Below, piece after piece: positions 1 to 64,000 of a stretch of 64,000 nt of DNA (positions are counted from its first letter, which is position 1; the number at the start of each line of letters is the position of its first letter). The notes under the pieces are model-generated. The model searched no databases. It saw nothing but the letters and a program-made list of their open reading frames with translations, and was not told where the DNA came from. Source of the stretch: Arthrobacter crystallopoietes (GTDB taxonomy: Bacteria; Actinomycetota; Actinomycetes; Actinomycetales; Micrococcaceae); NCBI RefSeq assembly GCF_017603825.1, contig NZ_CP072014.1:1922001-1986000 (forward strand), given 5' to 3'. Both the position numbers and the translations under genes were made by a program.

Positions 1-41
1 CCGAAGGCGATGCTACCTCTGCCGCCGGAGCCAACTCATGA
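1..41 (+). CDS. C-terminal end of an upstream gene (partial)
   Basis: The frame starting at base 3 is open and ends in TGA at 39-41, inside an ATGA overlap with the amidase start at 38. The twelve visible residues are small and polar (EGDATSAAGANS). This looks like the tail of a gene translationally coupled to the amidase. Its identity cannot be read from this fragment. Confidence 0.45.
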   Translation, partial: EGDATSAAGANS

Positions 42-1477
42 GCAAGCCGCATTACCTGAGCGCGGTTGAGGCGCTGCGGTTGTTCCGTTCCCGCGAACTG
101 TCCCCGGTGGAGCTGATGGAGTCCGTGGTCGAGCGTACGGCGGAAACCAACGGGACCATCAACGCGTTCACCGAGACCATGTTCGACGACGCCCTCGCCG
201 CCGCCCGAGACGCCGAGCAGCGCTACCAGCGCAGGGATTACGACGCCGGGGCCGCGGGTTCCGCTGCCGGTTCCGCATTGCTGGGCCTGCCCATCGCAAC
301 CAAGGAGAAGCACGCCATCGCCGGGCGCAGCCTGAGTCAGGGCCTGTTGTCCTGTGCCGACGATACCGCTGACGCCGACCACCCGGTGGTCGAGCGGATC
401 AAGGCCGCGGGCGGAATCATCCATGCCCGGACCACCTCGCCCGAGTTCAGCTGCGCCACCATCACGCACAGCCCGATGTGGGGTGTCACCCGGAACCCTT
501 GGAACCCGGAGTACTCGCCGGGCGGGTCGTCCGGAGGGGCCGGCGCCGCGCTCGCCGCCGGCATGGCCACGCTTGCCACGGCGTCGGACATCGCCGGGTC
601 TACCCGGCTGCCCGCGTCCTTCACCGGGAACGTCGGGTACAAGGCGCCGTACGGCCGGATCCCCGGGATGCCGCCGCTCTCCGCCGACTGGTACCGCGGC
701 GACGGACCGATGGCGCGCACGGTCGCGGACACCGCGCTGCTGACCAACGTCATGACCGGACCGCACCCCATCGACCACACCACCGTGGGGCCGGCCGAGC
801 CGCTGCCGCTGGACTTCGGCCCCGTCGACGGGATGCGCATCGCCCTGTGTCTCCGGCTTGGCGACTACCCGGTCATGGCCGACGTGGAAGCCAACACGCG
901 CGCTGTCGCCGCTGCGCTGGAAGCAGCAGGCGCCGTCGTCGTCGAAATTGAACTGCCCTGGTCCAGCCGGGAGATCAGCGAAACCATCTTCACCCACTTC
1001 GGCCACCTCCTCGGCCCCGCCATGGAGGAAGCGACCGCAGACAGCGAGAACCAGCTCGCCGCCTATACCCGCCGCTTCATGGCCGATGCCCGGGCCGCCG
1101 CAACGCGCAACAGCCTGCTCGACGGGCTGAAGGCCGAGACCCGCATCCAGGCGCAACTCGCCACAGCCATGGCCGGGTTCGATGCCTTGGTCTGTCCCGC
1201 GTCCGCGGTCTCGGCGCTGAAGGCTGACGAGGATTACCTCGACGGGATTGACGTCGGGGGAGTGCACCTGGACCACTACTGGCAGGCGCACATGACCGCG
1301 CCGTTCAACATTAACAACCGCTGCCCGGTGCTCGCCGTCCCCAGCGGACTGTCCGACGTCGGTGTGCCCACCGGCGTGCAGATCGTCGGCCACCCCTATG
1401 ACGACCTCACGGTCTTCCGCATCGGCGCTGCCGTAGAGCAGGCCCGCCCTTGGGCCCAAAAGCTCCCGCCACTATAA
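38..1477 (+). CDS. Amidase (amidase signature family)
   Basis: A 479-residue protein of usual length for the amidase signature family, which hydrolyses amides with a Ser-cisSer-Lys triad in the cytoplasm. The visible triad candidates are K89 (in IATKEK), S164/S165 in the GGSSGG loop and the nucleophile S188 in DIAGSTRLPAS. The usual Lys-Asp pair after the first motif is Lys-Glu here, and the second signature is a variant (AGSTR rather than GGSIR), so this is a divergent member. The start overlaps the stop of the upstream frame by ATGA. The substrate cannot be told. Family assignment is firm; a role in amide or nitrile nitrogen scavenging is inference. Confidence 0.9.
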   Translation: MSKPHYLSAVEALRLFRSRELSPVELMESVVERTAETNGTINAFTETMFDDALAAARDAEQRYQRRDYDAGAAGSAAGSALLGLPIATKEKHAIAGRSLSQGLLSCADDTADADHPVVERIKAAGGIIHARTTSPEFSCATITHSPMWGVTRNPWNPEYSPGGSSGGAGAALAAGMATLATASDIAGSTRLPASFTGNVGYKAPYGRIPGMPPLSADWYRGDGPMARTVADTALLTNVMTGPHPIDHTTVGPAEPLPLDFGPVDGMRIALCLRLGDYPVMADVEANTRAVAAALEAAGAVVVEIELPWSSREISETIFTHFGHLLGPAMEEATADSENQLAAYTRRFMADARAAATRNSLLDGLKAETRIQAQLATAMAGFDALVCPASAVSALKADEDYLDGIDVGGVHLDHYWQAHMTAPFNINNRCPVLAVPSGLSDVGVPTGVQIVGHPYDDLTVFRIGAAVEQARPWAQKLPPL

Positions 1478-1548
1478 GTGTTGTTTACATCACATGAGAA
1501 GCATGCTTACATTGATTGCACGTTCCATGTTGGGGGAGGGGGACAGCC

Positions 1549-2628
1549 ATGGGAAACCGCCTGGGGAAGCCAGTTGCTGTCTCTGCCCGTGTTTTCCTCG
1601 CCGCCGGTCTCGGCGCTCTCGGATGGACGTTCCTTTCAACAACGACGGCGGCTGCCTCCGACGAGTCCGCAGGTCTACCGGCGCTCGAAACGACGGTTCA
1701 AACAGTGGAGACCCCGGCCGTCGAATTGGCTGACCCCGCAGCTGCAGCCGTCGACGCGGTGGTCGGGCATGCCGCTTCTGGCCTGACCGCGGCTGTGGCA
1801 CCTGCGCCCCAGCCGGCTCCGGCTGATCTTGGTGTAGTTCAGGAAATCGAGGCCGTGGTCCAGGATTTGGATGCCACGGTGGAGCACCTCGACGCTGCGG
1901 TGCAGGACGCGGGGCTGCCCTCCGTCCTGCCGGAGAAGCCCCTTACGACCGTCACTGACGCCGTCGTCGGCCGGTTGGATGAAGCCGTTGACGTTGTCAC
2001 CGCCCCCATCGAGGTCGTCACTGCTCCTGTTGAGCAGGTGCTCGAACCGGTGACCAACGAACTCCGCCCTGCTGCCCCGGTTCTGCCCGGATCTCCAGCA
2101 GTTCCGGTCACCGACGCGGAGCCTGCCCCCGCAGAGCCGACACCGACGGAGCCGGTGCCTACCCAGGCAGAACCTGCCCCGCAGGTTGCTGAGACGACAC
2201 CGACCGTAGCCACGGCGAACCCGAAGGAGCACTTTGGCTCGGCTGGCGTCGAAGAGGCGCCCCTCCCATCGGCTGGTCCAGAGGAATTCGTCGTGACTGC
2301 GGAGGCCGTGGATCTGCAGGCTCAGTCTCTCGGACAAGGCCAGTCTCCAAGCTTGGAGATCATGCAGCTCCCGGCACCCGTCAGTGCTGCCAGCATCCGC
2401 CGGGCCACTGAAGTTCCTTCCCCAACGGCAGGACCAATTTCGGTGACGTTCCCGGTCACGAACGGTGGTTCGTCTGGTGGTGGCGGTGGATCTGCCGGCC
2501 ACGGTTCGGCGGATGCCTACATAGCGGGCGGCCGGCACCAGTGGCTTGCCGCTGCCTTGGTCCTGACGGCCGAATCTACAGCTCTGCCCGCATCGCCGGC
2601 TTTTGATCCCGGCTCCACGCCTGGCTGA
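1549..2628 (+). CDS. Secreted Ala/Pro/Glu-rich protein of unknown function
   Basis: I place the start at ATG 1549 because a purine-rich GGGGGAGGGGGA ribosome binding site precedes it; an ATG at 1516 lies in frame upstream. The protein is about 359 residues. Residues 1-38 form a Sec signal peptide (basic start, hydrophobic core, TTTAAAS cleavage region). Then comes an Ala/Val/Asp-rich stretch with heptad-like spacing (about 70-190), a Pro/Glu/Thr-rich linker (about 190-230), a Gly/Ser run near 310 and a C-terminus ending in SPAFDPGSTPG. No catalytic domain is visible. It may be a cell-surface or extracellular structural protein; no family is recognised. Confidence 0.75.
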   Translation: MGNRLGKPVAVSARVFLAAGLGALGWTFLSTTTAAASDESAGLPALETTVQTVETPAVELADPAAAAVDAVVGHAASGLTAAVAPAPQPAPADLGVVQEIEAVVQDLDATVEHLDAAVQDAGLPSVLPEKPLTTVTDAVVGRLDEAVDVVTAPIEVVTAPVEQVLEPVTNELRPAAPVLPGSPAVPVTDAEPAPAEPTPTEPVPTQAEPAPQVAETTPTVATANPKEHFGSAGVEEAPLPSAGPEEFVVTAEAVDLQAQSLGQGQSPSLEIMQLPAPVSAASIRRATEVPSPTAGPISVTFPVTNGGSSGGGGGSAGHGSADAYIAGGRHQWLAAALVLTAESTALPASPAFDPGSTPG

Positions 2629-3015
2629 TCTGCTTTGTGCTGCGCCGGGTTTTCTGGCGACCGGTTTCTGCAGCGCGGTCCCTAGCGCCCGCCGCCATGT
2701 CGTCGCCCCAGCCGGTCTGAGCAGCTAACCCTTCCTCCCCCTGGCAGTGTTTTTTGAAGCCCTGGATATCCGTCCATCGCTACATCGTGCGCTCCTGACC
2801 TCTGGTTTACAGCCGTACTGGCCGTTTGCCCGACGTGCTTCGGCGGCAATCGATTCTCATCCGCCTCTCGAAGCGGACCCCTAAACATCTAGTGGGATAT
2901 CGTCCCGCGGTCTCCCCGGACCCTTCGAAAGGGTGAATTCAGATGACTAAAGCTTGGGATTGGTGAAAACAGACCAGCACCGCATTCCGTGCATGCCGCG
3001 TGGAATGCGGTGCTG
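2629..3015. other. Intergenic region, 387 bp
   Basis: No convincing gene is seen on either strand. It holds a small perfect palindrome (ACCCTT-CGA-AAGGGT, 2920-2934) and the strong stem-loop at 2976-3014 listed separately. A seven-codon frame at 2943-2966 (MTKAWDW) has nothing downstream to regulate. Confidence 0.6.
2976..3014 (-). terminator. Stem-loop terminator after the aminotransferase
   Basis: A perfect 13-bp inverted repeat (2976-2988 and 3002-3014, arm AGCACCGCATTCC) with a 13-nt loop begins one base beyond the stop codon (3016-3018) of the minus-strand aminotransferase. No long T-run follows, which is common in high-GC actinobacteria. Confidence 0.7.
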
Positions 3016-4251
3016 CTACCCGGTGGAAGCCGCCTCCTTGAGAGCTGTGCGGAAGATCGGCAGGCTGCGTTCGATCATGTCTTCGTTGGCCGTCAGGGAT
3101 ATGCGGAAGAAGCCCGGCGTCTCGAACATGATGCCCGGAAAGACGAAGACATCCTTGGCTGCCAGTCTCTCGGTGAAAGCCACGTCGTCGGGCACAGGGG
3201 ATTCGATGTAGAGGTAAAAAGTTCCTTCCGACCTCTTCGCCTTGTACCCCATCCCCGCCAAGGCATCCACCATGACGTCACGTTTGCGCTGCAACCGGCC
3301 GACGTCGATGGAGAACGTTTCCAGCTGCGGCAGCGCATATTGCAGGGTGGCGTTGGGATAGACCCAGCCCGTGGCCAGTTGCAGCGCCTGGATGACAGCT
3401 TGGAGCTGGTCCCGGTCGGGCATCGTGGGCGGAAGCGCCAGGTAGCCGATCCGCTCGCCGGGAGCGAGATGGGTCTTGCCATACGAATAGGCCAACATTG
3501 TGAACGGGTAGAACTCCGCCGGACTGTGAAAGCGCAGGCCGTCGTAGACGATCCGGTTGTAGGCCTCGTCGGAGACAAGATAGATGCGGCGGCCGTTCCG
3601 GGCCGAGGCATCTTCCAGCAGGGCGGCCAATTTCATCAACAGTTCCGGCGGGTAGATGCGGCCGGTGGGATTGTTGGGGGAGTTGACGATCACCACACGC
3701 GTCCGCGGTGTGATGGCCGCGCCGATCGCGTCTAGGTCGAGGTCAAAAGTCTCGGTGTTGATCTTGACCTTCACCGGCGTCAGCCCGGACTCCACGAGTA
3801 TCGGCTCGTAGCAGAACCACGGCGGCAGGCTATAGATGACCTCGTCACCGGGATCGGTCACGGCCTTCAACGCCAGTGCGATGGCAGTGAAGCCTCCGGT
3901 GGAGAGATAGATGTGCTCGGGCTCGAAGGGCACGTCCAGGAGCCGCTGCAGTGAAGCTGCCGCAGCATCCTGCGCCTCCGGCAGGTTGGTCTTGTACGCA
4001 AACCATTCGTTGTTCCGCGGTGTCAGCACGTCCCGCAACGCAGTCACATACTCTTCCTGGGGCATCTGATGGGGATTGCCGAAGCCGAAATCGCAAGCGG
4101 TCGGCTCGAACTTGCGGCGCGCATAAAGCGAGTTGTTCAGGAACGAGTTGATCAGTTGGTACGACGGGATGGCTGCGATGGCCGCTGCCCGTTTCGAAGC
4201 TGCAGTTCCCGGTGCCCCGGAAGTCTGTACACCGGATTGTGTGGTGGTCAT
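3016..4251 (-). CDS. PLP-dependent aminotransferase, class I/II
   Basis: A 411-residue fold-type I aminotransferase. Visible motifs are NSPNNPTG (substrate/PLP loop), SDEAYNRIVYDG, and the Schiff-base lysine in SYGKTHLAPGERIGY. These place it with aspartate/aromatic aminotransferase-like enzymes and transfer amino groups to a 2-oxo acid. Length is normal; the first 30 residues are Ala/Thr-rich and probably disordered. It is a single-gene unit, ending in a strong stem-loop and pointing away from the MocR gene 145 bp upstream on the same strand, so it might be a MocR target. Substrate is not predictable from sequence by eye. Confidence 0.9.
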   Translation of the reverse strand: MTTTQSGVQTSGAPGTAASKRAAAIAAIPSYQLINSFLNNSLYARRKFEPTACDFGFGNPHQMPQEEYVTALRDVLTPRNNEWFAYKTNLPEAQDAAAASLQRLLDVPFEPEHIYLSTGGFTAIALALKAVTDPGDEVIYSLPPWFCYEPILVESGLTPVKVKINTETFDLDLDAIGAAITPRTRVVIVNSPNNPTGRIYPPELLMKLAALLEDASARNGRRIYLVSDEAYNRIVYDGLRFHSPAEFYPFTMLAYSYGKTHLAPGERIGYLALPPTMPDRDQLQAVIQALQLATGWVYPNATLQYALPQLETFSIDVGRLQRKRDVMVDALAGMGYKAKRSEGTFYLYIESPVPDDVAFTERLAAKDVFVFPGIMFETPGFFRISLTANEDMIERSLPIFRTALKEAASTG

Positions 4252-4396
4252 GGGATTGTCCTTCGAGGCCGTGCCGATCAGGTCGGCGGACTGATGACTT
4301 CCCGTGCCGGAGCCCCCAGCGGCGGCGGTACTTTATATGTTCCTCCGGACCATGCGGGCACACAACGCAGTCCCGTGGCCCGGAGACCTCATATGG

Positions 4397-5815
4397 TCAG
4401 GCCACCTCATGCCAGGCCGCCACGATGCCAGGAACGGCCCGTTCCAGCTCCTCGTGCGCAAGCGCAAACGGAGTGCGGATCCAGTGCTCCAATCCATGGT
4501 CTTCGACGGCGAACACAGATCCAGGAGCCAGCAAGACTCCATGACGTGCGGCTGCCTCCGCCAAGGCGGTCGAGCGGGGCGCGGGAAGATTCCACCACAG
4601 CGAGAGTCCGCCGGGCGGCACGTTAGCCTTCCAGCCGGGAAGCTGTTCACTGAGCGTCGCATGAAGCCAGTCCCGTTCCGTGCGGATACGGGTGCGGGAT
4701 TCGCCGGGTAATCCATTCCCGGTCTGGAGCATCCGGGTGAGGACCAGCTGTTCGAGCACGGGAGCACCGAGGTCCAGCGAGGTGCGCATGGTGGTCACCG
4801 CACCCTGCAGTGACCTGGGGCAGCGGAGCCAGCCCAGCCGCAGCCCTCCCCAATGGGATTTGCTGGCGCTGCCGATGGAGACGATGCGATCCGAGTAAAT
4901 GGCCATCGGCTTGACGTCGGGCTCGGCGTCCCACCAGAGATCGACCGCGGTCTCATCGACGATGCCTACGGTCTTGGCCGCGTCCAATTGCCATGCCCAG
5001 CGTTCGCGGCCTTCGTTGTCCAGCAGGGTTCCGGTGGGATTGTGGAAATCGGGCAGGCAGAGCATCGCCGCCGGTTGGACCCGCCGCAGCGCCTGGCCCA
5101 CCGCCTCCAGATCGGTTCCTTCAGGGCCGATGGGAACGGCGGACACCCGTGCCCCGTGGTGCCGCAGCGATGCGATGGTGTTGGGATAGCTGGGACTTTC
5201 CGCCAGCACCCGGGAACCGGGAGGCAATACCGCGCGGATCACGGCGGCAAAGCCGGCCAAGGCACCGTTGGTAACGACAATCTGTTCCGGCGAGGTCTCC
5301 AGTCCGCGCCGCCGGTACAGCTGGGCGATTTCGTTGCGCAGTTCGGGCAAACCGAGAGGGAAGTAGCCCATGCCGGAAATGTAGGCGGGCAGCTGAGCCA
5401 TGGCAGCTTCGTAGTGCTCCACCATGCCGACAGGGGCGGATGGCGCCGCACAGGTCAGATCCACCGCATGGCGGCCGGCTGCTTCCAGCTCGACACCGCC
5501 GTCGGGCATCGGTTCCTGGCCGCCCGCTGCCGGACCGCCGGGAACCGTGATGACGGTGCCGGACCCCTGGCGTGCGGTAGCGAAGCCGCGGTCCCGCAGT
5601 TCCGAGTAGGCCCGCGAAACCGTGGTGCGGCTTAGCCCCAACTCCGTGACCAGTTCGCGCTCGCTTGGAAGGACCGTCCCATGGAGCATCCGCCCATTGG
5701 TCACCAACCGGCGGATGCCGCGGGCCAGCGAGGCATAGGCAGGTCCTTCCTCCACCAGCGGACCGATCATCGAGTGCAGCCGCGTGGCGGAGACCCGCCG
5801 GTTCTGGACGTCCAT
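4397..5815 (-). CDS. MocR-type regulator: GntR winged helix fused to an aminotransferase-like domain
   Basis: About 472 residues from ATG 5815 (a TTG at 5833 would add six). The N-terminus is a GntR winged helix (LPSERELVTELGLSRTTVSRAYSELRDRG). After a short linker comes a fold-type I aminotransferase-like domain with NPTG, DETAVDLWW and the PLP lysine in SIGSASKSHWGGLRLGW, so PLP binding looks intact. MocR proteins use this domain as an effector or PLP sensor. It is divergent from a YczE-type membrane protein, the pairing known for the YczR group of MocR regulators, so control of that neighbour is likely. Three GGCYAYTKT-like direct repeats lie in the shared promoter. Confidence 0.92.
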   Translation of the reverse strand: MDVQNRRVSATRLHSMIGPLVEEGPAYASLARGIRRLVTNGRMLHGTVLPSERELVTELGLSRTTVSRAYSELRDRGFATARQGSGTVITVPGGPAAGGQEPMPDGGVELEAAGRHAVDLTCAAPSAPVGMVEHYEAAMAQLPAYISGMGYFPLGLPELRNEIAQLYRRRGLETSPEQIVVTNGALAGFAAVIRAVLPPGSRVLAESPSYPNTIASLRHHGARVSAVPIGPEGTDLEAVGQALRRVQPAAMLCLPDFHNPTGTLLDNEGRERWAWQLDAAKTVGIVDETAVDLWWDAEPDVKPMAIYSDRIVSIGSASKSHWGGLRLGWLRCPRSLQGAVTTMRTSLDLGAPVLEQLVLTRMLQTGNGLPGESRTRIRTERDWLHATLSEQLPGWKANVPPGGLSLWWNLPAPRSTALAEAAARHGVLLAPGSVFAVEDHGLEHWIRTPFALAHEELERAVPGIVAAWHEVA

Positions 5816-5817
5816 GT

Positions 5818-5859
5818 GGCCATTGTCTCGCAATTGGCTATTTTTTTGAAGGCCACTTT
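5818..5859. promoter_or_regulatory. Direct repeats in the MocR/YczE divergent promoter (candidate operator)
   Basis: Three related direct repeats are seen: GGCCATTGT (5818-5826), GGCTATTTT (5836-5844) and GGCCACTTT (5851-5859), spaced 18 and 15 bases apart. MocR regulators commonly bind direct repeats between their gene and a divergent target, so this is a plausible operator. Unproven. Confidence 0.4.
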
Positions 5860-5876
5860 ACGCGAGTATTGATGGC

Positions 5877-6632
5877 ATGAGCACGGAAGCAAGCCCCGAC
5901 ACCACAACTGACCAAGATATCCAGCCAACGGCGACGACGCCGGCCGCAGCTAAGCGCCGCTTCAGGGGCGGCAGCATCCAGCTCAGCAATCTCAGCCCGC
6001 TTGAGCAGCTCAAGGCGGGGCGCCTGCCGCGCCGCTTGGTGCAGCTGTTCATCGGCCTGAGCCTGTACGGGCTGGCGATGGCAGCGTTTGTCCGCGCCGG
6101 CGTCGGGCTTGATCCTTGGGACGTGTTCCACTACGGCATCGCCGAACGGATCAACCTCAGCCTCGGAACCGTGGTCATTATTGTGGGTTTCCTGGTCCTG
6201 CTGCTCTGGATCCCGCTGAAGCAATGGCCGGGTCTCGGCACTGTCGCCAACGTCGTCTGGATCGGCGTCGCCACGGACGTGGGCCTGCATTTCATTCCCG
6301 TGGCAGATCATCCCCTCAGCCAGTGGGGCCTGTTCGCAGTGGCGCTGGTGTTCAATGGGCTGGCCGGAGCGCTCTACATCGGCAGCCAGTTCGGCCCCGG
6401 GCCGCGCGATGGGCTCATGACCGGATTGCACCAGCGCACCGGACTCAGCCTGCGGTTGGTCCGCACCGCCATCGAGCTTGCTGTCCTGGGCGCCGGTTGG
6501 CTGCTCGGCGGCATCGTCGGTTTCGGCACCCTGGCCTACGCGCTGTTGATCGGACCGTTCACGCAGTTCTTCATGCGCTGGTCCATAGTGCAGTTGGACC
6601 GTCCGTCCCTCGAACCGGCAACAAAGCAGTAG
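5877..6632 (+). CDS. YczE/YyaS-type integral membrane protein
   Basis: A 251-residue membrane protein. A polar N-terminal tail (residues 1-45, Thr/Ala-rich) precedes about five hydrophobic segments. The motif VRAGVGLDPWDVFHYGIA near residue 65 and the QFGPGPRDGLMTGLHQRTG stretch in the fourth loop are typical of the YczE/YitT-like family. Function is unknown; a transport role is often assumed. It is transcribed away from the MocR regulator with a 61-bp gap, and the pair is a recognised conserved arrangement. Confidence 0.88.
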   Translation: MSTEASPDTTTDQDIQPTATTPAAAKRRFRGGSIQLSNLSPLEQLKAGRLPRRLVQLFIGLSLYGLAMAAFVRAGVGLDPWDVFHYGIAERINLSLGTVVIIVGFLVLLLWIPLKQWPGLGTVANVVWIGVATDVGLHFIPVADHPLSQWGLFAVALVFNGLAGALYIGSQFGPGPRDGLMTGLHQRTGLSLRLVRTAIELAVLGAGWLLGGIVGFGTLAYALLIGPFTQFFMRWSIVQLDRPSLEPATKQ

Positions 6633-6650
6633 CCGCGCCGCCGGTTCGAG
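6609..6650. terminator. Stem-loop between convergent genes
   Basis: A perfect 11-bp inverted repeat (CTCGAACCGGC at 6609-6619, complement at 6640-6650) with a 20-nt loop spans the stop codon of the YczE-type gene and precedes the end of the convergent HNH gene. It could end transcripts from either side. Confidence 0.5.
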
Positions 6651-6658
6651 GCTCCGGT

Positions 6659-7312
6659 CTAAACCTTGGCGACGGTGATGGTTGTCGCGGCGCAGGAATC
6701 TGCGTATTTGATCAGGGCCTTCTTCTCGGTGCTATCCACCTTGAGCCCCCAGCGGATTTTCACCGCAACCCAGTCCGCCACGTACTTGCAGCGGTTCTTC
6801 GGCGGCATCCAGGCTTCCGGACCCTTGGCTTGTTTGGCCGAGTTCAGAGCGGACGTCTGGGCACTGAGTGCCCGGCCGTCGCCGAGGTCGTTGTAGAAGG
6901 CGACACGACGGGTCTGCGACCAAGTGCGTGCGCCGGATCCCCAGGCTTCATGCACCGGGACGAGGTGGTCGATCTGGACCGCCGACGCTGAGTAGTGCGT
7001 GCGGTTGTCCCAGCTGGTTACCCATTTGCCGGTGCGTACCGTGCACCCTTTGGAAGTGGTGTACTTGGTCCGGACCTTGGACTCCTGGATCAGGACCTCG
7101 GCCCTGGTGTTCTGGCAGTCCCGGTTCGTGTCCTTCCAGGAGCCGAAGTAGCGGTCCCGGTCATAACCGGTGTTCCGCTCAACGGCTACCGGCAGTGCAC
7201 GTGCAGCCGATCGCAGCGATGCCTTATAAACGGTGGCTGCCTCGGCCGGAACGGCGAGTCCTGCAACCAGAAGAAGGGCTGCCACAACGGCAGCAAGAAG
7301 TTTCCCCAACAT
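6659..7312 (-). CDS. Secreted HNH-family endonuclease (DUF1524-like)
   Basis: I choose ATG 7312 (about 217 residues) because GGGGA lies just upstream; the longer frame to 7372 has no binding site. Residues 1-27 form a signal peptide ending near AEA. The mature part has the conserved DHLVPVHEAWGSGA motif with the candidate catalytic His, FYNDLGD, and the C-terminal PPKNRCKYVADWVAVKIRWGL block seen in actinobacterial secreted HNH proteins. It probably cuts nucleic acid outside the cell for phosphate or nitrogen recovery. It stands alone, convergent with the YczE-type gene. Confidence 0.88.
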   Translation of the reverse strand: MLGKLLAAVVAALLLVAGLAVPAEAATVYKASLRSAARALPVAVERNTGYDRDRYFGSWKDTNRDCQNTRAEVLIQESKVRTKYTTSKGCTVRTGKWVTSWDNRTHYSASAVQIDHLVPVHEAWGSGARTWSQTRRVAFYNDLGDGRALSAQTSALNSAKQAKGPEAWMPPKNRCKYVADWVAVKIRWGLKVDSTEKKALIKYADSCAATTITVAKV

Positions 7313-7428
7313 GACAAGTCCCCAAACTTGATAACCCCAAATGCACGTAGTGCGTGCGGTTATACGATACACGTCAGGGACGGATTGCGATATGCCTAGC
7401 GGAGGACCAATCTGCTGGCTTCCGGTCC

Positions 7429-8301
7429 TTAGCTGTAGTCGTACCAGCCCCGGCCGGTCTTGCGGCCGAGGCGGCCTTGTTCGACGAGGTTCGTGATGGC
7501 GGGGTCCGGGCGGTCGGCGTCGTTGTTGGTTTCGGCGTAGGTTGCCTGGGCGATGAAGTCGATGACGTCCAGGCCGACCATGTCCATGAGTTCGAAGGGT
7601 CCCATGGGGTGTCCGAGCGCGGTTTTGGCGGTGGTGTCGATGTCTTCGAGGGTGGCGATGCCGGCGGTGTGCAGGGCGAGGGCTTCCTTTTGGATGGCGC
7701 CCATGAGCCGGTTGGCGACGAAGCCGGGGATCTCGCGGTTGATCAGGACGGGTTCCTTGCCGAAGCGCCGGGCAAGTTCAAGGGTGGTGTCCACGGTGGC
7801 CTGCGACGTTGCCTCGTTGCGCACGACTTCCACGCATTTCATTACCAGCGCGGGGTTGAAGAAGTGCATGTTGCAGACCTGTTCGGGCCGGCCGCTGGCT
7901 TCGGCGACCTTCGAGGAGCCGAGGGTGGACGAGTTGGTGGCGAGGATGGCGTGGGCCGGTGCGAGTTCGCCGAGCTGGGTGAAGATGTGCTGCTTGAGTT
8001 CGAGCCGTTCGGTGGCGGCCTCGATGACGAAGTCGGTATCCGCGGCTGCGGCGGCGAGGTCCGTGCTGAAGGCGAGTCGGCCGAGTGCGGCGTCGGCGTC
8101 CGCCTGGCTGGCCCGGCCCTTGGCCACGTTGGCCTGCATCCGGGAGGTCAGCTGTTCCTTGGCCTGGGCGAGCATGTCCTCGGCGATGTCCTGGACGGTG
8201 ACGCGGTAGCCGGCGAGGGCGGCGACCATGCCGATCTGCGAGCCCATGGCGCCGGCGCCGATGACCAGAATGTGCTTGATGTTCTCGATCGAGGGATTCA
8301 T
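7429..8301 (-). CDS. 3-hydroxyacyl-CoA (3-hydroxybutyryl-CoA) dehydrogenase
   Basis: I use ATG 8301 (290 residues), preceded by AAGGA; upstream codons would run into the neighbouring gene. The N-terminus has the NAD-binding GAGAMGSQIG loop, then NSSTLGSSKVAEA and HFFNP, the conserved region with the catalytic His, and a C-terminal helical domain (GFVANRLMGA, GHPMGPFELMDMVGLDV). It oxidises (S)-3-hydroxybutyryl-CoA to acetoacetyl-CoA. It lies seven bases after the aldehyde dehydrogenase gene, at the end of the glutarate operon, where it fits the step after crotonyl-CoA hydration. Confidence 0.92.
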   Translation of the reverse strand: MNPSIENIKHILVIGAGAMGSQIGMVAALAGYRVTVQDIAEDMLAQAKEQLTSRMQANVAKGRASQADADAALGRLAFSTDLAAAAADTDFVIEAATERLELKQHIFTQLGELAPAHAILATNSSTLGSSKVAEASGRPEQVCNMHFFNPALVMKCVEVVRNEATSQATVDTTLELARRFGKEPVLINREIPGFVANRLMGAIQKEALALHTAGIATLEDIDTTAKTALGHPMGPFELMDMVGLDVIDFIAQATYAETNNDADRPDPAITNLVEQGRLGRKTGRGWYDYS

Positions 8302-8308
8302 GCGTTCC

Positions 8309-9775
8309 TTAAACTCCGGCCGTTCCGCCGCGCAGGTAGACGGTGGTGGTGTGGGTGAAGAATTCCTTGGCCGCGGCGCCCTGTTCCTTGGGGCCGTAGC
8401 CGGACTTCTTTGCGCCGCCGAAGGGCACATGCGGGTCGGCGCCGGCGGATTCGGAGTTCACGTGCAGGATGCCGACGTCAAGGTCGTCGATTGCGTCCAG
8501 TGCGCGGGTGACGTCCTGGGTGAACAGTGCGGCGGAGAGCCCGAACTCGCTGTCGTTGGCCAGTTCGAACGCCTGCTCCACGGTGGCAGCCCGGCGGACG
8601 GCCAGCACGGGCCCGAACAGTTCCTCGCGCCAGACGTCGAGCTCCTGATCCGCGGGGAGCTCCAGGATGGTTGGTGGGATGAAGTAACCGGAGGCGAGGT
8701 CGTCGTCGTACTTTTGGCCGCCGGCGATCAGCCGCGCGCCCTGCGAGAGGGCGGTGTCGATGCCGTCGCTGATGGACTTGCGGGCGCCGTCGTTGACCAC
8801 CGGGCCCATCTGGACGGTTGGGTCGGCCGGGTCGCCGACCGCCAGCGCGTTGGCGCGTTCGGCCAGGGTGGCGAGGAACTCGTCGGCGATGGCCTCGGCC
8901 ACGATGAGCCGCGAGGTGGCGGTGCACTTCTGCCCGGTGGAGCGGAACGCACCGAGCATGACTTGTTCCGCGGCGAGATCGAGGTCCGCGTCGGCGAGGA
9001 CGACGGCGGCGTTCTTGCCGCCCATCTCGGCCTGCACCGGAACGCCCCGCCCGGCTGCCTCGGCGGCCAAACGGCGGCCGACACCGGTGGAGCCGGTGAA
9101 GGTCAGCCCGTCCAGCGCCGGATGTTCCACGATGGAGTTGCCCATCGAACCCGGTCCGATCAGCAGGTTCAGCACGCCGGCCGGCAGGCCCGCGGCATCC
9201 AGCGCCTGGGCCAGCCGCAGCGCCAGCAGCGGCACGGTGCTCGCCGGTTTCCAGACCACGGTGTTGCCGTAGGCCAGGGCCGGGGCGATCTTCCACGCCG
9301 GGATCGCGATGGGGAAATTGAACGGGGTGACTACGCCGACCACGCCCAGCGGCTTGCGCGTGACGAGGATCTTCTCGCCGCGTCGCGGAGAGGAGAAGAT
9401 CTCGCCGGCGGTGCGGTCGCCGTCGTTCCCGTAGTAGCGGAAGATTTGCGCCGCACGCAGCACCTCGCCCTGGCCCTCGGCCCGTGTCTTGCCCTCCTCG
9501 CGGGCCAGCTCCAGCCCCCAGGCTTCCGCATTCTGCTCAATGACGACGGCGGCGCGGAGCAGCACGGCGCCGCGCTCGTGTGCCGGGGTGCGCGCCCACT
9601 CGCGCTTGGCTGCCACGGCGGCGGACATGGCCTGCTCCACCTCGGCCGGTCCGGCCTGCAGTCCCTGCGCGACAACTTCGTCCGGGCGGGCCGGGTTGGA
9701 GCTGGTGATGGGGGAGCCGGTGCCGGGCACCCAGGCGCCGTCGATGTAGTGCTGAAGCTGTACCGGGGAGGTCAT
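8309..9775 (-). CDS. Aldehyde dehydrogenase, probably glutarate semialdehyde dehydrogenase
   Basis: A 488-residue NAD(P) aldehyde dehydrogenase starting behind AAGGAG. Key residues are visible: N153 in PFNFPIA, E250 in EMGGKN and the nucleophile C284 in TGQKCTA. The sequence style (PFNFPIAIPAWKIAPALAYGN, FGGAKKSGYGPKEQG) resembles the semialdehyde dehydrogenases acting on 2,5-dioxopentanoate, succinate or glutarate semialdehyde. Sitting between glutaryl-CoA dehydrogenase and hydroxyacyl-CoA dehydrogenase, with a GabT/DavT-type aminotransferase upstream, it most likely converts glutarate semialdehyde to glutarate. Family is certain; substrate is inferred from context. Confidence 0.9.
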   Translation of the reverse strand: MTSPVQLQHYIDGAWVPGTGSPITSSNPARPDEVVAQGLQAGPAEVEQAMSAAVAAKREWARTPAHERGAVLLRAAVVIEQNAEAWGLELAREEGKTRAEGQGEVLRAAQIFRYYGNDGDRTAGEIFSSPRRGEKILVTRKPLGVVGVVTPFNFPIAIPAWKIAPALAYGNTVVWKPASTVPLLALRLAQALDAAGLPAGVLNLLIGPGSMGNSIVEHPALDGLTFTGSTGVGRRLAAEAAGRGVPVQAEMGGKNAAVVLADADLDLAAEQVMLGAFRSTGQKCTATSRLIVAEAIADEFLATLAERANALAVGDPADPTVQMGPVVNDGARKSISDGIDTALSQGARLIAGGQKYDDDLASGYFIPPTILELPADQELDVWREELFGPVLAVRRAATVEQAFELANDSEFGLSAALFTQDVTRALDAIDDLDVGILHVNSESAGADPHVPFGGAKKSGYGPKEQGAAAKEFFTHTTTVYLRGGTAGV

Positions 9776-9830
9776 GCGCGCTCCTTGAAGTAGCGGAGGG
9801 AAAACAGGGACTGGAGGCTGCTGCCAAATA

Positions 9831-9870
9831 CTGAGGGTTGCCCGGCAAGTGGAGCCCGGGCAACCCTCAG
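9831..9870 (-). terminator. Intercistronic 15-bp stem-loop
   Basis: A perfect 15-bp inverted repeat (CTGAGGGTTGCCCGG at 9831-9845, complement at 9856-9870, 10-nt loop) sits 11 bases after the glutaryl-CoA dehydrogenase stop and 55 bases before the aldehyde dehydrogenase start. It could partly end transcription within the operon, or separate two units. Confidence 0.6.
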
Positions 9871-9880
9871 CGGCGGGTGG

Positions 9881-11041
9881 TTACCGGAAGGCGGGGACGC
9901 CGGTGATCTTCTGGCCCAGGATGAGGGTGTGGACTTCGTCGGTGCCTTCGTAGGTGCGCACCGATTCGAGGTTGTTGGCGTGGCGTAGCGGGGAGTAGTC
10001 CAGCGTGATCCCGTTGCCGCCGAGGATGGTGCGGCATTCGCGGGCGATCTCGATGGCTTCGCGGCAGTTGTTGAGTTTGCCCACGGAGATCTGGTGCGGC
10101 TGCAGCTGTCCGGCGTCCTTGAGCCGGCCCAGGTGCAGGGCGAGCAGGAAGCCCTTGTTGATCTCCAGTGCCATGTTGACCAGTTTTTCCTGGGTGAGCT
10201 GGTAGCCGGCCAGCGGCTTGTCGAACTGCAGGCGTTCCTTCGAGTAGTCCACGGCGGCCTGCCAGGCATCGCGGGCCGCGCCCATGGCGCCCCAGATGAT
10301 GCCGTAGCGGGCCTCGTTCAGGCACTCGAACGGGCCGCGCAGCCCTTTCGCGTCCGGCAGGACGGCGTCGGCGGGGAGGCGGACGTCGGTCAGTTCGATG
10401 TCGCACTGGATGGAGGCGCGCATGGAGAGCTTGGGCTCGATCGGGGTGGCCTTGAATCCGGCGGTTTCGGTGGGGACCACGAAGCCGCGCACGCCCTCCT
10501 CGGTCTGGGCCCAGATGACGGCGACTTTGGCGACGGAGGCGAGGCCGATCCAGCGCTTGGAGCCGTTGAGGATCCAGTCTTCGCCGTCGCGGCGGGCGAA
10601 GGTTTTCATGCTGGAGGGATCCGAACCGGCGGTGGGCTCGGTGAGTCCGAAGCAGCCGATCGCTTCGCCGGCGGCCATCTGCGGCAGCCATTGAAGCTTC
10701 TGCGCCTCGGAGCCGTGCTTGTAGATGGCGCTCATCGCCAGCGAGCCCTGCACGGAGACGAACGTGCGCAGGCCGGAATCGCCGGCTTCGAGCTCGGCGC
10801 CGGCCAGGCCGTATTCCACGGCGGAGCGGCCGGCGCAGCCGTAGCCTTTCAGGTGCATGCCGAGCAGGCCGAGCTTGGCCATTTCGGGAACGATTTCCAG
10901 CGGGAACACGGCCTTTTCGTACCAGCCGGCAATGTTCGGCTTGATCGCGGAGTCCACGAAGGAGCGGACGTTCTTCTGCAGCAGCCGCTCCTCCTCGGTC
11001 AGCAGGGAGTCGAGGGCAATCAGGTCATGATCCTGGGACAT
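9881..11041 (-). CDS. gcdH: Glutaryl-CoA dehydrogenase
   Basis: A 386-residue acyl-CoA dehydrogenase. The ribosome binding site AAGGA precedes ATG 11041. The C-terminal signature TYEGTDEVHTLILGQKITG is characteristic of glutaryl-CoA dehydrogenases and holds the candidate catalytic base E365. LRTFVSVQGSLAM (91-103) carries an Arg and Ser matching substrate-carboxylate ligands of the human enzyme by my alignment from memory. FAD motifs CFGLTEPTAGSDPSSM and WIGLAS are intact. It oxidises and decarboxylates glutaryl-CoA to crotonyl-CoA. It follows the aminotransferase by 46 bp, in the same operon. Confidence 0.93.
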   Translation of the reverse strand: MSQDHDLIALDSLLTEEERLLQKNVRSFVDSAIKPNIAGWYEKAVFPLEIVPEMAKLGLLGMHLKGYGCAGRSAVEYGLAGAELEAGDSGLRTFVSVQGSLAMSAIYKHGSEAQKLQWLPQMAAGEAIGCFGLTEPTAGSDPSSMKTFARRDGEDWILNGSKRWIGLASVAKVAVIWAQTEEGVRGFVVPTETAGFKATPIEPKLSMRASIQCDIELTDVRLPADAVLPDAKGLRGPFECLNEARYGIIWGAMGAARDAWQAAVDYSKERLQFDKPLAGYQLTQEKLVNMALEINKGFLLALHLGRLKDAGQLQPHQISVGKLNNCREAIEIARECRTILGGNGITLDYSPLRHANNLESVRTYEGTDEVHTLILGQKITGVPAFR

Positions 11042-11087
11042 GGTTTTCCTTTTTTAAGCAGAGTCTAGGGACGTACGACGGCGGGTG

Positions 11088-12515
11088 TCAGGCGAGTGCC
11101 GGAGCGGCGGCTTCCGCTGTGGTTGCGTCGCGGCCGGCCGCGACGTCGACGATGGCCTGTCGCAGGACCGCCAGCCCGTCGCGGAACAGTTCGTCGCTGA
11201 TGACCAGGGGCGGCAGCAGCCGGATCACGTTGCCGTACGTGCCGCAGGTCAGGGTCAGCACGCCCTGGGCGTGGCAGCGGGCGGAAATCTCCTTGGCCAG
11301 GTCGGCCCGGGGTTCCAGCGTGCCGCGGTCCGCGAACTCGAGGGCGAGCATGGCGCCCCGGCCACGGAACTCTGCGACAACCTCGGTCTCCGCGACCAGC
11401 GGTTCGAGCACTTCGCGGGCGGTGGCTTTGATGGCGCGGGCGTTGGCCAGCAGCGTGCCGTCCTCGAAGGCCTCGAACACGGCCAGCGCCGCTTCGCAGG
11501 CCAGCGGGTTTCCGGCGTAGGTGCCGCCGAGGCCGCCGGCGTGGACCGCGTTCATTAGGTCGGCCCGGCCGGTGACTGCGCTGAGCGGGACGCCGTCGGC
11601 GAGGGCCTTGGCGCTGAGTGTCATGTCGCCGGCGATGCCTTCGTGCTCGCTGGCGAAGAGGGTGCCGGTGCGGCCCATGCCGGCCTGGATTTCGTCGATC
11701 ACCAGCACGATGCCGTGCTTCGTGGCGATCTCGCGCAGGCCTTTGAGGAAGCCGGGTGCGGGAACGATGAAGCCGCCCTCGCCCTGGATGGGCTCGATGA
11801 CCATGGCGGCGAAGCTCTCCGCGCCGTGCTCGGCCAGCGTTGCTTCGACGGAGGCGAGTGCCGCGGCGGCGACGTCCGAGCCGGAGGCGGGAACGCCGTC
11901 GTCGTTGGTTGCGGCTGCAGAGGCCGCGGGGCGCAGCGGATTGGCGGAGGCAGCGCGTACCACCTCGGTGGGGAACGGGCCGAAGTTGAGCCGGTACGGG
12001 TTCTCCTTGGCGGTCATCGCCATGGTCATCAGGGAGCGGCCGTGGTAGGCCTCGTCGAAGACCAGGACCTTGCTGCGGCCGGTGGCGGAGCGGGCGATCT
12101 TGACCGCGTTCTCCACGGCCTCGGCGCCGGTGGAGAAGAGTGCAGTCCGCTTCTCGAAGTCTCCCGGCGTGTGCTCGTTGAGCCACTTGGCTACCTGGGT
12201 GAAGGACTCGTACTCGGTGACCATGAAGCAGGTGTGCGTGAAGCGCTCCAGTTGGGCGGCCACCCGCTCGCGGACGCGCGGATTGCTGGCGCCGATGCTG
12301 GTTACTGCGATGCCGGAGGCGAAATCGATCAGCCGGTTGCCGTCCACATCCTGCAGGATGCCGCCGTCGGCCCGGTCGATGAAGACCGGCAGGGCGATGC
12401 CGAAGCCGTCGGTCACGTGGGCCTGGCGTTCGGCATGCAGGGCCTGTGAACGCGGGCCGGGGATGGCGGTGGCCAGGTGGCGGGACTGGGGGAGCGGAGT
12501 GAGGCTGGAAGTCAT
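11088..12515 (-). CDS. gabT: 4-aminobutyrate / 5-aminovalerate aminotransferase
   Basis: A 475-residue class III aminotransferase. It shows FSTGAEAVENAVKIAR, DEAYHGRSLMTMAMT, VIEPIQGEGGFIVP, DEIQAGMGRTG and the PLP lysine K303 in LSAKALADG. It moves the amino group of 4-aminobutyrate or 5-aminovalerate to 2-oxoglutarate. An Ala-rich insert of roughly 20 residues (about 188-220) is unusual. Because the next genes handle glutaryl-CoA, a DavT-like role on 5-aminovalerate is favoured. It is divergent from a PucR regulator; TAGCGT sits six bases before the ATG, suggesting a leaderless transcript, as no ribosome binding site is seen. Confidence 0.92.
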   Translation of the reverse strand: MTSSLTPLPQSRHLATAIPGPRSQALHAERQAHVTDGFGIALPVFIDRADGGILQDVDGNRLIDFASGIAVTSIGASNPRVRERVAAQLERFTHTCFMVTEYESFTQVAKWLNEHTPGDFEKRTALFSTGAEAVENAVKIARSATGRSKVLVFDEAYHGRSLMTMAMTAKENPYRLNFGPFPTEVVRAASANPLRPAASAAATNDDGVPASGSDVAAAALASVEATLAEHGAESFAAMVIEPIQGEGGFIVPAPGFLKGLREIATKHGIVLVIDEIQAGMGRTGTLFASEHEGIAGDMTLSAKALADGVPLSAVTGRADLMNAVHAGGLGGTYAGNPLACEAALAVFEAFEDGTLLANARAIKATAREVLEPLVAETEVVAEFRGRGAMLALEFADRGTLEPRADLAKEISARCHAQGVLTLTCGTYGNVIRLLPPLVISDELFRDGLAVLRQAIVDVAAGRDATTAEAAAPALA

Positions 12516-12550
12516 GGGACAACGCTAATGTCCGTGCAAGCCATTGGTCA

Positions 12551-12567
12551 TTGGATGCTCCATCCAA
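12551..12567. promoter_or_regulatory. Perfect palindrome between gabT and the PucR gene (candidate operator)
   Basis: TTGGATG-CTC-CATCCAA is a perfect 17-bp palindrome (7-bp arms) 36 bases upstream of gabT and 30 bases upstream of the PucR start, overlapping the expected -35 region of the regulator. A partial copy (TTGGAT) recurs at 12582-12587. It is a good candidate PucR operator. Confidence 0.5.
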
Positions 12568-12584
12568 AACTTTCGCCGGTGTTG

Positions 12585-12590
12585 GATAAT
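12585..12590 (+). promoter_or_regulatory. -10 element for a leaderless PucR transcript
   Basis: GATAAT ends six bases before ATG 12597, which places the expected transcription start on the start codon itself. No ribosome binding site is present, so the message is probably leaderless. Confidence 0.45.
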
Positions 12591-12596
12591 CAGACC

Positions 12597-14198
12597 ATGG
12601 TTTCCTTGGCACAACTCAGCACCGAACTGGGTGACTCATTACGTCGCGCTACTCCTGGAAGCGTGTCCGGCATTCAGCTCACCGGCGTGCACGTCTCGGA
12701 ACTCGAGGATCCCACCGCCTATCTGGAGGGCGGCGAACTGTTGCTTACCACGGGGATACCCCTGGGCGGCACGGCGTCCACGGTTTCTGCTTATGTGGGA
12801 CGGCTGGCTGCCAAGGGCGTGGCCGGCCTTGGCCTCGGATTGGGCGAGGGGCTCGATGCTGTGCCGCCGCAACTCGTGGAGGCTTGCTCCGCCGACGGGA
12901 TCGAACTGCTGGTAGTTCCCGACGGTGTCCCGTTCCTGGATGTGTCGCGCGCCTTCTGGGACTTGGCCGCCAGGAGCGGTCAGGCAGACCTGATCGCGAG
13001 CCTCGGAACGCAAACGGCACTGGCACGGGCGGCGATGCGGCAGGACGCGATTCCGTCCGTTGTGCAGGGGCTCGCCCAAGCCCTCGGGGGCTGGGCTGCG
13101 TATCTCCCGGCCGACGGCGCCGCCGCGACCATTTGGCCGGCTGGCTCCACGGCACTGCTGCCCCACCTGCGTGAGGAGACCACCCGGTTGAATATGGCGG
13201 GAACGCACTCCGCAGCAACGTTCTGGCTGCACGGCACGCCGGTGGTCGAATATCCCATCCTTGTCGGGCGGAAGATCGAGGGCTTTCTGGCCATCGGCTC
13301 GGGACGCACGCTAACCAAGGCGGACCGGCAGATCATCATGACCGTCTGCGTGCTGCTGGCCATGCGGGCCCAGCAGCAGGAAGAACTTTCCAGTACTGCC
13401 GGAGCGCTGGGATCCGCCGCCGCCAAGCTCGTAGCCCGCGGACACAGCGAGGCCGCGCGGTTACTGGCTACGGACGTGGGCCTTCCTCCGCTGCCCGAGC
13501 GTGTGCACGTCCTCGCAGTCCGGATGGGCCCTGCCTCTCGTGACCTGGCATCCGCGGCTTACGCGGTTGCGGGATTCGACGTCGAGGACGGCTCCCTCCT
13601 GCCGGCGCCGGCGCTGACTGATTGTGAGCTTAGATTCATTGAGGATGGTGTCGCCTACTTCCTCATCGACGCAGCCACGCTGAGCGCGGAGAGCGCCGTG
13701 GCGGGGGAGGAGGACGAAATTTACGACGGCGAGTTGCTCGCATGGGCGCAATCCCCGGCAGCGGTGGCAGAACCGGGCACCGCCCGGAAATCTGCGTGGC
13801 CGACGTCCGGGCGGCAGGTCCAACCTGCCACAGAAACCGGCGCAGCGTGGACCGGGCCGCTGCAGCTGGCCGAGGTCGCCGGAAAATTCGCCGCCGTCCG
13901 GCGAGCCGCGTTGCTCGCGCCAGCCGGGCGACTGGTGGGAACCTCAGGCGACGACGATGCCCGGGCGGACCGCTGGGCAGAGACGCTTGCCGGCTACAAC
14001 CGCGCAGACCTGCTTGGCACCGTTGCCGCGTATCTGCGGCATCGCGGGCACTGGGAAGAAACCGCGCGGGCGTTGGACGTACATCGGAACTCCCTGCGGC
14101 ACCGGATGGCCGTGGCGGAGAAACTGCTGGGGATCAGCATCGAGGATCCGGACGTCGCCGCCCACCTGTGGCTCGCGCTGCGGCGGCGCGGGCTCTAG
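12597..14198 (+). CDS. PucR-family transcriptional regulator
   Basis: About 533 residues from ATG 12597, chosen because a -10-like GATAAT lies six bases upstream; longer in-frame starts overlap the gabT promoter. Residues 1-125 form the PucR N-terminal domain (GVHVSELEDPTAYLEGGELLLTTG). The C-terminus is a PucR-type helix-turn-helix (TVAAYLRHRGHWEETARAL, then DVHRNSLRHRM). Such regulators control purine, GABA or amino acid breakdown and usually activate. Divergent from gabT with a palindrome between, it most likely controls the glutarate operon. Its stop overlaps the convergent CoA-transferase stop by four bases. Confidence 0.9.
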   Translation: MVSLAQLSTELGDSLRRATPGSVSGIQLTGVHVSELEDPTAYLEGGELLLTTGIPLGGTASTVSAYVGRLAAKGVAGLGLGLGEGLDAVPPQLVEACSADGIELLVVPDGVPFLDVSRAFWDLAARSGQADLIASLGTQTALARAAMRQDAIPSVVQGLAQALGGWAAYLPADGAAATIWPAGSTALLPHLREETTRLNMAGTHSAATFWLHGTPVVEYPILVGRKIEGFLAIGSGRTLTKADRQIIMTVCVLLAMRAQQQEELSSTAGALGSAAAKLVARGHSEAARLLATDVGLPPLPERVHVLAVRMGPASRDLASAAYAVAGFDVEDGSLLPAPALTDCELRFIEDGVAYFLIDAATLSAESAVAGEEDEIYDGELLAWAQSPAAVAEPGTARKSAWPTSGRQVQPATETGAAWTGPLQLAEVAGKFAAVRRAALLAPAGRLVGTSGDDDARADRWAETLAGYNRADLLGTVAAYLRHRGHWEETARALDVHRNSLRHRMAVAEKLLGISIEDPDVAAHLWLALRRRGL

Positions 14199-15376
14199 CC
14201 GTCCCCGCGAAGCCAGTGAAGGACACTCTCGGTGTTCTCGCCCAAGGCCGGCGGAGCGCTGGACCTCGGTTCGAAAGCCGGGGACCAGGAAATCGGATGG
14301 CGGATCTGTCGACCGACTGACTTCCCCGTGGTGTCCTGGACCTCGATCGTCGGGTTCAATCCCAGGGACTCGGCGTACCCGATCCCCTCGTCGATGGAGG
14401 CAACGGGTCCGACCGGCACGCTCACGCCGGCCAGCTTGTCCCGCCAAACCTCCGCCGACGCCGCAGCGAGTGCATTTTCGAGCAGAGGGATCAACTCCGT
14501 CCGATGCTCCACACGTGAATTGTTGGTGGCGAAGCGGCCATCGTAGGCCAGCGCCGGTACCCCGATCACCTCGGTGAGCCGCCGGAATTGGCCGTCGTTG
14601 CCGCAAGCTACTGCGAGCGGTCCGTCGGCACACTCGAGCAGCTGGTAGGGAACGATTGAAGGGTGCTCGTTGCCCATCCGCTTCGGCACCTTGCCGGCGC
14701 CCAGGTAGGCCTGGGCCTGGTTGGCCAGAGCGCCCTGCAGGCTGGAGAGCAAATTCACCTCCAAGTGACTGCCGCGTCCGGATGCAGGCCGCGCGTTGAG
14801 CGCTGCAAGGATGCCGATGGTCGCGTCCTTGGCTGTCAGCACGTCTACTAGCGCGACTCCGGCCTTGTACGGGGAGCCGTCCGCCTCGCCCGTGATGCTC
14901 ATCAGCCCGCCCAATGCCTGGACGATGAAGTCGTACCCGGGCAGGTCCGCTCCGCCCGCAGAGCCGAAACCCGAGATGGAGGCGTAGACCAGTCCCGGGT
15001 TCTCCGCCGCAAGTTGCTCGTAACCAAGACCGAGTTTCGCCATGCCGCCAGGCTTGAAGTTCTCAACCAGCACGTCCGCTCGCCGCGCCAGTTCCCGGGC
15101 CAGCTTGAGGTCTTCCGGGTTGGACAGGTCCAGGCAGACGGATTCCTTGTTGCGATTCACGCTTTCGAAGTAGGTGGCGCCGGTGGGGGAGTATGGCGGT
15201 CCCCAGCTTCGCGTATCGTCTCCGGTGCCCGGCCGCTCTACCTTGATCACCCGGGCTCCGAGATCGGCCAGCGTCATCGTGGCGAGCGGCCCGGCGAGGA
15301 CACGGGAAAAGTCGGCGACAAGGATGCCGTCCAAGGGCCGTTGCGATGATGACGGCGGGAGGTGCTGGGTTGGCAT
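14195..15376 (-). CDS. Class III (CaiB/BaiF) CoA-transferase, likely glutarate CoA-transferase
   Basis: I place the start at ATG 15376 (393 residues), behind AAAGGG. The N-terminal block LDGILVADFSRVLAGPLATMTLADLGARVIKVE is family-typical, VNRNKESVCLDL and ENFKPGGMAKLGLGY follow, and D149 in LPGYDFIVQA is the catalytic aspartate that forms the CoA-carboxylate intermediate. It moves CoA between carboxylic acids in the cytoplasm. The neighbouring pathway makes glutarate and then needs glutaryl-CoA, so glutarate (with succinyl-CoA as donor) is the inferred substrate, as for the human SUGCT enzyme of the same family. Confidence 0.9.
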   Translation of the reverse strand: MPTQHLPPSSSQRPLDGILVADFSRVLAGPLATMTLADLGARVIKVERPGTGDDTRSWGPPYSPTGATYFESVNRNKESVCLDLSNPEDLKLARELARRADVLVENFKPGGMAKLGLGYEQLAAENPGLVYASISGFGSAGGADLPGYDFIVQALGGLMSITGEADGSPYKAGVALVDVLTAKDATIGILAALNARPASGRGSHLEVNLLSSLQGALANQAQAYLGAGKVPKRMGNEHPSIVPYQLLECADGPLAVACGNDGQFRRLTEVIGVPALAYDGRFATNNSRVEHRTELIPLLENALAAASAEVWRDKLAGVSVPVGPVASIDEGIGYAESLGLNPTIEVQDTTGKSVGRQIRHPISWSPAFEPRSSAPPALGENTESVLHWLRGDG

Positions 15377-15564
15377 TGAGACCCTTTCGAGCGGAAAACA
15401 ACCGGCGCAGCCGCGACGGCTATGGGACTGGCGTCCAGTGTAGGAAGGGCTGTCGGGAAGCAGCATCGGATATCCCATCCAGGCCTTAGATGGTTTGCAC
15501 AACGTAGATGTGGCTTCCCCTGTCGATGTCCTGGTCCAGCAGCGGCCGGACTAGGATCTTGCCC

Positions 15565-16455
15565 ATGCAGGACGCGCAGTTTCCTCCTGATTGTGCGGGC
15601 CGGCTGGACGGGGCTGACGCGGAGAGCCTCGCTGCGCGGGCCATCCTGGCACGCCTGCAGGACCTTTCGCCCCTGCTTGGCCGGGACCCGGATGGCGACC
15701 ACATCGAACCCAAGCCCCCGTTGTTCCTGCTCGACGAGCGCTTCGCCCCCTCCCACAGTGTTGGCCGCATAGTCCGGCAGTCACTGGCCGCGGTCACGGA
15801 CAATGCCAACGCGCTGCGGCGGCTGATGTTCGTCGAAGACCCCGGTGGCCTTGTCTATTACCGGCAGAACACGCATGCGCCGTATTCGCTGGTGCGCACC
15901 ATAATCGAATGCGCGACGACGGTTCTTTGGGCGCTGCTGCCCGAAGATGGACGCGAACGTTCCCGCCGCAGCCTGGTGCTCATCGCCCGGGAGGTCTTCA
16001 ACGCGTCATCCTTTTGGGATGCCTATCTGGAAGAGTTCCGTCCCGGCGAGCATGCGCGCACCGTGGAGTACTTCGATGGTTTGCGCCGGGCGGTCAATGA
16101 CGCGGCGCTGTCGATGCAGCTGCCACCGGTCTTCAGCCGGAAGGCGAGCGGCAACTGGGGTTACGCCACCAAGAACCGCACGCAGACGGCCATCCTGAAG
16201 GACCTGCGTTCCGACGGCGATGTGCCGGCCGAGCTGATCTTTGTCTGGCAGTTTTGCAGCGGATATTCCCACGGGCTGGAGTGGGCCACTGCCATCGGGA
16301 ACAGCTATCCCAACCCCGGCCGTGAGCCTGGCCCGGAGCAGCTTCCGGCCGGGAGCATGGGGCAGCTCCGCCGTATTTGCGACGCCGCGTTCGACCTCGT
16401 TCCCCGCGCGTGGGGAGCCTATGATCTGAGCCGCCGCGCCTGGCCGCTGCTCTGA
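15565..16455 (+). CDS. Hypothetical protein, 296 residues
   Basis: I do not recognise this family. From ATG 15565 it is a soluble, mostly helical protein with no signal peptide or membrane segment. Aromatic-rich motifs stand out: VYYRQNTHAPYSLVRTIIEC (about 100-120), FNASSFWDAYLEEF, GNWGYATKNRTQTAILKDL and VWQFCSGYSHGLEWA near residue 235. TAGGAT lies seven bases before the ATG, so the message may be leaderless. It is divergent from the CoA-transferase (188-bp gap) and 330 bp upstream of the APC permease. Codon use matches its neighbours. Confidence 0.65.
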   Translation: MQDAQFPPDCAGRLDGADAESLAARAILARLQDLSPLLGRDPDGDHIEPKPPLFLLDERFAPSHSVGRIVRQSLAAVTDNANALRRLMFVEDPGGLVYYRQNTHAPYSLVRTIIECATTVLWALLPEDGRERSRRSLVLIAREVFNASSFWDAYLEEFRPGEHARTVEYFDGLRRAVNDAALSMQLPPVFSRKASGNWGYATKNRTQTAILKDLRSDGDVPAELIFVWQFCSGYSHGLEWATAIGNSYPNPGREPGPEQLPAGSMGQLRRICDAAFDLVPRAWGAYDLSRRAWPLL

Positions 16456-16785
16456 CCAGTTTTTGGCGGCGTTCTGTTGCTGTCCGACGGAAATACATTG
16501 GAAACAAAGCTTTTTCTGCTGTTTACAGGATTTGTGATCCACGGCATGTTTGCCAGAACCATACCGCGAATACCTTTGATTTCACGGGGTTTACAGCGAC
16601 CGACTTAGTTGCCGCCAAAATGGCCGCCGCGAACCCCTTGCCAGAATAAACATCCATTAGTAGAGTTTTTCAGTGATCGCGGTCACGTGAGGTGTATCAC
16701 GGCGGGGACATGGGGGTTCCGCGTTGACGTACCGACCGCTTCCATCCGACTTACTGCTTTGACTCACCGTTCAAGAAGGAGAGCA
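16456..16785. other. 330-bp regulatory region before the APC/P450 operon
   Basis: No gene is seen. The region has a lower GC first half and holds a CRP/GlxR-like palindrome (16673-16686) and a TTGACG (16724-16729) that could be a -35 element, although no good -10 follows at 17 bases. It ends with a strong AAGAAGGAGA ribosome binding site. Confidence 0.5.
16673..16686. promoter_or_regulatory. CRP/GlxR-like site upstream of the APC permease
   Basis: GTGA-TCGCGG-TCAC fits the GTGA-N6-TCAC core bound by CRP-family regulators such as GlxR. It lies 100 bases before the permease start, a suitable place for catabolite control. A similar site occurs at 59829. Confidence 0.4.
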
Positions 16786-18300
16786 ATGTCTGCCGAAATG
16801 ACGAAGCCCGCTGGGGAGGCCGGCATCGATGAAGATGCCGCGCACCTTGCCAGCCTTGGCTATTCGTACGATCAGCAATTCAAGCGTGAAATGACGTTCT
16901 GGGGCAACGTGTCTCTGGGCTTCACTTATTTGTCCCCCGTTGTCGGTATCTATTCGCTGTTCGCGGCTTCGTTGGGCATCGCCGGGCCGCCCATGTTCTG
17001 GTCGCTGATTATTGTCGGCGTCGGCCAGCTGCTGGTCGCCACAGTCTTCGGCGAAGTCGTTTCCAACTACCCGGTGGCCGGGGGCGTGTACCCCTGGTCC
17101 CGCCGGCTTTGGGGCCGCAAATGGGGCTGGATGAACGGCTGGGTGTACCTGTGCGCATTGCTGGCAACGATCGCCAGTGTTGCCTACGGCGCAGGGCCCT
17201 TCCTCAGCTCTCTGCTGGGCATGGAGAGCAGCGTCAACTCCGTGATCATGGCCGCCCTGGCCGTCATCCTGCTGGCCACCGTGCTGAATCTCGGCGGCAC
17301 CAAAGTCCTGAACAAGGTAGCCATGCTCGGCCTGCTCGCCGAACTCGGCGGCGCTCTGGTGGTCGGCATCTGGCTGATGGTAGCGGCCCGCGAACACGAT
17401 CTGGGCGTCCTGTTCCAGAGCTTCGGGGCAGGCGAAGGCAGCAACTACTTCATTGCCTTTGCGGCGGCCGGCCTCATCGGCATCTACCAGTACTACGGCT
17501 TCGAGGCCTGCGGCGACGTCGCCGAAGAGGTCCCGAACCCCGGGCGGACCATCCCCAAGGCCATGCGCATGACCATCTACATCGGCGGCTTCGCAGCGAT
17601 GTTCGTCTGCCTGTCCCTGATCCTTGCCGTCCCCGACTTCGGCGCAGTGATCAGCGGCACCGACGCCGATCCGGTCGGCAACGTACTGCTCTCGGCCTTC
17701 GGACCGGTCGGCTTCAAGGTAGTGCTCGCCGTCGTACTCATCTCCTTTGTCTCCTGCGTCCTGAGCCTGCAGGCTGCGTCCTCCCGCCTGGCTTACTCGA
17801 TGGCCCGGGACGGCATTCTTCCGGCCAGCAATCTGCTCAGCAAGTTCAGCGAATCCCGCCATGTTCCGCCGTATGCCCTGCTGCTGGCCGGCCTGGTCCC
17901 GGCGCTGATCGTGATCGGCTCCAAGGTCTCTGAGGATGCCCTGATCACCATCATTTCTTTCGCCGCTATGGGTATGTACATGGGCTTCCAGATGGTGGTG
18001 CTCGCCGCGCTGCGGGCACGGCTCAAAGGCTGGAAGCCGCGCGGTGCCTTCCAACTCGGCGCCTGGGGCACCCCGGTCTACGTCGCCGCACTGGCCTGGG
18101 GCGTGCTCGGCATGGTCAACATGGCCTGGCCGCGGACCCCGGAAGCCGGCTGGTTCTCCAACTACATCGTGCTGATCTCGGCGGTCGGCGTCGTCGTTAT
18201 TGGCCTGGTCTACATGGCGTGGAAGAAGCCCTACCTCAAGGGTGACGCACCCTTCGGGGACGCGGTCCCCTCCGCGCCGGCACATTCCCTCAAGCCCTGA
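16786..18300 (+). CDS. APC-superfamily amino acid/amine permease
   Basis: I use ATG 16786 (504 residues), eight bases after AAGAAGGAG; the longer frame to 16609 lacks a start signal. About twelve hydrophobic segments are seen, with the APC features FTYLSPVVGIYSLFA in helix 1, ATVFGEVVSNYPVAGGVYPWSRRLWG in the second and third segments, and GFEACGDVAEEVPNPGRTIPKAM in the middle loop. Members import amino acids, GABA, polyamines or other amines with protons. As first gene of the P450/gamma-glutamylation operon it probably imports the amine substrate. Confidence 0.92.
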   Translation: MSAEMTKPAGEAGIDEDAAHLASLGYSYDQQFKREMTFWGNVSLGFTYLSPVVGIYSLFAASLGIAGPPMFWSLIIVGVGQLLVATVFGEVVSNYPVAGGVYPWSRRLWGRKWGWMNGWVYLCALLATIASVAYGAGPFLSSLLGMESSVNSVIMAALAVILLATVLNLGGTKVLNKVAMLGLLAELGGALVVGIWLMVAAREHDLGVLFQSFGAGEGSNYFIAFAAAGLIGIYQYYGFEACGDVAEEVPNPGRTIPKAMRMTIYIGGFAAMFVCLSLILAVPDFGAVISGTDADPVGNVLLSAFGPVGFKVVLAVVLISFVSCVLSLQAASSRLAYSMARDGILPASNLLSKFSESRHVPPYALLLAGLVPALIVIGSKVSEDALITIISFAAMGMYMGFQMVVLAALRARLKGWKPRGAFQLGAWGTPVYVAALAWGVLGMVNMAWPRTPEAGWFSNYIVLISAVGVVVIGLVYMAWKKPYLKGDAPFGDAVPSAPAHSLKP

Positions 18301-18355
18301 CGCGGTTGCCGCGCCCTTCAGTTCCATCAGCAAAGAAAGAAACAGGTTCCACATC

Positions 18356-19555
18356 ATGAGTACGCCTACCGTCCAGGTTCCCTACCTGAACATCTCGGAT
18401 CCATCGTTTGCCATGCAGTCCGAAGAACTGCGCGCAGCCCGGGAGCAGAGCTGGTACGCACGGACCAATTACGGCATCGCCGTGCTGCGGTATGACGAGG
18501 TCAGCAAGCTGCTCAAGAGCCCCAAGCTCTCGCAGGGCAGCGCCAAGTGGCCGGCGCACAACGGCGTCCACGGCGGGCTTTTCTTCGACTGGTGGACCAA
18601 GAACCTGTTGGTACTGGAGGGCGAGGACCACCACCGGATCCGGCGCCTGCTCAACCCGGCCTTCTCGCCGCGGCTGATCGAGGACCTGGTGCCGCGCTTC
18701 CAGGCCCTGGCAAACGAGCTGATCGACGCCTTCATCGACAAGGGCGAATGCGAGTTCATCCGCGACTTCGCCGAACCGTACGCCACGCGGGTGCTGACCA
18801 TCCTGCTGGGCATTCCGGAAAGCGAATGGCCGACGATTGCCAGGCTGGCCTCCACCGTAGGACTGGCACTGGGCGTGACCTTCAAGCAAGACCTGGAAAA
18901 GGTGGACGCCGCCGTCGCCGAGCTCTACGAATACGCCGAGGAGCTGATCAAGGACCGCCAGGCCAACCCAGGCGAGGACTTCGTCAGCCGCCTGGTACTG
19001 GCCAACCGCGACGGCGACCGGCTCAGCGACGAGGAGCTGCGCAACGCACTGGTGCTGCTGATCTTCGGCGGCATGGACACCACGCGCAACCAGCTGGGAC
19101 TGGCCATGCAGTCATTCATGCACAACCCGGAGCAGTGGGAGCTGCTGGCTGAACGTCCGGATCTGGGCGGCAAGGCGGTAGAGGAAGTCATGCGGATCAA
19201 CCCCACGGTCACCTGGGTGACACGGGAAGCAGTCGAGGACTTCACCTACCAGGACCTCTTCATTGAAAAGGGCACCACCGTCCACCTGTTCACGCAGTCC
19301 TCGGGCACCGACCCGAAGGCTTTCCCGAATCCGGAGATGGACCTGCTCGGCGAGCACGCTCCGCACTATGGATTCGGCGGCGGCGTTCACCACTGCCTGG
19401 GGCACTTCGTGGCCCGCGCGGACATGAGCGAGGCGTTGCCGCTGCTGGCCAGCCGCATTGCCCAGCCGCACCTGACCGGCGGGGACGAATGGCTGCCTGA
19501 CTCAGGCAACACCGGTCCGATCCGCCTGCCCATCGGCTTCACCAAACGGTCCTAG
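18356..19555 (+). CDS. Cytochrome P450
   Basis: A 399-residue soluble bacterial P450 from ATG 18356. The heme loop YGFGGGVHHCLGH gives the axial thiolate C347; the I-helix oxygen-binding motif is GGMDTT (238-243); the K-helix ExxR is E277-R280. It inserts oxygen using electrons from the ferredoxin and reductase encoded just downstream. Together with the glutamine-synthetase-like gene, the set resembles the mycobacterial morpholine/piperidine/pyrrolidine clusters, where CYP151 opens cyclic amines. I cannot verify CYP151 membership by eye, so an amine N-dealkylation or alpha-hydroxylation role is inference. Confidence 0.93.
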   Translation: MSTPTVQVPYLNISDPSFAMQSEELRAAREQSWYARTNYGIAVLRYDEVSKLLKSPKLSQGSAKWPAHNGVHGGLFFDWWTKNLLVLEGEDHHRIRRLLNPAFSPRLIEDLVPRFQALANELIDAFIDKGECEFIRDFAEPYATRVLTILLGIPESEWPTIARLASTVGLALGVTFKQDLEKVDAAVAELYEYAEELIKDRQANPGEDFVSRLVLANRDGDRLSDEELRNALVLLIFGGMDTTRNQLGLAMQSFMHNPEQWELLAERPDLGGKAVEEVMRINPTVTWVTREAVEDFTYQDLFIEKGTTVHLFTQSSGTDPKAFPNPEMDLLGEHAPHYGFGGGVHHCLGHFVARADMSEALPLLASRIAQPHLTGGDEWLPDSGNTGPIRLPIGFTKRS

Positions 19556-19597
19556 CGGCCCTGGAAACTTGCAGACATTTTAGGAAGGACAAAACTG

Positions 19598-19789
19598 ATG
19601 AAGACCATCGACGTAGACCGCAGCCTCTGCGACAACCACGGCCAGTGCGCCATCGCCGCGCCGGATGTGTTCCGGATGAATGCCGACGGCGAGCTTGAGT
19701 ACGAGGCAACTTTCGACGACGGACTGCTGGACGAGGTGGAGGAAGCCATCGACGTCTGCCCGGTCCAGGCCATCTTCCTCAAGGACTGA
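19598..19789 (+). CDS. 3Fe-4S ferredoxin for the P450
   Basis: A 63-residue ferredoxin behind AGGAAGGA. The cluster ligands are C11, C17 and C54 (CDNHGQC and CPVQ); the position of a fourth cysteine is H14, the pattern of actinobacterial 3Fe-4S ferredoxins that serve P450s. Many Asp and Glu residues give the expected acidic docking surface. It lies 42 bp after the P450 and one base before the reductase, so the three form a class I electron chain from NAD(P)H to P450. Confidence 0.94.
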   Translation: MKTIDVDRSLCDNHGQCAIAAPDVFRMNADGELEYEATFDDGLLDEVEEAIDVCPVQAIFLKD

Positions 19790-19790
19790 C

Positions 19791-21044
19791 ATGAGCCGCA
19801 GAATTGTCATCGCAGGAGCCTCGATGGGAGGACTGCGCGCCGCCGAACAGCTGCGCGCGGCCGGCTGGGAGGAAGAGATCGTCGTCGTTGGCGATGAGAT
19901 CCACCCGCCCTATAACCGGCCCCCGCTGTCCAAGGACCTGCTCGCCGCGCCCGGTTCCCGAGAGGAAGCGCTTGCCGCGGTACAGCTTCGGCAACGCCGC
20001 ACGGCCACCGATATCCAATGGCGGTTCGGATCCGCGGTTGTCGCGGCGGACCTGGCGGCGCGCACGCTGACGCTGGGTACCAGGGAAGAGTTAGCCTACG
20101 ACGGGCTGGTGATTGCCACGGGCCTGCGCCCGCGGCGGGTGCCGGTTCCCGGACCCACCGCCGGCCGCCATGTGATCCGCCGTCTCGAGGACACTATGGC
20201 CCTGCATGGCGAGCTCAAGCCCAAAACCAGGGTGGTGGTGATCGGCGCCGGTTTCATCGGCTGTGAGGCTGCCGCGACCGCGGCCGGTCTGGGCTGCCAG
20301 GTCACGCTCATTGAGGGGACCGGTGGCCCGATGGAACGCCCGCTCGGTCACGAGCTGAGCGCCGGCATCCGCACCTTCCTGCAGGCGCACGGCATTGATT
20401 GTGTGGCCGGCAAACGGGTCACCGAGTTCCTCGACATGTCCGGCACCCACACGGAAGGAGCCGGGCGCTGTGCAGGTGTCCGGCTCGAGGACGGTACGGA
20501 AGTAGCCGCCGACGTCGTTATTGAGGCCGTCGGCTCGCTGCCGAACGTCGAGTGGCTGGCGGGAAACGGGCTGGACCTCAGCGACGGCGTGCTCTGCAAC
20601 GAACACCTCCAGGTGCTCGGAGCGGAACACGTGGTTGCGGTGGGCGACGTAGCCCGTTACCCGGACCGCCGAGCCGGGGGACCTGCCCGCCGCGTCGAGC
20701 ATTGGGCCACTCCCGCCGATACGGCCAAAATCGCCGCGCCGGCACTGGTGGCGGCCCTCCAGGGCGACGTTGTTCCGGAGCCGGCGGCACCGTTGCCGTC
20801 GTTCTGGTCCGACATCTTCAAGACCCGGATCCAAGGGGTGGGCAGCCCCGCCCTGGCCGACACCATCGAGGTTCTCGAAGGCGACCCTTCCCGCCCCTGG
20901 GAGGGAACCGCCGTGGCTTACTACCGCGACGGCCGGTTGATCGGCGCGGTGACCGCCGCCCTGCCGGCTGACCGCCAACTGCACTACCGCAAGCTCGTGA
21001 ACGAATCCGGCATCCACGCCGGCGCCGACCTGGCTGCCGTCTGA
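19791..21044 (+). CDS. NAD(P)H-dependent FAD ferredoxin reductase
   Basis: A 417-residue rubredoxin/putidaredoxin reductase-type flavoprotein, starting one base after the ferredoxin stop. The FAD loop is GASMGGLRAAEQL at the N-terminus, PPYNRPPLSKDLL follows, the NAD(P)H loop is VVVIGAGFIGCEAAATAAGLG near 150, and VGDVARYP holds the conserved aspartate of the second FAD motif. The C-terminal domain has SFWSDIF and IQGVG as in oxygenase-coupled reductases. It passes electrons from NAD(P)H to the ferredoxin. Confidence 0.93.
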   Translation: MSRRIVIAGASMGGLRAAEQLRAAGWEEEIVVVGDEIHPPYNRPPLSKDLLAAPGSREEALAAVQLRQRRTATDIQWRFGSAVVAADLAARTLTLGTREELAYDGLVIATGLRPRRVPVPGPTAGRHVIRRLEDTMALHGELKPKTRVVVIGAGFIGCEAAATAAGLGCQVTLIEGTGGPMERPLGHELSAGIRTFLQAHGIDCVAGKRVTEFLDMSGTHTEGAGRCAGVRLEDGTEVAADVVIEAVGSLPNVEWLAGNGLDLSDGVLCNEHLQVLGAEHVVAVGDVARYPDRRAGGPARRVEHWATPADTAKIAAPALVAALQGDVVPEPAAPLPSFWSDIFKTRIQGVGSPALADTIEVLEGDPSRPWEGTAVAYYRDGRLIGAVTAALPADRQLHYRKLVNESGIHAGADLAAV

Positions 21045-21078
21045 CCGGCTTCGCCCACTGACGAGAGAGAAGACCATC

Positions 21079-22512
21079 ATGACACTCACCCCCGTGCGGC
21101 CCGACCTGGCCGCCATCGACCTGCAGCAATCGCTCAATGACCGCGGCGCCTTCGCACGGCACCAGGAGCGCAACCTGCGTCCCGAAACCGTGCGCGAGCT
21201 CGGCCGCAAGATCGAGGAGGCCGGCGTCGAGTACGTGTACTACGCACTGCCGACCATCGGCTCCCGCATGGTGGCCAAAATGGTCCCGGCCAACCACTTC
21301 AAGCGCAACCTGGAAAAGGGCATTTGCTTCCACCGGACGGCGCTGTCCGACCTGCAGAATGACCGCCACGGCAACCTGATCGGCGGCGGCATCGAGGCGC
21401 GCGAGTTCTGGGCGCTGCCGGAGCCGGATACGTTCGTGGTGCTGCCATGGGACACGTCCGTGGCGCGGATTTTCTGCACGGCCTACGAGCCCCCGCACCT
21501 GCCGGAGGTCGGCGGCCGCGTGCTGCCGATCGACACCCGCTCGCTGCTGATCCGCTCGCACGAAGCCTTCACCGCCCGCACAGGCTTTGAGGTCCGCTCC
21601 GGGACCGAACCCGAGATGACCTGGGAGGGCCCCGGTCTCGAGGTGGTCAAGAAGCCCGGCACCAGCCCGGCCTACCAGGTGGAGAACCTGGAGCGCATGC
21701 GTCCGATCTACAAGAAGCTGGTCACCTACGCCAAGGCCATGGGCTTGGACATGATTGAGGGCGACTACGAAGACGACGGGCAGCTCGAGCTCAATTGGAT
21801 GTACGACCGGGTGGAAAACACCGCCGACCGGCTGGTCACCTACCGCCAGATCTGCAAGCAGGTTGCCCGCGAGTTCGGCGTCACCGCCAGCTTCATGCCC
21901 AAGCCCTACAACGGCCAGATGGGCAACGGTTGCCACCACAACCTGAGCCTTTGGGACGGCGACACCAACGTGATCGAAGATGACGGCAGGGTGGAACTGC
22001 ACGTTTCCGAGACGGCTAAGCACGCCATCGGCGGCCTGCTCACGCACGCCCCCGGTTCGATGGCGGTCATGGCCAGCACCGTGAACTCCTACAAGCGGTT
22101 CTGGGACGCAGGCCAGTTCGCTCCCAGCACGGCGAACTGGGGCCTGGACAGCCGCGGCTGCCTGGTGCGCATCTCCTCCAATGGCCGGATGGAGTACCGG
22201 GTACCGGACGCGGCAGTAAATCCGTACCTGTCCCATACGCTGCTTATCGCCGCCATGGAGGACGGTCTGAACCGCCGGCTGGATCCGGGGATGCCCGACG
22301 ACGGCGGTGCGGACGTTCCGGCCCTCGGCGGCCAGCTGCCGCTCACCCTGGGCGACGCAATCGACGCCTTCGTCTCGGATACCTACCTCACCTCGGCGCT
22401 GCCGGCGGACCTGGTATCGATCTACACCCAGCTAAAGCAGGAGGAGTGGGCCCGCTACTGCGGCGCCATCACCGAATGGGACCGCGAGATGTACTGGGAG
22501 ACCATTCCGTGA
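21079..22512 (+). CDS. Glutamine-synthetase-like gamma-glutamyl-amine ligase
   Basis: A 477-residue protein of the glutamine synthetase family. The N-terminal beta-grasp part contains ALPTIGSRMVAKMVPANHF; the catalytic domain shows FMPKPYNGQMGNGCHHNLSLW (ATP and metal/glutamate loop), LTHAPGSMAVMASTVNSYKRF and NGRMEYRVPDAAVNPYL. True nitrogen-assimilating enzymes end differently, and the neighbours are amine catabolic, so an ATP-dependent glutamate-amine ligase (PuuA or IpuC style) is likely. A glutamine-synthetase-like gene also accompanies the P450 in mycobacterial morpholine/piperidine clusters. Substrate unproven. Confidence 0.88.
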   Translation: MTLTPVRPDLAAIDLQQSLNDRGAFARHQERNLRPETVRELGRKIEEAGVEYVYYALPTIGSRMVAKMVPANHFKRNLEKGICFHRTALSDLQNDRHGNLIGGGIEAREFWALPEPDTFVVLPWDTSVARIFCTAYEPPHLPEVGGRVLPIDTRSLLIRSHEAFTARTGFEVRSGTEPEMTWEGPGLEVVKKPGTSPAYQVENLERMRPIYKKLVTYAKAMGLDMIEGDYEDDGQLELNWMYDRVENTADRLVTYRQICKQVAREFGVTASFMPKPYNGQMGNGCHHNLSLWDGDTNVIEDDGRVELHVSETAKHAIGGLLTHAPGSMAVMASTVNSYKRFWDAGQFAPSTANWGLDSRGCLVRISSNGRMEYRVPDAAVNPYLSHTLLIAAMEDGLNRRLDPGMPDDGGADVPALGGQLPLTLGDAIDAFVSDTYLTSALPADLVSIYTQLKQEEWARYCGAITEWDREMYWETIP

Positions 22513-23237
22513 GCCATGTTGAGACTGTTTCGGCAGGCGTCCTCCGCCTGGCCTGCATCGACTCCGAGGCGCCGCCGCTGTTCAACCTGGTTGACGACGC
22601 CGGCAACCGCCGCGGGTACGAACCGGAGGCGGCCGAACTGGTCGCCTCCGTGCTCGGCCTGCGCATCGAATGGGCCTACCTCGACTGGGACGACATGCTG
22701 CCCGCTGTCCGTGACCACCGCGTGGATGCGGTTTGGTGCGGCCAGGGCATCATTCCGGAACGCCAGGCCGTGGTGAACTTTACCGACCCGTACGCTGTGT
22801 TCGACGAGACCGTGCTGGTGCGCAAAGGCGATCCGGCCCGTTCGCCGGCTGACCTCGCGGGCTACAAGGTGGCGGCCATCGAAGGCAGCGCCAACATGAA
22901 ACTGGCCGTCACCTTCGAGGGAGCCGAACCGGTTGCCTTCACCGGCGCGGACGTCTTCGGCGACATGCTGGCGGCTCTGCGCAACGGTGAGGTGGATGCC
23001 ATGGTGGACGACGACGTCGTAACCGTGCCGCTGGGTGAAGACCCGGCGTACGATGTCGCTTTTACCCACCCCACAGGTAACCGGTGGGGGATCGGCGTGG
23101 CCAAGGACAACCCCTTCCTGCTGGCCGAACTCAACACGGCACTGGCAACGGTAGTGGCAGACGGGCGGCTGGAGCGGATCTGGACCAAGTGGATGCCGCA
23201 CCTGCCGTACGCGCTGGCTGCGGAGGTGGCTGTATGA
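22509..23237 (+). CDS. Family 3 solute-binding-domain protein lacking a signal peptide
   Basis: From GTG 22509 (GTGA overlap with the ligase stop) this is 242 residues. It is one periplasmic-binding-protein type 2 domain of family 3: LRLACIDSEAPPLFNLVDD, the Arg-Gly-Tyr-Glu-Pro-Glu block, GIIPERQAVVNFTDPY and GNRWGIGVAKDNP. Usual members are lipoproteins feeding ABC importers, but the domain begins within ten residues of the start, with no signal peptide or lipobox, and no ABC permease or ATPase is nearby. It should be cytoplasmic. It might be a binding chaperone or sensor for the amino acid substrate, or an enzyme such as the cyclohexadienyl dehydratase-type members. Function unknown. Confidence 0.8.
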   Translation: MSHVETVSAGVLRLACIDSEAPPLFNLVDDAGNRRGYEPEAAELVASVLGLRIEWAYLDWDDMLPAVRDHRVDAVWCGQGIIPERQAVVNFTDPYAVFDETVLVRKGDPARSPADLAGYKVAAIEGSANMKLAVTFEGAEPVAFTGADVFGDMLAALRNGEVDAMVDDDVVTVPLGEDPAYDVAFTHPTGNRWGIGVAKDNPFLLAELNTALATVVADGRLERIWTKWMPHLPYALAAEVAV

Positions 23238-23968
23238 GCCGCCCCTTGATCGGCGTTCCGGGCATGTGGTCCAACTCCGTCCACGGCCTGCGCTTCGATG
23301 GCGTTGCCGTGGCCGCCAAGGTGCTGCGCTGCATCGTTGCTGCCGGCGGGGAACCGGTCATCATGTTCCCGGGAAGCGGTGACAGCGCCGCCGAGCAGGT
23401 AGCCCGTTTCGACGGCGTGCTGCTTCCCGGCGGCGCCGACGTGGCGCCCGAACTCTATGGAGCAGAACCGGACGAACATTACTGGCCCACCGACTACTCA
23501 GGCCAGGACGCTTATGAATCGGCCATTATGGCCGCCTGCATCGAAGCGGGAGTGCCGTTACTGGCGATCTGCCGCGGCCTGCAGCTGCTCAACGTATCCC
23601 GGGGCGGGACCCTGCTGCAGCATCTGGAACCGGGTACCGTCCAGCACAAGGATGCGATCCACCCGGTCACCGTCTCGACAGACTCCCTGCTGGCAACAGT
23701 GGTCGGATCCGGACGGGTGGATGTTTCCTCGTACCATCATCAGGCCGTTGGTGTGCTCGGTGAGGGCTTGCAGGTCACGGCGGCCGCAGCGGACGGCGTG
23801 GTGGAAGCGCTTGAAGTGCCGGGAGCTTCAATGCTCGCCGTCCAGTGGCACCCGGAAGACACCGCAGAGACCAATCCCGCCGACCATGCGCTGTTCGTCT
23901 GGGTTGTCGATGCGGCCAGGCAGCGCCGTGACAAGGCTGCCGCTACGGCACTGGCAGGCGCCCGGTGA
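23234..23968 (+). CDS. PuuD-like gamma-glutamyl-amine hydrolase (class I GATase fold), first copy
   Basis: A 244-residue peptidase C26-type protein, ATGA-overlapping the upstream gene. The triad is C113 in LLAICRGLQLLNV, H206 and E208 in QWHPED. GVLLPGGADVAPELYG is the family-typical N-terminal block, and SSYHHQAVG is present. In the Puu pathway the enzyme removes glutamate from 4-(gamma-glutamylamino)butanoate. Here it should release the amino acid made from the gamma-glutamylated amine. A second copy follows at once. Confidence 0.9.
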   Translation: MSRPLIGVPGMWSNSVHGLRFDGVAVAAKVLRCIVAAGGEPVIMFPGSGDSAAEQVARFDGVLLPGGADVAPELYGAEPDEHYWPTDYSGQDAYESAIMAACIEAGVPLLAICRGLQLLNVSRGGTLLQHLEPGTVQHKDAIHPVTVSTDSLLATVVGSGRVDVSSYHHQAVGVLGEGLQVTAAAADGVVEALEVPGASMLAVQWHPEDTAETNPADHALFVWVVDAARQRRDKAAATALAGAR

Positions 23969-24792
23969 GCGGGCTGCGGGTCAACCCCGCGGATGTAGTT
24001 CCCGCCGGCTTCGGCGGCCTGCCAGCGGATGCGCCGCGCGTCGCCGTCGTTGTTTCACTAGCGTTCCCCGGGATGACCCAGCAGACGCTGGAGTTGATGG
24101 AGCGGTTTACGCGTGTCGCGTTTGAAACACTGTTGGCGGCCGGTGCGCGGGCCGAACTCGTGGACAGCGCGGCGGAACAACTGACTCCCGAAGCAGAGCT
24201 GGCCAAGTACGACGGAGTTCTCTTTCTGGGCGGCGGTGACGTGGATGCGTCGCTGTATGGCCACACCGGGCCGGTACCGAACTCGTACGGAGTCGATCTG
24301 CGGGCGGATCAGTACTGTGTGGAACTGATCCGCGGTGTGCTGGAGCGGGACCAGCCGTTGCTCGCCATCTGCCGGGGGTCACAGCTGCTCAACGTAGCCT
24401 GTGGCGGCACACTGATCCCTGATCTGGATCCATGGCATCTGCACCGCGGGGCGCCGGGACAGCCGATGTTCCTGGACGAGAAGGTGAACCTGGCTCCCGG
24501 CTCGAAGGTGGCGGCCATCCTTGGCCGTCCTACGGTCACCGTGCGCTCGGGGCATCATCAGGCGGTGGGAACCGTGGCAGCTGAATTGAGAGTTGCCGCT
24601 CTGGCGCAGGACGGTGTGGTTGAAGGTACGGAGCATCCGGGGAAGACCTGGGTGGTCGGCGTGCAATGGCATCCGGAGGACTCGGACGGGGACGCGAATG
24701 ATCGGTCCCTGTTGTTCGAAGAGTTCGTGCGCCAGAGCAGGCTGAATCCGGCCGCTGCGCCGGGCAGGACGCAGGAGCCGGCCAACGCCTGA
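23965..24792 (+). CDS. PuuD-like gamma-glutamyl-amine hydrolase, second copy
   Basis: A 275-residue paralogue from GTG 23965, GTGA-overlapping the first copy. Triad candidates are C136 in LLAICRGSQLLNV, H236 and E238 in QWHPEDS; GVLFLGGGDVDASLYG and RSGHHQAVG match the first copy. Its N-terminus carries about 25 extra residues before the fold begins. The two copies differ widely, so they probably cut different gamma-glutamyl intermediates or form a heteromer; this is inference. It is the last gene of the plus-strand operon and ends at a strong bidirectional stem-loop. Confidence 0.9.
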   Translation: MSGLRVNPADVVPAGFGGLPADAPRVAVVVSLAFPGMTQQTLELMERFTRVAFETLLAAGARAELVDSAAEQLTPEAELAKYDGVLFLGGGDVDASLYGHTGPVPNSYGVDLRADQYCVELIRGVLERDQPLLAICRGSQLLNVACGGTLIPDLDPWHLHRGAPGQPMFLDEKVNLAPGSKVAAILGRPTVTVRSGHHQAVGTVAAELRVAALAQDGVVEGTEHPGKTWVVGVQWHPEDSDGDANDRSLLFEEFVRQSRLNPAAAPGRTQEPANA

Positions 24793-24793
24793 T

Positions 24794-24833
24794 CAGTTGA
24801 TCTGCGCGGTCATCCGGCCGCGCAGATCAACTG
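24794..24833. terminator. Bidirectional stem-loop between convergent operons
   Basis: A perfect 16-bp inverted repeat (CAGTTGATCTGCGCGG at 24794-24809, complement at 24818-24833) with an 8-nt loop lies between the PuuD-like gene and the convergent cache gene. The loop contains the stop codon of the cache gene (24810-24812), so the right arm is coding sequence. Confidence 0.75.
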
Positions 24834-25526
24834 CAGGTTCAGGTTGGGGACGTTCAGCGGTATGAAGCAGAATCCCTCGGGCGCTGCCTTGATCCGTTCC
24901 CCCACGATGAAACGTCCGGAGTTGCCCAGGATCACGCGGTTCTGGCCATTCAGGATGGCGGCATCTCCAGGAATCCGGCGGATGATCGGGATGAACTTGT
25001 TTTCGATGTCGCGGATCCGGATGTCGCAGCCGGTTACACCGATGAAGGTTCCATGGACATAGGTCGGCACGGTACAGGTCATGATGTATTCGTCGAAACC
25101 GAGATAGTCCACATAGGGTCCCGCAATGGATTGCCGGCCGGTTTTGGCCGCGATGGAAAACCAGGGGAGCTGCTCGTAGTCGTAAAACCGTTCGCCCTCG
25201 GGAGCTAAATCAAAATCCAGCTTTTCGATATTCCCGGAATCAGTTCTGAACCACCATTCCAATACTCCCTCCGCGTCTTTGATTGCGGAGATTGAGAAGA
25301 TTACTCCAGCGCCGACAACAATGTCGTGGGAATTGAGGAATGCGGTAGATATTTTGCGTAATCCGGTAATGTCTTTCGGCGATATTTTTATGCCTGAGGG
25401 AATTCTTGCTTCGAGCTGTTTTTCCACCGTGTGAGCGGCGTCGTATAGGTCCTGGTACAGCTCATTGAGCCATGCCTCGATGGCCGTCGCACTGCTGATG
25501 GCGCGGGGTGAGGCGGGCGCGGTCAT
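24810..25526 (-). CDS. Soluble cache (PDC sensor) domain protein
   Basis: A 238-residue protein. After a helical stretch (about 15-50) comes a single cache-type ligand-binding fold: WFRTD, FYDYEQLPWFSIAAKTGRQSIAGPYVDYLGFDEYIMTCTVPTY and IGVTGCDIRIRDIE are typical PDC sensor motifs. Cache domains normally sit outside the membrane in receptors, but no signal peptide or membrane segment is present. Its ATG overlaps the gntR stop (ATGA), so the two are translated together. It may sense the amine or an intermediate on behalf of the regulator; this is inference. Confidence 0.8.
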   Translation of the reverse strand: MTAPASPRAISSATAIEAWLNELYQDLYDAAHTVEKQLEARIPSGIKISPKDITGLRKISTAFLNSHDIVVGAGVIFSISAIKDAEGVLEWWFRTDSGNIEKLDFDLAPEGERFYDYEQLPWFSIAAKTGRQSIAGPYVDYLGFDEYIMTCTVPTYVHGTFIGVTGCDIRIRDIENKFIPIIRRIPGDAAILNGQNRVILGNSGRFIVGERIKAAPEGFCFIPLNVPNLNLQLICAAG

Positions 25527-26284
25527 GAGATCTCCTGTTCATCGCCTGCATGGGCAAGCGTGAGCTTGGTGTCAATGAGGTGGTAGGTGTTCCGCCGGAT
25601 ATGTTCGACAACCAGGCGCTGAGCGTTGTCTGGTTCGTCCGCCCTGATCGCATCGACAATACGCACATGCTCACGGGCGGCCGTGGCCGGGTCGAACACA
25701 CCGGCAATCGGGCTCCACAGCAGCTGGCCAACCTCGGATTGCAGCCGGATCTCCAAGCTGGTTAGCCGCGGAGACTGGGCGACCACTGCCAGCTCAATGT
25801 GGAAGCGGCTGTCTGACCTTGCCTGTGCTTCAGGGGAATCGGCTCCGGCCAGTGCCTTGGCCAACTGTTCCAGCCTGTCCAGGTCCTTGGGATGCGCGCG
25901 ATCGCATGCCAGGCGGGCAGCTGCTGCGGCCACGGCGGTTTGCTCGTCACCGAGATCCCGCAGATCGGCAATGGAAGTGTCCCGGAGATATTTCCGTAAC
26001 TGCTGTTCCTGGGCTGCAGGTGACTTGACCACGAACGTTCCGCCGTTGCGGCCCCGGCGTGTTTCAACTACGCCGCGTTCCCTTAGTTCAGCGAGGGCTT
26101 CACGAAGGGTGGCTCCCGCTACGCCGAACATATCGGAAAGCTCGGACTCCACGGGCAACCGTTCGCCGACGCGGAGCATGCCCAGGGCAATTGCCGTGGA
26201 TATCCTCTGGACGATGGCCTCCGACCGTTCCTTTTCGGGCAGGGAGCGATAAATCTGGGACTGCAACGCCGGCGGTGATGCCAC
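25523..26284 (-). CDS. GntR-family regulator, FadR subfamily
   Basis: I choose GTG 26284 (253 residues), seven bases after AGGGAGA; a frame to 26338 exists but has no such site. The N-terminal winged helix reads RLPVESELSDMFGVAGATLREALAELRERGVVETRRGRNGGTF-like in FadR style, followed by an all-helical FCD effector domain with RFHIELAVVAQSPRL and HIRRNTYHLID metal/ligand-region motifs. It should repress the amine operon or the following dehydrogenase gene until an acidic intermediate binds. It is divergent from the dehydrogenase at 26458 and coupled to the cache gene. Confidence 0.92.
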   Translation of the reverse strand: MASPPALQSQIYRSLPEKERSEAIVQRISTAIALGMLRVGERLPVESELSDMFGVAGATLREALAELRERGVVETRRGRNGGTFVVKSPAAQEQQLRKYLRDTSIADLRDLGDEQTAVAAAAARLACDRAHPKDLDRLEQLAKALAGADSPEAQARSDSRFHIELAVVAQSPRLTSLEIRLQSEVGQLLWSPIAGVFDPATAAREHVRIVDAIRADEPDNAQRLVVEHIRRNTYHLIDTKLTLAHAGDEQEIS

Positions 26285-26392
26285 GATTCTCTCCCTTCTG
26301 CGGAGCGACAACTGAATGTCGGGTTTCCGACGAATCACTTATGGATCATTCTACTTTACGCCACTGCTGCATATTAGCCGTCCGGCCGCGCA

Positions 26393-26412
26393 AGACATAT
26401 CAAGAAATGTCT
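26393..26412. promoter_or_regulatory. Palindrome between gntR and the aldehyde dehydrogenase
   Basis: AGACAT-N8-ATGTCT lies in the AT-rich 173-bp gap between the divergent genes, 46 bases before the dehydrogenase start. It is a candidate operator for the adjacent GntR regulator; GntR/FadR sites are usually shorter in spacing, so confidence is low. Confidence 0.3.
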
Positions 26413-26457
26413 CGAATTTGCTGGATATGAAGTCTTCCTGCCGATATTTTTGAAAGC

Positions 26458-27837
26458 ATGACTTACTACAAGAGTATAAATCCCGCTACCGGCGAAACGC
26501 TGCGGGAATTTCCGGCTGCCGGCGACGAAGAAATTTCCGCGTCACTCAAGAAAGCACAGACCGCCTACGACTCATGGCGGCAGACTGCGGTTCCGGAGCG
26601 AACTGCCGTGCTGCTGCGCGTAGCCGAACTCTACCGGGACCGTCGGGATGAGCTGGCGGGAATCATCAGCCTGGAAATGGGTAAGCCGATCAGCCAGGCC
26701 AGGGGCGAAGTAGGACTGGTCGCGGACATTTACGAGTACTACGCAACCGAAGGTCCGGCGTTCATGAAAGATGAGCCGCTGATCGTCCGCGGCGGCGGAG
26801 AGGCCGTTGTCCGTTCGGCACCGGTCGGAGTGCTGCTCGGCATCATGCCGTGGAACTATCCCTACTACCAGGTGGCCCGGTTTGCCGCTCCGAACCTGAT
26901 GCTGGGAAACACGATCCTGCTCAAACACGCGCGCAACTGCCCGCAGTCGGCGCTCGTGATGGAGGAAATCTTCCGTGCCGCCGGGTTGCTCGACGGTGCC
27001 TATGTCAACATTTTTGCGACCAACGAGCAGGTCGCTGGAATCATCGCCGATCCCCGGGTCCAGGGCGTCTCCCTGACAGGCAGCGAGCGTGCGGGGTCTG
27101 CCGTAGCGGAGGTGGCTGGCCGCCACCTTAAGAAGTATGTGCTCGAACTCGGCGGAAGCGATCCGTTCATTGTGCTGGACTCCGAGGGTCTGGATGCAAC
27201 GGTCAAGGCTGCGGTCGGCGGACGCATGAGCAATGCCGGCCAGGCCTGTACTGCCTCCAAGAGGTTCATCATCGTCGAGGACCTCTATGAAGAATTCGTG
27301 GATAAATTCACCAAGCGGATGGCGAGGATCGAGCCGGGCGACCCGCTGAAGCCCGAAACGCGCTTCGGCCCCCTGTCATCGCGGGCTGCTGCCGAAGAAC
27401 TGATCGAACAGATTGAGGATGCGGTGGACAAGGGCGCTGAATTGCTCACGGGCGGCAAGCTTGTCGAAGGACAGGGAGCTTACGTGGAGCCGACGGTCCT
27501 CACCGGAGTGCGGCCCGGGATGCGTGCCTACTCGGAAGAGCTCTTTGGCCCCGCTGCGGTCATCTACAAAGTCCGGGATGCCGAGGAAGCCGTCGAACTG
27601 GCGAACGGGTCGCCCTATGGTCTCGGCGGAGCCGTCTTCAGCGCCGATGTGGAGAAGGCCAAGGAAGTTGCCGACCGGCTGGACACCGGCATGGTGTTTA
27701 TCAATTCTGTGGCGGATTCACAGCCTGATCTGCCTTTCGGCGGTGTTAAACGCTCCGGCGTTGGCCGCGAGCTGGCCAAGTACGGCATGGCCGAATTCGT
27801 GAACAAGAAGCTGATCCGGGTGCCTGCCGCAGGTTAG
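26458..27837 (+). CDS. Succinate/amino-aldehyde semialdehyde dehydrogenase
   Basis: A 459-residue aldehyde dehydrogenase, short for the family and like the Sad/GabD2 group of succinate semialdehyde dehydrogenases. Catalytic residues are N133 in MPWNYPYYQ, E230 in LELGGSDPF and C264 in GQACTA. It oxidises an aldehyde to an acid with NAD(P). It is next to the gntR-cache pair and the P450/gamma-glutamylation operon, so it probably oxidises the amino-aldehyde or gamma-glutamylamino-aldehyde formed there, the PuuC-like step. A strong stem-loop terminator follows directly. Confidence 0.92.
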   Translation: MTYYKSINPATGETLREFPAAGDEEISASLKKAQTAYDSWRQTAVPERTAVLLRVAELYRDRRDELAGIISLEMGKPISQARGEVGLVADIYEYYATEGPAFMKDEPLIVRGGGEAVVRSAPVGVLLGIMPWNYPYYQVARFAAPNLMLGNTILLKHARNCPQSALVMEEIFRAAGLLDGAYVNIFATNEQVAGIIADPRVQGVSLTGSERAGSAVAEVAGRHLKKYVLELGGSDPFIVLDSEGLDATVKAAVGGRMSNAGQACTASKRFIIVEDLYEEFVDKFTKRMARIEPGDPLKPETRFGPLSSRAAAEELIEQIEDAVDKGAELLTGGKLVEGQGAYVEPTVLTGVRPGMRAYSEELFGPAAVIYKVRDAEEAVELANGSPYGLGGAVFSADVEKAKEVADRLDTGMVFINSVADSQPDLPFGGVKRSGVGRELAKYGMAEFVNKKLIRVPAAG

Positions 27838-27862
27838 GAAGGGCAGCAGCAACTGCCCTTCC
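27837..27862 (+). terminator. Terminator after the aldehyde dehydrogenase
   Basis: GGAAGGGCAG at 27837-27846 pairs perfectly with 27853-27862 across a 6-nt loop, starting at the last base of the dehydrogenase stop codon. Confidence 0.7.
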
Positions 27863-27873
27863 AACGGTCAGGT

Positions 27874-27916
27874 CCGAGGGCAATGGTCCAGCGTCCAACT
27901 GGAGCATTGCCCTCGG
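27874..27916 (-). terminator. Terminator after the zinc-binding lipoprotein gene
   Basis: CCGAGGGCAATG (27874-27885) pairs perfectly with 27905-27916, with an inner TCCA/TGGA pairing in the loop. It lies 17 bases past the minus-strand znuA-like stop. Confidence 0.65.
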
Positions 27917-27933
27917 CAGACGAAGTTCTGTTT

Positions 27934-28932
27934 TCAGGACCGCAGGGCTGCTTCGAGCCTGTCGATGTTGCCGTTCATCCACTCCACGTAGGAGACATCC
28001 TCGGGAAGCGTTTCGGTGAAATCGACCACTGGTACACCCGTCTCTTTGGCCATGGACTTCAGGCTCTCTGACTGTGGACCTTCCACCTGGCTGTTGTAGG
28101 CCAGCAGAACGACGCTTCCTGAGGTCAGGAGGTCCTGCGCTTCCTTGATCTCGGTCGGGGGAGCATCGTTCCCGGCTTCGATCGCTGTAGTGAACTCCTC
28201 CGGCGTCTTGTCGACAAGACCGACGTCGGCGAGGAGATGCTCGGCCAGCGGGGCGGTGGCGGCGATGGCACTGCCCCCATGCTCCTCACGCAGATCCTCC
28301 ACGCGACCTTCAAGGGTTGCCAGCTCATCGGTGAACACCGCCGCGTTGGACTCATACGTGGCAGCATTCTCGGGGTCCAACTTGGCTAGCTGCGCGGCAA
28401 TCTCATCGGCGATCCTGGCAATGGCCGGGAGCGAATACCAGACGTGTTCATTGACCGCGCCGTGGGCGTGTTCGTGCTCGTCGGCATGTCCGGCGGCTGG
28501 CTCATCTTCGTGGGCTTCGTGTGCCGCCGCCTCGTCTTCCTGTGCGGCATCGAGTCCCGATACTTCGAATGCATCGATCACTGCCGCCACATCCGCGTCT
28601 CCCGCGAGCTGTTCCATGAATGGATCAAAGCCACCTCCGTTACGGATGACGAGGTCAGCCTCGGATAAAGCAAGACGGTCCCTGGCCGTGCCCTCGTAGG
28701 AGTGCGGGTCCTGGCTAATGCTGTCGATGATCGCCGTGGCCGACACCTTCCCGCCGCCGACGGTTTCCGCGATGTCGCTGTAGGTGTTCGTGGATGTGAC
28801 GATGCTGATCTTGTCACTGGATGCTGCGGCTGCTTGGGTGCCCGCTTCGGATCGGGAGCCGGCGCAAGACGTTAAGGCGAGGGCCAGGACTGCCGTTCCG
28901 GCTAGTGCCGATCGGCGGAGTTTGGAGTGCAT
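27934..28932 (-). CDS. znuA: Zinc ABC transporter substrate-binding lipoprotein
   Basis: A 332-residue cluster A-I metal-binding protein. The lipobox is LALTSC with C23 as lipid anchor. PHSYEGTARDR holds the first metal His, and a His/Glu/Asp-rich flexible loop (about 130-160, HEAHEDE and HADEHEHAHG) is typical of zinc rather than manganese binders. It captures zinc outside the membrane. No ATPase or permease gene follows; the gene is last in an operon with MRF and L36, and the partners must be elsewhere. GAGG ten bases upstream is the ribosome binding site. Confidence 0.92.
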   Translation of the reverse strand: MHSKLRRSALAGTAVLALALTSCAGSRSEAGTQAAAASSDKISIVTSTNTYSDIAETVGGGKVSATAIIDSISQDPHSYEGTARDRLALSEADLVIRNGGGFDPFMEQLAGDADVAAVIDAFEVSGLDAAQEDEAAAHEAHEDEPAAGHADEHEHAHGAVNEHVWYSLPAIARIADEIAAQLAKLDPENAATYESNAAVFTDELATLEGRVEDLREEHGGSAIAATAPLAEHLLADVGLVDKTPEEFTTAIEAGNDAPPTEIKEAQDLLTSGSVVLLAYNSQVEGPQSESLKSMAKETGVPVVDFTETLPEDVSYVEWMNGNIDRLEAALRS

Positions 28933-28976
28933 ATGAAAATACCTCGGTGGTTGGGACTGTCTGTTGTGAGGGGAAC

Positions 28977-29002
28977 GTCAGGGCTGATGCTTCAGCCCTG
29001 AC
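28977..29002 (-). terminator. Stem-loop at the rpmJ-znuA junction
   Basis: GTCAGGGCTGA (28977-28987) pairs perfectly with 28992-29002 over a TGCT loop. The right-hand arm includes the last three codons and stop of the L36 gene. It may lower read-through into znuA or stabilise the upstream message. Confidence 0.55.
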
Positions 29003-29114
29003 GGGCTTTCATCCGCGGGTTCTTCTTGTTGATGACGAACGTGCGGCCACGTCGGCGCACGACCTGCGCACCGGGGATCTTCTTCAACGCCCGAAGTGAG
29101 TTGCGGACCTTCAT
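28992..29114 (-). CDS. rpmJ: Ribosomal protein L36, zinc-independent (Cys-free) paralogue
   Basis: A 40-residue gene on the minus strand. It reads [17 protein letters not shown] at the start, then [23 protein letters not shown] (given here in two parts), the typical L36 shape with many Lys and Arg. The four zinc ligands (three Cys and a His) of normal L36 are absent, which marks the zinc-independent form used when zinc is scarce. ATGA overlap with the MRF stop shows translational coupling. It replaces the zinc-holding L36 in ribosomes and frees zinc. Confidence 0.93.
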
Positions 29115-30256
29115 TTTCTTCTTGGCTCCATTTCTGCTGCTTCTGTGGATTCGCTGGTATCCAGGCCGAAGGGATCCGGAAACCCGTCCGGATGCTGGGC
29201 GATTTCGGCTGGGGTTAGGGCGCAGCCATCGAGAAGTTCTCGAAGTTCTTCTGGTTGGATGTCTTCGCCGGTGACGGCTATGACCGTCGCCCTGTCACCG
29301 GATTCGGCATTCCAGTCCAGGATTGCGTCCGTACTTCCGGCCGGGTGGCTATTGGTGGCATCAGGCAGGTCAGCCGCCCAGGGGCCGGTGTTCTCAAGCA
29401 ATACACGCGGACCGATGCCTTGGATTGCGATCCTGCAGGTTGGCGCCGAAGCCATCCACAGGCGCCCACGCAACCAGACGCACCCTTCGGCCAGTTGGGG
29501 CAGAGCTTGCCGGAAACGTCCGGGATGCAGTGGCCGGCGGACCCGGTGCAGAACGGTGGTGAATACGGTGGACGTGTCCGCAGCCGGAATCCGCACCCTG
29601 CCTGGCAGGGACCGTGCCTGGGCCTCGGCGGCATCGTGGCGCGCCGGGGAGCGAGTTGATCCTGCTTCGATCAGGGTGGAATGCGGTGCGAGTTCGCGCA
29701 GCAGTAACAAGCCTCTGCCTCGGTGGTTCCCGGCACTGGAAGGGAAAGGCCCCGCCACGAAGACCGTGTCGCTGAAGCTCAGTTCTTCCAGGAGGAACTC
29801 GCCCGCGGTTCGTTCCTCTTTGCGGGCGGCGGTGTAGCCGGATCCAAAAAGTGTGTGCCTGTCCCACATCTGGTCTTCCAAGGACGAAGGATCGCACGCC
29901 AGGACGACTGCGCCGATGGTAAAGGGACTCTTCACCCCCTGAGTGATTCCGTGGACTGCCATGGAGGCCGCCATCGTAGGCGGCAGCCCCATGATGATGT
30001 GCTCGTAGCCGTCGGCAAGCAAGCGCTCAACAGTCGGTGCCACATCCAATCTCACCGTGCAGCTGAGGCAGCCGTGCTCCAGCAAGTTTTCGTGCCGCTC
30101 CAGCAGTCGGCCGTCATGGAAAACCTGCCGCACCACGGTGCCGTTTTCCAATAGGTCATGGATGACGACGGCGGTATTCATCTTCCCGCTGGAGAGGTGC
30201 TGGAGCGCCGGGGCGCGGCAAAGAGCGTCCAAAGAACTGACGAGTGTGATGTGCAT
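29111..30256 (-). CDS. mrf: MRF-like COG0523 protein (ribosome hibernation factor recruiting)
   Basis: About 381 residues from ATG 30256; ATG 30268 is an alternative. A TATGCT seven bases before 30256 suggests a leaderless start. [12 protein letters not shown] (C67 and C70 counted from the longer start) matches the GCxxC metal motif of COG0523, and [13 protein letters not shown] plus [10 protein letters not shown] resemble the C-terminal domain of the family. The Walker A P-loop of true CobW GTPases is missing: the N-terminus has only LSSGK. In mycobacteria MRF recruits the hibernation factor to zinc-free ribosomes in zinc starvation; co-expression with Cys-free L36 fits that role. Confidence 0.85.
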
Positions 30257-30270
30257 GCCAGCCAGCATAC

Positions 30271-30287
30271 ATGAGAATCGTTCTCAT
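30271..30287 (-). promoter_or_regulatory. Zur-like operator
   Basis: ATGAGAA-TCG-TTCTCAT is a perfect palindrome with 7-bp arms, close to the actinobacterial Zur box pattern (TGAnAAtnnTTnTCA). It lies at the promoter of the MRF-L36-ZnuA genes, a classical Zur regulon set, so zinc-dependent repression is likely. Confidence 0.75.
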
Positions 30288-30411
30288 TACGTCTCCGTGC
30301 CGCCAGCTGCAGGGATCCGAAATGGTCTAAGGACCGCATTGGACGTTCCAAAAAGCGTCTGGGTGTAGCTTGAGGGATAGCCAATGAACTCTTCCGAGGG
30401 GAGCCCTGACC

Positions 30412-30978
30412 ATGGCCGATCTTTACCTGTCCGGAGATCCGGTTGCCGACGATTTGCTGAACGCCAATCCGTTCGCCCTGCTCACGGGGATGCTGCTCGA
30501 TCAGCAGATCCCGATGGAAGCAGCCTTCAGCGGTCCGGCAAAAATGGCCGACCGCCTCGGCGGGCTGGATGCGCAGCAGGTTGCCCAGATGGATCCTGAA
30601 GAGTTCCTCGATGTATTCCGGCAGAAACCCGCCGTGCATCGATTCCCTAAGTCCATGGCCGGCCGGGTGCAGGATCTCGCACGGTCAATCGTCGACGATT
30701 ACGACGGCGACGCGTCGGGCATCTGGACCGCGGGAAATCCGGATGGTGCCGAGGTTCTAGCACGCCTGAAAGCGCTGCCCGGGTTTGGCGAGCAGAAGGC
30801 GAAGATCTTCTTGGCGCTGCTGGGTAAGCAGTTTGGGCTGGAAGCCGCTGGCTGGCGGGAGGCAGCCGGGGACTATGGCCGCAGCGACGTCGCGATGTCG
30901 ATCGCCGACGTCACCAGCCCGGAGTCTCTTGTTGCAGTGCGCGAATACAAGCGGCAGCAGAAGGCGCAGAAAAGGTAG
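30412..30978 (+). CDS. HhH-GPD-type base excision repair protein
   Basis: A 188-residue protein with the start NPFALLTGMLLDQQIPMEAAF and the helix-hairpin-helix LKALPGFGEQKAKIFLALLG near residue 125, features of a small HhH-GPD family in actinobacteria. Such proteins are thought to be DNA glycosylases removing damaged bases. No Fe-S cysteine cluster is present, unlike endonuclease III. The catalytic Asp is not obvious: DYGRSD near residue 160 may supply it. It stands alone between the zinc operon and a RibD-like gene. Confidence 0.85.
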   Translation: MADLYLSGDPVADDLLNANPFALLTGMLLDQQIPMEAAFSGPAKMADRLGGLDAQQVAQMDPEEFLDVFRQKPAVHRFPKSMAGRVQDLARSIVDDYDGDASGIWTAGNPDGAEVLARLKALPGFGEQKAKIFLALLGKQFGLEAAGWREAAGDYGRSDVAMSIADVTSPESLVAVREYKRQQKAQKR

Positions 30979-31013
30979 CGGTAGCTCTGGCCTGCCCGGA
31001 TGGCCGGATCCTG

Positions 31014-31568
31014 CTAGTACAAATTTTCGCCGAGCAGCCCATACTTCATGATCACGTTGCCCTTGCTGGTGATTTGGGAGTCCTGCAGGAACAGCCGCGT
31101 TGTGGGGTCCTCGGGTTCGAACAGGTGCTTGCCCTTGCCGGCGATGACCGGATGCTGCATTAGCGTCAGTGAGTCGAGCAGCCCGGCGAACAGCAGTTGG
31201 CGCACAACCGAGATGCTGCCGCAAACGGCGATATCGTCGCCGTCGCCCATCTTGAGCTCGCGTACGAAGTCTTCCAGTCCGCCGTCGATCAGCCGAGAGT
31301 TCTGCCACTCGAGGTCGCCGGTGAGCGTCCGGGAGGCAACAAACTTCTCGATCGGGTTGATGAAGTCGCCGAAGGGATCCGAGGCGGTGGGCCAGTAGTC
31401 GGCCCACTGTTCGTAGGTCGTCCGGCCCAGGATCACTGTGGATGTGCTGTTGATGAAATCACCCAGACCAGCGCCGAGTTCGTCATCGAAACTGTCGAAC
31501 TGCCACTGATCCGGGGATTCAACCACGCCGTCGACAGAGTGGAAGAGGCCTGAGGTTACTTTCCGCAT
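31014..31568 (-). CDS. RibD C-terminal/dihydrofolate reductase-like protein
   Basis: About 184 residues from ATG 31568, which gives the family-typical opening MRKVTSGLFHSVDGVVESP; an ATG four codons upstream (31580) is possible. LGRTTYEQWADYWP, KFVASRTL and VCGSISVVRQLLFAGLLDSLTLMQHPVIAGKGKHLFE-like blocks are typical of the RibD C-terminal domain family, NAD(P)H-dependent reductases of unknown substrate. A second relative lies at 57136. It is convergent with the HhH-GPD gene. Confidence 0.87.
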   Translation of the reverse strand: MRKVTSGLFHSVDGVVESPDQWQFDSFDDELGAGLGDFINSTSTVILGRTTYEQWADYWPTASDPFGDFINPIEKFVASRTLTGDLEWQNSRLIDGGLEDFVRELKMGDGDDIAVCGSISVVRQLLFAGLLDSLTLMQHPVIAGKGKHLFEPEDPTTRLFLQDSQITSKGNVIMKYGLLGENLY

Positions 31569-31726
31569 GAGAATTCTCATTTCTGCTGCTGATTGCCTGT
31601 GGCGGACTGTTTGGAGAACTGGCTGGTGGCAGGCTAGCGGAGACGGGCTGGAAGGACAATAGCTGGCAGTAGCACGGAATCAGGCATTCCGGTAAGTCCC
31701 CTTGGGAACTGGGCTAGCCTTGGGGC

Positions 31727-32422
31727 ATGACGCGGCCAAATGTTTCCCCCGGAACCGTTACTGTCTTCACCGATGTCATGTGCGGCTGGTCCACGCTGGC
31801 GCTGCACCGTTTCTACGAAGCGCGCGACGCGGCCGGACTGACCGGGCGCCTGCATGTTGACCTGCAGTTGTTCCTGCTTGAGGATCTCAACCGAACCGCC
31901 CTCACAACCCGGATGATCGAACCGGAGAAACCGGTCATCAACGCGTTAGCCCCGGAGCTGGAGTTCACGGAGTGGCAGCACGATCCCTATGAGTGGCCGG
32001 TGACCAGCCTGCCGGCCAACGAAGCGGTTCATGCCGCTAAAGAACAATCGTTTGCGGCGGCCGAGGAACTCGACATGGCGTTGCGGCTGGCATTCTGGCG
32101 GGACAGCCGCTGCATCAGCATGCGCCATGAAATTCTCGACGTGGCAGTCAGGTGCAAGGAAGTCGACGTCGACCGGTTGCGCGAGGCGTTCGATTCGGGC
32201 CAGGCGCGGGGACCTATGATGCAGTCCTACTTTGCCCACCGCGACGATGTCCAGGGCAGCCCGCACTTCTTCCTCGCCGACGGTACGGATGTAGTGAATC
32301 CGGGGATTGAGCTGCATCAGGAAGGTGAGGGCGGCACCGAAGTCCCCGTGGTCGACGACGACGAGCCTGGCGTTTACGACGGCCTGGTCCGGCACGCGGC
32401 GATTGCCGCCGGAGTCGCTTAG
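31727..32422 (+). CDS. DsbA-like thioredoxin-fold oxidoreductase
   Basis: A 231-residue cytoplasmic protein of the DsbA/FrnE/HCCA-isomerase superfamily. The N-terminal strand leads into VMCGWS, where the single active cysteine is followed by Gly-Trp-Ser rather than a CxxC pair, so a glutathione/mycothiol-type or isomerase chemistry is possible. The cis-proline loop is QGSPHFF near residue 185. TAGCCT six bases before the ATG suggests a leaderless start. Substrate unknown. Confidence 0.82.
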   Translation: MTRPNVSPGTVTVFTDVMCGWSTLALHRFYEARDAAGLTGRLHVDLQLFLLEDLNRTALTTRMIEPEKPVINALAPELEFTEWQHDPYEWPVTSLPANEAVHAAKEQSFAAAEELDMALRLAFWRDSRCISMRHEILDVAVRCKEVDVDRLREAFDSGQARGPMMQSYFAHRDDVQGSPHFFLADGTDVVNPGIELHQEGEGGTEVPVVDDDEPGVYDGLVRHAAIAAGVA

Positions 32423-32551
32423 CCTCCGGCGCCGGATGGCAAAACGGCTTGCGGGGTTGTGGGGCAGTGCAGAGCTTGGCAGAGTGGTAAGTGTGCTGAT
32501 GGATTGGCGCAGACATCCTCACAGCAGGACAATCAGGAAAGCGGGTACATC

Positions 32552-32779
32552 ATGCAGATCGACAAGCGGCAGATCCTCGACCTCCTCCGGTCTACGGGCG
32601 ACACAGGCAAGGCCGAGCAGGCCGAAAAGGACCTGCCGGACCAGGTAGACACCGAACGCGATTCCGGACTGCTCTCCAACCTCGGGATCGACGTGAACGC
32701 ACTGCTCAGCAAACTTCCCGGCGGACTGGGCGACAAGCTCGGCGGCCTCGGAGACAAGCTCGGCGGTTTCGGCCGCTGA
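32552..32779 (+). CDS. Small conserved-looking protein with Gly-Leu-Gly-Asp-Lys repeats
   Basis: 75 residues from ATG 32552, behind AGGAAAG. The N-terminal half is charged (DKRQILDLLRSTGDTGKAEQA), the C-terminal half is a tandem repeat of GLGDKLG. Similar short proteins occur in actinobacteria without known function. No membrane segment. A longer in-frame start at 32459 has no binding site. Confidence 0.7.
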   Translation: MQIDKRQILDLLRSTGDTGKAEQAEKDLPDQVDTERDSGLLSNLGIDVNALLSKLPGGLGDKLGGLGDKLGGFGR

Positions 32780-32890
32780 CCCAACAGACCCACCAGCCAC
32801 CATCTAAATAAGCTCCGGCCCGGCACACCGCACGATAGTTGGGGGTGTCGGGCCGGCCTGATCCATCAACTGCCAGACGGAGGAGTTGCC

Positions 32891-33124
32891 ATGCTGATCC
32901 TGTTCGGCTTCAGCCGGAGGCCGCGTGTCCTGGCCACCCGACCGGGCACCTGCCCGTTCTGTGCCGTGTTTGGACCGCAGCGCATTATTGAAGAAGCGGG
33001 AAAATTCTCCATCTTCTTCATCCCTGTCTTCACCACTAGCCGGCGCTACTACTCAGCATGCCCGAACTGCGGGGGCCAGACCGAGATCTCCAGGCAGCAA
33101 AAGGACGCGCTCCTCCAGGCATAG
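32891..33124 (+). CDS. Zinc-ribbon protein
   Basis: A 77-residue protein behind GGAGGAG. Two CxxC pairs, CPFC (residues 21-24) and CPNC (near 57-60), flank a hydrophobic strand FSIFFIPVFTT, giving a zinc-ribbon fold. Its partner and role are unknown; such small proteins are common in actinobacteria. Confidence 0.82.
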   Translation: MLILFGFSRRPRVLATRPGTCPFCAVFGPQRIIEEAGKFSIFFIPVFTTSRRYYSACPNCGGQTEISRQQKDALLQA

Positions 33125-33138
33125 CGCACGTCCCCGCG

Positions 33139-33756
33139 TTACTTCGGCGTGCTGGCACCCATCACGAGCGGGTTGAGCGGCTGCCATTTCGGCCCGATGA
33201 AGAACTCTTCGTCCAGCTTCACGGTAAAGCCGGCGGCAGCCATGGCCCCAACGGTGTCGCGGTTGGGGTTGCAGCCCTGCGCGGCAAAGTGCCACACCGG
33301 GCGGACCAGATCCTGGACCCTGGCATGGGCGCCGAAGCCGCGGACATGTTCGAGGAACAGCAGCTTCCCGCCGGGCTTGAGCACCCGCCGTGCCTCGGCC
33401 AGGGCGGATGCCTGGTCCGGCACCGTGCAGAGCACCAGCGTGTAGACAACGGCATCAACGCTGGAATCCGCGGCTGGCAGCCGGGCCGCTTCGCCGTCGT
33501 CGATCGTCACGTCTGCCCTTGCAGTGGTGCGCTTCGCTTCCAGCCGCTTGCGCATATCCGGGTCCGGTTCCACCGCCACAACAGTGCACGACGGCGGGAA
33601 ATACGGCAGATTCGCGCCGGTTCCGGCGCCGACATCGATCACCCTGCCCTGTAGGCCGGACAACAGCGCCGCCCGGCGCTGACCGAGCACCTGGGTCTCG
33701 GCGAAGCGCGTGGCGGAGTCGTAGCGCGCGGCAAAGAACGCGCTTTTCAGCCCCAC
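33139..33756 (-). CDS. Class I SAM-dependent methyltransferase
   Basis: A 205-residue methyltransferase with GTG start. The SAM-binding motif I is VIDVGAGTGANLPYFP, acidic loop VAVEPDPDMRKRLE, VTIDDGEAARLPAADSSVDAVVYTLVLCTV is motif II/III, and RRVLKPGGKLLFLEHV follows, the pattern of the UbiE/phospholipid-type (Methyltransf_11) enzymes. Substrate unknown. It is next to the DJ-1/PfpI gene on the same strand with a 54-bp gap. Confidence 0.9.
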   Translation of the reverse strand: MGLKSAFFAARYDSATRFAETQVLGQRRAALLSGLQGRVIDVGAGTGANLPYFPPSCTVVAVEPDPDMRKRLEAKRTTARADVTIDDGEAARLPAADSSVDAVVYTLVLCTVPDQASALAEARRVLKPGGKLLFLEHVRGFGAHARVQDLVRPVWHFAAQGCNPNRDTVGAMAAAGFTVKLDEEFFIGPKWQPLNPLVMGASTPK

Positions 33757-33810
33757 GGTGTAGCCGCCTCCGGTTCGGCAGCCGCCTTGCGCCCGGCTGC
33801 CCTGCGCCGC

Positions 33811-34587
33811 TCAGTAGTCATCGTCGCGAACATCTTCGTCCCGGTCGGCATCGAATTCGGCTTCATCGTCCTGGGCTCCGCCGGGAGCAGGCCCGAGCGC
33901 CGCGAGGACTTCCTTGGCCACGGCCTCGCTGGACTGGGGGTTCTGCCCGCTGATGAGATTGCCGTCGAGGACCACGTTGCTGGCCCACGCGGGACCCGCC
34001 TGTACGATCGCGCCGTTGGCCCGCAACGTAGATTCCACCAGCCAGGGCGTGTTGTCGCCGGTGCCGCCGCCGAGTTCCTCCTCGTCGGTGAAAACGGTCA
34101 GACGCCTGCCTGCAAAGGCGAACTCGCCGTTGTCATTCCTCGCGCTGAGCAGTCCGGCCGGGCCATGGCAGAACGGGGCGATGATGATTTCCTCACGGTC
34201 AGCCTCGACCAGCAGCCGGCCAAGGTCCGAGTCCGTGGCGAGGTCGGCCATGGGGCCGTGGCCGCCGGGCAGCACAATCGCGTTGAAGTAGGAGGCATCG
34301 ACCTCGGAGAGCACAAAGGGGTGCGAAAGCTCGGCGTCGATCTCCTCCAGATAGGCTGCGAAATCGTCTGCCTTCTCCTGGCTGCCAGCCGACTCCGCGG
34401 TGAGGCTGACCGCGTCGACTGTGGGTTTCCTGCCGCCGGGGGTCGCGATATTGACGGTGTGGCCGGCTTCGCTCAGCAGACGGTGGGAGACCACCAGTTC
34501 CTCGGCCCAAAAGCCGGTGGGGTGCTCGGTGCCGTCCTTCATCGTGAGCGAGTCTGCGGCCGAAACGACCATAAGGATCCGTGCCAT
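33811..34587 (-). CDS. DJ-1/PfpI-family protein (Hsp31-like)
   Basis: I use ATG 34587 (258 residues), eight bases after AAGGAG; the frame runs on upstream but without start signals. VSAADSLTMKDGTEHPTGFWAEELV opens it, VLPGGHGPMADL follows and the nucleophile-elbow cysteine is in APFCHGPAGLL. These are features of Hsp31/YDR533-like glyoxalase III or chaperone proteins. The C-terminal 25 residues are strongly acidic (many Asp and Glu), an unusual extension. Probable role in detoxifying reactive carbonyls. Confidence 0.87.
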   Translation of the reverse strand: MARILMVVSAADSLTMKDGTEHPTGFWAEELVVSHRLLSEAGHTVNIATPGGRKPTVDAVSLTAESAGSQEKADDFAAYLEEIDAELSHPFVLSEVDASYFNAIVLPGGHGPMADLATDSDLGRLLVEADREEIIIAPFCHGPAGLLSARNDNGEFAFAGRRLTVFTDEEELGGGTGDNTPWLVESTLRANGAIVQAGPAWASNVVLDGNLISGQNPQSSEAVAKEVLAALGPAPGGAQDDEAEFDADRDEDVRDDDY

Positions 34588-34704
34588 GCTAATGCTCCTT
34601 GCGCCGGGATGGATATCTCCACCGTGCCACAGCGGCGGCGCCGGCAACAGGGTGCTGAACCAGCACTCTTGTTTTCCCAAACGTTCCGGTGGAAGTATTC
34701 GTTC

Positions 34705-35709
34705 ATGACTACGTCCCTGACAATCGGTTACGCTGCGATGCTCGAGCAGTTCCACCCCCGCGAGGCAGTTGAACTCTCCGAATATGCCGAGCAGAAGGGC
34801 TTCTCCGGCGTGATGGCGGCGGACCACTTCCAGCCATGGGTGCCGGCGCAGGGCGAATCGGCCTTTGTCTGGAATGTGCTCTCCGCCCTGGGGGAGCGGA
34901 CCAAGGGGGACATCGGGCCCGGCGTCACGTGCCCGACTTTCCGCTGGCATCCGGCGATGGTGGCGCAGGCCTCGGCGACGCTGGCGGCCATGTATCCGGG
35001 CCGGCACTGGCTGGGGCTGGGCTCGGGGGAAGCGCTGAACGAGCACATCACCGGGCAGTACTGGCCGGAACCGCCGGAGCGGATCAACAGGATGTTCGAG
35101 GCGATCGAGATCATCAACAAGCTGTTCACCAACTCGCTGGCGGGAAAGGATGTCCGGCACAACGGCGCCTACTACAAGATGGAGTCCACCCGGTTGTGGA
35201 CCATGCCCGAGGTGCCACCCGAAATCCTGGTGGCTACCGCGGGCCCGGTCACGGCCAAGCGCGCGGGCAAGCATGCCGGCGGACTGATAACCGTGGGGGC
35301 GCCGCTGGATAAAGTGGCGATGCTCTTCGACCGTTTCGACGCCGGGGCCAAGGAAGCGGGCAAGGATCCGTCCCGAATGCCGAAGGTGCTCCAGCTGCAT
35401 CTGAGCTGGGCCCCGACCTACGAGGAAGCGCTGTCCAACGCCATGACCGAGTGGCCAAACGGCGGCATGAAGTTCCCCAAGGGGGACATCCGGTCTCCGT
35501 TCGAGCTGGAGCAGATGGCCAAGCTGGTCCGGCCGGAAGACTTCGAAGGCCGGCTGGTCATCTCCGAAGATCCGGACGTGCACCGCTCCTACATCCAGAA
35601 ATTCGCGGATCTGGGGTTCGACCGGATCTACCTGCACAACGTGGGCCGCAACCAGCGCGAGTGGATCGACGTGTTCGGCGCCAAAGTCCTTCCGGTGCTG
35701 ATCCGATGA
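34705..35709 (+). CDS. F420-dependent LLM-class oxidoreductase, FGD-like family
   Basis: A 334-residue luciferase-like TIM barrel from ATG 34705. ADHFQPW (H41, W45) and [11 protein letters not shown] match the F420-binding active site of mycobacterial F420-dependent glucose-6-phosphate dehydrogenase, including the equivalents of its His40, Trp44 and Glu109. The lysine-bearing phosphate loop of that enzyme (SGKGEE) is replaced by VGAPLDK, so glucose 6-phosphate may not be the substrate. It overlaps cofE by ATGA; the pairing fits F420-dependent metabolism. It makes or uses reduced F420 in the cytoplasm. Confidence 0.9.
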
Positions 35710-36695
35710 GCCTGCGCGCACTGTCCGTCTTCGCCATCGAGGGCATCGGCGAAATCGCTGCCGGCGACGATCTGGCAGCCATCATCCAGCAGGCGGTCGG
35801 CGACGAGCTGCAGGACGGGGACATCCTTGCGGTCACCTCCAAGATCCTGTCCAAGGCCGAGGGGCGCATGCGGCCGGCGGCGGACCGCGAGGAAGCGATA
35901 ACGGCGGAAACGGTACGGGTCGTCGCGACGCGTGCGCATGCGAACGGCGTAACCCGGATCGTGGAGAACCGGCTGGGCATCGTCTCCGCCGCGGCCGGGG
36001 TGGACGCCAGCAATACGCCCGAGGGGACCGTCCTGCTGCTGCCCGTTGATCCGGACGGCTCCGCGGACCGGCTCCGCGCCGAACTGCGCCGGCGCAGCGG
36101 CGTGAACGTCGCCGTCGTCGTCACGGATACTCTCGGGAGGCCATGGCGGAACGGGCAGACGGACGTGGCGATCGGCGTGTCCGGGCTGGCGCCGCTGGCC
36201 GACCTGCGGGGTTCCGTGGACAGCGCGGGCCGCCGGTTGAGCGCCACGGTCACCGCCGTGGCGGACGAGGTCGCTGCGGCGGCGGACCTGGTCAAGGGCA
36301 AGACCAGCGGCTGCCCCGTTGCGGTGGTGCGCGGGTTGGGCGGCCTGGTTTTGGCTCCAAATAACGACGACGACGGCGGCGCGCGCCGTGGCTACGCGGG
36401 TGCGGCTGCTCTGATCCGGTCGGCCGAACAGGACATGTTCCGGCTGGGCACGGCGGAAGCGATGGAGGCGGGCCGGCAGGAGGGACTCGAAGCCGGACGC
36501 CGCGAGGGGTTCGCCGCCGGCCGGCGGGAAGGCTACCGCCAGGGTTATGAAGCAGGACTGGCGGCAGCCCGGGTGGAAGCACGGGAGGAGGGCTGGGCCG
36601 AAGCAGTGCGCAGTGAAGCCTCGGGCAACGGGCTCAAGGCCACCAGCGGCCTGCCCGTGAGCGGGTGCTCCAGCACCACGGCGTCCACCCCGTAG
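35706..36695 (+). CDS. cofE: F420-0:gamma-glutamyl ligase CofE with a C-terminal GX3 tail
   Basis: 329 residues. Residues 1-245 are the CofE domain: [39 protein letters not shown] (139-160) and VKGKTSG match the family that adds glutamates to F420-0. Residues 250-300 form a helical tail with eight glycines exactly four apart (256 to 284) among Arg, Glu and Ala, like the GX3 repeats of Yae1-type proteins. There is no FMN reductase domain as in mycobacterial FbiB. The last 151 bases overlap the convergent ABC ATPase gene. Confidence 0.9.
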
Positions 36696-37489
36696 ACCCG
36701 GCGGATCAGGTCCGGCGTCAGGACTTCCGGTGTGGGCCCGGCCGCTACGACTTTGCCCTCCTGCAGGACAATCACCTGGTCGCAGTAGGCGGCGGCGATG
36801 TTGATGTCGTGCAGCGCGGCCAGGACCGCCACTCCGCCGGCTGCCAGGTTGTGGACCAGCTCCATGCTGGCCAGTTGGGCGTTGACGTCCAGATGGTTGG
36901 TCGGCTCATCGAGCAGCAGGACTTCCGGTTCCTGGGCGAGGGCCTTGGCCAGCTGGACCCGCTGGCGCTCGCCGCCGGACAGGGTGCCGTACCGGCGCTG
37001 GGCGAAGCTGTCGAGGCCCACCGCGGTGAGGCTGCGCCGGGCAACGCCCAGGTCCTCGTCGCTGGTGCCTGCCAGCAGGGAACGGTAAGGCAGCCGGCCC
37101 AGCAACACCACATCCAGCACGGTCAGCGGCAGGTCAGTGTCTGCCCTTTGCTCCACGAAGGCCAGCTGGCGGGCGCGCTCCTTGCGGCGCAGGGCATGCA
37201 GGTTGGAACCATTCAGCTGGACGGAACCGGTATGGGGCACGGCGACGGCGCCCAGCAGCTGCAGCAGGCTCGATTTGCCCGCGCCGTTGGGACCGAGCAG
37301 CGCGGTCACGGTGCCTGCCGGGACGTGGCAGTCCACGCCGTCGAGAATGAGCTTGCCGCCTGCCCGGTAGTCCAGGCCCAGTCCCTGCAGCGAAACGCCG
37401 GGCGGCGCGGCGGGAGAAGCTGGCGTGGCCGCGTCGCCGGAACGCCGGCTCGAGGTCAAGGGCTGCACGGGGCCGGTTACCGGATTCAT
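36545..37489 (-). CDS. ABC transporter ATPase, proposed F420-0 importer
   Basis: 314 residues from ATG 37489 (ATGA overlap with the permease). A Ser/Ala/Pro tail of about 30 residues precedes the ATPase domain: Walker [13 protein letters not shown]-loop [11 protein letters not shown], signature [15 protein letters not shown], Walker [13 protein letters not shown] and H-loop LAALHDIN. It belongs to the FecE/BtuD-like group. With the adjacent permease and binding lipoprotein and a neighbouring cofE, it matches the TIGRFAM-described three-gene cassette proposed to import F420-0 in actinobacteria. Its last 151 bases are antisense to cofE. Confidence 0.9.
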
Positions 37490-38589
37490 GAGGCGTTCCT
37501 CCAGCGCCAGAGCATGACGATGAAGACCGGCGCTCCGAGCAACGCGGTAATGATGCCGACCGGGATTTCGCGCGGGTCGAACAGCGTCCTGGCCAGGGTG
37601 TCCGCCCAGACCATGAACAGGGCGCCGGCCAGGGCGGAGAGCGGAAGCAGCGCGCGGTGCCGTGCGCCCGTCAGCAGCCGGACGGCGTGCGGCAGGATCA
37701 GGCCGACGAAGCCGATGGAACCGCTGACCGAGACCATGGCCCCGGTGAGTATGGCCGTTCCGCCCAGCAGGAGCCATCGGATGGCGGTGACATTAAGGCC
37801 GAGGGCCGCCGCTGCGATGTCGCCGAACGCGAAGCCGTCAAGGATCCGCCCGGACAGCACTACCGGCGTACCGGCCAGGGCAAACGCGACGCCGGTGATG
37901 GCGACGGAGCCCCAGGTTGCGGCCGACAGTGAGCCCATCATCCAGCTGAGCACTTCGCGGTAGGAATCGCCCTGTGCGGAGAAGAAGATGATGAAGGAGG
38001 CCAGTGCGGAAGCCAACGCGGAGACCGCCAGCCCGGCGAGCACCGTGCGGGTGGGGGTGATGACGCCCAGGGCCGAAGCCAGTCCGAGGGTGAGCACCAT
38101 CGCGGCCATCGCGCCGGCAAACGCCGCCACCGGCAGCAGTACTGCGGCGCCCAGCAGGAGGACCGCGACGGCGCCCAGCGAAGCTCCGGAGCTCAGCCCC
38201 AGCAGGTAGGGGTCGGCCAGAGGATTGCGTGTGAGTGCCTGCATGACCGCGCCGCTGACGGCGAGGCCGGCGCCGACCAGCGCGGCCGTGAGCAGCCGGG
38301 GCAGCCGCAGCTCCCAGACAATGCCGTCCTGGATGGCGGTCAGCTCGACGGCGGCGCCAAAGCTCTCCGGACGAAGGCCCAGATGCCGGAGTATGGAGCC
38401 GAGTACCTGCAGCGGCGACAGGTTGGCAGGGCCGATCGAGACAGTGATTAGCACCGAGGCGACGAGCGCGGCCAGCAAGACTGCGCCCCACAACACACCG
38501 GACATCGGCCGCCGGCCGGACAGGGAACCGGCAAAGGTGCCGGGCGCCGTCGTCGTTATCTTGAGCCTTGGGTGCTCGCGCAGGCTCAT
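37486..38589 (-). CDS. FecCD/BtuC-type ABC permease, proposed F420-0 importer
   Basis: 367 residues from ATG 38589 (ATGA overlap with the lipoprotein stop). About nine to ten hydrophobic segments are seen. LRLPRLLTAALVGAGLAVSGAVMQALTRNPLADP and GFVGLILPHAVRLLTGARHR are signature stretches of FecCD permeases, the second being the coupling region. Such permeases move siderophores, heme or cobalamin; the neighbouring cofE suggests F420-0 instead. The N-terminal 25 residues are polar and cytoplasmic. Confidence 0.9.
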   Translation of the reverse strand: MSLREHPRLKITTTAPGTFAGSLSGRRPMSGVLWGAVLLAALVASVLITVSIGPANLSPLQVLGSILRHLGLRPESFGAAVELTAIQDGIVWELRLPRLLTAALVGAGLAVSGAVMQALTRNPLADPYLLGLSSGASLGAVAVLLLGAAVLLPVAAFAGAMAAMVLTLGLASALGVITPTRTVLAGLAVSALASALASFIIFFSAQGDSYREVLSWMMGSLSAATWGSVAITGVAFALAGTPVVLSGRILDGFAFGDIAAAALGLNVTAIRWLLLGGTAILTGAMVSVSGSIGFVGLILPHAVRLLTGARHRALLPLSALAGALFMVWADTLARTLFDPREIPVGIITALLGAPVFIVMLWRWRNAS

Positions 38590-39593
38590 GGCTGATCGAG
38601 CTCGGCCAGCTGGTCCGCCAGGGACTGGACTGTTTCGACGCTGCGGACACCGGCTTCGGAAGCGGCGAAAGGGACCACCAGGTACCGGCCCTCCTTGACC
38701 GCGTCCAGCTGCGAGATCACCGGATGTGCCTCCAGCACGCCGATCTTCTTCTCGGTGCTGCCCCAGCTGGAATCCACCAGCACTATGACATCGGGATTCC
38801 GTTCCGCGACAACTTCCCAGGACAACGGGGACCACGCCTGGTCCACATCGGCGGCCACATTCGTCAAGCCCGCCGCCTCCATCACCAGCTGGGGAGCTCC
38901 GCTGGCGCCGCCGACAAACGGGGTGTCCGAGCCGGAGCTGTACCAGAGCGCAGAGAGCTCCTTGCCGTGCGGCTCTATTGCGTCGAGCTGCTCCCGTTGT
39001 TCATTGACGAGCTGGGCGGCCGCGGCATCGGCGTCGAAAATCCGGCCCATTTCCCGGATGCTGGCGAAGATGTTCTCGAAGGTCAGCGGAGCCGGCCGGT
39101 AGCCCGGCTGCTGGCACGCCGCGGGCGAGACATAGGTGTTGATGCCGAGCTTGCCCAATGCCTCGCGCTCGCCGGCGCCGTCCGCGGAGAAGTTGGATTC
39201 CCACCCCGCGTAGATGAAGTCGGGCTCCAGCGCCAGCACCGGTTCCTGGGCCGGCAACTGCTCGGAGATCACCGGGATGTCCTGCTGCCACTGCTCCGGC
39301 ACGGGGCCGTCGGCGAAGGCCGTTCCCACCATCCTGTCGCCCAGGCCGAGGGCGAGCAGCAGTTCCGTGCTGGTGGATTTGATCGTCACGGCACGCTCCG
39401 GCGGTGCCGTGAAGGTGACCTTGGTGCCGCAGTTATCCACTGTGAAGGGAAAGCCCGAAGCCGGTGCGGAGCCAGCAGCAGCGGAGCCACCCGGAACGGA
39501 ACCGGCCGGCGCCGGGCTGCCGCACCCGGCGAGCACCAGCGAAGCCGCGGCCAGGAGGGGCAAAACGGAGCGTAACGAGGCGGGATTGCGCAT
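38586..39593 (-). CDS. ABC substrate-binding lipoprotein, proposed F420-0 binding
   Basis: 335 residues with a signal peptide and lipobox LVLAGC (C24), then a Gly/Ser/Ala linker to about residue 45. The two-lobed FepB/BtuF-like fold is shown by PPERAVTIKSTSTELLLALGLGDRMVGTAF, LALEPDFIYAGWESN and NPDVIVLVDSSWGS. Members bind siderophores, heme, cobalamin or, in the clade beside cofE, probably F420-0. It is the first gene of the three-gene operon; its leader (39594-39754) is GC-rich with short inverted repeats but no riboswitch I recognise. Confidence 0.88.
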   Translation of the reverse strand: MRNPASLRSVLPLLAAASLVLAGCGSPAPAGSVPGGSAAAGSAPASGFPFTVDNCGTKVTFTAPPERAVTIKSTSTELLLALGLGDRMVGTAFADGPVPEQWQQDIPVISEQLPAQEPVLALEPDFIYAGWESNFSADGAGEREALGKLGINTYVSPAACQQPGYRPAPLTFENIFASIREMGRIFDADAAAAQLVNEQREQLDAIEPHGKELSALWYSSGSDTPFVGGASGAPQLVMEAAGLTNVAADVDQAWSPLSWEVVAERNPDVIVLVDSSWGSTEKKIGVLEAHPVISQLDAVKEGRYLVVPFAASEAGVRSVETVQSLADQLAELDQP

Positions 39594-39870
39594 GGGACCT
39601 CGGTTCGTCGGCCAGGCGCAGTGGTGTTGGCAGCCAGCGCGCCGGGGCGCTGTTCAAGGGAACCGGCGACAGCCGGTGACCGGCGGCCCAATTCCAGGCC
39701 GTGCGGGCCGGTCATACGCAACCGGTGGGTCCGAGACCGAGTATAGGCCCCATTTAAATTCCATTGGAGGTTTCGGACTTCGAACCATGGTTTTCCCAGT
39801 GCAGCGGGGCTATTGTGTCAGCACGTGACGGACGTTGGGCCCAGTCTTTAAGGCATATCGGAGGCAGTCG

Positions 39871-40719
39871 ATGACAACGGTTAGGGCAGCACTCACACAG
39901 ACCACCTGGACCGGGGACGAGGAGTCCATGGTCAGGAAACATGAAGACTTCGTGCGCAAGGCAGCGACCGAGGGCGCCCAGGTGATCTGCTTCCAGGAAC
40001 TGTTCCATGGGCCCTACTTCGGCATCGTCCAGGACAGCAAGTACTACGACTTCGCGCAGCCGGTGCCGGGTCCGTTGACGGAACGCTTCGCCAAGCTGGC
40101 AGCCGAGCACCACATGGTCATCATCCTTCCGGTCTATGAAGAGGAACAGCCCGGCATCTACTACAACACCGCCGCGGTGATAGACGCGGACGGGACGTAT
40201 CTGGGCAAGTACCGCAAGAACCATCTGCCGCATGTGGACAAGTTCTGGGAGAAGTTCTATTTCCGGCCCGGCAACCTCGGCTGGCCGATCTTCGACACCG
40301 CAGTGGGCAAGGTCGGACTGAACATCTGCTACGACCGGCACTTCCCGGAAAGCTGGCGGGCGCTCGGCCTCAACGGTGCACACTTGGTCTTCAACCCGAA
40401 CGCCTCCAAACCCGGCCTTTCCAACCGGTTGTGGGAGCTGGAACAGCCGACCGCCGCTGCCGCCAACGGCTACTACGTGGTGGTGCCGAACCGCGTGGGA
40501 TCGGAAGCCAACGAGTTCGGCGACGAGGCCGTGAACTTCTACGGCACCTCCTATGTTGTGGACCCGCAGGGGAACTACGTGGGCGAACTGGGCAGCGGCA
40601 GCGAAGAGGAGCTGCTGATCCGTGACCTGGACATGGACCTGGTGCGCACCGCCCGCAACAGCTGGCAGTTCTACCGCGACCGTCGCCCTGATGCCTACGG
40701 GCCGATCGTCGCGCCGTAA
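39871..40719 (+). CDS. Nitrilase-superfamily amidohydrolase, probable beta-ureidopropionase
   Basis: 282 residues from ATG 39871, behind GGAGG. The triad of the nitrilase superfamily is E43 (ICFQELFHGPYF), K116 (YRKNHLP) and C153 (NICYDRHFPE). The motifs GPYF, HVDKFWEKFYFRPG and SEANEFGDEAVNFYG are those of N-carbamoyl-beta-alanine or N-carbamoyl-D-amino acid amidohydrolases. It opens a dihydropyrimidinase operon, so it should hydrolyse the ureido acid to beta-alanine (or an amino acid), CO2 and ammonia. Confidence 0.91.
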   Translation: MTTVRAALTQTTWTGDEESMVRKHEDFVRKAATEGAQVICFQELFHGPYFGIVQDSKYYDFAQPVPGPLTERFAKLAAEHHMVIILPVYEEEQPGIYYNTAAVIDADGTYLGKYRKNHLPHVDKFWEKFYFRPGNLGWPIFDTAVGKVGLNICYDRHFPESWRALGLNGAHLVFNPNASKPGLSNRLWELEQPTAAAANGYYVVVPNRVGSEANEFGDEAVNFYGTSYVVDPQGNYVGELGSGSEEELLIRDLDMDLVRTARNSWQFYRDRRPDAYGPIVAP

Positions 40720-40755
40720 GCCGCCCGCCCCCGAGAATTTGGCAGGAGTAACCCG

Positions 40756-42177
40756 ATGTCTACATCCTTGATCGCCGGCGGGACCGTGGTCAGCTCGACA
40801 GGCCGCAGCGAAGCGGACGTGCTGATCGACGGCGAAAAGATCGTAGCCGTACTGGCGCCCGGTTCGACCCTGCTGGGCCATGACCTGAAGTCCTCGGTGG
40901 ACACAGTGCTGGACGCCGCCGGCAAATATGTTGTCCCCGGCGGGATCGACGCGCACACGCACATGCAGATGCCGTTCGGTGGCACCGAGGCGAGCGACAC
41001 TTTCGAAACCGGGACACGCGCCGCCGCCTGGGGAGGTACGACGACGATTGTGGACTTTGCGATCCAAAAGTACGGTGAGCGCGTGATGGACTCGCTGCAG
41101 TCCTGGCACGACAAGGCCGACGGCGAATGCGCCATCGACTACGGCTTCCACCAGATCATCGGCGACGTGAACGACGATTCTCTCAAGGCCATGGAGGGCC
41201 TGACCGGCGAGGGGATCTCCAGCTACAAACTGTTCATGGCGTATCCGGGTGTCTTCTACAGCGACGACGCGCAGATCTACAAGGCGATGCGAGTGGGGGC
41301 CGAAACCGGCCTGATGACCATGATGCACGCCGAGAACGGTCCGGCCATCGATGCCATGGTGGCCGAACTGCTCGCCCAGGGCAAAACCGATCCCTACTAC
41401 CACGGGGTGGCGAGGGCCTGGCAGATGGAGGAGGAAGCCACCCACCGGGCCATCATGCTGGCCAACCTCACCGGCGCCCCGTTGTACGTAGTCCATGTCT
41501 CGGCCAAGCAGGCCGTGGCCCAGCTGGCGGCCGCCCGGCACAACGGCCAGAACGTCTTCGGCGAAACCTGCCCCCAGTACCTGTACCTCTCGCTGGAAGA
41601 CCAGCTGGGTGCGCCGGGCTTCGAGGGGGCCAAATGGGTGTGCTCCACGCCCTTGCGGTCCAAGCTTGAGCATCACCAGGACCACATGTGGCAGGCGCTG
41701 CGGACCAACGAGCTCCAGATGGTCTCCACCGACCACTGCCCCTTCTGCATGAAGGGGCAGAAGGACATGGGCGTGGGAGATTTCTCCAAGATCCCCAATG
41801 GCATCGGCGGCGTGGAGCACCGGATGAACCTGATCTACCAGGGCGTCGTGGACGGCAAGATCCCGCTGGAGCGCTGGGTGGAAATCACCAGCACCACCCC
41901 CGCACGGATGTTCGGCATGTACGGACGCAAAGGCGTCATCACCCCCGGTGCCGATGCCGACGTCGTTATTTACAACCCGCAAGGGCATACGTCCATCGGA
42001 TTGGAGAAGACCCACCACATGAACATGGACTACTCCGCGTGGGAAGGCTTCGAGATCGACGGCCACGTGGACACCGTCCTGTCCCGCGGTCGCGTCATCG
42101 TCGACGACAACCAGTACCTGGGCAGCAAGACGCACGGGCAGTATCTCAGGCGTGATCCCAGCCAGTACCTGATCTAG
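40756..42177 (+). CDS. hydA: Dihydropyrimidinase / D-hydantoinase
   Basis: 473 residues, normal length. The zinc site includes H67 and H69 in GGIDAHTHMQMPF and the carboxylated lysine K158 in SSYKLFMAY, with VVHVSAKQAV and STDHCPF later. It opens dihydrouracil or 5-substituted hydantoins to the N-carbamoyl acid. The ureidopropionase gene is 36 bp upstream, the LLM oxidoreductase gene 9 bp downstream, so all three form one operon for reductive pyrimidine or hydantoin breakdown. Confidence 0.94.
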   Translation: MSTSLIAGGTVVSSTGRSEADVLIDGEKIVAVLAPGSTLLGHDLKSSVDTVLDAAGKYVVPGGIDAHTHMQMPFGGTEASDTFETGTRAAAWGGTTTIVDFAIQKYGERVMDSLQSWHDKADGECAIDYGFHQIIGDVNDDSLKAMEGLTGEGISSYKLFMAYPGVFYSDDAQIYKAMRVGAETGLMTMMHAENGPAIDAMVAELLAQGKTDPYYHGVARAWQMEEEATHRAIMLANLTGAPLYVVHVSAKQAVAQLAAARHNGQNVFGETCPQYLYLSLEDQLGAPGFEGAKWVCSTPLRSKLEHHQDHMWQALRTNELQMVSTDHCPFCMKGQKDMGVGDFSKIPNGIGGVEHRMNLIYQGVVDGKIPLERWVEITSTTPARMFGMYGRKGVITPGADADVVIYNPQGHTSIGLEKTHHMNMDYSAWEGFEIDGHVDTVLSRGRVIVDDNQYLGSKTHGQYLRRDPSQYLI

Positions 42178-42186
42178 GAGCGAGCG

Positions 42187-43245
42187 ATGGAATTCGGAAC
42201 AGTCCTCCAGTGCAACCCGCCGGCCGCGCGCACCGTGGCGTTGGCGAAGAAGGCCGAAGAGCACGGGTTCGACTACGTCTGGACCTTCGATTCGCACCTG
42301 CTGTGGCAGGAGCCCTACGTGATCTACAGCCAGATCCTGGCCGAGACCCGCACCATCAAGGTGGGCCCCATGGTCACTAACCCGGCCACGCGGGACTGGA
42401 CCGTCACGGCGTCCACTTTCGCCACCCTGAACCAGATGTACGGCAACCGGACCGTGTGCGGAATCGGCCGCGGCGACTCGGCGGTGCGGGTGATCAACGG
42501 TGCGCCGACCACCCTGAAGACACTGCGCCAGGCCGTCCATGTGATCCGCGAACTGGCCAACTCGCGCCCGGTCGAATACAACGGGGCCACCCTGCAGTTC
42601 CCGTGGAGCGCAGGGTCCGAACTGGAGGTGTGGGTTGCCGCCTACGGTCCGCTGGCGCTGAAGCTCGCCGGCGAAGTGGGGGACGGTTTCATCCTGCAGC
42701 TGGCCGATGTAGACATTGCGGAATGGATGATCCAGACCGTCCGCCAGGCTGCTGCCAACGCCGGACGGGATCCGCTGGCGGTCAAGTTCTGCGTCGCCGC
42801 TCCGATGTACGTGGGCCAGGACTGGGAACACATGCGCGATCAATGCCGCTGGTTCGGCGGCATGGTGGGCAACCACGTGGCCGACATTGTGGCCAAGTAC
42901 GGCTCGGACTCCACGGTGCCGCAAGCCCTGACCGACTACATCGCCGGCCGCGACAGCTATGACTACAACGAGCACGGCCGGGCCGGCAACATTCATACGT
43001 CCTTCGTCCCGGACGAGATTGTTGACCGGTTCTGCGTGCTCGGCACGGCGGAGCAGCACATCGAGAAGCTGGAAAAGCTCAAGGCGCTCGGCGTGACCCA
43101 GTTCGCCGGCTACCTGCAGCACGACAACAAAGAAGAGACCTTGCGGGTCTACGGTGAGACCATTATGCCCGCGCTGCGGGAGCACGTGGTGGCCAAGGCG
43201 GAAGCGGATCGGCCCGACCGGACCCGGCGACAGGCCTCCACATAA
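42187..43245 (+). CDS. LLM-class oxidoreductase (probable F420-dependent), dihydropyrimidinase-linked
   Basis: 352 residues of luciferase-like TIM barrel: MEFGTVLQCNPPAARTVALAKKAEEHGFDYVWTFDSHLLWQEPY opens it (quoted in part: VALAKKAEEHGFDYVWTFD), RTIKVGPMVTNPATRDW, GRGDSAVRVING and AAYGPLALKLAGEVGDGF follow. It matches the F420-type family that recurs beside hydantoinase/dihydropyrimidinase genes. It may perform the reductive first step on the pyrimidine ring in place of a dihydropyrimidine dehydrogenase, which I do not see here; that is inference. Its closeness to the F420 salvage genes supports F420 as cofactor. Confidence 0.87.
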   Translation: MEFGTVLQCNPPAARTVALAKKAEEHGFDYVWTFDSHLLWQEPYVIYSQILAETRTIKVGPMVTNPATRDWTVTASTFATLNQMYGNRTVCGIGRGDSAVRVINGAPTTLKTLRQAVHVIRELANSRPVEYNGATLQFPWSAGSELEVWVAAYGPLALKLAGEVGDGFILQLADVDIAEWMIQTVRQAAANAGRDPLAVKFCVAAPMYVGQDWEHMRDQCRWFGGMVGNHVADIVAKYGSDSTVPQALTDYIAGRDSYDYNEHGRAGNIHTSFVPDEIVDRFCVLGTAEQHIEKLEKLKALGVTQFAGYLQHDNKEETLRVYGETIMPALREHVVAKAEADRPDRTRRQAST

Positions 43246-43279
43246 CGGCGGCAAACAGAGTACGACGGCGGTGCGGGCC

Positions 43280-44344
43280 TCAGCGCGCGATGGTTTCCTT
43301 GTTGGGCTCCACCGCGTCGGGCCGCAGGCGTGCCGCGAGTTGGCCGCGGCTGTGGACGCCGACCTTGGCGAAGACGGACTTCAGATGGTCCTGCACGGTA
43401 TGCGCGGAGATGAAGAGCCGGTCTGCGATCTCTGCCGTCGAACGGCCGGCGATGACCTCGGCGCAGATGTGCCGCTCGCGGGGGCTCAGCCCGTAGGCGG
43501 CCAGCAACAGGGCAACCAGTTCTTGTCCGGCGGCCGGCTCAATAACGACGGCGGTCGAGGACTCCTCCGCACCGAGCAACAGCGACGCACGGAGGATCGC
43601 CCACTGCCCGCGGGCGTCGCGCAGCTTCGCCCGGAACTCTCCCGTTGACGACGTGCGGGCGCCGGCGGCCATCACGCTCATCATGGTCAGGAAGCGTCCG
43701 GGCGAAATCTCGTCCAGCCGGTTCCGCCATTCCAATGCACCGGGCGTTGCCGACCGCAGTTCTCCTTGCGGCCCGGTAATCACGATGGCCCGGCCGGTTC
43801 CCGGCGGGGCTCTGTGGAGTTCGGAGCGCACCGCCAGCCGGGTCGCTGAGGCAATGGCCGGCGCCACGCCTACGAGGAATTCCGTTTCCCGATCTGTGAA
43901 GTCGCGGCCGGCGCGGACCATGCCCGCCGCGCCCCAGCATGCGCCGTCGGCCAGGAAGAGGACGCGCAGTTCGCGGTCCAGGCCAAGCGGCCGCCACACC
44001 TGGTTGAGCCGGATGCTGTGCCTGCGTTCGCGTTCCGGCAGTTCGGACAGTGCGGCCACGGACTGCTTGCGGGCGGCCAGGGCGGCAAACCGGTGGGGCT
44101 CCGCCGTCGCATATTCGGCCTCCGCCAGCAGCGGCTCATACGCTGCCGGAATCCTCGTCTCGCCGCTGGCCATGGTGCTGATGACCAGCGTTTCCGGATC
44201 GATGGTGGCCCAGCAGGTCAGCTCCGTGCTGATCTCCCGGCACACCAGGCGGATGGCCTCGGCGTGCAGTTCGCTGACGCCCAGTCCGGTGGCGGCAAGT
44301 GCCGCGATGTTCCTGCGGACGCGGTAGGCCCGCTCCTCCCACAT
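43280..44344 (-). CDS. LuxR-family helix-turn-helix regulator
   Basis: 354 residues. The C-terminal 65 residues are a LuxR/GerE DNA-binding domain: LSPRERHICAEVIAGRSTAEIADRL then FISAHTVQDHLKSVFAKVGVHSRGQLAARL. The N-terminal part is GAF-like by pattern but without a clear ligand motif. GATACT ends six bases before ATG, so the message is probably leaderless. It is divergent from the cupin gene and convergent with the dihydropyrimidinase operon; likely target is the cupin-DUF1304 pair. Confidence 0.9.
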   Translation of the reverse strand: MWEERAYRVRRNIAALAATGLGVSELHAEAIRLVCREISTELTCWATIDPETLVISTMASGETRIPAAYEPLLAEAEYATAEPHRFAALAARKQSVAALSELPERERRHSIRLNQVWRPLGLDRELRVLFLADGACWGAAGMVRAGRDFTDRETEFLVGVAPAIASATRLAVRSELHRAPPGTGRAIVITGPQGELRSATPGALEWRNRLDEISPGRFLTMMSVMAAGARTSSTGEFRAKLRDARGQWAILRASLLLGAEESSTAVVIEPAAGQELVALLLAAYGLSPRERHICAEVIAGRSTAEIADRLFISAHTVQDHLKSVFAKVGVHSRGQLAARLRPDAVEPNKETIAR

Positions 44345-44350
44345 AAGAAA

Positions 44351-44356
44351 AGTATC
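44351..44356 (-). promoter_or_regulatory. -10 element for a leaderless LuxR-type gene
   Basis: GATACT (minus strand) is separated from ATG 44344 by six bases, so transcription should begin at the start codon. No ribosome binding site is present. Confidence 0.45.
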
Positions 44357-44418
44357 CCACCGGGCGCCACCGCACGGATCCCCTTAATTCTGGGATCGAC
44401 GCGGTCATAGCGGGTTTC

Positions 44419-44424
44419 TAGCGT
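44419..44424 (+). promoter_or_regulatory. -10-like element before the cupin gene
   Basis: TAGCGT fits TANNNT and ends six bases before ATG 44431. A weak GGAG overlaps the gap, so either a leaderless or a short-leader message is possible. Confidence 0.35.
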
Positions 44425-44430
44425 GGAGTC

Positions 44431-44895
44431 ATGGCACATCTTATTCAGCACACAGCCGCTGGCGAGGGCCAGGAATTCGTCTCGCCGGACGCCGTCCTGA
44501 CGGTGAAGATCGACGCCGCACACACTGGCGGAAACTACGAAGTCTTCGAGGTTGATGCCCCGCGCGGCCCGGCCACACCGCCGCACCGCACCGGTTGGGC
44601 GAAGGCGTACTACGTACTCAGTGGCCGCATGATCGTCCAGATTGACGACGACGGGTACGACTTGGGGCCGGGGGAGTCCGTTGCTATCCCGCCGGCAGCC
44701 CTGCATACCTTCACGGTGCTCAGCCCCTCGGTCAAGTTCCTGACTGTGAGCCTGACTGATGGCATGGGCAGGTTCCACGCCGACCTGGACGCGACCGTGC
44801 CGCACAACCGGCCAATGGAGGAGACTCTGGCACAGGTACGCGAGGTGCTCGCGCGCCACGACGTGACCGTCGAAGGAATGGAGCGTGTGCCATGA
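44431..44895 (+). CDS. Cupin-domain protein
   Basis: 154 residues with one cupin barrel: motif 1 PHRTGWAKAYYVLSGRMIVQIDDDGYDLGPG and motif 2 VAIPPAALHTFTVLSP. Motif 1 keeps one His and lacks the usual second His two residues on, so metal binding may be altered. Function unknown; it may bind a small effector or act on a sugar or aromatic. ATGA overlap couples it to the DUF1304 gene. Confidence 0.85.
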   Translation: MAHLIQHTAAGEGQEFVSPDAVLTVKIDAAHTGGNYEVFEVDAPRGPATPPHRTGWAKAYYVLSGRMIVQIDDDGYDLGPGESVAIPPAALHTFTVLSPSVKFLTVSLTDGMGRFHADLDATVPHNRPMEETLAQVREVLARHDVTVEGMERVP

Positions 44896-45293
44896 CCGGC
44901 GTGGTTTGGGGCTTCGCCCTGCTAGCCGCGGTGCTGCACATCCTCGTCTTCGTCTGGGAAGCCCTGCTGTTCCGCCGCCCCGGAGTGCACGGGCGCATTT
45001 TTTCGACGCCGGCGGTCGACGTTCCGGCCATCCGTCTGTGGGCTTTCGGGGTGGGCTTCTACAACCTCTTCCTGGCAGCCGGCCTGATCCTCGGTGTCAT
45101 TCTGTGGGCTGCCGGTGAGGTCGCCGTGGGCCGGGCGCTGGTCGTCTACATCTGCCTGTTCATGTTCCTGTCCGGAATCGTGCTGCTTATCGCGGACCGG
45201 CTGGCCCTGAGCCGGCCCCGCGGAACGGGAATCAGCAGTGCCGTAGCCCAAGGCGGCCCGCCTCTCGTGGCTCTCGTCGCCGCGGTGCTGTAA
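44892..45293 (+). CDS. DUF1304 membrane protein
   Basis: 133 residues with four hydrophobic segments. HILVFVWEALLF in helix 1, RLWAFGVGFYNLFLAAGLILG in helix 2 and a terminal GPPLVALVAAVL are typical of the DUF1304 family, whose function is not known. It overlaps the cupin gene by ATGA. Confidence 0.87.
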   Translation: MTGVVWGFALLAAVLHILVFVWEALLFRRPGVHGRIFSTPAVDVPAIRLWAFGVGFYNLFLAAGLILGVILWAAGEVAVGRALVVYICLFMFLSGIVLLIADRLALSRPRGTGISSAVAQGGPPLVALVAAVL

Positions 45294-45507
45294 CCCAAGA
45301 TTTCCCTCGGCTTGTGCGCCGAGACTATGACGTGGCGGATCCTTTCTGCCGCCGGTTTGGCTGAGCGCAACTGCATGCGGACGTGAGTGAGACCCAAGTT
45401 TTTAACAAGAACAAGAGGCTAAACCTTTAGGCAGGACTTGTAAGCTGCCGAGTCCCACGGACCCTGGCCTCAAAGGGGCGTTCCTTCCAGCAGCTGAAGG
45501 AGTCATC

Positions 45508-47901
45508 GTGTCTAATCTTCCCGACAGTAAACCGGCCAGGCGCCGGACCTTCGCCTCGCTTGCCGCAGCGGTGACGCTGGCAGCCTCCCTGGTCCCCCTC
45601 GCAGCACTGCCCGCCAGTGCTGACGTTGCCGCCGTGGGCCCGGTTGATCAGCAGAACGGTTTCCCCATGTGGTACTCGGACGGCAGCGTGAAGCTGCAGT
45701 TGTGCTACATGGCGAACTCCGGCTGCCTGGCCGAGCCGCCCAACACGGCCGTACCCGCATCCTACCCGGACAACTTCCCGGAGGAGGCGTTCTGGTTCGC
45801 GGCGGAAGCCAGCGGCGGGAACCTGCGGCTCTACGAGGCAGCGCTGGAAGCGGCTCACGTCAACGGCCCGGTCAAGCAGGGTGAGCAGATGGGCTTCGGC
45901 CGGCTGCGCTTCATCATCGAGAACCTGGTCCCCAATGCCTCCTACACAGTGACGCACCCCTACGGCACCACCACGCTCACCGCCGAGCCCGACCCCAAGA
46001 ACGCAGCACTCGGGCGCATCAAGACCACGCTCGACTCGGGCGTCTGCGCGCCGACTGCGCTGGTTCCCTGCGACTGGAAGGGGGTAGGCGCCGCCTTCCT
46101 GGGAGACTATGCCGTGGGGACCACCGCTGCCTTCCTGAAGCAGACCGGGGCAGCCGCCGGCACCCTTGGCGATATCAACACTGTCCGTCCGGTCACGGGC
46201 GCACCATCCGGCACGAACGCCGTCATTGTCACCGGACCCAACGCCGGCGGACCGGGCGTGGACACCCTGACTGTGGACACCTTCACCGTCCAAGGATTGG
46301 TGTTCAACGGCGACGACGGCGCCCCCAGCACGCCGGACCTGACGGCGGCGAGCGACAGCGGCCGTTCCACCACGGACAACATCACCAATGCCACCACGCC
46401 GACGTTCACCGGTAACATCCCTGGCGGCCCGGCTTCCACCGCCACTGTGGAACTGATGCTGGACGGCGCCAGCGCTCCTGCCGCCTCCGTTGCCATGACC
46501 AACGGCTCCTACTCACTGAAACCGGCGACGGCGCTGGCTGCGGGCGTGCACAAGGTACAGGCCCGGATCGTCAATCCCGCCTACGCCGTAGACCCTGTGA
46601 CCGGTGCGCCGGCAGATCCGGCAGTGCCGCAATACCTGGTTTCCCCGACCCTGACGTTCACGGTGGACACCACTGCGCCAGCCGCTTCGGTGGTGGCACC
46701 CTTCCCATCCACTCCTACGCTCGACAACACACCCACCTTCAACTACACGTCTAACGAAACCGGAGCACGGTTCGACTGCCGGCTCCTGCCGAGCAACGCC
46801 ACCTGGGACCCAACCTGTGCCTCCCCCAAGACGTACGATGCCCAGGTAAACGGCACCTACATCTTCGACGTCCGCGCTACCGATGCAGCCGGCAACATCG
46901 GTGCCGTAGCGAGCCGGACGGTGCGGATCGGACCGGCCGACACGGTGGCTCCCACGGTGACGGCACGCGGGCCCGGGGTATCGGCGACCAACGTGGCCAT
47001 CGGCAGCAACGTCACGGCAACGTTCAGCGAGTTCATGCAGGGCGTCTCCGGGACCACCTACACGCTCAGGAATGCTGCGGGGACCGTCATTCCGGCCACC
47101 GTGACATACGACCAGGCGACACGAAGGGCAACCCTGAATCCGACGTCGAACCTCGCTCCGAACACTGTTTATACGGTACGCCTGACCGGCGGCACCACGG
47201 CCATCAGGGACACCGCGAACATTGCGCTGGCCAGCACCAGTTGGACCTTCACGACGGCTGCCGCACCTACGGTCACGGCGCGGACGCCGGGATCCGGTGG
47301 CACGGCGGTCTCGTCCGCCGGCGACATCACCGCGACCTTCAGCAAGGCGGTCACTGGGGTCAGCGGCACGACGTTTACCTTGAAGAACGCCGCCGGCACG
47401 GTCATTCCCGCGGCCGTCAGCTACAACGCCACCACGCGGGTCGCGACCCTCAACCCGTCCGCGAACCTCGCCGCCGATACGAGGTATACGGCGACGCTGA
47501 CCGGAGGAACGACGGCGATACGGGACACCATTGGCACTCCGCTTGCAAGCACCAGCTGGTCCTTCATCACCGGCGCCGCTCCGACCATGACCGCAAGGAC
47601 GCCGGCGGTCAACGCCACTGGAGTTCGGCGGGCCAACAACATCACGGCCACGTTCAGCGAGCCGATGCAGGGAGTCACTGCGACGACGTTCAACCTGAAG
47701 AATGCCACGACAGGTGCGGCCGTGACGGCCACGGTCACCCGGAACGGCACCACCAACCAGTGGGTCCTGAACCCGGGCGCAACTCTGGCCTCGAACACGA
47801 GGTACACCGTGACGCTGACGGGCGGCACCTCCGCCGCGCGGGACCTGGCCGGTAACCCGGCCGCCACGACGATTTGGAGTTTCACCACCGGAACCCTGTA
47901 A
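45508..47901 (+). CDS. Secreted protein with tandem Ig-like (Big_5) repeats
   Basis: 797 residues. Residues 1-39 form a twin-Arg-like basic signal peptide (KPARRRTFASLAAAVTLAA, cleavage near ASA). Residues 40-260 are a conserved-looking domain with LQLCYMANSGCLAEPP and four cysteines. Residues 270-470 contain two Ig-like modules, and residues about 480-797 are three tandem repeats of around 105 residues with the ATFSE...GTTxTLKNAxGTVIPA...LNPxxNLAxxTxYTxxLTGGTxAxRD pattern of SbsA/Big_5 domains. It is probably an extracellular or wall-associated adhesin or enzyme scaffold. No sorting signal (LPxTG) is present. Confidence 0.88.
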   Translation: MSNLPDSKPARRRTFASLAAAVTLAASLVPLAALPASADVAAVGPVDQQNGFPMWYSDGSVKLQLCYMANSGCLAEPPNTAVPASYPDNFPEEAFWFAAEASGGNLRLYEAALEAAHVNGPVKQGEQMGFGRLRFIIENLVPNASYTVTHPYGTTTLTAEPDPKNAALGRIKTTLDSGVCAPTALVPCDWKGVGAAFLGDYAVGTTAAFLKQTGAAAGTLGDINTVRPVTGAPSGTNAVIVTGPNAGGPGVDTLTVDTFTVQGLVFNGDDGAPSTPDLTAASDSGRSTTDNITNATTPTFTGNIPGGPASTATVELMLDGASAPAASVAMTNGSYSLKPATALAAGVHKVQARIVNPAYAVDPVTGAPADPAVPQYLVSPTLTFTVDTTAPAASVVAPFPSTPTLDNTPTFNYTSNETGARFDCRLLPSNATWDPTCASPKTYDAQVNGTYIFDVRATDAAGNIGAVASRTVRIGPADTVAPTVTARGPGVSATNVAIGSNVTATFSEFMQGVSGTTYTLRNAAGTVIPATVTYDQATRRATLNPTSNLAPNTVYTVRLTGGTTAIRDTANIALASTSWTFTTAAAPTVTARTPGSGGTAVSSAGDITATFSKAVTGVSGTTFTLKNAAGTVIPAAVSYNATTRVATLNPSANLAADTRYTATLTGGTTAIRDTIGTPLASTSWSFITGAAPTMTARTPAVNATGVRRANNITATFSEPMQGVTATTFNLKNATTGAAVTATVTRNGTTNQWVLNPGATLASNTRYTVTLTGGTSAARDLAGNPAATTIWSFTTGTL
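46948..47899 (+). repeat. Three tandem coding repeats of about 315 bp
   Basis: Units begin near 46948, 47263 and 47575. They encode Big_5-type Ig modules with shared stretches such as VTARTPG, ATFS, LNP and LTGGT. DNA similarity is clear between units 1 and 2, weaker for unit 3. Confidence 0.8.
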
Positions 47902-47912
47902 TCAGTCCATGA

Positions 47913-47952
47913 GAACTGCCCGCGTATGCTCCCAGGCATGCGCGGGCAGTTC
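47913..47952. terminator. Bidirectional terminator
   Basis: GAACTGCCCGCGTATGC (47913-47929) pairs with 47936-47952 with one mismatch over a 6-nt loop, between the convergent Ig-repeat and CapA genes. Confidence 0.8.
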
Positions 47953-47980
47953 TTGTATGAGGCGCCGTCGTTATTCAGAC

Positions 47981-49090
47981 CTAAGGCGCCACGACAGTCA
48001 TAGTGCCGTCACTGGCCATACCGATTGTGGTGCCGAAACTGCTGCTGGCATCGCCGAGCACGCGGTGCAGCCAGGAAGCCTCGTCCACTGTTGCCCGCTC
48101 CAGCCGCATGCGTCGGGAGCGCACGGGCACGAGGCGCAGCTCGCGCAGTTCCTGAGAAGCCGTGTCCATGGTGACGAAGTACAGCAATCGCAGGTCGTCA
48201 CGGTACTGCTCGTAGCCGCTGATTCCCTCGTAGTCGTTGATCAAATCGCCGCAGCCATAGAGGATCGGCCGGCCGCGGTAGACCTCGATCGGACGCGGAT
48301 GGTGGGACGAGTGGCCGTGCACTATGTCGACGCCGCCGTCGATCAGCCGATGGGCAAACTCGATCTGGCCGCGGGGAACCCTGTAGCCCCAGTTCGAGCC
48401 CCAATGGAGCGAGGCGACGGCGAGGTCGCCGTCCCGCTTGGCGGAGTGCACGCGCTCGATAATCAGCGCGGCGCTGTCCTCAGACAGATCCGGCAGGAAG
48501 GCCACGCCCGGCCGGTGGTTACCGGCGGCACCGGCGGGGGAGATGCCGCTGGATTCCAAGCCGGCAGACCAGACAAGCACCCTCCCGTGACCGGTGCTCA
48601 GCACCGCAGGGTTCCACGCTTCCGCGACGTCCCGCCCTGCGCCAGCGGTCCGGATACCTATCCGGTGCAGCACGTCCACCGTGTCGGTCAGCCCGGCGAC
48701 GCCGAAGTCGAGCACATGGTTGTTCGCCAGCACGCAGACATCGATGCCGGCGATAGTGAGACAAGCAATGTTTTGCGGGTGCATCCTGTAGTGAATGCCC
48801 TTGCCATGCGCGAAATCGCCGTCGTTGGTAATGCTGGTTTCCAGATTGATTACGCGGAGATCCGGGGCGGCTGCGCCGATGATCTTCAGAGCGTCGCCCC
48901 ACGGCCAGCCGGGCTCGACAGGTTGGGGGATCGGGCCGTTGGCCGCTTCGGCCAGTGCAACGTAATCCCGGGCATTGCGGACATATCCCTCCCGCAGTTT
49001 CGGCGACCCGGGGCTGGGCAGGATCTGGTCCACGCCCCGGCCGGTCATCACATCCCCGGCGAGGAACAGTTTGATCGTTTCGGAAGCCAT
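47981..49090 (-). CDS. CapA-family metallophosphatase-like protein
   Basis: About 369 residues from ATG 49090 (a GTG at 49099 is possible), behind GGGTGA. The N-terminus FLAGDVMTGRGVDQIL, then INLETSI, VLANNHVLDFG, LHWGSNWG and HGHSSHHPRPIEVYRGRPILYGCGD are the metal-binding and core motifs of the CapA/PgsA family of the metallophosphatase superfamily. Relatives take part in poly-gamma-glutamate production, but the capB and capC partners are absent, so function is open. No signal peptide is evident. Confidence 0.9.
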   Translation of the reverse strand: MASETIKLFLAGDVMTGRGVDQILPSPGSPKLREGYVRNARDYVALAEAANGPIPQPVEPGWPWGDALKIIGAAAPDLRVINLETSITNDGDFAHGKGIHYRMHPQNIACLTIAGIDVCVLANNHVLDFGVAGLTDTVDVLHRIGIRTAGAGRDVAEAWNPAVLSTGHGRVLVWSAGLESSGISPAGAAGNHRPGVAFLPDLSEDSAALIIERVHSAKRDGDLAVASLHWGSNWGYRVPRGQIEFAHRLIDGGVDIVHGHSSHHPRPIEVYRGRPILYGCGDLINDYEGISGYEQYRDDLRLLYFVTMDTASQELRELRLVPVRSRRMRLERATVDEASWLHRVLGDASSSFGTTIGMASDGTMTVVAP

Positions 49091-49178
49091 CAGCGTCACC
49101 CGGATCCATTTGCGGCTTGCACCTACTTTAGCGCCGCCTCCTCGGACACGTGCCTGCAGGTGCCTGCCACCAGCAGTT

Positions 49179-49209
49179 CAGCCCGGCTGCTCATTGAGCA
49201 GCCGGGCTG
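49179..49209 (-). terminator. Terminator after the hydroxyquinol operon
   Basis: CAGCCCGGCTGCTCA (49179-49193) pairs perfectly with 49195-49209 with a minimal turn, 23 bases past the dioxygenase stop on the minus strand. Confidence 0.7.
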
Positions 49210-49232
49210 GATGGTTTGCCGCCGGTCTTCGC

Positions 49233-50153
49233 TTAGTTTTCTGCGGGGGCGAGGACGATGTCGAAGCGGGTGCGGGCCCACGTCTGGTTCCCGAGGTCCC
49301 GGCCGTCGGGGGTGGGAGCGCCGGCGGGCTGCTGGTCGAACTTCTTGATCAGGGAGTCTTTGACGCCGAACACGCTGTCGCCGATCTCGATCTGCGGGTC
49401 GCCCTCGACGAAGATGTGGGTGACGAGGGTGCGCAGGTTTTCCGCGGTGACCATGAAGTGCAGGTGCGAGGCGCGGACGGGGGAGCGGCCGGTGGCTTCG
49501 AGCATTTTGCCGACGGGCCCGTCGTGCGGGATCGGGTACGGGGTGGGGGTCAGGCCCCAGAAACTGTACTTCCCGTTCTCGTCGGAGTAGAGATGGGCGC
49601 GGCCGGCGACGCGGCCGTCGGTGTACTGGACGTCGTAGAACCCGTCGTCGTCGGCTTCCCAGACCTCGATCCGCGCGTTCGGGACGGGGTTGCCCTGCGT
49701 GTCTTTCACGGTGCCTTCGACCCAGCAGGGCTGTCCGGCGGCGCCGCCGGCGATGTCCCCGCCGATCGGAATTTCGGGGGCGTCTTCGGTGAAGAACGGC
49801 CCGAACACGGTTGCCTCGGTGGCATCCCCGACGGCTTCGTTGTTCACGGCAATGATCTGCATGGACGCGCCGAGGACGTCGGAGAGCAGGATGAATTCCT
49901 GGCGCTTGTCGTCGGTGATGTGGCCGGCGGCGGTGAGGAACTCGATGCCCTTGTTCCACTCGGCTTCGGTGAGGCGGACTTCGCGGATGAACGCATGCAG
50001 GTGCTTGGTCAGCGACTGCATCAACTGCTTCAACCGCTCGTCCTTCGCTGCGTCGAAGGACGCGATCACAGTCTCGACGAGCTGCTGTTCAACGGCCTGC
50101 TGCTCGGGACTGATGCCGCCGGTCCCTGATGTGGTTTCAGTGGTTTCGGTCAT
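49233..50153 (-). CDS. Hydroxyquinol 1,2-dioxygenase (intradiol)
   Basis: 306 residues behind TAGGAGA. Non-heme Fe(III) ligands fit Y173 ([12 protein letters not shown]), Y206 ([14 protein letters not shown]), H230 and H232 (RASHLHFMV). [10 protein letters not shown] is the hydroxyquinol-type version of the second Tyr loop. It cleaves hydroxyquinol to maleylacetate between the hydroxyls. It is last in a three-gene minus-strand operon with maleylacetate reductase and an FAD hydroxylase, the arrangement of resorcinol pathways in Corynebacterium. Confidence 0.93.
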
Positions 50154-50184
50154 GGTGGTTCTCCTAAAACTATGTGCTTCCCGG

Positions 50185-51249
50185 TCAGAGGCCGGGGGTG
50201 GTGCCGGCGGTCGCCGCGGCCAGCAGCTCGGTAAGGTTCTCCCGGGTGGGGGTGCGCGGGTTCGAGGCGGGGATCACGGGCAGGATGAGGTCGACGGCTT
50301 CGGCGATGTTGTCTTCGGTGAAGCCGTAGTCCTTCAGCGCCTTCGGAGCGTCCAACGTTGCGCGGAGCCGGTTGAGGCCTTCCACGGCGTTGCCGGTGCC
50401 GAAGGCCGCGGCGATCCGTGCCGCGGCGTCGGGGGCTTCGGGGGCGTTGAACGCCAACACGTACGGGAGCACGGTGGCGTGGGTTTGGGCGTGGGGCATG
50501 TTCCAGGTCCCGCCGAGGACGTGGCAGATCTTGTGGTGCATCCCGGACCCGGCCGAGGCGAACGCGACCGCGGCGAGGTATGCACCGTAGAGCGCCTGCT
50601 CACGTCCCTCCAAACCGGAAGGGTCCTGGTTGACCAGGGGAAGGCCCTGGTTGAGGGCGCGGATGCCCTCCGCGGCCAAAGCCTGGTTGATCGGGTCCAC
50701 CCGCGGTCCCCACATCGAGTCCACGCAGTGCGCCAAAGCGTTCAAACCCGAAGCGACGGACAGGTCCGCGGGCAGCGAAAGGGTCAGTTCGGCGTCGTAC
50801 ACCACGGTTGCCGGGAGGACACGGTCGTCGACGCCGGTGGTCTTGCGCGCCGCTTCGGTCAGGCCCCAGACGTTGGTCGCTTCGGACCCGGCGTACGTAG
50901 TCGGCACCGCGATAATCGGCAAACCCGAAGTCAGGGCGATGGCCTTGGCCAGACCCGTCGTGGACCCGCCGCCGACACAGACCAGCAAGTCTATGCCGTG
51001 CTCCTGGGCGGCGGCCCGCGCTTTTTCGGCCTTCTCGATCGGGACGTGCGGGGCGACGTCGTCGTAATCCAGGGTCACGCTGATGTCAGCGGTGACCTTC
51101 TTCGCGATCAGGGCCTCGAACTCCGAGGCGATCACCATGACCTTCCGGGCGCCGAGGCGGGTGACTTCCGCGGCCAGGTTCCCGGCGGCTTTGCCGGAGC
51201 CGAACAACACGCGCTGTCCCAATGTGACATGTTCAAAATTCAGGCTCAT
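50185..51249 (-). CDS. Maleylacetate reductase
   Basis: 354 residues of the iron-containing alcohol dehydrogenase family. The nucleotide-binding motif [17 protein letters not shown] and [19 protein letters not shown] are typical, while H-rich metal ligands of classical iron alcohol dehydrogenases are replaced in the MAR pattern ([17 protein letters not shown]). It reduces maleylacetate to 3-oxoadipate with NAD(P)H. It lies 31 bp before the dioxygenase gene and two bases after the hydroxylase gene. Confidence 0.93.
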
Positions 51250-51251
51250 GC

Positions 51252-53048
51252 TCAGGCTCCTCGGTTCAGGATGGCGGAAACGGTGTCCAGAAGAGCGGCT
51301 TCCGGATCCGTGGGCAGGCGGTCGGCGCGCCAGCCGATGTGCTTGTCCGGGCGGACGAGTACGGCACCATCTTCTTCCACGCCGCGGAGTTTCGCCCAGT
51401 CGAAGTACAGGTCCGTAATGTCCTGGCCGGGGCCAATCACTACGGTTTTCACCGTCACGCCGAGCTGGTCGCTGACCTTCTGGGCGGCGGTGGCCCAGTC
51501 CTCGCCTGTGATGCCGGTGAAGAGGGTGAACTGTCCGTAGGGTGCCAGATCGTGGGTGGAGTACTTGTTGACGTTGTCGCCCACCCAGGCATGGGGCAGC
51601 CGGACACCGGGGTGGGTGGAGGGCTCGTAGTAGAGTTCCGGATCCCGCTGTGGTGCCGGTCTGGTGCTGCCGTCTGCGACCACCGCGGAGGACTCATAGT
51701 GCTGGCCGAGCTCCACGCCGTGGGCGTTGAACTCGTAGTTCTTGATCTCCATGGCTTCCTGCACTGCGCGTCGCTTCGCTGCGCCCTCGGGCGTGCTGTC
51801 CTTGCGGGATTCGATCAGGGCGAGCATTTCCTCGGGGGTTTCGGCCTTGTCGATGCCGAGCGCCTCGAACAGTTTCACGAACTCGCGGCCGGACTGGTTG
51901 GCGCGGGTAACGATCTGCTTGGCCACCGGCGCGCGCTCGGCTGAGTAGGTCTCCAGCAGTTCCTCGCCGGCCTGCCCGCTGAGCACTGCGGCCAGCTTCC
52001 ATGCCAGGTTGTAGGAGTCCTGGATAGAGGTGTTGGAGCCCAAACCGTTGCTCGGGGGATGCTTGTGCACGGCGTCGCCGGCGCAGAAGACACGGCCCTT
52101 CTGCAGGTGCGTGGCGTACTGCTCATTGTTGCCCCAGAGCGAGATGCCGGTGATTTCGACGTCGAGATCCGGCACCCCGATCAGGTTGCGGACCACCTGC
52201 CGGGCGTCGTCCTCGCTGACCTCCGGGGTTCCCTCATTGATATCGAAGCCCCAGACGATCAGCCACTCGTTCCACGGCCGGACCATGCGGACCAAGCCGG
52301 CGCCGATGCCGCCGATGTTCGAACCGGGCTGGACCACCCAGTAGAGCACCGACGGCCGGTGGCCCACGAGCTCAGCGATGTCCGCCTTGAAGGTGATATT
52401 CATGGAACCGGCGATGTCCATCTGGCCCTCGTACGGCAGCGCGATGTCCGCGGCCACCTTCGAACGCGCCCCGTCCGCACCGATCAGGTACTTGGCACGG
52501 ATGGTGTACTCGCTGCCCGTGAGCCGGTTCAGCACCCGGACGCTGACGCCGTCGTTGTCCTGGGCGTGCGAGAGGTACTCGGTGGAGAACTGGGTCTGGG
52601 TGCCGCGCATCGTGGCGTTCTTGACCAGGATCGGCTCGAGATAAGTCTGCGGAATGTCGCAGTTCAGCGACGGAGACGCCAGCTCGTAATCCGCGTGCCG
52701 CGCCGGGTGGTTGCCCCAGGTCAGGATGCGGCCGATCTCCTCGCCCGCGATCGAGGTGCAGAAAACGGTGTCGCCGATCATGTGATGCGGCGTCGCATCG
52801 GCGAGGACCTGTTCCTCGATACCCAGATCGCGGAAGATCTCCATAGTCCGCTGGTTGGTGATGTGCGCCCGCGGCGTGTTGGCCGTCCAGCGGTACTTGG
52901 TGATCATGATGTTGGGAACACCGAGTGAGGACAGGAACAGGGCGGCCGAGGAACCGGCCGGGCCGGAGCCGACAATCAGCACGTCCGTCTCGACGACGTT
53001 GGAATCCGGGGTCTCGGTCTCAGCGACCCCGTCGTTGAAAATCACCAT
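51252..53048 (-). CDS. FAD-dependent phenol/resorcinol-type hydroxylase
   Basis: 598 residues of the class A flavin monooxygenases. FAD motifs are VLIVGSGPAGSSAALFL near the start, the conserved LIGADGARSKV (DG motif) and GRVFCAGDAVHKHPPSNGLGSN. The C-terminal thioredoxin-like domain (about 450-598) is typical of phenol 2-monooxygenase/2,4-dichlorophenol hydroxylase (TfdB-like). Next to hydroxyquinol genes the likely reaction is resorcinol to hydroxyquinol. It is first in the operon; upstream 197 bp includes the hydrolase terminator. Confidence 0.92.
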   Translation of the reverse strand: MVIFNDGVAETETPDSNVVETDVLIVGSGPAGSSAALFLSSLGVPNIMITKYRWTANTPRAHITNQRTMEIFRDLGIEEQVLADATPHHMIGDTVFCTSIAGEEIGRILTWGNHPARHADYELASPSLNCDIPQTYLEPILVKNATMRGTQTQFSTEYLSHAQDNDGVSVRVLNRLTGSEYTIRAKYLIGADGARSKVAADIALPYEGQMDIAGSMNITFKADIAELVGHRPSVLYWVVQPGSNIGGIGAGLVRMVRPWNEWLIVWGFDINEGTPEVSEDDARQVVRNLIGVPDLDVEITGISLWGNNEQYATHLQKGRVFCAGDAVHKHPPSNGLGSNTSIQDSYNLAWKLAAVLSGQAGEELLETYSAERAPVAKQIVTRANQSGREFVKLFEALGIDKAETPEEMLALIESRKDSTPEGAAKRRAVQEAMEIKNYEFNAHGVELGQHYESSAVVADGSTRPAPQRDPELYYEPSTHPGVRLPHAWVGDNVNKYSTHDLAPYGQFTLFTGITGEDWATAAQKVSDQLGVTVKTVVIGPGQDITDLYFDWAKLRGVEEDGAVLVRPDKHIGWRADRLPTDPEAALLDTVSAILNRGA

Positions 53049-53197
53049 TGCTTTTCCTTTGGTTCAGTAGCTGGGCTTGGAAGCCCCTGCCCTCGAGTGT
53101 TGCAGCTCACAGCAGCGTTCTAAATGCGCGATCCGGATCATGGCGGAAAGCAGCAAAAACACGGCGGATTCGATCAAAACAAGTCAAAAAGTACGAC

Positions 53198-53232
53198 GTC
53201 GATGCCTCCTTGGGATGACAGGAGGCATCGAC
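53198..53232 (-). terminator. Terminator after the esterase/monooxygenase operon
   Basis: GTCGATGCCTCC (53198-53209) pairs perfectly with 53221-53232 over an 11-nt loop, 13 bases past the esterase stop. Confidence 0.7.
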
Positions 53233-53245
53233 ACCGGCCAAATGT

Positions 53246-54193
53246 TTAGTTCGCGGCGGCCCAGCCATCCCGGACCTTGGCCGCCACCAGTTCCATGGCC
53301 TCGGCGCTGGCCGGCAACACATTCACCATGGAGAAGAATGCGTGCATTTGGCCGGGCCAGCGGCGGTGCTCCACGGGAACTCCTGCCTCACGCAGGCGTT
53401 CGACATAGGCCTCGCCTTCGTCCCGGAGGACGTCGTGTTCGGCCGTGAGCACCAAGGCCGGCGGCAGGCCCGCCAGCGATTCATGGCGTAGCGGGGAAGC
53501 CTCCGGATGCAGCCGGTCCTCGGGGGAAGGGACGTAGTGGTTCCAGAACCAGTCCATAAACTCGGTGGTCAGGAAGGATTGGTTTTCCGGCTCGAGGTAG
53601 GAGCCACGGGTGAGGTCATAGTCGGTGACCGGGTACATGAGGATCTGGCCGGACATTTCCGGGCCGCCCTGGTCACGCGCACGCAGCGCGTTCACCGCGG
53701 CGAGGTTGCCGCCGGCGCTGTCCCCGCTGATGAATAGGGGAACGGCCCTGCCTGCGATCTGCTCCAAATGGGAAGCTGCCCACTGCAGTGCCGTCCAAGA
53801 GTCCTCCACCGGCGTCGGGAAGGGATGCTCCGGCGCCTTGCGGTAGTTCACGAGAACAACGGCCGCGCCGGACTTTTCGGCCAACTGCCGCCCCAGCGTT
53901 TCATAGCCTGCGATGTCTTCCAGAACCCAGCCGCCGCCATGAAGATACACGATGACTGCGGAGGGTTCCGCGGTGGGGACGTGGACACGTACCTGGAAGG
54001 TGCCGCCGTCGTACCCGATAAGGGTGTGGTCCTCGCTGCGGTGCATGTCCGGGCCCTCGCCGTAGAGGTCCTTGAGGCCGTTGCTGGCGATCCGGGCTTC
54101 GGCGGGGGACAGGTGCCACATCGGCTTGGCATCCGGGCCGGCGGCTTCCGCCATTCCGGACAGGAAGCCCAAAGTTGCTTGGTCAAGTGCCAT
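53246..54193 (-). CDS. HSL-family alpha/beta hydrolase (esterase)
   Basis: 315 residues from ATG 54193, behind AAGGAAAG. The oxyanion-hole motif IVYLHGGGWVLED, nucleophile elbow ISGDSAGGN, and the catalytic His in GQMHAFF define the hormone-sensitive lipase family. It cleaves carboxylic esters. It is last in an operon with a flavin reductase and a two-component monooxygenase, so it may open an aryl ester before or after oxidation. A strong terminator follows. Confidence 0.91.
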   Translation of the reverse strand: MALDQATLGFLSGMAEAAGPDAKPMWHLSPAEARIASNGLKDLYGEGPDMHRSEDHTLIGYDGGTFQVRVHVPTAEPSAVIVYLHGGGWVLEDIAGYETLGRQLAEKSGAAVVLVNYRKAPEHPFPTPVEDSWTALQWAASHLEQIAGRAVPLFISGDSAGGNLAAVNALRARDQGGPEMSGQILMYPVTDYDLTRGSYLEPENQSFLTTEFMDWFWNHYVPSPEDRLHPEASPLRHESLAGLPPALVLTAEHDVLRDEGEAYVERLREAGVPVEHRRWPGQMHAFFSMVNVLPASAEAMELVAAKVRDGWAAAN

Positions 54194-54221
54194 GAGTTCT
54201 TTCCTTTTCAGCGGGAGTGGG

Positions 54222-54773
54222 TTAGACGAGTACGGACTGCTCGCCGAGTCGGTGCCAGGCACGGTTGTGATAGACCAGCGGGTCAGGAGTTTCCTCAGGT
54301 TCCGGAGTCTGCGCCTGCAGCACCTGCACGGCGACGACAGTCGAATCCCCGGCTTCCATGCGCTCCACAATGCGTCCACGTAGCCAGGTCGGGGCATCGG
54401 CCAGGACCGGTTCACCAGTGACCAGTCTGGACCAGCTGTTGTGGTCCGCGAATCGGTCGATGCCGGCGGTGGCGAATGTTTTAGCGAGGTTGACGTGGTC
54501 CGCGCCGAGCAGGTGGACGACCACAGTCTCTGCCCGGGCGAGTGCAGGCGCGGCCGAGGAGAACGCCGAGAGCGAGAACACCAGCAGTGGGGGATTTGCG
54601 GAGACCGAGATAACCGAACTGGCAGTCAGCCCCACCGGCCCGTCGCCGGGGTCTGCGGTGACTACGGCGACGCCGGCCGGATGGTTACGGAAAGCCGCCT
54701 TGAACCGGTCGGCGGAGAGCATATCCTCGAAGGCGCCCTCGGCAACCCGCTGGACGGTCTGGCTGTGGCTCAC
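54222..54773 (-). CDS. Flavin reductase component
   Basis: 183 residues of the flavin reductase-like family, GTGA-overlapping the monooxygenase gene. FKAAFRNHPAGVAVVTAD, GLTASSVISVSANPPLLVFSLS and FADHNSW are typical of the FMN/FAD reductases that feed reduced flavin to two-component monooxygenases (HpaC/HsaB style). It supplies the partner encoded just upstream. Confidence 0.91.
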   Translation of the reverse strand: MSHSQTVQRVAEGAFEDMLSADRFKAAFRNHPAGVAVVTADPGDGPVGLTASSVISVSANPPLLVFSLSAFSSAAPALARAETVVVHLLGADHVNLAKTFATAGIDRFADHNSWSRLVTGEPVLADAPTWLRGRIVERMEAGDSTVVAVQVLQAQTPEPEETPDPLVYHNRAWHRLGEQSVLV

Positions 54774-55972
54774 TTTTGTGCCCCGTTCTCAACGAGGGAG
54801 AAGAAGACCCATTCGGCGTCCTCCGCCAGTCCGGAGAGCATGCGACCGCACGCCTGCAGGACCACCGGCCCGGAGGTCATATGCTGGGTGCCGGCATGCA
54901 TATCGCGGAAGAAGCGCTGCAAATCGCCATCGCGCAGGGCGGCGGTGGCCGCCCACTTGTAGACGCTCATGCAGACTTCATGCGCGGACCACGTGGCGTT
55001 GTTCAGTGCCAGCCGGGTGAGGGTTTCCTGCTCCGGGGAGAGGATTTCGCCAGCGTCCAGCGTGGCCTCGTTGTCGGACCAGACATCCATGACGAAGGCA
55101 CGGGCGGAACGCAACGTGGCTTCAGCTTTCGCATATTCCGCGGCGAACTGGTCGGTGTCCACGCTGGCGCCCGGGGCGCCGGACTTCTTCTGCGCCAGCA
55201 TCTTCATTTCGTCCAGCATTCTGCGGCCGACGCCGAGCGCCCAGCCGGCATGGTTGATGCCGGACATGTTTGCCAGGCCCATCCGGTACAAAGCACCCCC
55301 GTGGACCGAGTCCTTGGTGGCAACGTTGTAGGTGTAAGCCTGCGGAACAAACAGATCCGTGGTGCTGTAGTCGATGCTGCCGGTGGCCTTGAGACCCATG
55401 ACATCCCAGTTATCGACAATCTGCGCCTGTGCCTTGGGGAAGGTGAAGATCAGGGCCTCGCCGGTTTCCTCGACCAGGGCAGCGGTGTGGATGTGGCTGG
55501 CCAGCGGCAATCCCGAGGCAAAGCTCCAGGAGCCGGAGAGGAGGTAGCCGCCGTCGGCCTTCGTGGCCGTGCCCAGCCGCGTACCTTGCCCGGCCATCAG
55601 GTGGTAGCCGCCGTCGGCGAACAGCGCCTCGGTGGCCTCGGCTCCCTGGTACGCCGCCGTGGTGCCGGTAATCATCTGCAGTGCCATGACCGCCCAACCG
55701 GTGGAGGCATCCGCATAGGACAGCTTTTCGATGACCTCGATGACCTGCCGCGGCGAGGCCTCATAGCCGCCGAGGTCCTGCGGGATACCCAACCGGAAAA
55801 CGCCGGCATCATGCAGTGCTTGGGCTGCCGTCTCGGTGAGGTAGCCCAACTCTTCGTTCTGCGAGGCCTGGGACATCAGCAGCGGTGTAATTTCCTCGAT
55901 GCGTTCCAGCAACGCAGGAATTTCGCTGCTGACGTGCAGCTGGCCGGTGGTTTCTGTAACGGTTTGCGACAT
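54770..55972 (-). CDS. Two-component flavin monooxygenase, acyl-CoA dehydrogenase fold (HsaA/DszC-like)
   Basis: 400 residues from ATG 55972, eight bases behind AAAGGAG. The fold is that of acyl-CoA dehydrogenases (GIPQDLGGYEASPRQVIEVIEKLSYAD, GSWSFASG, GLKATGSIDY), but the catalytic Glu of dehydrogenases is not in place, as in group D oxygenases. With its flavin reductase it hydroxylates an aromatic or similar substrate. Neighbouring hydroxyquinol genes suggest a phenolic compound; the exact substrate is unknown. Confidence 0.88.
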   Translation of the reverse strand: MSQTVTETTGQLHVSSEIPALLERIEEITPLLMSQASQNEELGYLTETAAQALHDAGVFRLGIPQDLGGYEASPRQVIEVIEKLSYADASTGWAVMALQMITGTTAAYQGAEATEALFADGGYHLMAGQGTRLGTATKADGGYLLSGSWSFASGLPLASHIHTAALVEETGEALIFTFPKAQAQIVDNWDVMGLKATGSIDYSTTDLFVPQAYTYNVATKDSVHGGALYRMGLANMSGINHAGWALGVGRRMLDEMKMLAQKKSGAPGASVDTDQFAAEYAKAEATLRSARAFVMDVWSDNEATLDAGEILSPEQETLTRLALNNATWSAHEVCMSVYKWAATAALRDGDLQRFFRDMHAGTQHMTSGPVVLQACGRMLSGLAEDAEWVFFSLVENGAQK

Positions 55973-56095
55973 CGCTTGCTCCTTTGCCCGATGGGGATGT
56001 GATGTGCATCTCATCCTGACGGTGGGAGGGCGGGCAGTGCGCGAATGTCCGAAACAGGCAAATTGTTTGTCCCGCCTGGTCAAAAGGCAAGGGAA

Positions 56096-57046
56096 TCAGG
56101 CGCCGCGCGCCTCCCGCGGAGTGCAGCCGAATGCCTGCTTGAAAGAGCGGGAGAAATGTGCGGCAGAGGCAAAACCTGCGGACGCGGCGATCGCACCGAC
56201 CGATGCCGACTGAAGTTTCGGGTCCGCGAGCATTTCCGCGGCACGGCGCAGCCGAGTGGCCAGAATTTCCTTGCCCACGGTTGTGTCCTCGGCTGCGAAG
56301 ACCCGGCCAAGGTGGCGTTCGCTGATGCCGATGTCGTGAGCGATGCGGGAGGCAGATAAATCAGCTTCCCGCAGGTGGTTGCGGATGTATTCACGTGCGC
56401 TGAGCATGTAGCCCCCGGTGAGCGAGCTCGGATGGTTGCCGGTGATCAGCTCGAAGAGATCAAGGCAGGCATCCTCCATGGCCTGGGGGTTCTCGGGTGG
56501 AGCCTGCAGGGCATGGCGGATGGTGGTCACAGCAGCGCGTGCATATTCCGTGAACGGGGCACCTGGTCCGGCGCGCAGCACCAGCGGGGCGGTCAGCCCC
56601 GACTGTCCGGTGCGCTCAGGGTAGAGGCTTCGGGGAACCTCGAGGATGACCTGGCGCATGTTCGTCGAAAAGCCGTAGATGAATGGCCGGTCGGCATCAT
56701 AAAGAATGGCGTCTCCGGCGGAGAATGTCTCGCAGCCACCGGAGTGGTAGTAGAACGCGTTGCCTTCTAGCAGAAGGCAGAGCGGCAGCGTTTCCGCCGG
56801 AACATTGCGGATATCCACCTGCGAGCGTTCAACCACATGGTCGTTGCCTTGGATCTCCGTAAAGCGCAGCCGCGGCATGCGGAGGTTCCGCTGCGCTGCA
56901 ACCAGGCCGTCGGACGCCAGCGTCCGGCAACTCAAGCCGATCAGCGAGCGTTTGTTGTAGTCCTCCCAAAGGGGCAGACGGTCCTGAAAAGGAACACGGG
57001 CGGTGGAAAAGGCAGTCGTCACGGCAGTGACAGAAGTGGTCCCCAA
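56096..57046 (-). CDS. AraC-family regulator, first of two
   Basis: 316 residues (TTG start at 57046, ten bases after AAGGAG). The N-terminal half is an AraC-binding-like domain (QGNDHVVERSQVDIRNVPAETL, AILYDADRPFIYGF), the C-terminal 100 residues are the two helix-turn-helix units (DLSASRIAHDIGISERHLGRVF and ASAGFASAAHFSRSFKQAFG). It lies 123 bp upstream of the monooxygenase operon on the same strand and is its likely activator. A related copy is at 57817. Confidence 0.91.
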   Translation of the reverse strand: MGTTSVTAVTTAFSTARVPFQDRLPLWEDYNKRSLIGLSCRTLASDGLVAAQRNLRMPRLRFTEIQGNDHVVERSQVDIRNVPAETLPLCLLLEGNAFYYHSGGCETFSAGDAILYDADRPFIYGFSTNMRQVILEVPRSLYPERTGQSGLTAPLVLRAGPGAPFTEYARAAVTTIRHALQAPPENPQAMEDACLDLFELITGNHPSSLTGGYMLSAREYIRNHLREADLSASRIAHDIGISERHLGRVFAAEDTTVGKEILATRLRRAAEMLADPKLQSASVGAIAASAGFASAAHFSRSFKQAFGCTPREARGA

Positions 57047-57072
57047 CTCAAACCAGCTCCTTCGTCAGTTCA

Positions 57073-57085
57073 TTGAATCTTTCAA
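57073..57085. promoter_or_regulatory. Palindrome upstream of the first AraC-type gene
   Basis: TTGAA-TCT-TTCAA, 27 bases upstream of the TTG start in the 89-bp gap before the RibD-like gene. AraC sites are usually direct repeats, so this is only a weak candidate. Confidence 0.25.
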
Positions 57086-57135
57086 CAATACGTGTGATTT
57101 ACGCCTCAGAGAACGGGCTGGCGGGTTTGAACGAT

Positions 57136-57753
57136 CTACGCGCTGCCCTCGTAGGTTCCGTACTCCGGGGTGCCGGTTGTTTCGTAGGTGTGGATGGCCA
57201 ATCCGGCAGGCGTCACCTTATGGCTAATCAGCTTCAGCCCGGCAGGAGTACCGCCGTCGGGGAACAGGCGACGCCCGCTGCCCACAAGTACTGGGGCGAT
57301 GACCAGGCGCAGTTCGTCAATCAATCCTGCAACGAGCATCGACTGACCGAGCCTGGCGCTGCCGTGGATCTGCAGCTCCCGGCCAGGCTGGTCCTTGAGT
57401 TCCGCTACCTTTGCGGGAATATCCCCCGAGAGGATTGCGCTGGGTGACCATTTAGCCGTGGCGAGGCTGTTGGAAACGACGTACTTGGGCACGCTGTTCA
57501 TCTTTTCCGCGAACGGATCGTTTGGATCGGTCATGTTCGGCCAGGCCTGCGCGAACTCCTCGTACGTTCGCCGGCCCAGTAGTAAGCCGTCTGCCTCCGC
57601 CAGCCAATCGGCGGCCTGCTGCATGAAGGTCTCGTCCATGTGCGGGACGAACCAGCCGCCCTGGGTGAAGCCGCCGCTGGTGTCCTCGTCCGGTGAACCC
57701 GGACCTTGGCAGACTCCGTCCAGGGAAAGGAACTCGGTCAGTGTCAGTTTCAT
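57136..57753 (-). CDS. RibD C-terminal/dihydrofolate reductase-like protein
   Basis: 205 residues from ATG 57753; a longer in-frame start at 57798 exists. Family motifs: MKLTLTEFLSLDGVCQGPG, LLLGRRTYEEFAQAWP, KYVVSNSLA and LQIHGSARLGQSMLVAGLIDELRLVIAPVLVGSGRRLF-like block. It should be an NAD(P)H reductase of unknown substrate. It sits between two AraC-type regulators on the same strand, unlike the other copy at 31014. Confidence 0.88.
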   Translation of the reverse strand: MKLTLTEFLSLDGVCQGPGSPDEDTSGGFTQGGWFVPHMDETFMQQAADWLAEADGLLLGRRTYEEFAQAWPNMTDPNDPFAEKMNSVPKYVVSNSLATAKWSPSAILSGDIPAKVAELKDQPGRELQIHGSARLGQSMLVAGLIDELRLVIAPVLVGSGRRLFPDGGTPAGLKLISHKVTPAGLAIHTYETTGTPEYGTYEGSA

Positions 57754-57816
57754 GGCCGGCTGCTCTCGGTCGATGTGCTGGCGGTACCCGATGGGCACCG
57801 CTTCATAGAGATGGAT

Positions 57817-58818
57817 TCAGTGTGCGGCTTTGCGGGCCTGCAGCGGGCTGACGCCAAAAAGTTCTTTGTAGGCCCGGGAAAAGTGCGGCTGCGAGGAGAA
57901 GCCGAGTTCCGCAGCAAGCCGGGCCAAAGGTTGCCGCGGATTGCCCGGGTCGGCCAGCAGCCGGCGGGCCAGCTGCAGCCGTTCTTCCCGGATGAACCGC
58001 ACCACGCTAATGCCTTCTTGCGCGAAGACCCTTGAGAGCTGTCGATCGCTGATGCCAATGGCGGCAGCCACCAAAGGGGCCGACAGCTGTGGGTCGCGCA
58101 GCCGCTGGAGGATGAAGGATTTGGCCGCCGCGAAGTGGCCAACGCCGCCGCCGTCGTCGCCGTTGACCAGGATCCGGAACAGGTCCAGGGCCGACGCTTC
58201 CAGCCGGGCGCCGTCCGGCTCCCGATCGGCCAGCGCGCTTTGCATCAGGCCGGCCAGCGCGTTGGCATGTTGCCCGGCGGCCACGGAGCTGCGGAAGTCG
58301 AAAATCTGTGGGCGACCCAGGCTGCTTCGCCCTGAAATCTCTTTGTAGACCGACCGCGGAATCTTGAGCGCGAGTTCGCGCAGCCCGTGCGAAAACCCGC
58401 GCATGAACGGCTGGTCCGCGTCATACAGAACGGCTTGGCCCGGGCGCAGCATCTCGCAGCCGTCCCGGTGATAGAAGAAGGCCTCGCCGTCGAGATTGAA
58501 ATAGACAACGACGGCGTCCGCCGGGTTCGCAGAGATGTAACTTTGGGTGCGCTCAACCACGTGCGGATTCCCGGCCACATGCGCGAACTGGATGCGCGGA
58601 AGCTGAAGGTTGAGCTCGGTTGCTTCGAGCGCCGCTTCGCTGAGCGTGCGGCAGCCGAGGCCGATGAGCGAGCGGGCATTATGGTTTTCCCACAGTTCCA
58701 CGCGGCGCGGCTCGGGCAAGCCAGCCGTGGAAAAGCGGACCACCCCCTGGGATGGTCTCGTGACAGATGATTTTCCCGTGGCAACCCCCGCCAACGGGCT
58801 CCGCGTGAGCCGGGTCAT
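57817..58818 (-). CDS. AraC-family regulator, second of two
   Basis: 333 residues, same architecture as the gene at 56096: AraC-binding-like N-terminal domain (GNPHVVERTQSYISANPADAV, AVLYDADQPFMRGF) and C-terminal DNA-binding part (APLVAAAIGISDRQLSRVF, AELGFSSQPHFSRAYKELFG). The two share many blocks and arose by duplication; the target of this one is not clear, perhaps the RibD-like gene 63 bp downstream. Confidence 0.91.
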   Translation of the reverse strand: MTRLTRSPLAGVATGKSSVTRPSQGVVRFSTAGLPEPRRVELWENHNARSLIGLGCRTLSEAALEATELNLQLPRIQFAHVAGNPHVVERTQSYISANPADAVVVYFNLDGEAFFYHRDGCEMLRPGQAVLYDADQPFMRGFSHGLRELALKIPRSVYKEISGRSSLGRPQIFDFRSSVAAGQHANALAGLMQSALADREPDGARLEASALDLFRILVNGDDGGGVGHFAAAKSFILQRLRDPQLSAPLVAAAIGISDRQLSRVFAQEGISVVRFIREERLQLARRLLADPGNPRQPLARLAAELGFSSQPHFSRAYKELFGVSPLQARKAAH

Positions 58819-58852
58819 ACCAGTAGAGTGTACGGCGGTCCGGCCCGCAGGG

Positions 58853-59758
58853 CTAACTGCTGATTGACATGACCAGGTCGACGAAGCGCTGGGCCGCAGG
58901 CGTCAGCGTCCGGTTTTCCGGCCACACCATTGTGCCCTCGAGCGGGTGAACCACTTGGCTGATTCGACGGATGACAATGTTCTCGCCAGCTAGCTCCGCT
59001 ACGGCGCTCGGCATGATGCTGATACCCATGCCTGCCGCTACCAAGGGAATGGCCGTCTGCAGTGTTGCCACGGTGCGTACCGTTGCGGGACGCGTGCCCA
59101 TCGCGGCCCAAACGTCCTCGATCAGTTCGATCAGGCCGGGAAAGCCGGCATAGCGCTGTGGAACCATCCAGATCTCGTCCAGCAGGCCTGAAAGATCGAT
59201 GGTTTCCGGGGCGCCTCGGTGGCTAGGCGGCAGGACGGCCACCAGCGGCATCTCCTGGACGAGCGCCACACAGAGATCCCCCGCGGTGCTGTCCCGCAAC
59301 TTGCCGGTATTGCCGGTGGCAACAAACCCGACGTCGGCCAGGCCGGAACTGACCTGACTGAGGACTTCGGCCGGAGCAGGATCGGAAAGCTCCACTTCTA
59401 CCCCGGGGGCTTGCTCCGCGTAGTTCTTGAGCAGCGGCGGGAGCCCGGACCAGGAGAAGGAGGGAACAGAGGCGATATGCAGCCGACCCGTGAGTCCTTG
59501 TCCGAGCGCCTTGACGTGGCTCTCTATCCGGCTGGCCCGCAGGATCAGTTGGGAGCCGTTGGCCACCAGGTATTCGCCGGCCTCGGTTTTGCTGACACCA
59601 TGCGCGTGCCGCTCCAGGAGTTTGGCGCCGAGCTCCTTTTCCAGCTGCGATACGGCGAGGCTGAGTGGCGGCTGCGTCATATGCAGCATGGCAGCTGCCT
59701 TGGAGAAGGAGCCTTCTTCGGCGACGGCCAAAAAGTATCGCAGTTGGCGGAGATTCAT
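58853..59758 (-). CDS. LysR-family regulator
   Basis: 301 residues. The N-terminal winged helix MNLRQLRYFLAVAEEGSFSKAAAML and SQLEKELGAKLLERH, then a two-lobed effector domain (GLTGRLHIASVPSFSW, ATGNTGKLRDS). It is divergent from an ABC importer with a shared 128-bp promoter and should control that operon with the imported compound or a product as effector. A T-N11-A site overlaps its own start. Confidence 0.93.
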   Translation of the reverse strand: MNLRQLRYFLAVAEEGSFSKAAAMLHMTQPPLSLAVSQLEKELGAKLLERHAHGVSKTEAGEYLVANGSQLILRASRIESHVKALGQGLTGRLHIASVPSFSWSGLPPLLKNYAEQAPGVEVELSDPAPAEVLSQVSSGLADVGFVATGNTGKLRDSTAGDLCVALVQEMPLVAVLPPSHRGAPETIDLSGLLDEIWMVPQRYAGFPGLIELIEDVWAAMGTRPATVRTVATLQTAIPLVAAGMGISIMPSAVAELAGENIVIRRISQVVHPLEGTMVWPENRTLTPAAQRFVDLVMSISS

Positions 59759-59773
59759 ATACAGATTCTATAT
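59757..59773. promoter_or_regulatory. LysR-type T-N11-A box
   Basis: ATATA-CAGATTC-TATAT is a palindrome with the T-N11-A core of LysR sites. It touches the ATG of the LysR gene, so binding should repress the regulator itself. Confidence 0.45.
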
Positions 59774-59828
59774 AGGCTGTCTGCAAAAGAAGTATTTGCT
59801 GTATGGGTGCCACTCCGTCACACTCATT

Positions 59829-59844
59829 TGTGATCAGTATCACG
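59829..59844. promoter_or_regulatory. CRP/GlxR-like site upstream of the ABC importer
   Basis: TGTGA-TCAGTA-TCACG matches TGTGA-N6-TCACA at nine of ten positions, 43 bases before the lipoprotein start. It suggests catabolite control of this operon. Confidence 0.5.
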
Positions 59845-59886
59845 GCCGCTTGGCGGTCGTTGCACGAACTCAAAGGAGAGGTGGGC

Positions 59887-60849
59887 ATGCAAGCAAGAAT
59901 CATCCTCGCGCTGCTTGGGGCGGTGGCGTTACTGCTTTCAGGCTGCGGAGTCGGCCAGGGGAGTGCAAAAGAAATCGGCGCGGGGGAGCCGATCAAAGTG
60001 GGCGTTATACCGGTCGCGGACTTCGCCCCGGTCTACATCGCCCTGGAGGAAGGCTACTTCGCCGAAGCGGGGCTGAACGTGCAGACCCAGGTTATGCAGA
60101 ACGCGGCCGCCATCGCGCCGTCCGTGATCAACGGGCAGCTTCAGTTCGGGACGTCCGCCACGACGCCCTTTATAGCAGCCGCGCAGAAGGGGTTGCCGGT
60201 TCAAGCGGTGGCTAACGCTGCCGATGTTGCCGAAGACCCTGCCGAGGACGTTTCGGCCCTGCTGGTCGGCGAGGACTCGACGGTTCAGCGTCCGGCGGAC
60301 CTTGAGGGAAAGACTGTGGCTGTTAACGCGCTCTCCTCGATCCTGCACATTGCGGCAGCACGCAGCATTGAGGCCGACGGCGGCGACCCGTCCCAGGTGA
60401 CGTTCGTGGCCATGCCGCTGCCCGACATGATGACGGCCCTTAAACAGGGCCGCATCGACGCGGCAAGCGTAGTGGAGCCGTTCGCGACGATCGGTGCTGC
60501 CAGCGGCGCCCGCGCCATTGCCCACCCCTACACCGACGCCATGCTGCCCGGCGGCACCTTCGCACTCTTCTTCACCGCCGCCCCGTTTGTGGAGAAGAAC
60601 CCCGAACTGGTGGAAAAGTTCGTGGCCGCGCTGGAGAAAGGCAGCAGCACGGCAGCCGAACATCCGGAGAAAGTCCAGGAAGTACTTATCAAGTACGGCA
60701 AGCTCAAGCCCGAGATCGCCGCGTCCATGCTGCAGCCCGGCTACGGAGTAGGTGTTTCCCCGGACGCACTGGATACTGCCGCGGGCGTCATGCACGACCT
60801 CGGTTTCCTGGCTGAAACAATCAAGGGAGCGGACGTGATCCGACCGTGA
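59887..60849 (+). CDS. NitT/TauT-type ABC substrate-binding lipoprotein
   Basis: 320 residues from ATG 59887, behind AAAGGAGAGG. Lipobox LLSGC with C20. VGVIPVADFAPVYIALEEGYFAEAGLNV and the FGTSATTPFIAAAQKGLPVQ block are signatures of the SsuA/NMT1-THI5-like family, binders of sulfonates, nitrate, thiamine precursors, aromatic acids and others. It is the first gene of a four-gene importer, followed by an MBL-fold hydrolase. Ligand not predictable. Confidence 0.91.
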   Translation: MQARIILALLGAVALLLSGCGVGQGSAKEIGAGEPIKVGVIPVADFAPVYIALEEGYFAEAGLNVQTQVMQNAAAIAPSVINGQLQFGTSATTPFIAAAQKGLPVQAVANAADVAEDPAEDVSALLVGEDSTVQRPADLEGKTVAVNALSSILHIAAARSIEADGGDPSQVTFVAMPLPDMMTALKQGRIDAASVVEPFATIGAASGARAIAHPYTDAMLPGGTFALFFTAAPFVEKNPELVEKFVAALEKGSSTAAEHPEKVQEVLIKYGKLKPEIAASMLQPGYGVGVSPDALDTAAGVMHDLGFLAETIKGADVIRP

Positions 60850-61679
60850 GCAACGCAATTCAAACACTTGCCGCCCCGGCCACACGTGACAGGCGCAGGG
60901 CCGTGGCGGGCCTGAGCCGACGTTGGCTGGGAACCGGCCCCGTCGTCGTACTCTTCTTGCTGTGGGAGCTGGCCAGCGTCACCGGCATACTGCCGGTCGC
61001 ATCCATTCCGCCCGCCAGCGACGTCATCGTGGCCTTCGGCGCCCAGCTTGTATCGGGCGGCTTCTGGCTGGCGCTGTGGGACACGCTGTCCGTGGCGCTG
61101 CTGGGCCTGGTGCTGATTGTCCTGATCGCTGCTCCGATCGCGCTGGTCATCGGCCTCTCGCGCTGGTGGCAGGAATCCACGTGGTTCGTCCTCGAGTTCC
61201 TCAAGCCCATCCCTCCTGTGGCGCTGATTCCGCTCGGGCTGCTGTTGTGGGGGCCCTCGCCGGGGATGAAGCTATTCCTGATCGTCTTTGGGGCGATCTG
61301 GCCGCTGCTGACCCAGTTGGTGTACGGGCTCAGGGAAGTCAACGGCGTGGCCCAGGATATGGCGAAGAGCTACCGGTTGGGCCCATGGCTGACGACGACG
61401 CGGCTCGTGTTTCCCTCGGTGCTGCCGTTTGCTACCACCGGGCTGCGCATCTCCGCCGCCATCGCCGTTGTTATTGCTGTAGTAACCGAAATGATCGGTG
61501 GTGCCGCCGGACTGGGACAGAACATCGTGGTAGCGCAGTCGGCCAATGCACTGGCTGAAATGTATGCGCTGATCATCGCCGCGGGGCTGCTGGGTCTGGG
61601 CATCAACCTGGTATTCCGCTTTGGAGAGAAGCCGCTTCTCTTCTGGCATCCGTCCATCCGAGAAGAAGGCAAGCTTTGA
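60846..61679 (+). CDS. ABC permease (NitT/TauT type), first
   Basis: 277 residues from GTG 60846 (GTGA overlap). About six hydrophobic segments; the coupling region reads LREVNGVAQDMAKSYRLGPWLTTTRLVFPSVLPFATTGLRI, with the usual EAA-like pattern. It forms the membrane channel, probably as a heterodimer with the next gene. Confidence 0.91.
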   Translation: MSNAIQTLAAPATRDRRRAVAGLSRRWLGTGPVVVLFLLWELASVTGILPVASIPPASDVIVAFGAQLVSGGFWLALWDTLSVALLGLVLIVLIAAPIALVIGLSRWWQESTWFVLEFLKPIPPVALIPLGLLLWGPSPGMKLFLIVFGAIWPLLTQLVYGLREVNGVAQDMAKSYRLGPWLTTTRLVFPSVLPFATTGLRISAAIAVVIAVVTEMIGGAAGLGQNIVVAQSANALAEMYALIIAAGLLGLGINLVFRFGEKPLLFWHPSIREEGKL

Positions 61680-62539
61680 CCACTGTCGACACGCCTGTGA
61701 CCGCCCGGTCGGTTCACGCTGCATCCCGCCCGCGCCGCAAGAAACGGACCGCTGGCCCGCCCCTGACCGGCTGGCGCCTGCTGCTGGTCCGCAGCTGGCT
61801 ACCTGTGCTGCTGCTCGTCATCTGGGCGACGGCCTCCGCCGGAAGCACGTCGTTGTACTTCCCCTCCATGGCCACCATTCTGCAGACCCTGCAGCAGGAC
61901 TGGCTTGGGCCAGGTTTCGTGGAACATCTGGTGCCCAGCGTGTTGAAGTTCCTGGCGGGCTTCCTGCTCGCCGGCGTGCTTGGCATCGGCCTGGGCCTGG
62001 TGATCGGAATGTTCCCGCTGCTGCGGGCGGCCACCGAGCCGGTCATCCAGTTCCTGCGCTCGCTGCCGCCGCCGGTGCTGCTGCCGATCGGCCTGCTGGT
62101 GTTCGGCATCGGTCCGTCCATGAACATTGCGATCATCGTTGTCGGCGCCATCTGGCCGACCCTGCTCAATACAATCGACGGCGTCCGCTCGTTGGACCCG
62201 CAATTGGGCGAGATGTCCCGCAGCTACAAGCTGACCCCCGGCCAGCGGGTACGCTTCGTGATCCTGCCGAACGCCGGCCCACAGATCTTTGCCGGTCTCC
62301 GGACGACGTTGCAGATGTCGATCATCCTGATTGTGGTTTCGGAAATGGTCGCGTCCACCAACGGGATCGGCTACTACGTCCTGAACTCGCAGCAAACCTT
62401 CGCGGTTGCCGAAACCTGGGCAGGGACCCTCATCCTCGGCCTGCTGGGCTATCTCGCCAACGTCCTATTCACCCGCCTCGAACGGTACGTGCTGCGCTGG
62501 CAGTCCGGCCTTCGAGCAAGCACAGGAAGCGCATCTTGA
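61676..62539 (+). CDS. ABC permease (NitT/TauT type), second
   Basis: 287 residues from TTG 61676 (TTGA overlap). A 30-residue basic N-terminal tail, then about six hydrophobic segments; coupling region VRSLDPQLGEMSRSYKLTPGQRVRFVILPNAGPQIFAGLRT. It is similar to the first permease but clearly different, so the importer likely uses a heterodimer. Confidence 0.91.
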   Translation: MTTVDTPVTARSVHAASRPRRKKRTAGPPLTGWRLLLVRSWLPVLLLVIWATASAGSTSLYFPSMATILQTLQQDWLGPGFVEHLVPSVLKFLAGFLLAGVLGIGLGLVIGMFPLLRAATEPVIQFLRSLPPPVLLPIGLLVFGIGPSMNIAIIVVGAIWPTLLNTIDGVRSLDPQLGEMSRSYKLTPGQRVRFVILPNAGPQIFAGLRTTLQMSIILIVVSEMVASTNGIGYYVLNSQQTFAVAETWAGTLILGLLGYLANVLFTRLERYVLRWQSGLRASTGSAS

Positions 62540-63360
62540 ACATGACTGAAACAACCGTAAGCGGCCTGACAGCGGGATCGACTGACCGAGACGTTCTGCT
62601 GGAGCTGGAGAACCTGCAGAAGAATTACGGCGAGAACAGGATCCTTGCCGGCGTCGACTTCAGCATCTGCCGCGGAGAATTTGTTTGTGTGGTCGGCCCG
62701 TCTGGATCCGGCAAGACAACTCTGCTCCGGTGCATGGCCGGATTGTTGGAACCCAGCGGAGGCCGTACCGTGTTCGAGGGCGAGGAAGTCTCGGAACCGC
62801 CGGCCAAACTCGCCGTCGTTTTTCAGGACTACAGCCGCTCGCTGCTGCCGTGGATGACGGTGGAACAGAACATTGAACTGCCAATGCGCAACAAGTTCTC
62901 CAAGGCGGAGCGTCCGCAGCGGATCGCCCAGGTGCTCGAATCGGTAGGGCTGGCAGGCAAAGGGGCTCTGTATCCCTGGCAGATGTCCGGCGGCATGCAA
63001 CAGCGGGCCGCCATCGCCCGTGGCCTGGCCTACCAGCCGGATGTACTCCTCATGGATGAGCCGTTCGCCGCCGTCGACGCGCAGACCCGGATTGATCTCG
63101 AGGACCTGGTCCTGAAGGTCCGGCGTGACTTTGATACCACCGTCGTCTTCGTTACCCACGACATCGACGAGGCCGTGTATCTCGGAGACCGGGTGATCGT
63201 ACTTTCCGGCGCGCCCACCACCGTCAGCGAAAACATTGAAGTACCGCTGCCACATCCACGGCACCAGGTCACAACCAAATCGCTGCCCGAATACGCGAAG
63301 CTGCGCAGCCGCATCTTTGAACTCATCCAAAACGCCAAATCCCACGCTTCCATCCGCTGA
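62536..63360 (+). CDS. ABC ATPase (NitT/TauT type)
   Basis: About 274 residues from TTG 62536 (TTGA overlap, AGGAAG six bases upstream); ATG 62542 is the alternative. Walker A VVGPSGSGKTT, Q-loop VVFQDYSRSLLPWMT, signature MSGGMQQRAAIARGL, Walker B VLLMDEPFAAVD and H-loop FVTHDIDEAVYLGDR are all intact. It powers the importer encoded upstream. Confidence 0.93.
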   Translation: MNMTETTVSGLTAGSTDRDVLLELENLQKNYGENRILAGVDFSICRGEFVCVVGPSGSGKTTLLRCMAGLLEPSGGRTVFEGEEVSEPPAKLAVVFQDYSRSLLPWMTVEQNIELPMRNKFSKAERPQRIAQVLESVGLAGKGALYPWQMSGGMQQRAAIARGLAYQPDVLLMDEPFAAVDAQTRIDLEDLVLKVRRDFDTTVVFVTHDIDEAVYLGDRVIVLSGAPTTVSENIEVPLPHPRHQVTTKSLPEYAKLRSRIFELIQNAKSHASIR

Positions 63361-63372
63361 AAGGACCATCCC

Positions 63373-64000
63373 ATGAGCAGCCAGTACGTGCCGCTGACCG
63401 CAGAGCAAGCCGCCAAACACCGCACCCGGGTTACCCTCCTGGGCACCGCCGGCGGACCGCCGTGGTGGGACGGCAGCGACCGCAGCGGAATTTCCACCGC
63501 GATTACGGTCAACGACTCCGTTTATTTGATCGACTGCGGCGAAGGCTGGGGTCCGCAGTTCCGCAAGTCCGGTCTGGGCCCGTCGGGTTTCCAGAAGGGC
63601 CTGGACAACATGCGGGCCGTTTTCATCACCCATCACCATTCGGACCACATGGTCGACTACCCGAACCTGCTGCTGCTGGCTTGGCACAACGGATCGGACG
63701 GATTGCGGCGGCCCATCAAAGTGATCGGTCCGGGGGACCGGGGCATGCTGCCGCCGATCTTCGCGGAGGAAGAGCGCGAACACCTGCCGGAAGTGTTCAA
63801 CCCGGAATCCCCGACTCCCGGGCTGGTTGAATCGACTGAACGGCTGCTGCAGGCCTACGCGCTGGACATTAACGACCGTATGCGGGACAACGCCAAGCAG
63901 GACCTGCGCGAAATCTTCGAGTTCGAAGACATCCAACTGCCGGCGGATACCGGAAGGGATCCCAATGGGGATCCCACTCCGCGGATGGAACCGTTCGAGA
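63373..64000 (+). CDS. MBL-fold metallo-hydrolase (partial, runs off the window)
   Basis: From ATG 63373, behind AAAGGA, the frame stays open to the window end (209 codons). VTLLGTAGGPPWWDGSDRSG, then YLIDCGEGWG and the metal motif THHHSDHMVDYPNLLLLAW give the HxHxDH pattern of the metallo-beta-lactamase fold, near arylsulfatase/ribonuclease Z-like members. It lies 12 bases after the ATPase gene, so it may process the imported compound. The C-terminus is not visible. Confidence 0.88.
   Translation, partial: MSSQYVPLTAEQAAKHRTRVTLLGTAGGPPWWDGSDRSGISTAITVNDSVYLIDCGEGWGPQFRKSGLGPSGFQKGLDNMRAVFITHHHSDHMVDYPNLLLLAWHNGSDGLRRPIKVIGPGDRGMLPPIFAEEEREHLPEVFNPESPTPGLVESTERLLQAYALDINDRMRDNAKQDLREIFEFEDIQLPADTGRDPNGDPTPRMEPFE

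Follow-up and report, generated by a model that had tools for sequence, protein, structure and literature searches.

Two linked gene blocks that probably form one route from a cyclic amine to acetoacetyl-CoA in an Arthrobacter-related soil bacterium

Genes of the two blocks

Two neighboring blocks of genes lie in the window, by which we mean the whole 64,000-nucleotide stretch of DNA that was analyzed. Every gene that an earlier note had named in the two blocks was found at its place. No block protein reached a curated NCBIfam cutoff among the best 25 matches per protein, so the gene names given here rest on Pfam domains, PDB neighbors, and context.

Block one (16786-27837) begins on the plus strand with an APC-family amine/amino-acid permease (16786-18300; AA_permease_2), whose open reading frame opens at 16609 and whose start is taken from the earlier note. 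On the same strand follow a PipA/MorA-like cytochrome P450 (18356-19555) with the heme motif FGGGVHHCLG, a ferredoxin of 63 amino acids (19598-19789), and an FAD ferredoxin reductase (19791-21044; Pyr_redox_2). The cysteines of the ferredoxin (C-x5-C ... C-P) presumably mark the 3Fe-4S type, and of the best 80 among 253 named P450 loci, 63 carry a relative at 40% identity or more. A glutamine-synthetase-like gamma-glutamyl-amine ligase comes next (21079-22512; Gln-synt_C), its closest PDB structure being the glutamate-methylamine ligase 9qur, and then an SBP_bac_3 protein (22509-23237; Pfam assignment, model pLDDT 93.3) that is predicted to be cytosolic, no hydrophobic leader being found even in the longest open reading frame. 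Two PuuD-like gamma-glutamyl hydrolases (23234-23968 and 23965-24792; both Peptidase_C26) keep their active-site motifs intact, with the Cys of ICRG and the His and Glu of QWHPE. The minus strand carries a soluble dCache (PDC) protein (24810-25526; MCP-like_PDC_1), a proposed cytosolic amine sensor, and a GntR/FCD regulator (25523-26338; GntR and FCD domains) that is PipR-like by position, and an SSADH/PuuC-like aldehyde dehydrogenase (26458-27837; Aldedh) closes the block on the plus strand. The SBP_bac_3, dCache, and GntR/FCD genes were absent from the earlier note.

Block two (7429-15376) lies on the minus strand except for a PucR-family regulator (12477-14198, plus strand; PucR and HTH_30), also absent from the earlier note, which sits within the block and is presumed to serve it. 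A 3-hydroxyacyl/3-hydroxybutyryl-CoA dehydrogenase (7429-8301; 3HCDH_N and 3HCDH) has an open reading frame running on to 8430, but translation probably begins at the Met at 8301, which follows closely on the stop of the adjoining aldehyde dehydrogenase. The latter (8309-9775; Aldedh, 515.7 bits) is the proposed glutarate-semialdehyde dehydrogenase, in the role of DavD; its top NCBIfam model is alpha-ketoglutaric semialdehyde dehydrogenase, at 509 bits where 770 are needed. A class-III aminotransferase (11088-12515), the proposed 5-aminovalerate (DavT) or GABA transaminase, scores 616 of 639 bits with PRK06058 and 487 bits against the PDB GabT 4ffc, and the scores against these families cannot tell GabT from DavT. 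A 57% identical paralogue in the same genome (G000:C1:4241413) adjoins an aldehyde dehydrogenase, and a second GabT-like gene in such a setting suggests a division of labor. The proposed succinate-glutarate CoA-transferase (14195-15376, open reading frame to 15502) belongs to family III (CoA_transf_3, 374 bits), and its top NCBIfam model is SucGlutTfsCaiB (356.7 bits, 750 needed).

Glutaryl-CoA dehydrogenase (GCDH; 9881-11041) is the firmest identity call in the two blocks. It scores 544.6 bits against PDB chain 3swo and 367 bits against chain 1siq, which we take to be mycobacterial and human GCDH, respectively, and the genome holds one match at E <= 1e-120. The Arg of DSGLRTFVSVQ and the Glu of TYEGT, presumably the substrate Arg and the catalytic Glu of GCDH, are both kept. 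Where the flavin site of acyl-CoA dehydrogenases has a WIT(N) motif, the sequence here reads WIG. WIGLA occurs in all 51 distinct Micrococcaceae GCDH copies compared and in the metagenome-assembled genome (MAG) at locus L103; WITNG is found in the GCDH of six Mycolicibacterium and of Microtetraspora, and WITN or WISN in five PDB chains among the matches listed.

Conservation and linkage of the blocks

Comparative genomics gives good support to the linkage of the blocks that the earlier note had proposed, and the outcome that the note named as refuting it, blocks that never occur together in relatives, does not hold. The two are neighbors in eight of the nine other genomes of the genus, and the link returns in several other lineages; in the ninth the contig stops inside the PucR gene, and in one genome (G004) there is an insertion between the blocks. 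With this genome counted each time, the P450 was found in 10 of 10 genomes of the genus (E <= 1e-60), 26 of 245 of the family (E <= 1e-80), and 16 of 394 of the class (E <= 1e-110). In 19 of the 26 P450-bearing family genomes, GCDH and the P450 share a contig and lie 6 to 32 kb apart. Linkage was not shown in the other seven, of which G002 has split contigs, G186, G177, and G198 have GCDH on another contig, and G150, G056, and G156 gave no GCDH match at E <= 1e-120.

Among the best 80 of 253 named P450 loci, 15 had a GCDH of at least 50% identity within about 10 kb, or 15 of 55 once 25 loci that had short flanks and no GCDH were left out. No GCDH was seen within about 10 kb at the other 40 well-flanked loci, some of which (e.g., L089-L093 and L097) have one 11 to 32 kb off in matching genomes. 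On a quick P450 tree, linkage to GCDH changed at least six times, and it was found again, in other gene orders, in Mycolicibacterium, Microtetraspora, Humibacillus, Arthrobacter ruber, and a MAG. In Microtetraspora glauca the genes run in a single direction, as GntR-dCache-P450-ferredoxin-reductase-ligase-SBP-PuuD1-PuuD2-CoA-transferase-GCDH, with the PuuD2 stop at 14539 and the CoA-transferase match starting at 14542. Mycolicibacterium frederiksbergense has CoA-transferase, aldehyde dehydrogenase, GCDH, aminotransferase, dCache, and GntR genes on one strand and a divergent arm of permease-P450-ligase-SBP-PuuD1-PuuD2.

Two genes vary among close relatives. The semialdehyde dehydrogenase that the earlier note had assigned to block one is present at 26458 but is not a constant member, being missing there or broken in four of the eight sister genomes with enough flank. 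The 3-hydroxyacyl-CoA dehydrogenase gene was not seen at its expected place in one sister (G008).

A proposed route and its alternatives

Industry makes widespread use of the amines piperidine, pyrrolidine, and morpholine. We consider it probable that the two blocks, as two transcriptional units, make up a single catabolic route; we infer its reactions, their order, the transcription units, and the substrate from the gene families, gene order, conservation, and repeated linkage described above. The permease would import a saturated cyclic secondary amine. The P450, working with the ferredoxin and the reductase, would hydroxylate the carbon adjoining the nitrogen, giving a carbinolamine that opens to an amino-aldehyde (5-aminopentanal). 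The ligase would add gamma-glutamate to the amine, a cap that would keep it from closing again to the cyclic imine; an aldehyde dehydrogenase would oxidize the aldehyde, and a PuuD-like hydrolase would free 5-aminovalerate. Block two would then convert 5-aminovalerate by transamination to glutarate semialdehyde and on to glutarate, which after attachment of CoA would be turned by GCDH into crotonyl-CoA. A crotonase from elsewhere in the genome, together with the block-two dehydrogenase, would complete the path to acetoacetyl-CoA: none was found among the block genes scanned, as the earlier note had said, and the rest of the genome gave seven ECH_1 matches. On chemical grounds piperidine is the favored candidate substrate because a C5 compound gives GCDH a use, whereas C4 pyrrolidine would end at succinate; pyrrolidine or morpholine may be further substrates.

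Block two also occurs without the P450, in 8 of the 20 aminotransferase-bearing relatives examined, and in one of these genomes (G191) it adjoins a flavin amine oxidase, two permeases, and an aldehyde dehydrogenase. Such an arrangement means that 5-aminovalerate can have other sources, which block two would also take in, and that adjacency alone is no proof of flux from block one. The present genome also encodes a homologue of the G191 amine oxidase, at 73% identity, which is a possible cadaverine feeder. As a general 5-aminovalerate/glutarate module, block two is not dedicated to cyclic amines; of the two-block route first proposed, the linkage stands. These observations, with the 40 well-flanked P450 loci described above, also favor the view that the blocks are separate in function, one serving C4 or other amines (pyrrolidine via GABA to succinate, or morpholine) and two serving 5-aminovalerate derived from lysine or cadaverine, their adjacency reflecting shared ancestry within the genus. 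We think this unlikely, as the linkage is repeated with differing gene orders in the lineages named above, as a single gene run in Microtetraspora and a divergent pair in Mycolicibacterium, and a search for lysine decarboxylase of the OKR type found none in this genome.

Block one carries two sensor-like proteins whose relatives usually act outside the cell but which themselves appear to act within it. The SBP_bac_3 gene overlaps the ligase gene by 4 bp, the dCache gene overlaps the GntR gene by 4 bp, and both the leaderless binding protein and the soluble dCache protein were found again in most actinobacterial loci read. We tentatively suggest, as a possibility that we hold somewhat doubtful, that both are extracytoplasmic-type sensor folds in the cytosol. 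The dCache protein, whose fold is that of chemoreceptors for putrescine and other amines, would signal the amine to the translationally coupled GntR regulator; the binding protein, of the glutamine/arginine-binding type and coupled to the ligase, would hold or sense the gamma-glutamyl-amine, a glutamine analogue; and block two would act as a shared 5-aminovalerate hub for amine feeders.

The closest solved folds to dCache are McpU with putrescine, a putrescine receptor, followed by McpX, MkcA, and PctD. This likeness, and the membership of the ligase, aldehyde dehydrogenase, and PuuD-like proteins in Puu-type families, would fit an aliphatic diamine or polyamine such as cadaverine as the substrate, the P450 replacing PuuB on the gamma-glutamylated amine; we regard this as quite improbable, given that the P450 has an indirect kinship with hydroxylases reported for cyclic amines and that morpholine itself is cited as being oxidized by the recombinant MorA system (PMC9477822). 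A larger or substituted ring (azepane, N-methylpiperidine, or pipecolic derivatives) feeding another beta-oxidation route is very improbable: for P450s of this kind in Gulosibacter molinativorax, hexamethyleneimine (azepane) is the proposed substrate (PMC9477822), but azepane would lead to adipate with no need of GCDH, and the genes linked here are GCDH and a SUGCT-like CoA-transferase. With the join repeated in separate lineages, two gene deletions could test directly what becomes of piperidine downstream.

Comparison with known systems

The Puu pathway of Escherichia coli handles gamma-glutamylated putrescine with a ligase, an aldehyde dehydrogenase, a gamma-glutamyl hydrolase, and a GABA-type transaminase. 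All four types are also found here, including the amine-type ligase and the hydrolases with intact motifs that a Puu-type system requires. No PuuB-type amine oxidase was found among the block genes scanned; the P450 would stand in its place, and the route would go on through glutarate.

The defining set of a PipA/MorA-type cluster includes an adjacent glutamine-synthetase-like gene and a GntR regulator; the pip and mor loci have a neighboring gene of the glutamine-synthetase-like kind, and PipR belongs to the GntR family. Both genes are present here, as is the small three-Cys ferredoxin of such clusters beside the P450. P450 families are usually drawn at 40% identity or more. Loci in two other Gulosibacter genomes are 69 to 70% identical to the P450 at 18356-19555, and two G. 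molinativorax P450s are reported to be about 52 to 53% identical to PipA of M. smegmatis and MorA of Mycobacterium HE5 (PMC9477822), so that the P450 here would be related to PipA and MorA indirectly, via those of Gulosibacter. The P450 step is known from the pip genes of Mycobacterium smegmatis mc2 155 and the mor genes of Mycobacterium sp. HE5 (Poupin 1999 and Sielaff 2005, cited in PMC9477822), and the likeness as described there extends to the P450 with its small ferredoxin, to PipR, named in a cited title, and to the adjacent ferredoxin/reductase pair of HE5. Beyond pip and mor, compared by description only, the present locus has two PuuD-like hydrolases, a permease, the leaderless binding protein, the soluble dCache protein, and, next door, the 5-aminovalerate-to-acetoacetyl-CoA block. 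The molinate/azepane clusters of G. molinativorax ON4, also Actinomycetota, hold related P450-ferredoxin-glutamine synthetase sets, but their proposed pathway involves a seven-membered ring and adipate (PMC9477822). At two loci of other Gulosibacter genomes (L104 and L106), no GCDH lies within the short flanks.

Among the titles and openings of abstracts covered, which take in few subscription journals, none names a cluster joining a cyclic-amine P450 step to a 5-aminovalerate-glutaryl-CoA block, a weak indication that the join is new. Block two itself would share four enzyme types with davTD and gcdR-gcdH-gcoT of Pseudomonas putida KT2440 (PMC6667623): a transaminase for 5-aminovalerate, a semialdehyde dehydrogenase, a CoA-transferase for glutarate, and GCDH. 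Compared with that description, the genes here form a single cassette, with PucR in place of the LysR-type GcdR and a 3-hydroxyacyl-CoA dehydrogenase added.

Gene content and enzymes of the two blocks

The stretch occupies G000:C1:1922001-1986000 of a single-contig genome of 4.38 Mb. Calling genes by codon usage and then scanning those of the blocks against NCBIfam and Pfam recovered every gene that the earlier note had listed in block one, which carries the P450 (16786-27837), and in block two, which carries the glutaryl-CoA dehydrogenase, GCDH (7429-15376). Block two additionally contains a PucR regulator, and block one an SBP_bac_3 protein (SBP), a dCache protein and a GntR/FCD regulator, none of them in that list. 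Four-base overlaps run through the ligase, SBP, PuuD1 and PuuD2 genes (22509-22512, 23234-23237 and 23965-23968) and join the GntR and dCache genes (25523-25526), which points to translational coupling. A scan for promoter-like and terminator-like sites found no excess over shuffled sequence (2 versus 2.1 and 9 versus 13.1, respectively). Between the blocks lies an open reading frame of 315 aa (15508-16455) with no Pfam or NCBIfam match, present at 54-92% identity in 8/9 sister genomes and missing from G008. At 49233-53048, genes for an intradiol (catechol-type) dioxygenase and an FAD aromatic hydroxylase probably belong to a separate aromatic pathway.

Among solved structures, glutamate--methylamine ligase (9qur) and 7cql come closest to the ligase, and both PuuD1 and PuuD2 retain the Cys, His and Glu motifs. 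GCDH (9881-11041, minus strand) has chains 3swo and 3sf6 as its nearest matches, scores 367 bits against 1siq, and retains the usual Arg and Glu residues, which we take to act in substrate binding and catalysis. A Desulfococcus-type GCDH was rejected, as the protein reached only 178 of the 470 bits needed, while chains 3swo, 3sf6, 2eba and 1siq scored 367-545 bits. At residues 162-169, all 51 distinct copies read from Micrococcaceae carry WIGLA in place of the flavin-site motif WITN, as does one metagenome-assembled genome (L103); the motif is WITNG in six Mycolicibacterium loci and in Microtetraspora. Some acyl-CoA oxidases show a Thr-to-Gly change at this site, and the PDB relatives of GCDH include a plant acyl-CoA oxidase 4; WIGLA could possibly be an oxidase-like trait.

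Conservation of the arrangement in relatives

The route proposed in the earlier note would have the two blocks lie side by side in relatives as well. They do so in eight of the nine other genus genomes, and GCDH is linked to the P450 in 19 of 26 P450-bearing family genomes and in 15 of 55 well-flanked loci from named genomes. Within the genus, where all 10 genomes carry the P450, the eight have CoA-transferase, PucR, aminotransferase and GCDH upstream of it, ordered as in the window; the ninth is G002, whose contig stops inside PucR. The 3-hydroxyacyl-CoA dehydrogenase was not found at the block-two position in G008, and an insertion in G004 puts ~15 kb between GCDH and the P450. The ALDH at 26458, compared in genomes other than G002, is full-length or almost so in four sister genomes (G001, G003, G009 and, as two adjoining pieces, G005), is present only as two short fragments in G007, and was not seen in the available flank of G004, G006 or G008. 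PucR and CoA-transferase (12477-15376) share only 51% and 72-77% identity with their counterparts in G001, G003 and G007, where the flanking block genes are about 91-99% identical to those of the window; the segment looks as if it had been exchanged relative to these genomes.

Across the family, the P450 occurs in 26/245 genomes (E<=1e-80) and GCDH in 175/245 (E<=1e-120). By match coordinates, the linked genomes place the two genes 6.4-32 kb apart on one contig, two 32-kb flanks being ~1.5% of a 4.4-Mb genome. They comprise nine genus genomes (the window's own included), seven of genus code g22, G145, G085 and G109, and because these genomes are related they represent far fewer independent cases. 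Among the other seven, G002 has split contigs, G186, G177 and G198 have GCDH and P450 on different contigs, and G150, G056 and G156 gave no GCDH match at E<=1e-120. Reading 16 P450 neighborhoods from outside the genus placed block two within reach in G145, G085 and G189, and only partly so in G109 and G030; support for the other g22 linkages comes from coordinates and from loci L223, L225, L226 and L230, which contain the block-two cassette.

Beyond the family, we kept the best 80 of 253 P450 relatives from named genomes. GCDH at >=50% identity lay within ~10 kb of the P450 in 15 of these best 80, a count that leaves out other nearby acyl-CoA dehydrogenases (28-30% identical) and uses identity thresholds chosen, as for all relatives counted in these loci, after a first look at the neighborhoods. 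Removing 25 GCDH-negative loci with <9 kb of flank gives the denominator of 55 (16/56 with the window). The linked loci are five of the genus, Arthrobacter ruber, one metagenome-assembled genome, Microtetraspora glauca, Humibacillus xanthopallidus and six Mycolicibacterium. No GCDH lay within ~10 kb in the 40 other well-flanked loci of the best 80, so in many cases the P450 operon functions with no block two linked to it. A quick P450 tree requires at least six changes of the linkage state, and these cannot separate gain from loss.

In Microtetraspora, GntR through GCDH all point in one direction, and the CoA-transferase match starts at 14542, just past the end of PuuD2 (stop at 14539). In Mycolicibacterium frederiksbergense, CoA-transferase, ALDH, GCDH and aminotransferase lie on the same strand as dCache and GntR, and permease, P450, ligase, SBP, PuuD1 and PuuD2 diverge from them. 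These two arrangements are the strongest evidence that both halves serve one route.

Block two in genomes without the P450

To survey block two alone, we hand-picked 20 GCDH-bearing family genomes that gave no P450 match at E<=1e-80, choosing them to cover different genera rather than at random. Eight carried the cassette including the aminotransferase, four had PucR, CoA-transferase, GCDH and ALDH without it, seven had CoA-transferase and GCDH only, and one had GCDH alone. One of them, G191, continues past the cassette with genes for a flavin amine oxidase, two APC permeases and an ALDH. A cyclic-amine-only role for block two was rejected, being contradicted by such P450-free relatives; block two is therefore best read as a 5-aminovalerate/glutarate module serving several feeders. 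A homologue of the G191 oxidase (73%) lies ~164 kb away from the P450 in the window's genome, and its surroundings contain no close relatives of block genes. For lysine decarboxylation, a search of this genome covering OKR-type enzymes gave no candidate. Searches of this genome for GCDH, aminotransferase, ligase and oxidase were by sequence only; a 57% paralogue of the block-two aminotransferase, adjoining an ALDH elsewhere in it, is consistent with a separate GABA route.

Amine-type modules also lie near block two in other genera: permease, ALDH, dCache and GntR in L229 (1-4783); amine oxidase, two permeases and ALDH in L216 (14175-19957); and GntR, dCache and two permeases in L097 (3308-8053).

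Two unexpected block-one proteins, variant loci and the probable combined route

SBP most likely starts at a GTG (22509) that falls within the ligase stop, and has no hydrophobic leader even in its longest possible reading frame. Relatives occur in 56 of the best 80 of 253 named loci; starts were called for 55, all without an obvious leader, but these lean to leaderless forms because a script took the start codon closest to the window's own (one of the 56 gave none). None of 32 aligned homologues has a strongly hydrophobic N terminus. A role in an ABC importer was rejected, there being no leader and none of the block genes matching an ABC permease or ATPase family. The SBP structure model (pLDDT 93.3) best matches arginine-, glutamine-, opine- and deoxyfructosyl-amino-acid-binding proteins and an ancestor of cyclohexadienyl dehydratase.

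The dCache protein (24810-25526, minus strand), with relatives in 53 of the same best 80 loci, lacks a clear membrane segment as encoded in the window; three of 25 aligned homologues exceed 1.6 on a Kyte-Doolittle 19-window (maximum, 1.98). Its model (pLDDT 90.7) lies nearest to McpU with putrescine (ranks 1-3), then McpX, MkcA and PctD; PctA, an amino-acid receptor, comes eighth and TlpQ, a histamine receptor, fourteenth. The matches are moderate (TM-score 0.67-0.71 for the first six; identities, 14-18%). An amine motif for dCache-type domains has been published (PMC10104139). SBP and the dCache protein may each have a ligand role.

The P450 locus also varies. On plasmid pGKT2 of Gordonia sp. 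KTR9 (L082, 12476-19487), GntR, cache, P450 and ligase adjoin an FAD oxidoreductase and a second P450, presumably the explosive-degrading xplB and xplA. Thirteen alphaproteobacterial loci (L084, L139, L140, L142, L144, L146, L150, L153, L154, L158, L160, L161 and L164) each carry two glutamine-synthetase-like genes, and tblastn found no SBP or PuuD relatives in them; L084, on a Ruegeria plasmid, is annotated with an ABC importer and a type 1 glutamine amidotransferase. The M. frederiksbergense locus (L122) is without ferredoxin and reductase relatives, which a downstream 2Fe-2S protein with a DmmA-like N-terminal part (14831-15790) may replace.

The earlier note had joined the blocks end to end, from a cyclic or aliphatic amine, with piperidine as the best fit, through 5-aminovalerate to acetoacetyl-CoA. 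Linkage in the genus, the family and several lineages favors this route, but block two, given its P450-free relatives, is not dedicated to cyclic amines; the route is probable and its substrate putative. By the tree, a PipA/MorA-like cyclic-amine operon has been joined to a 5-aminovalerate/glutaryl-CoA module more than once in evolution.
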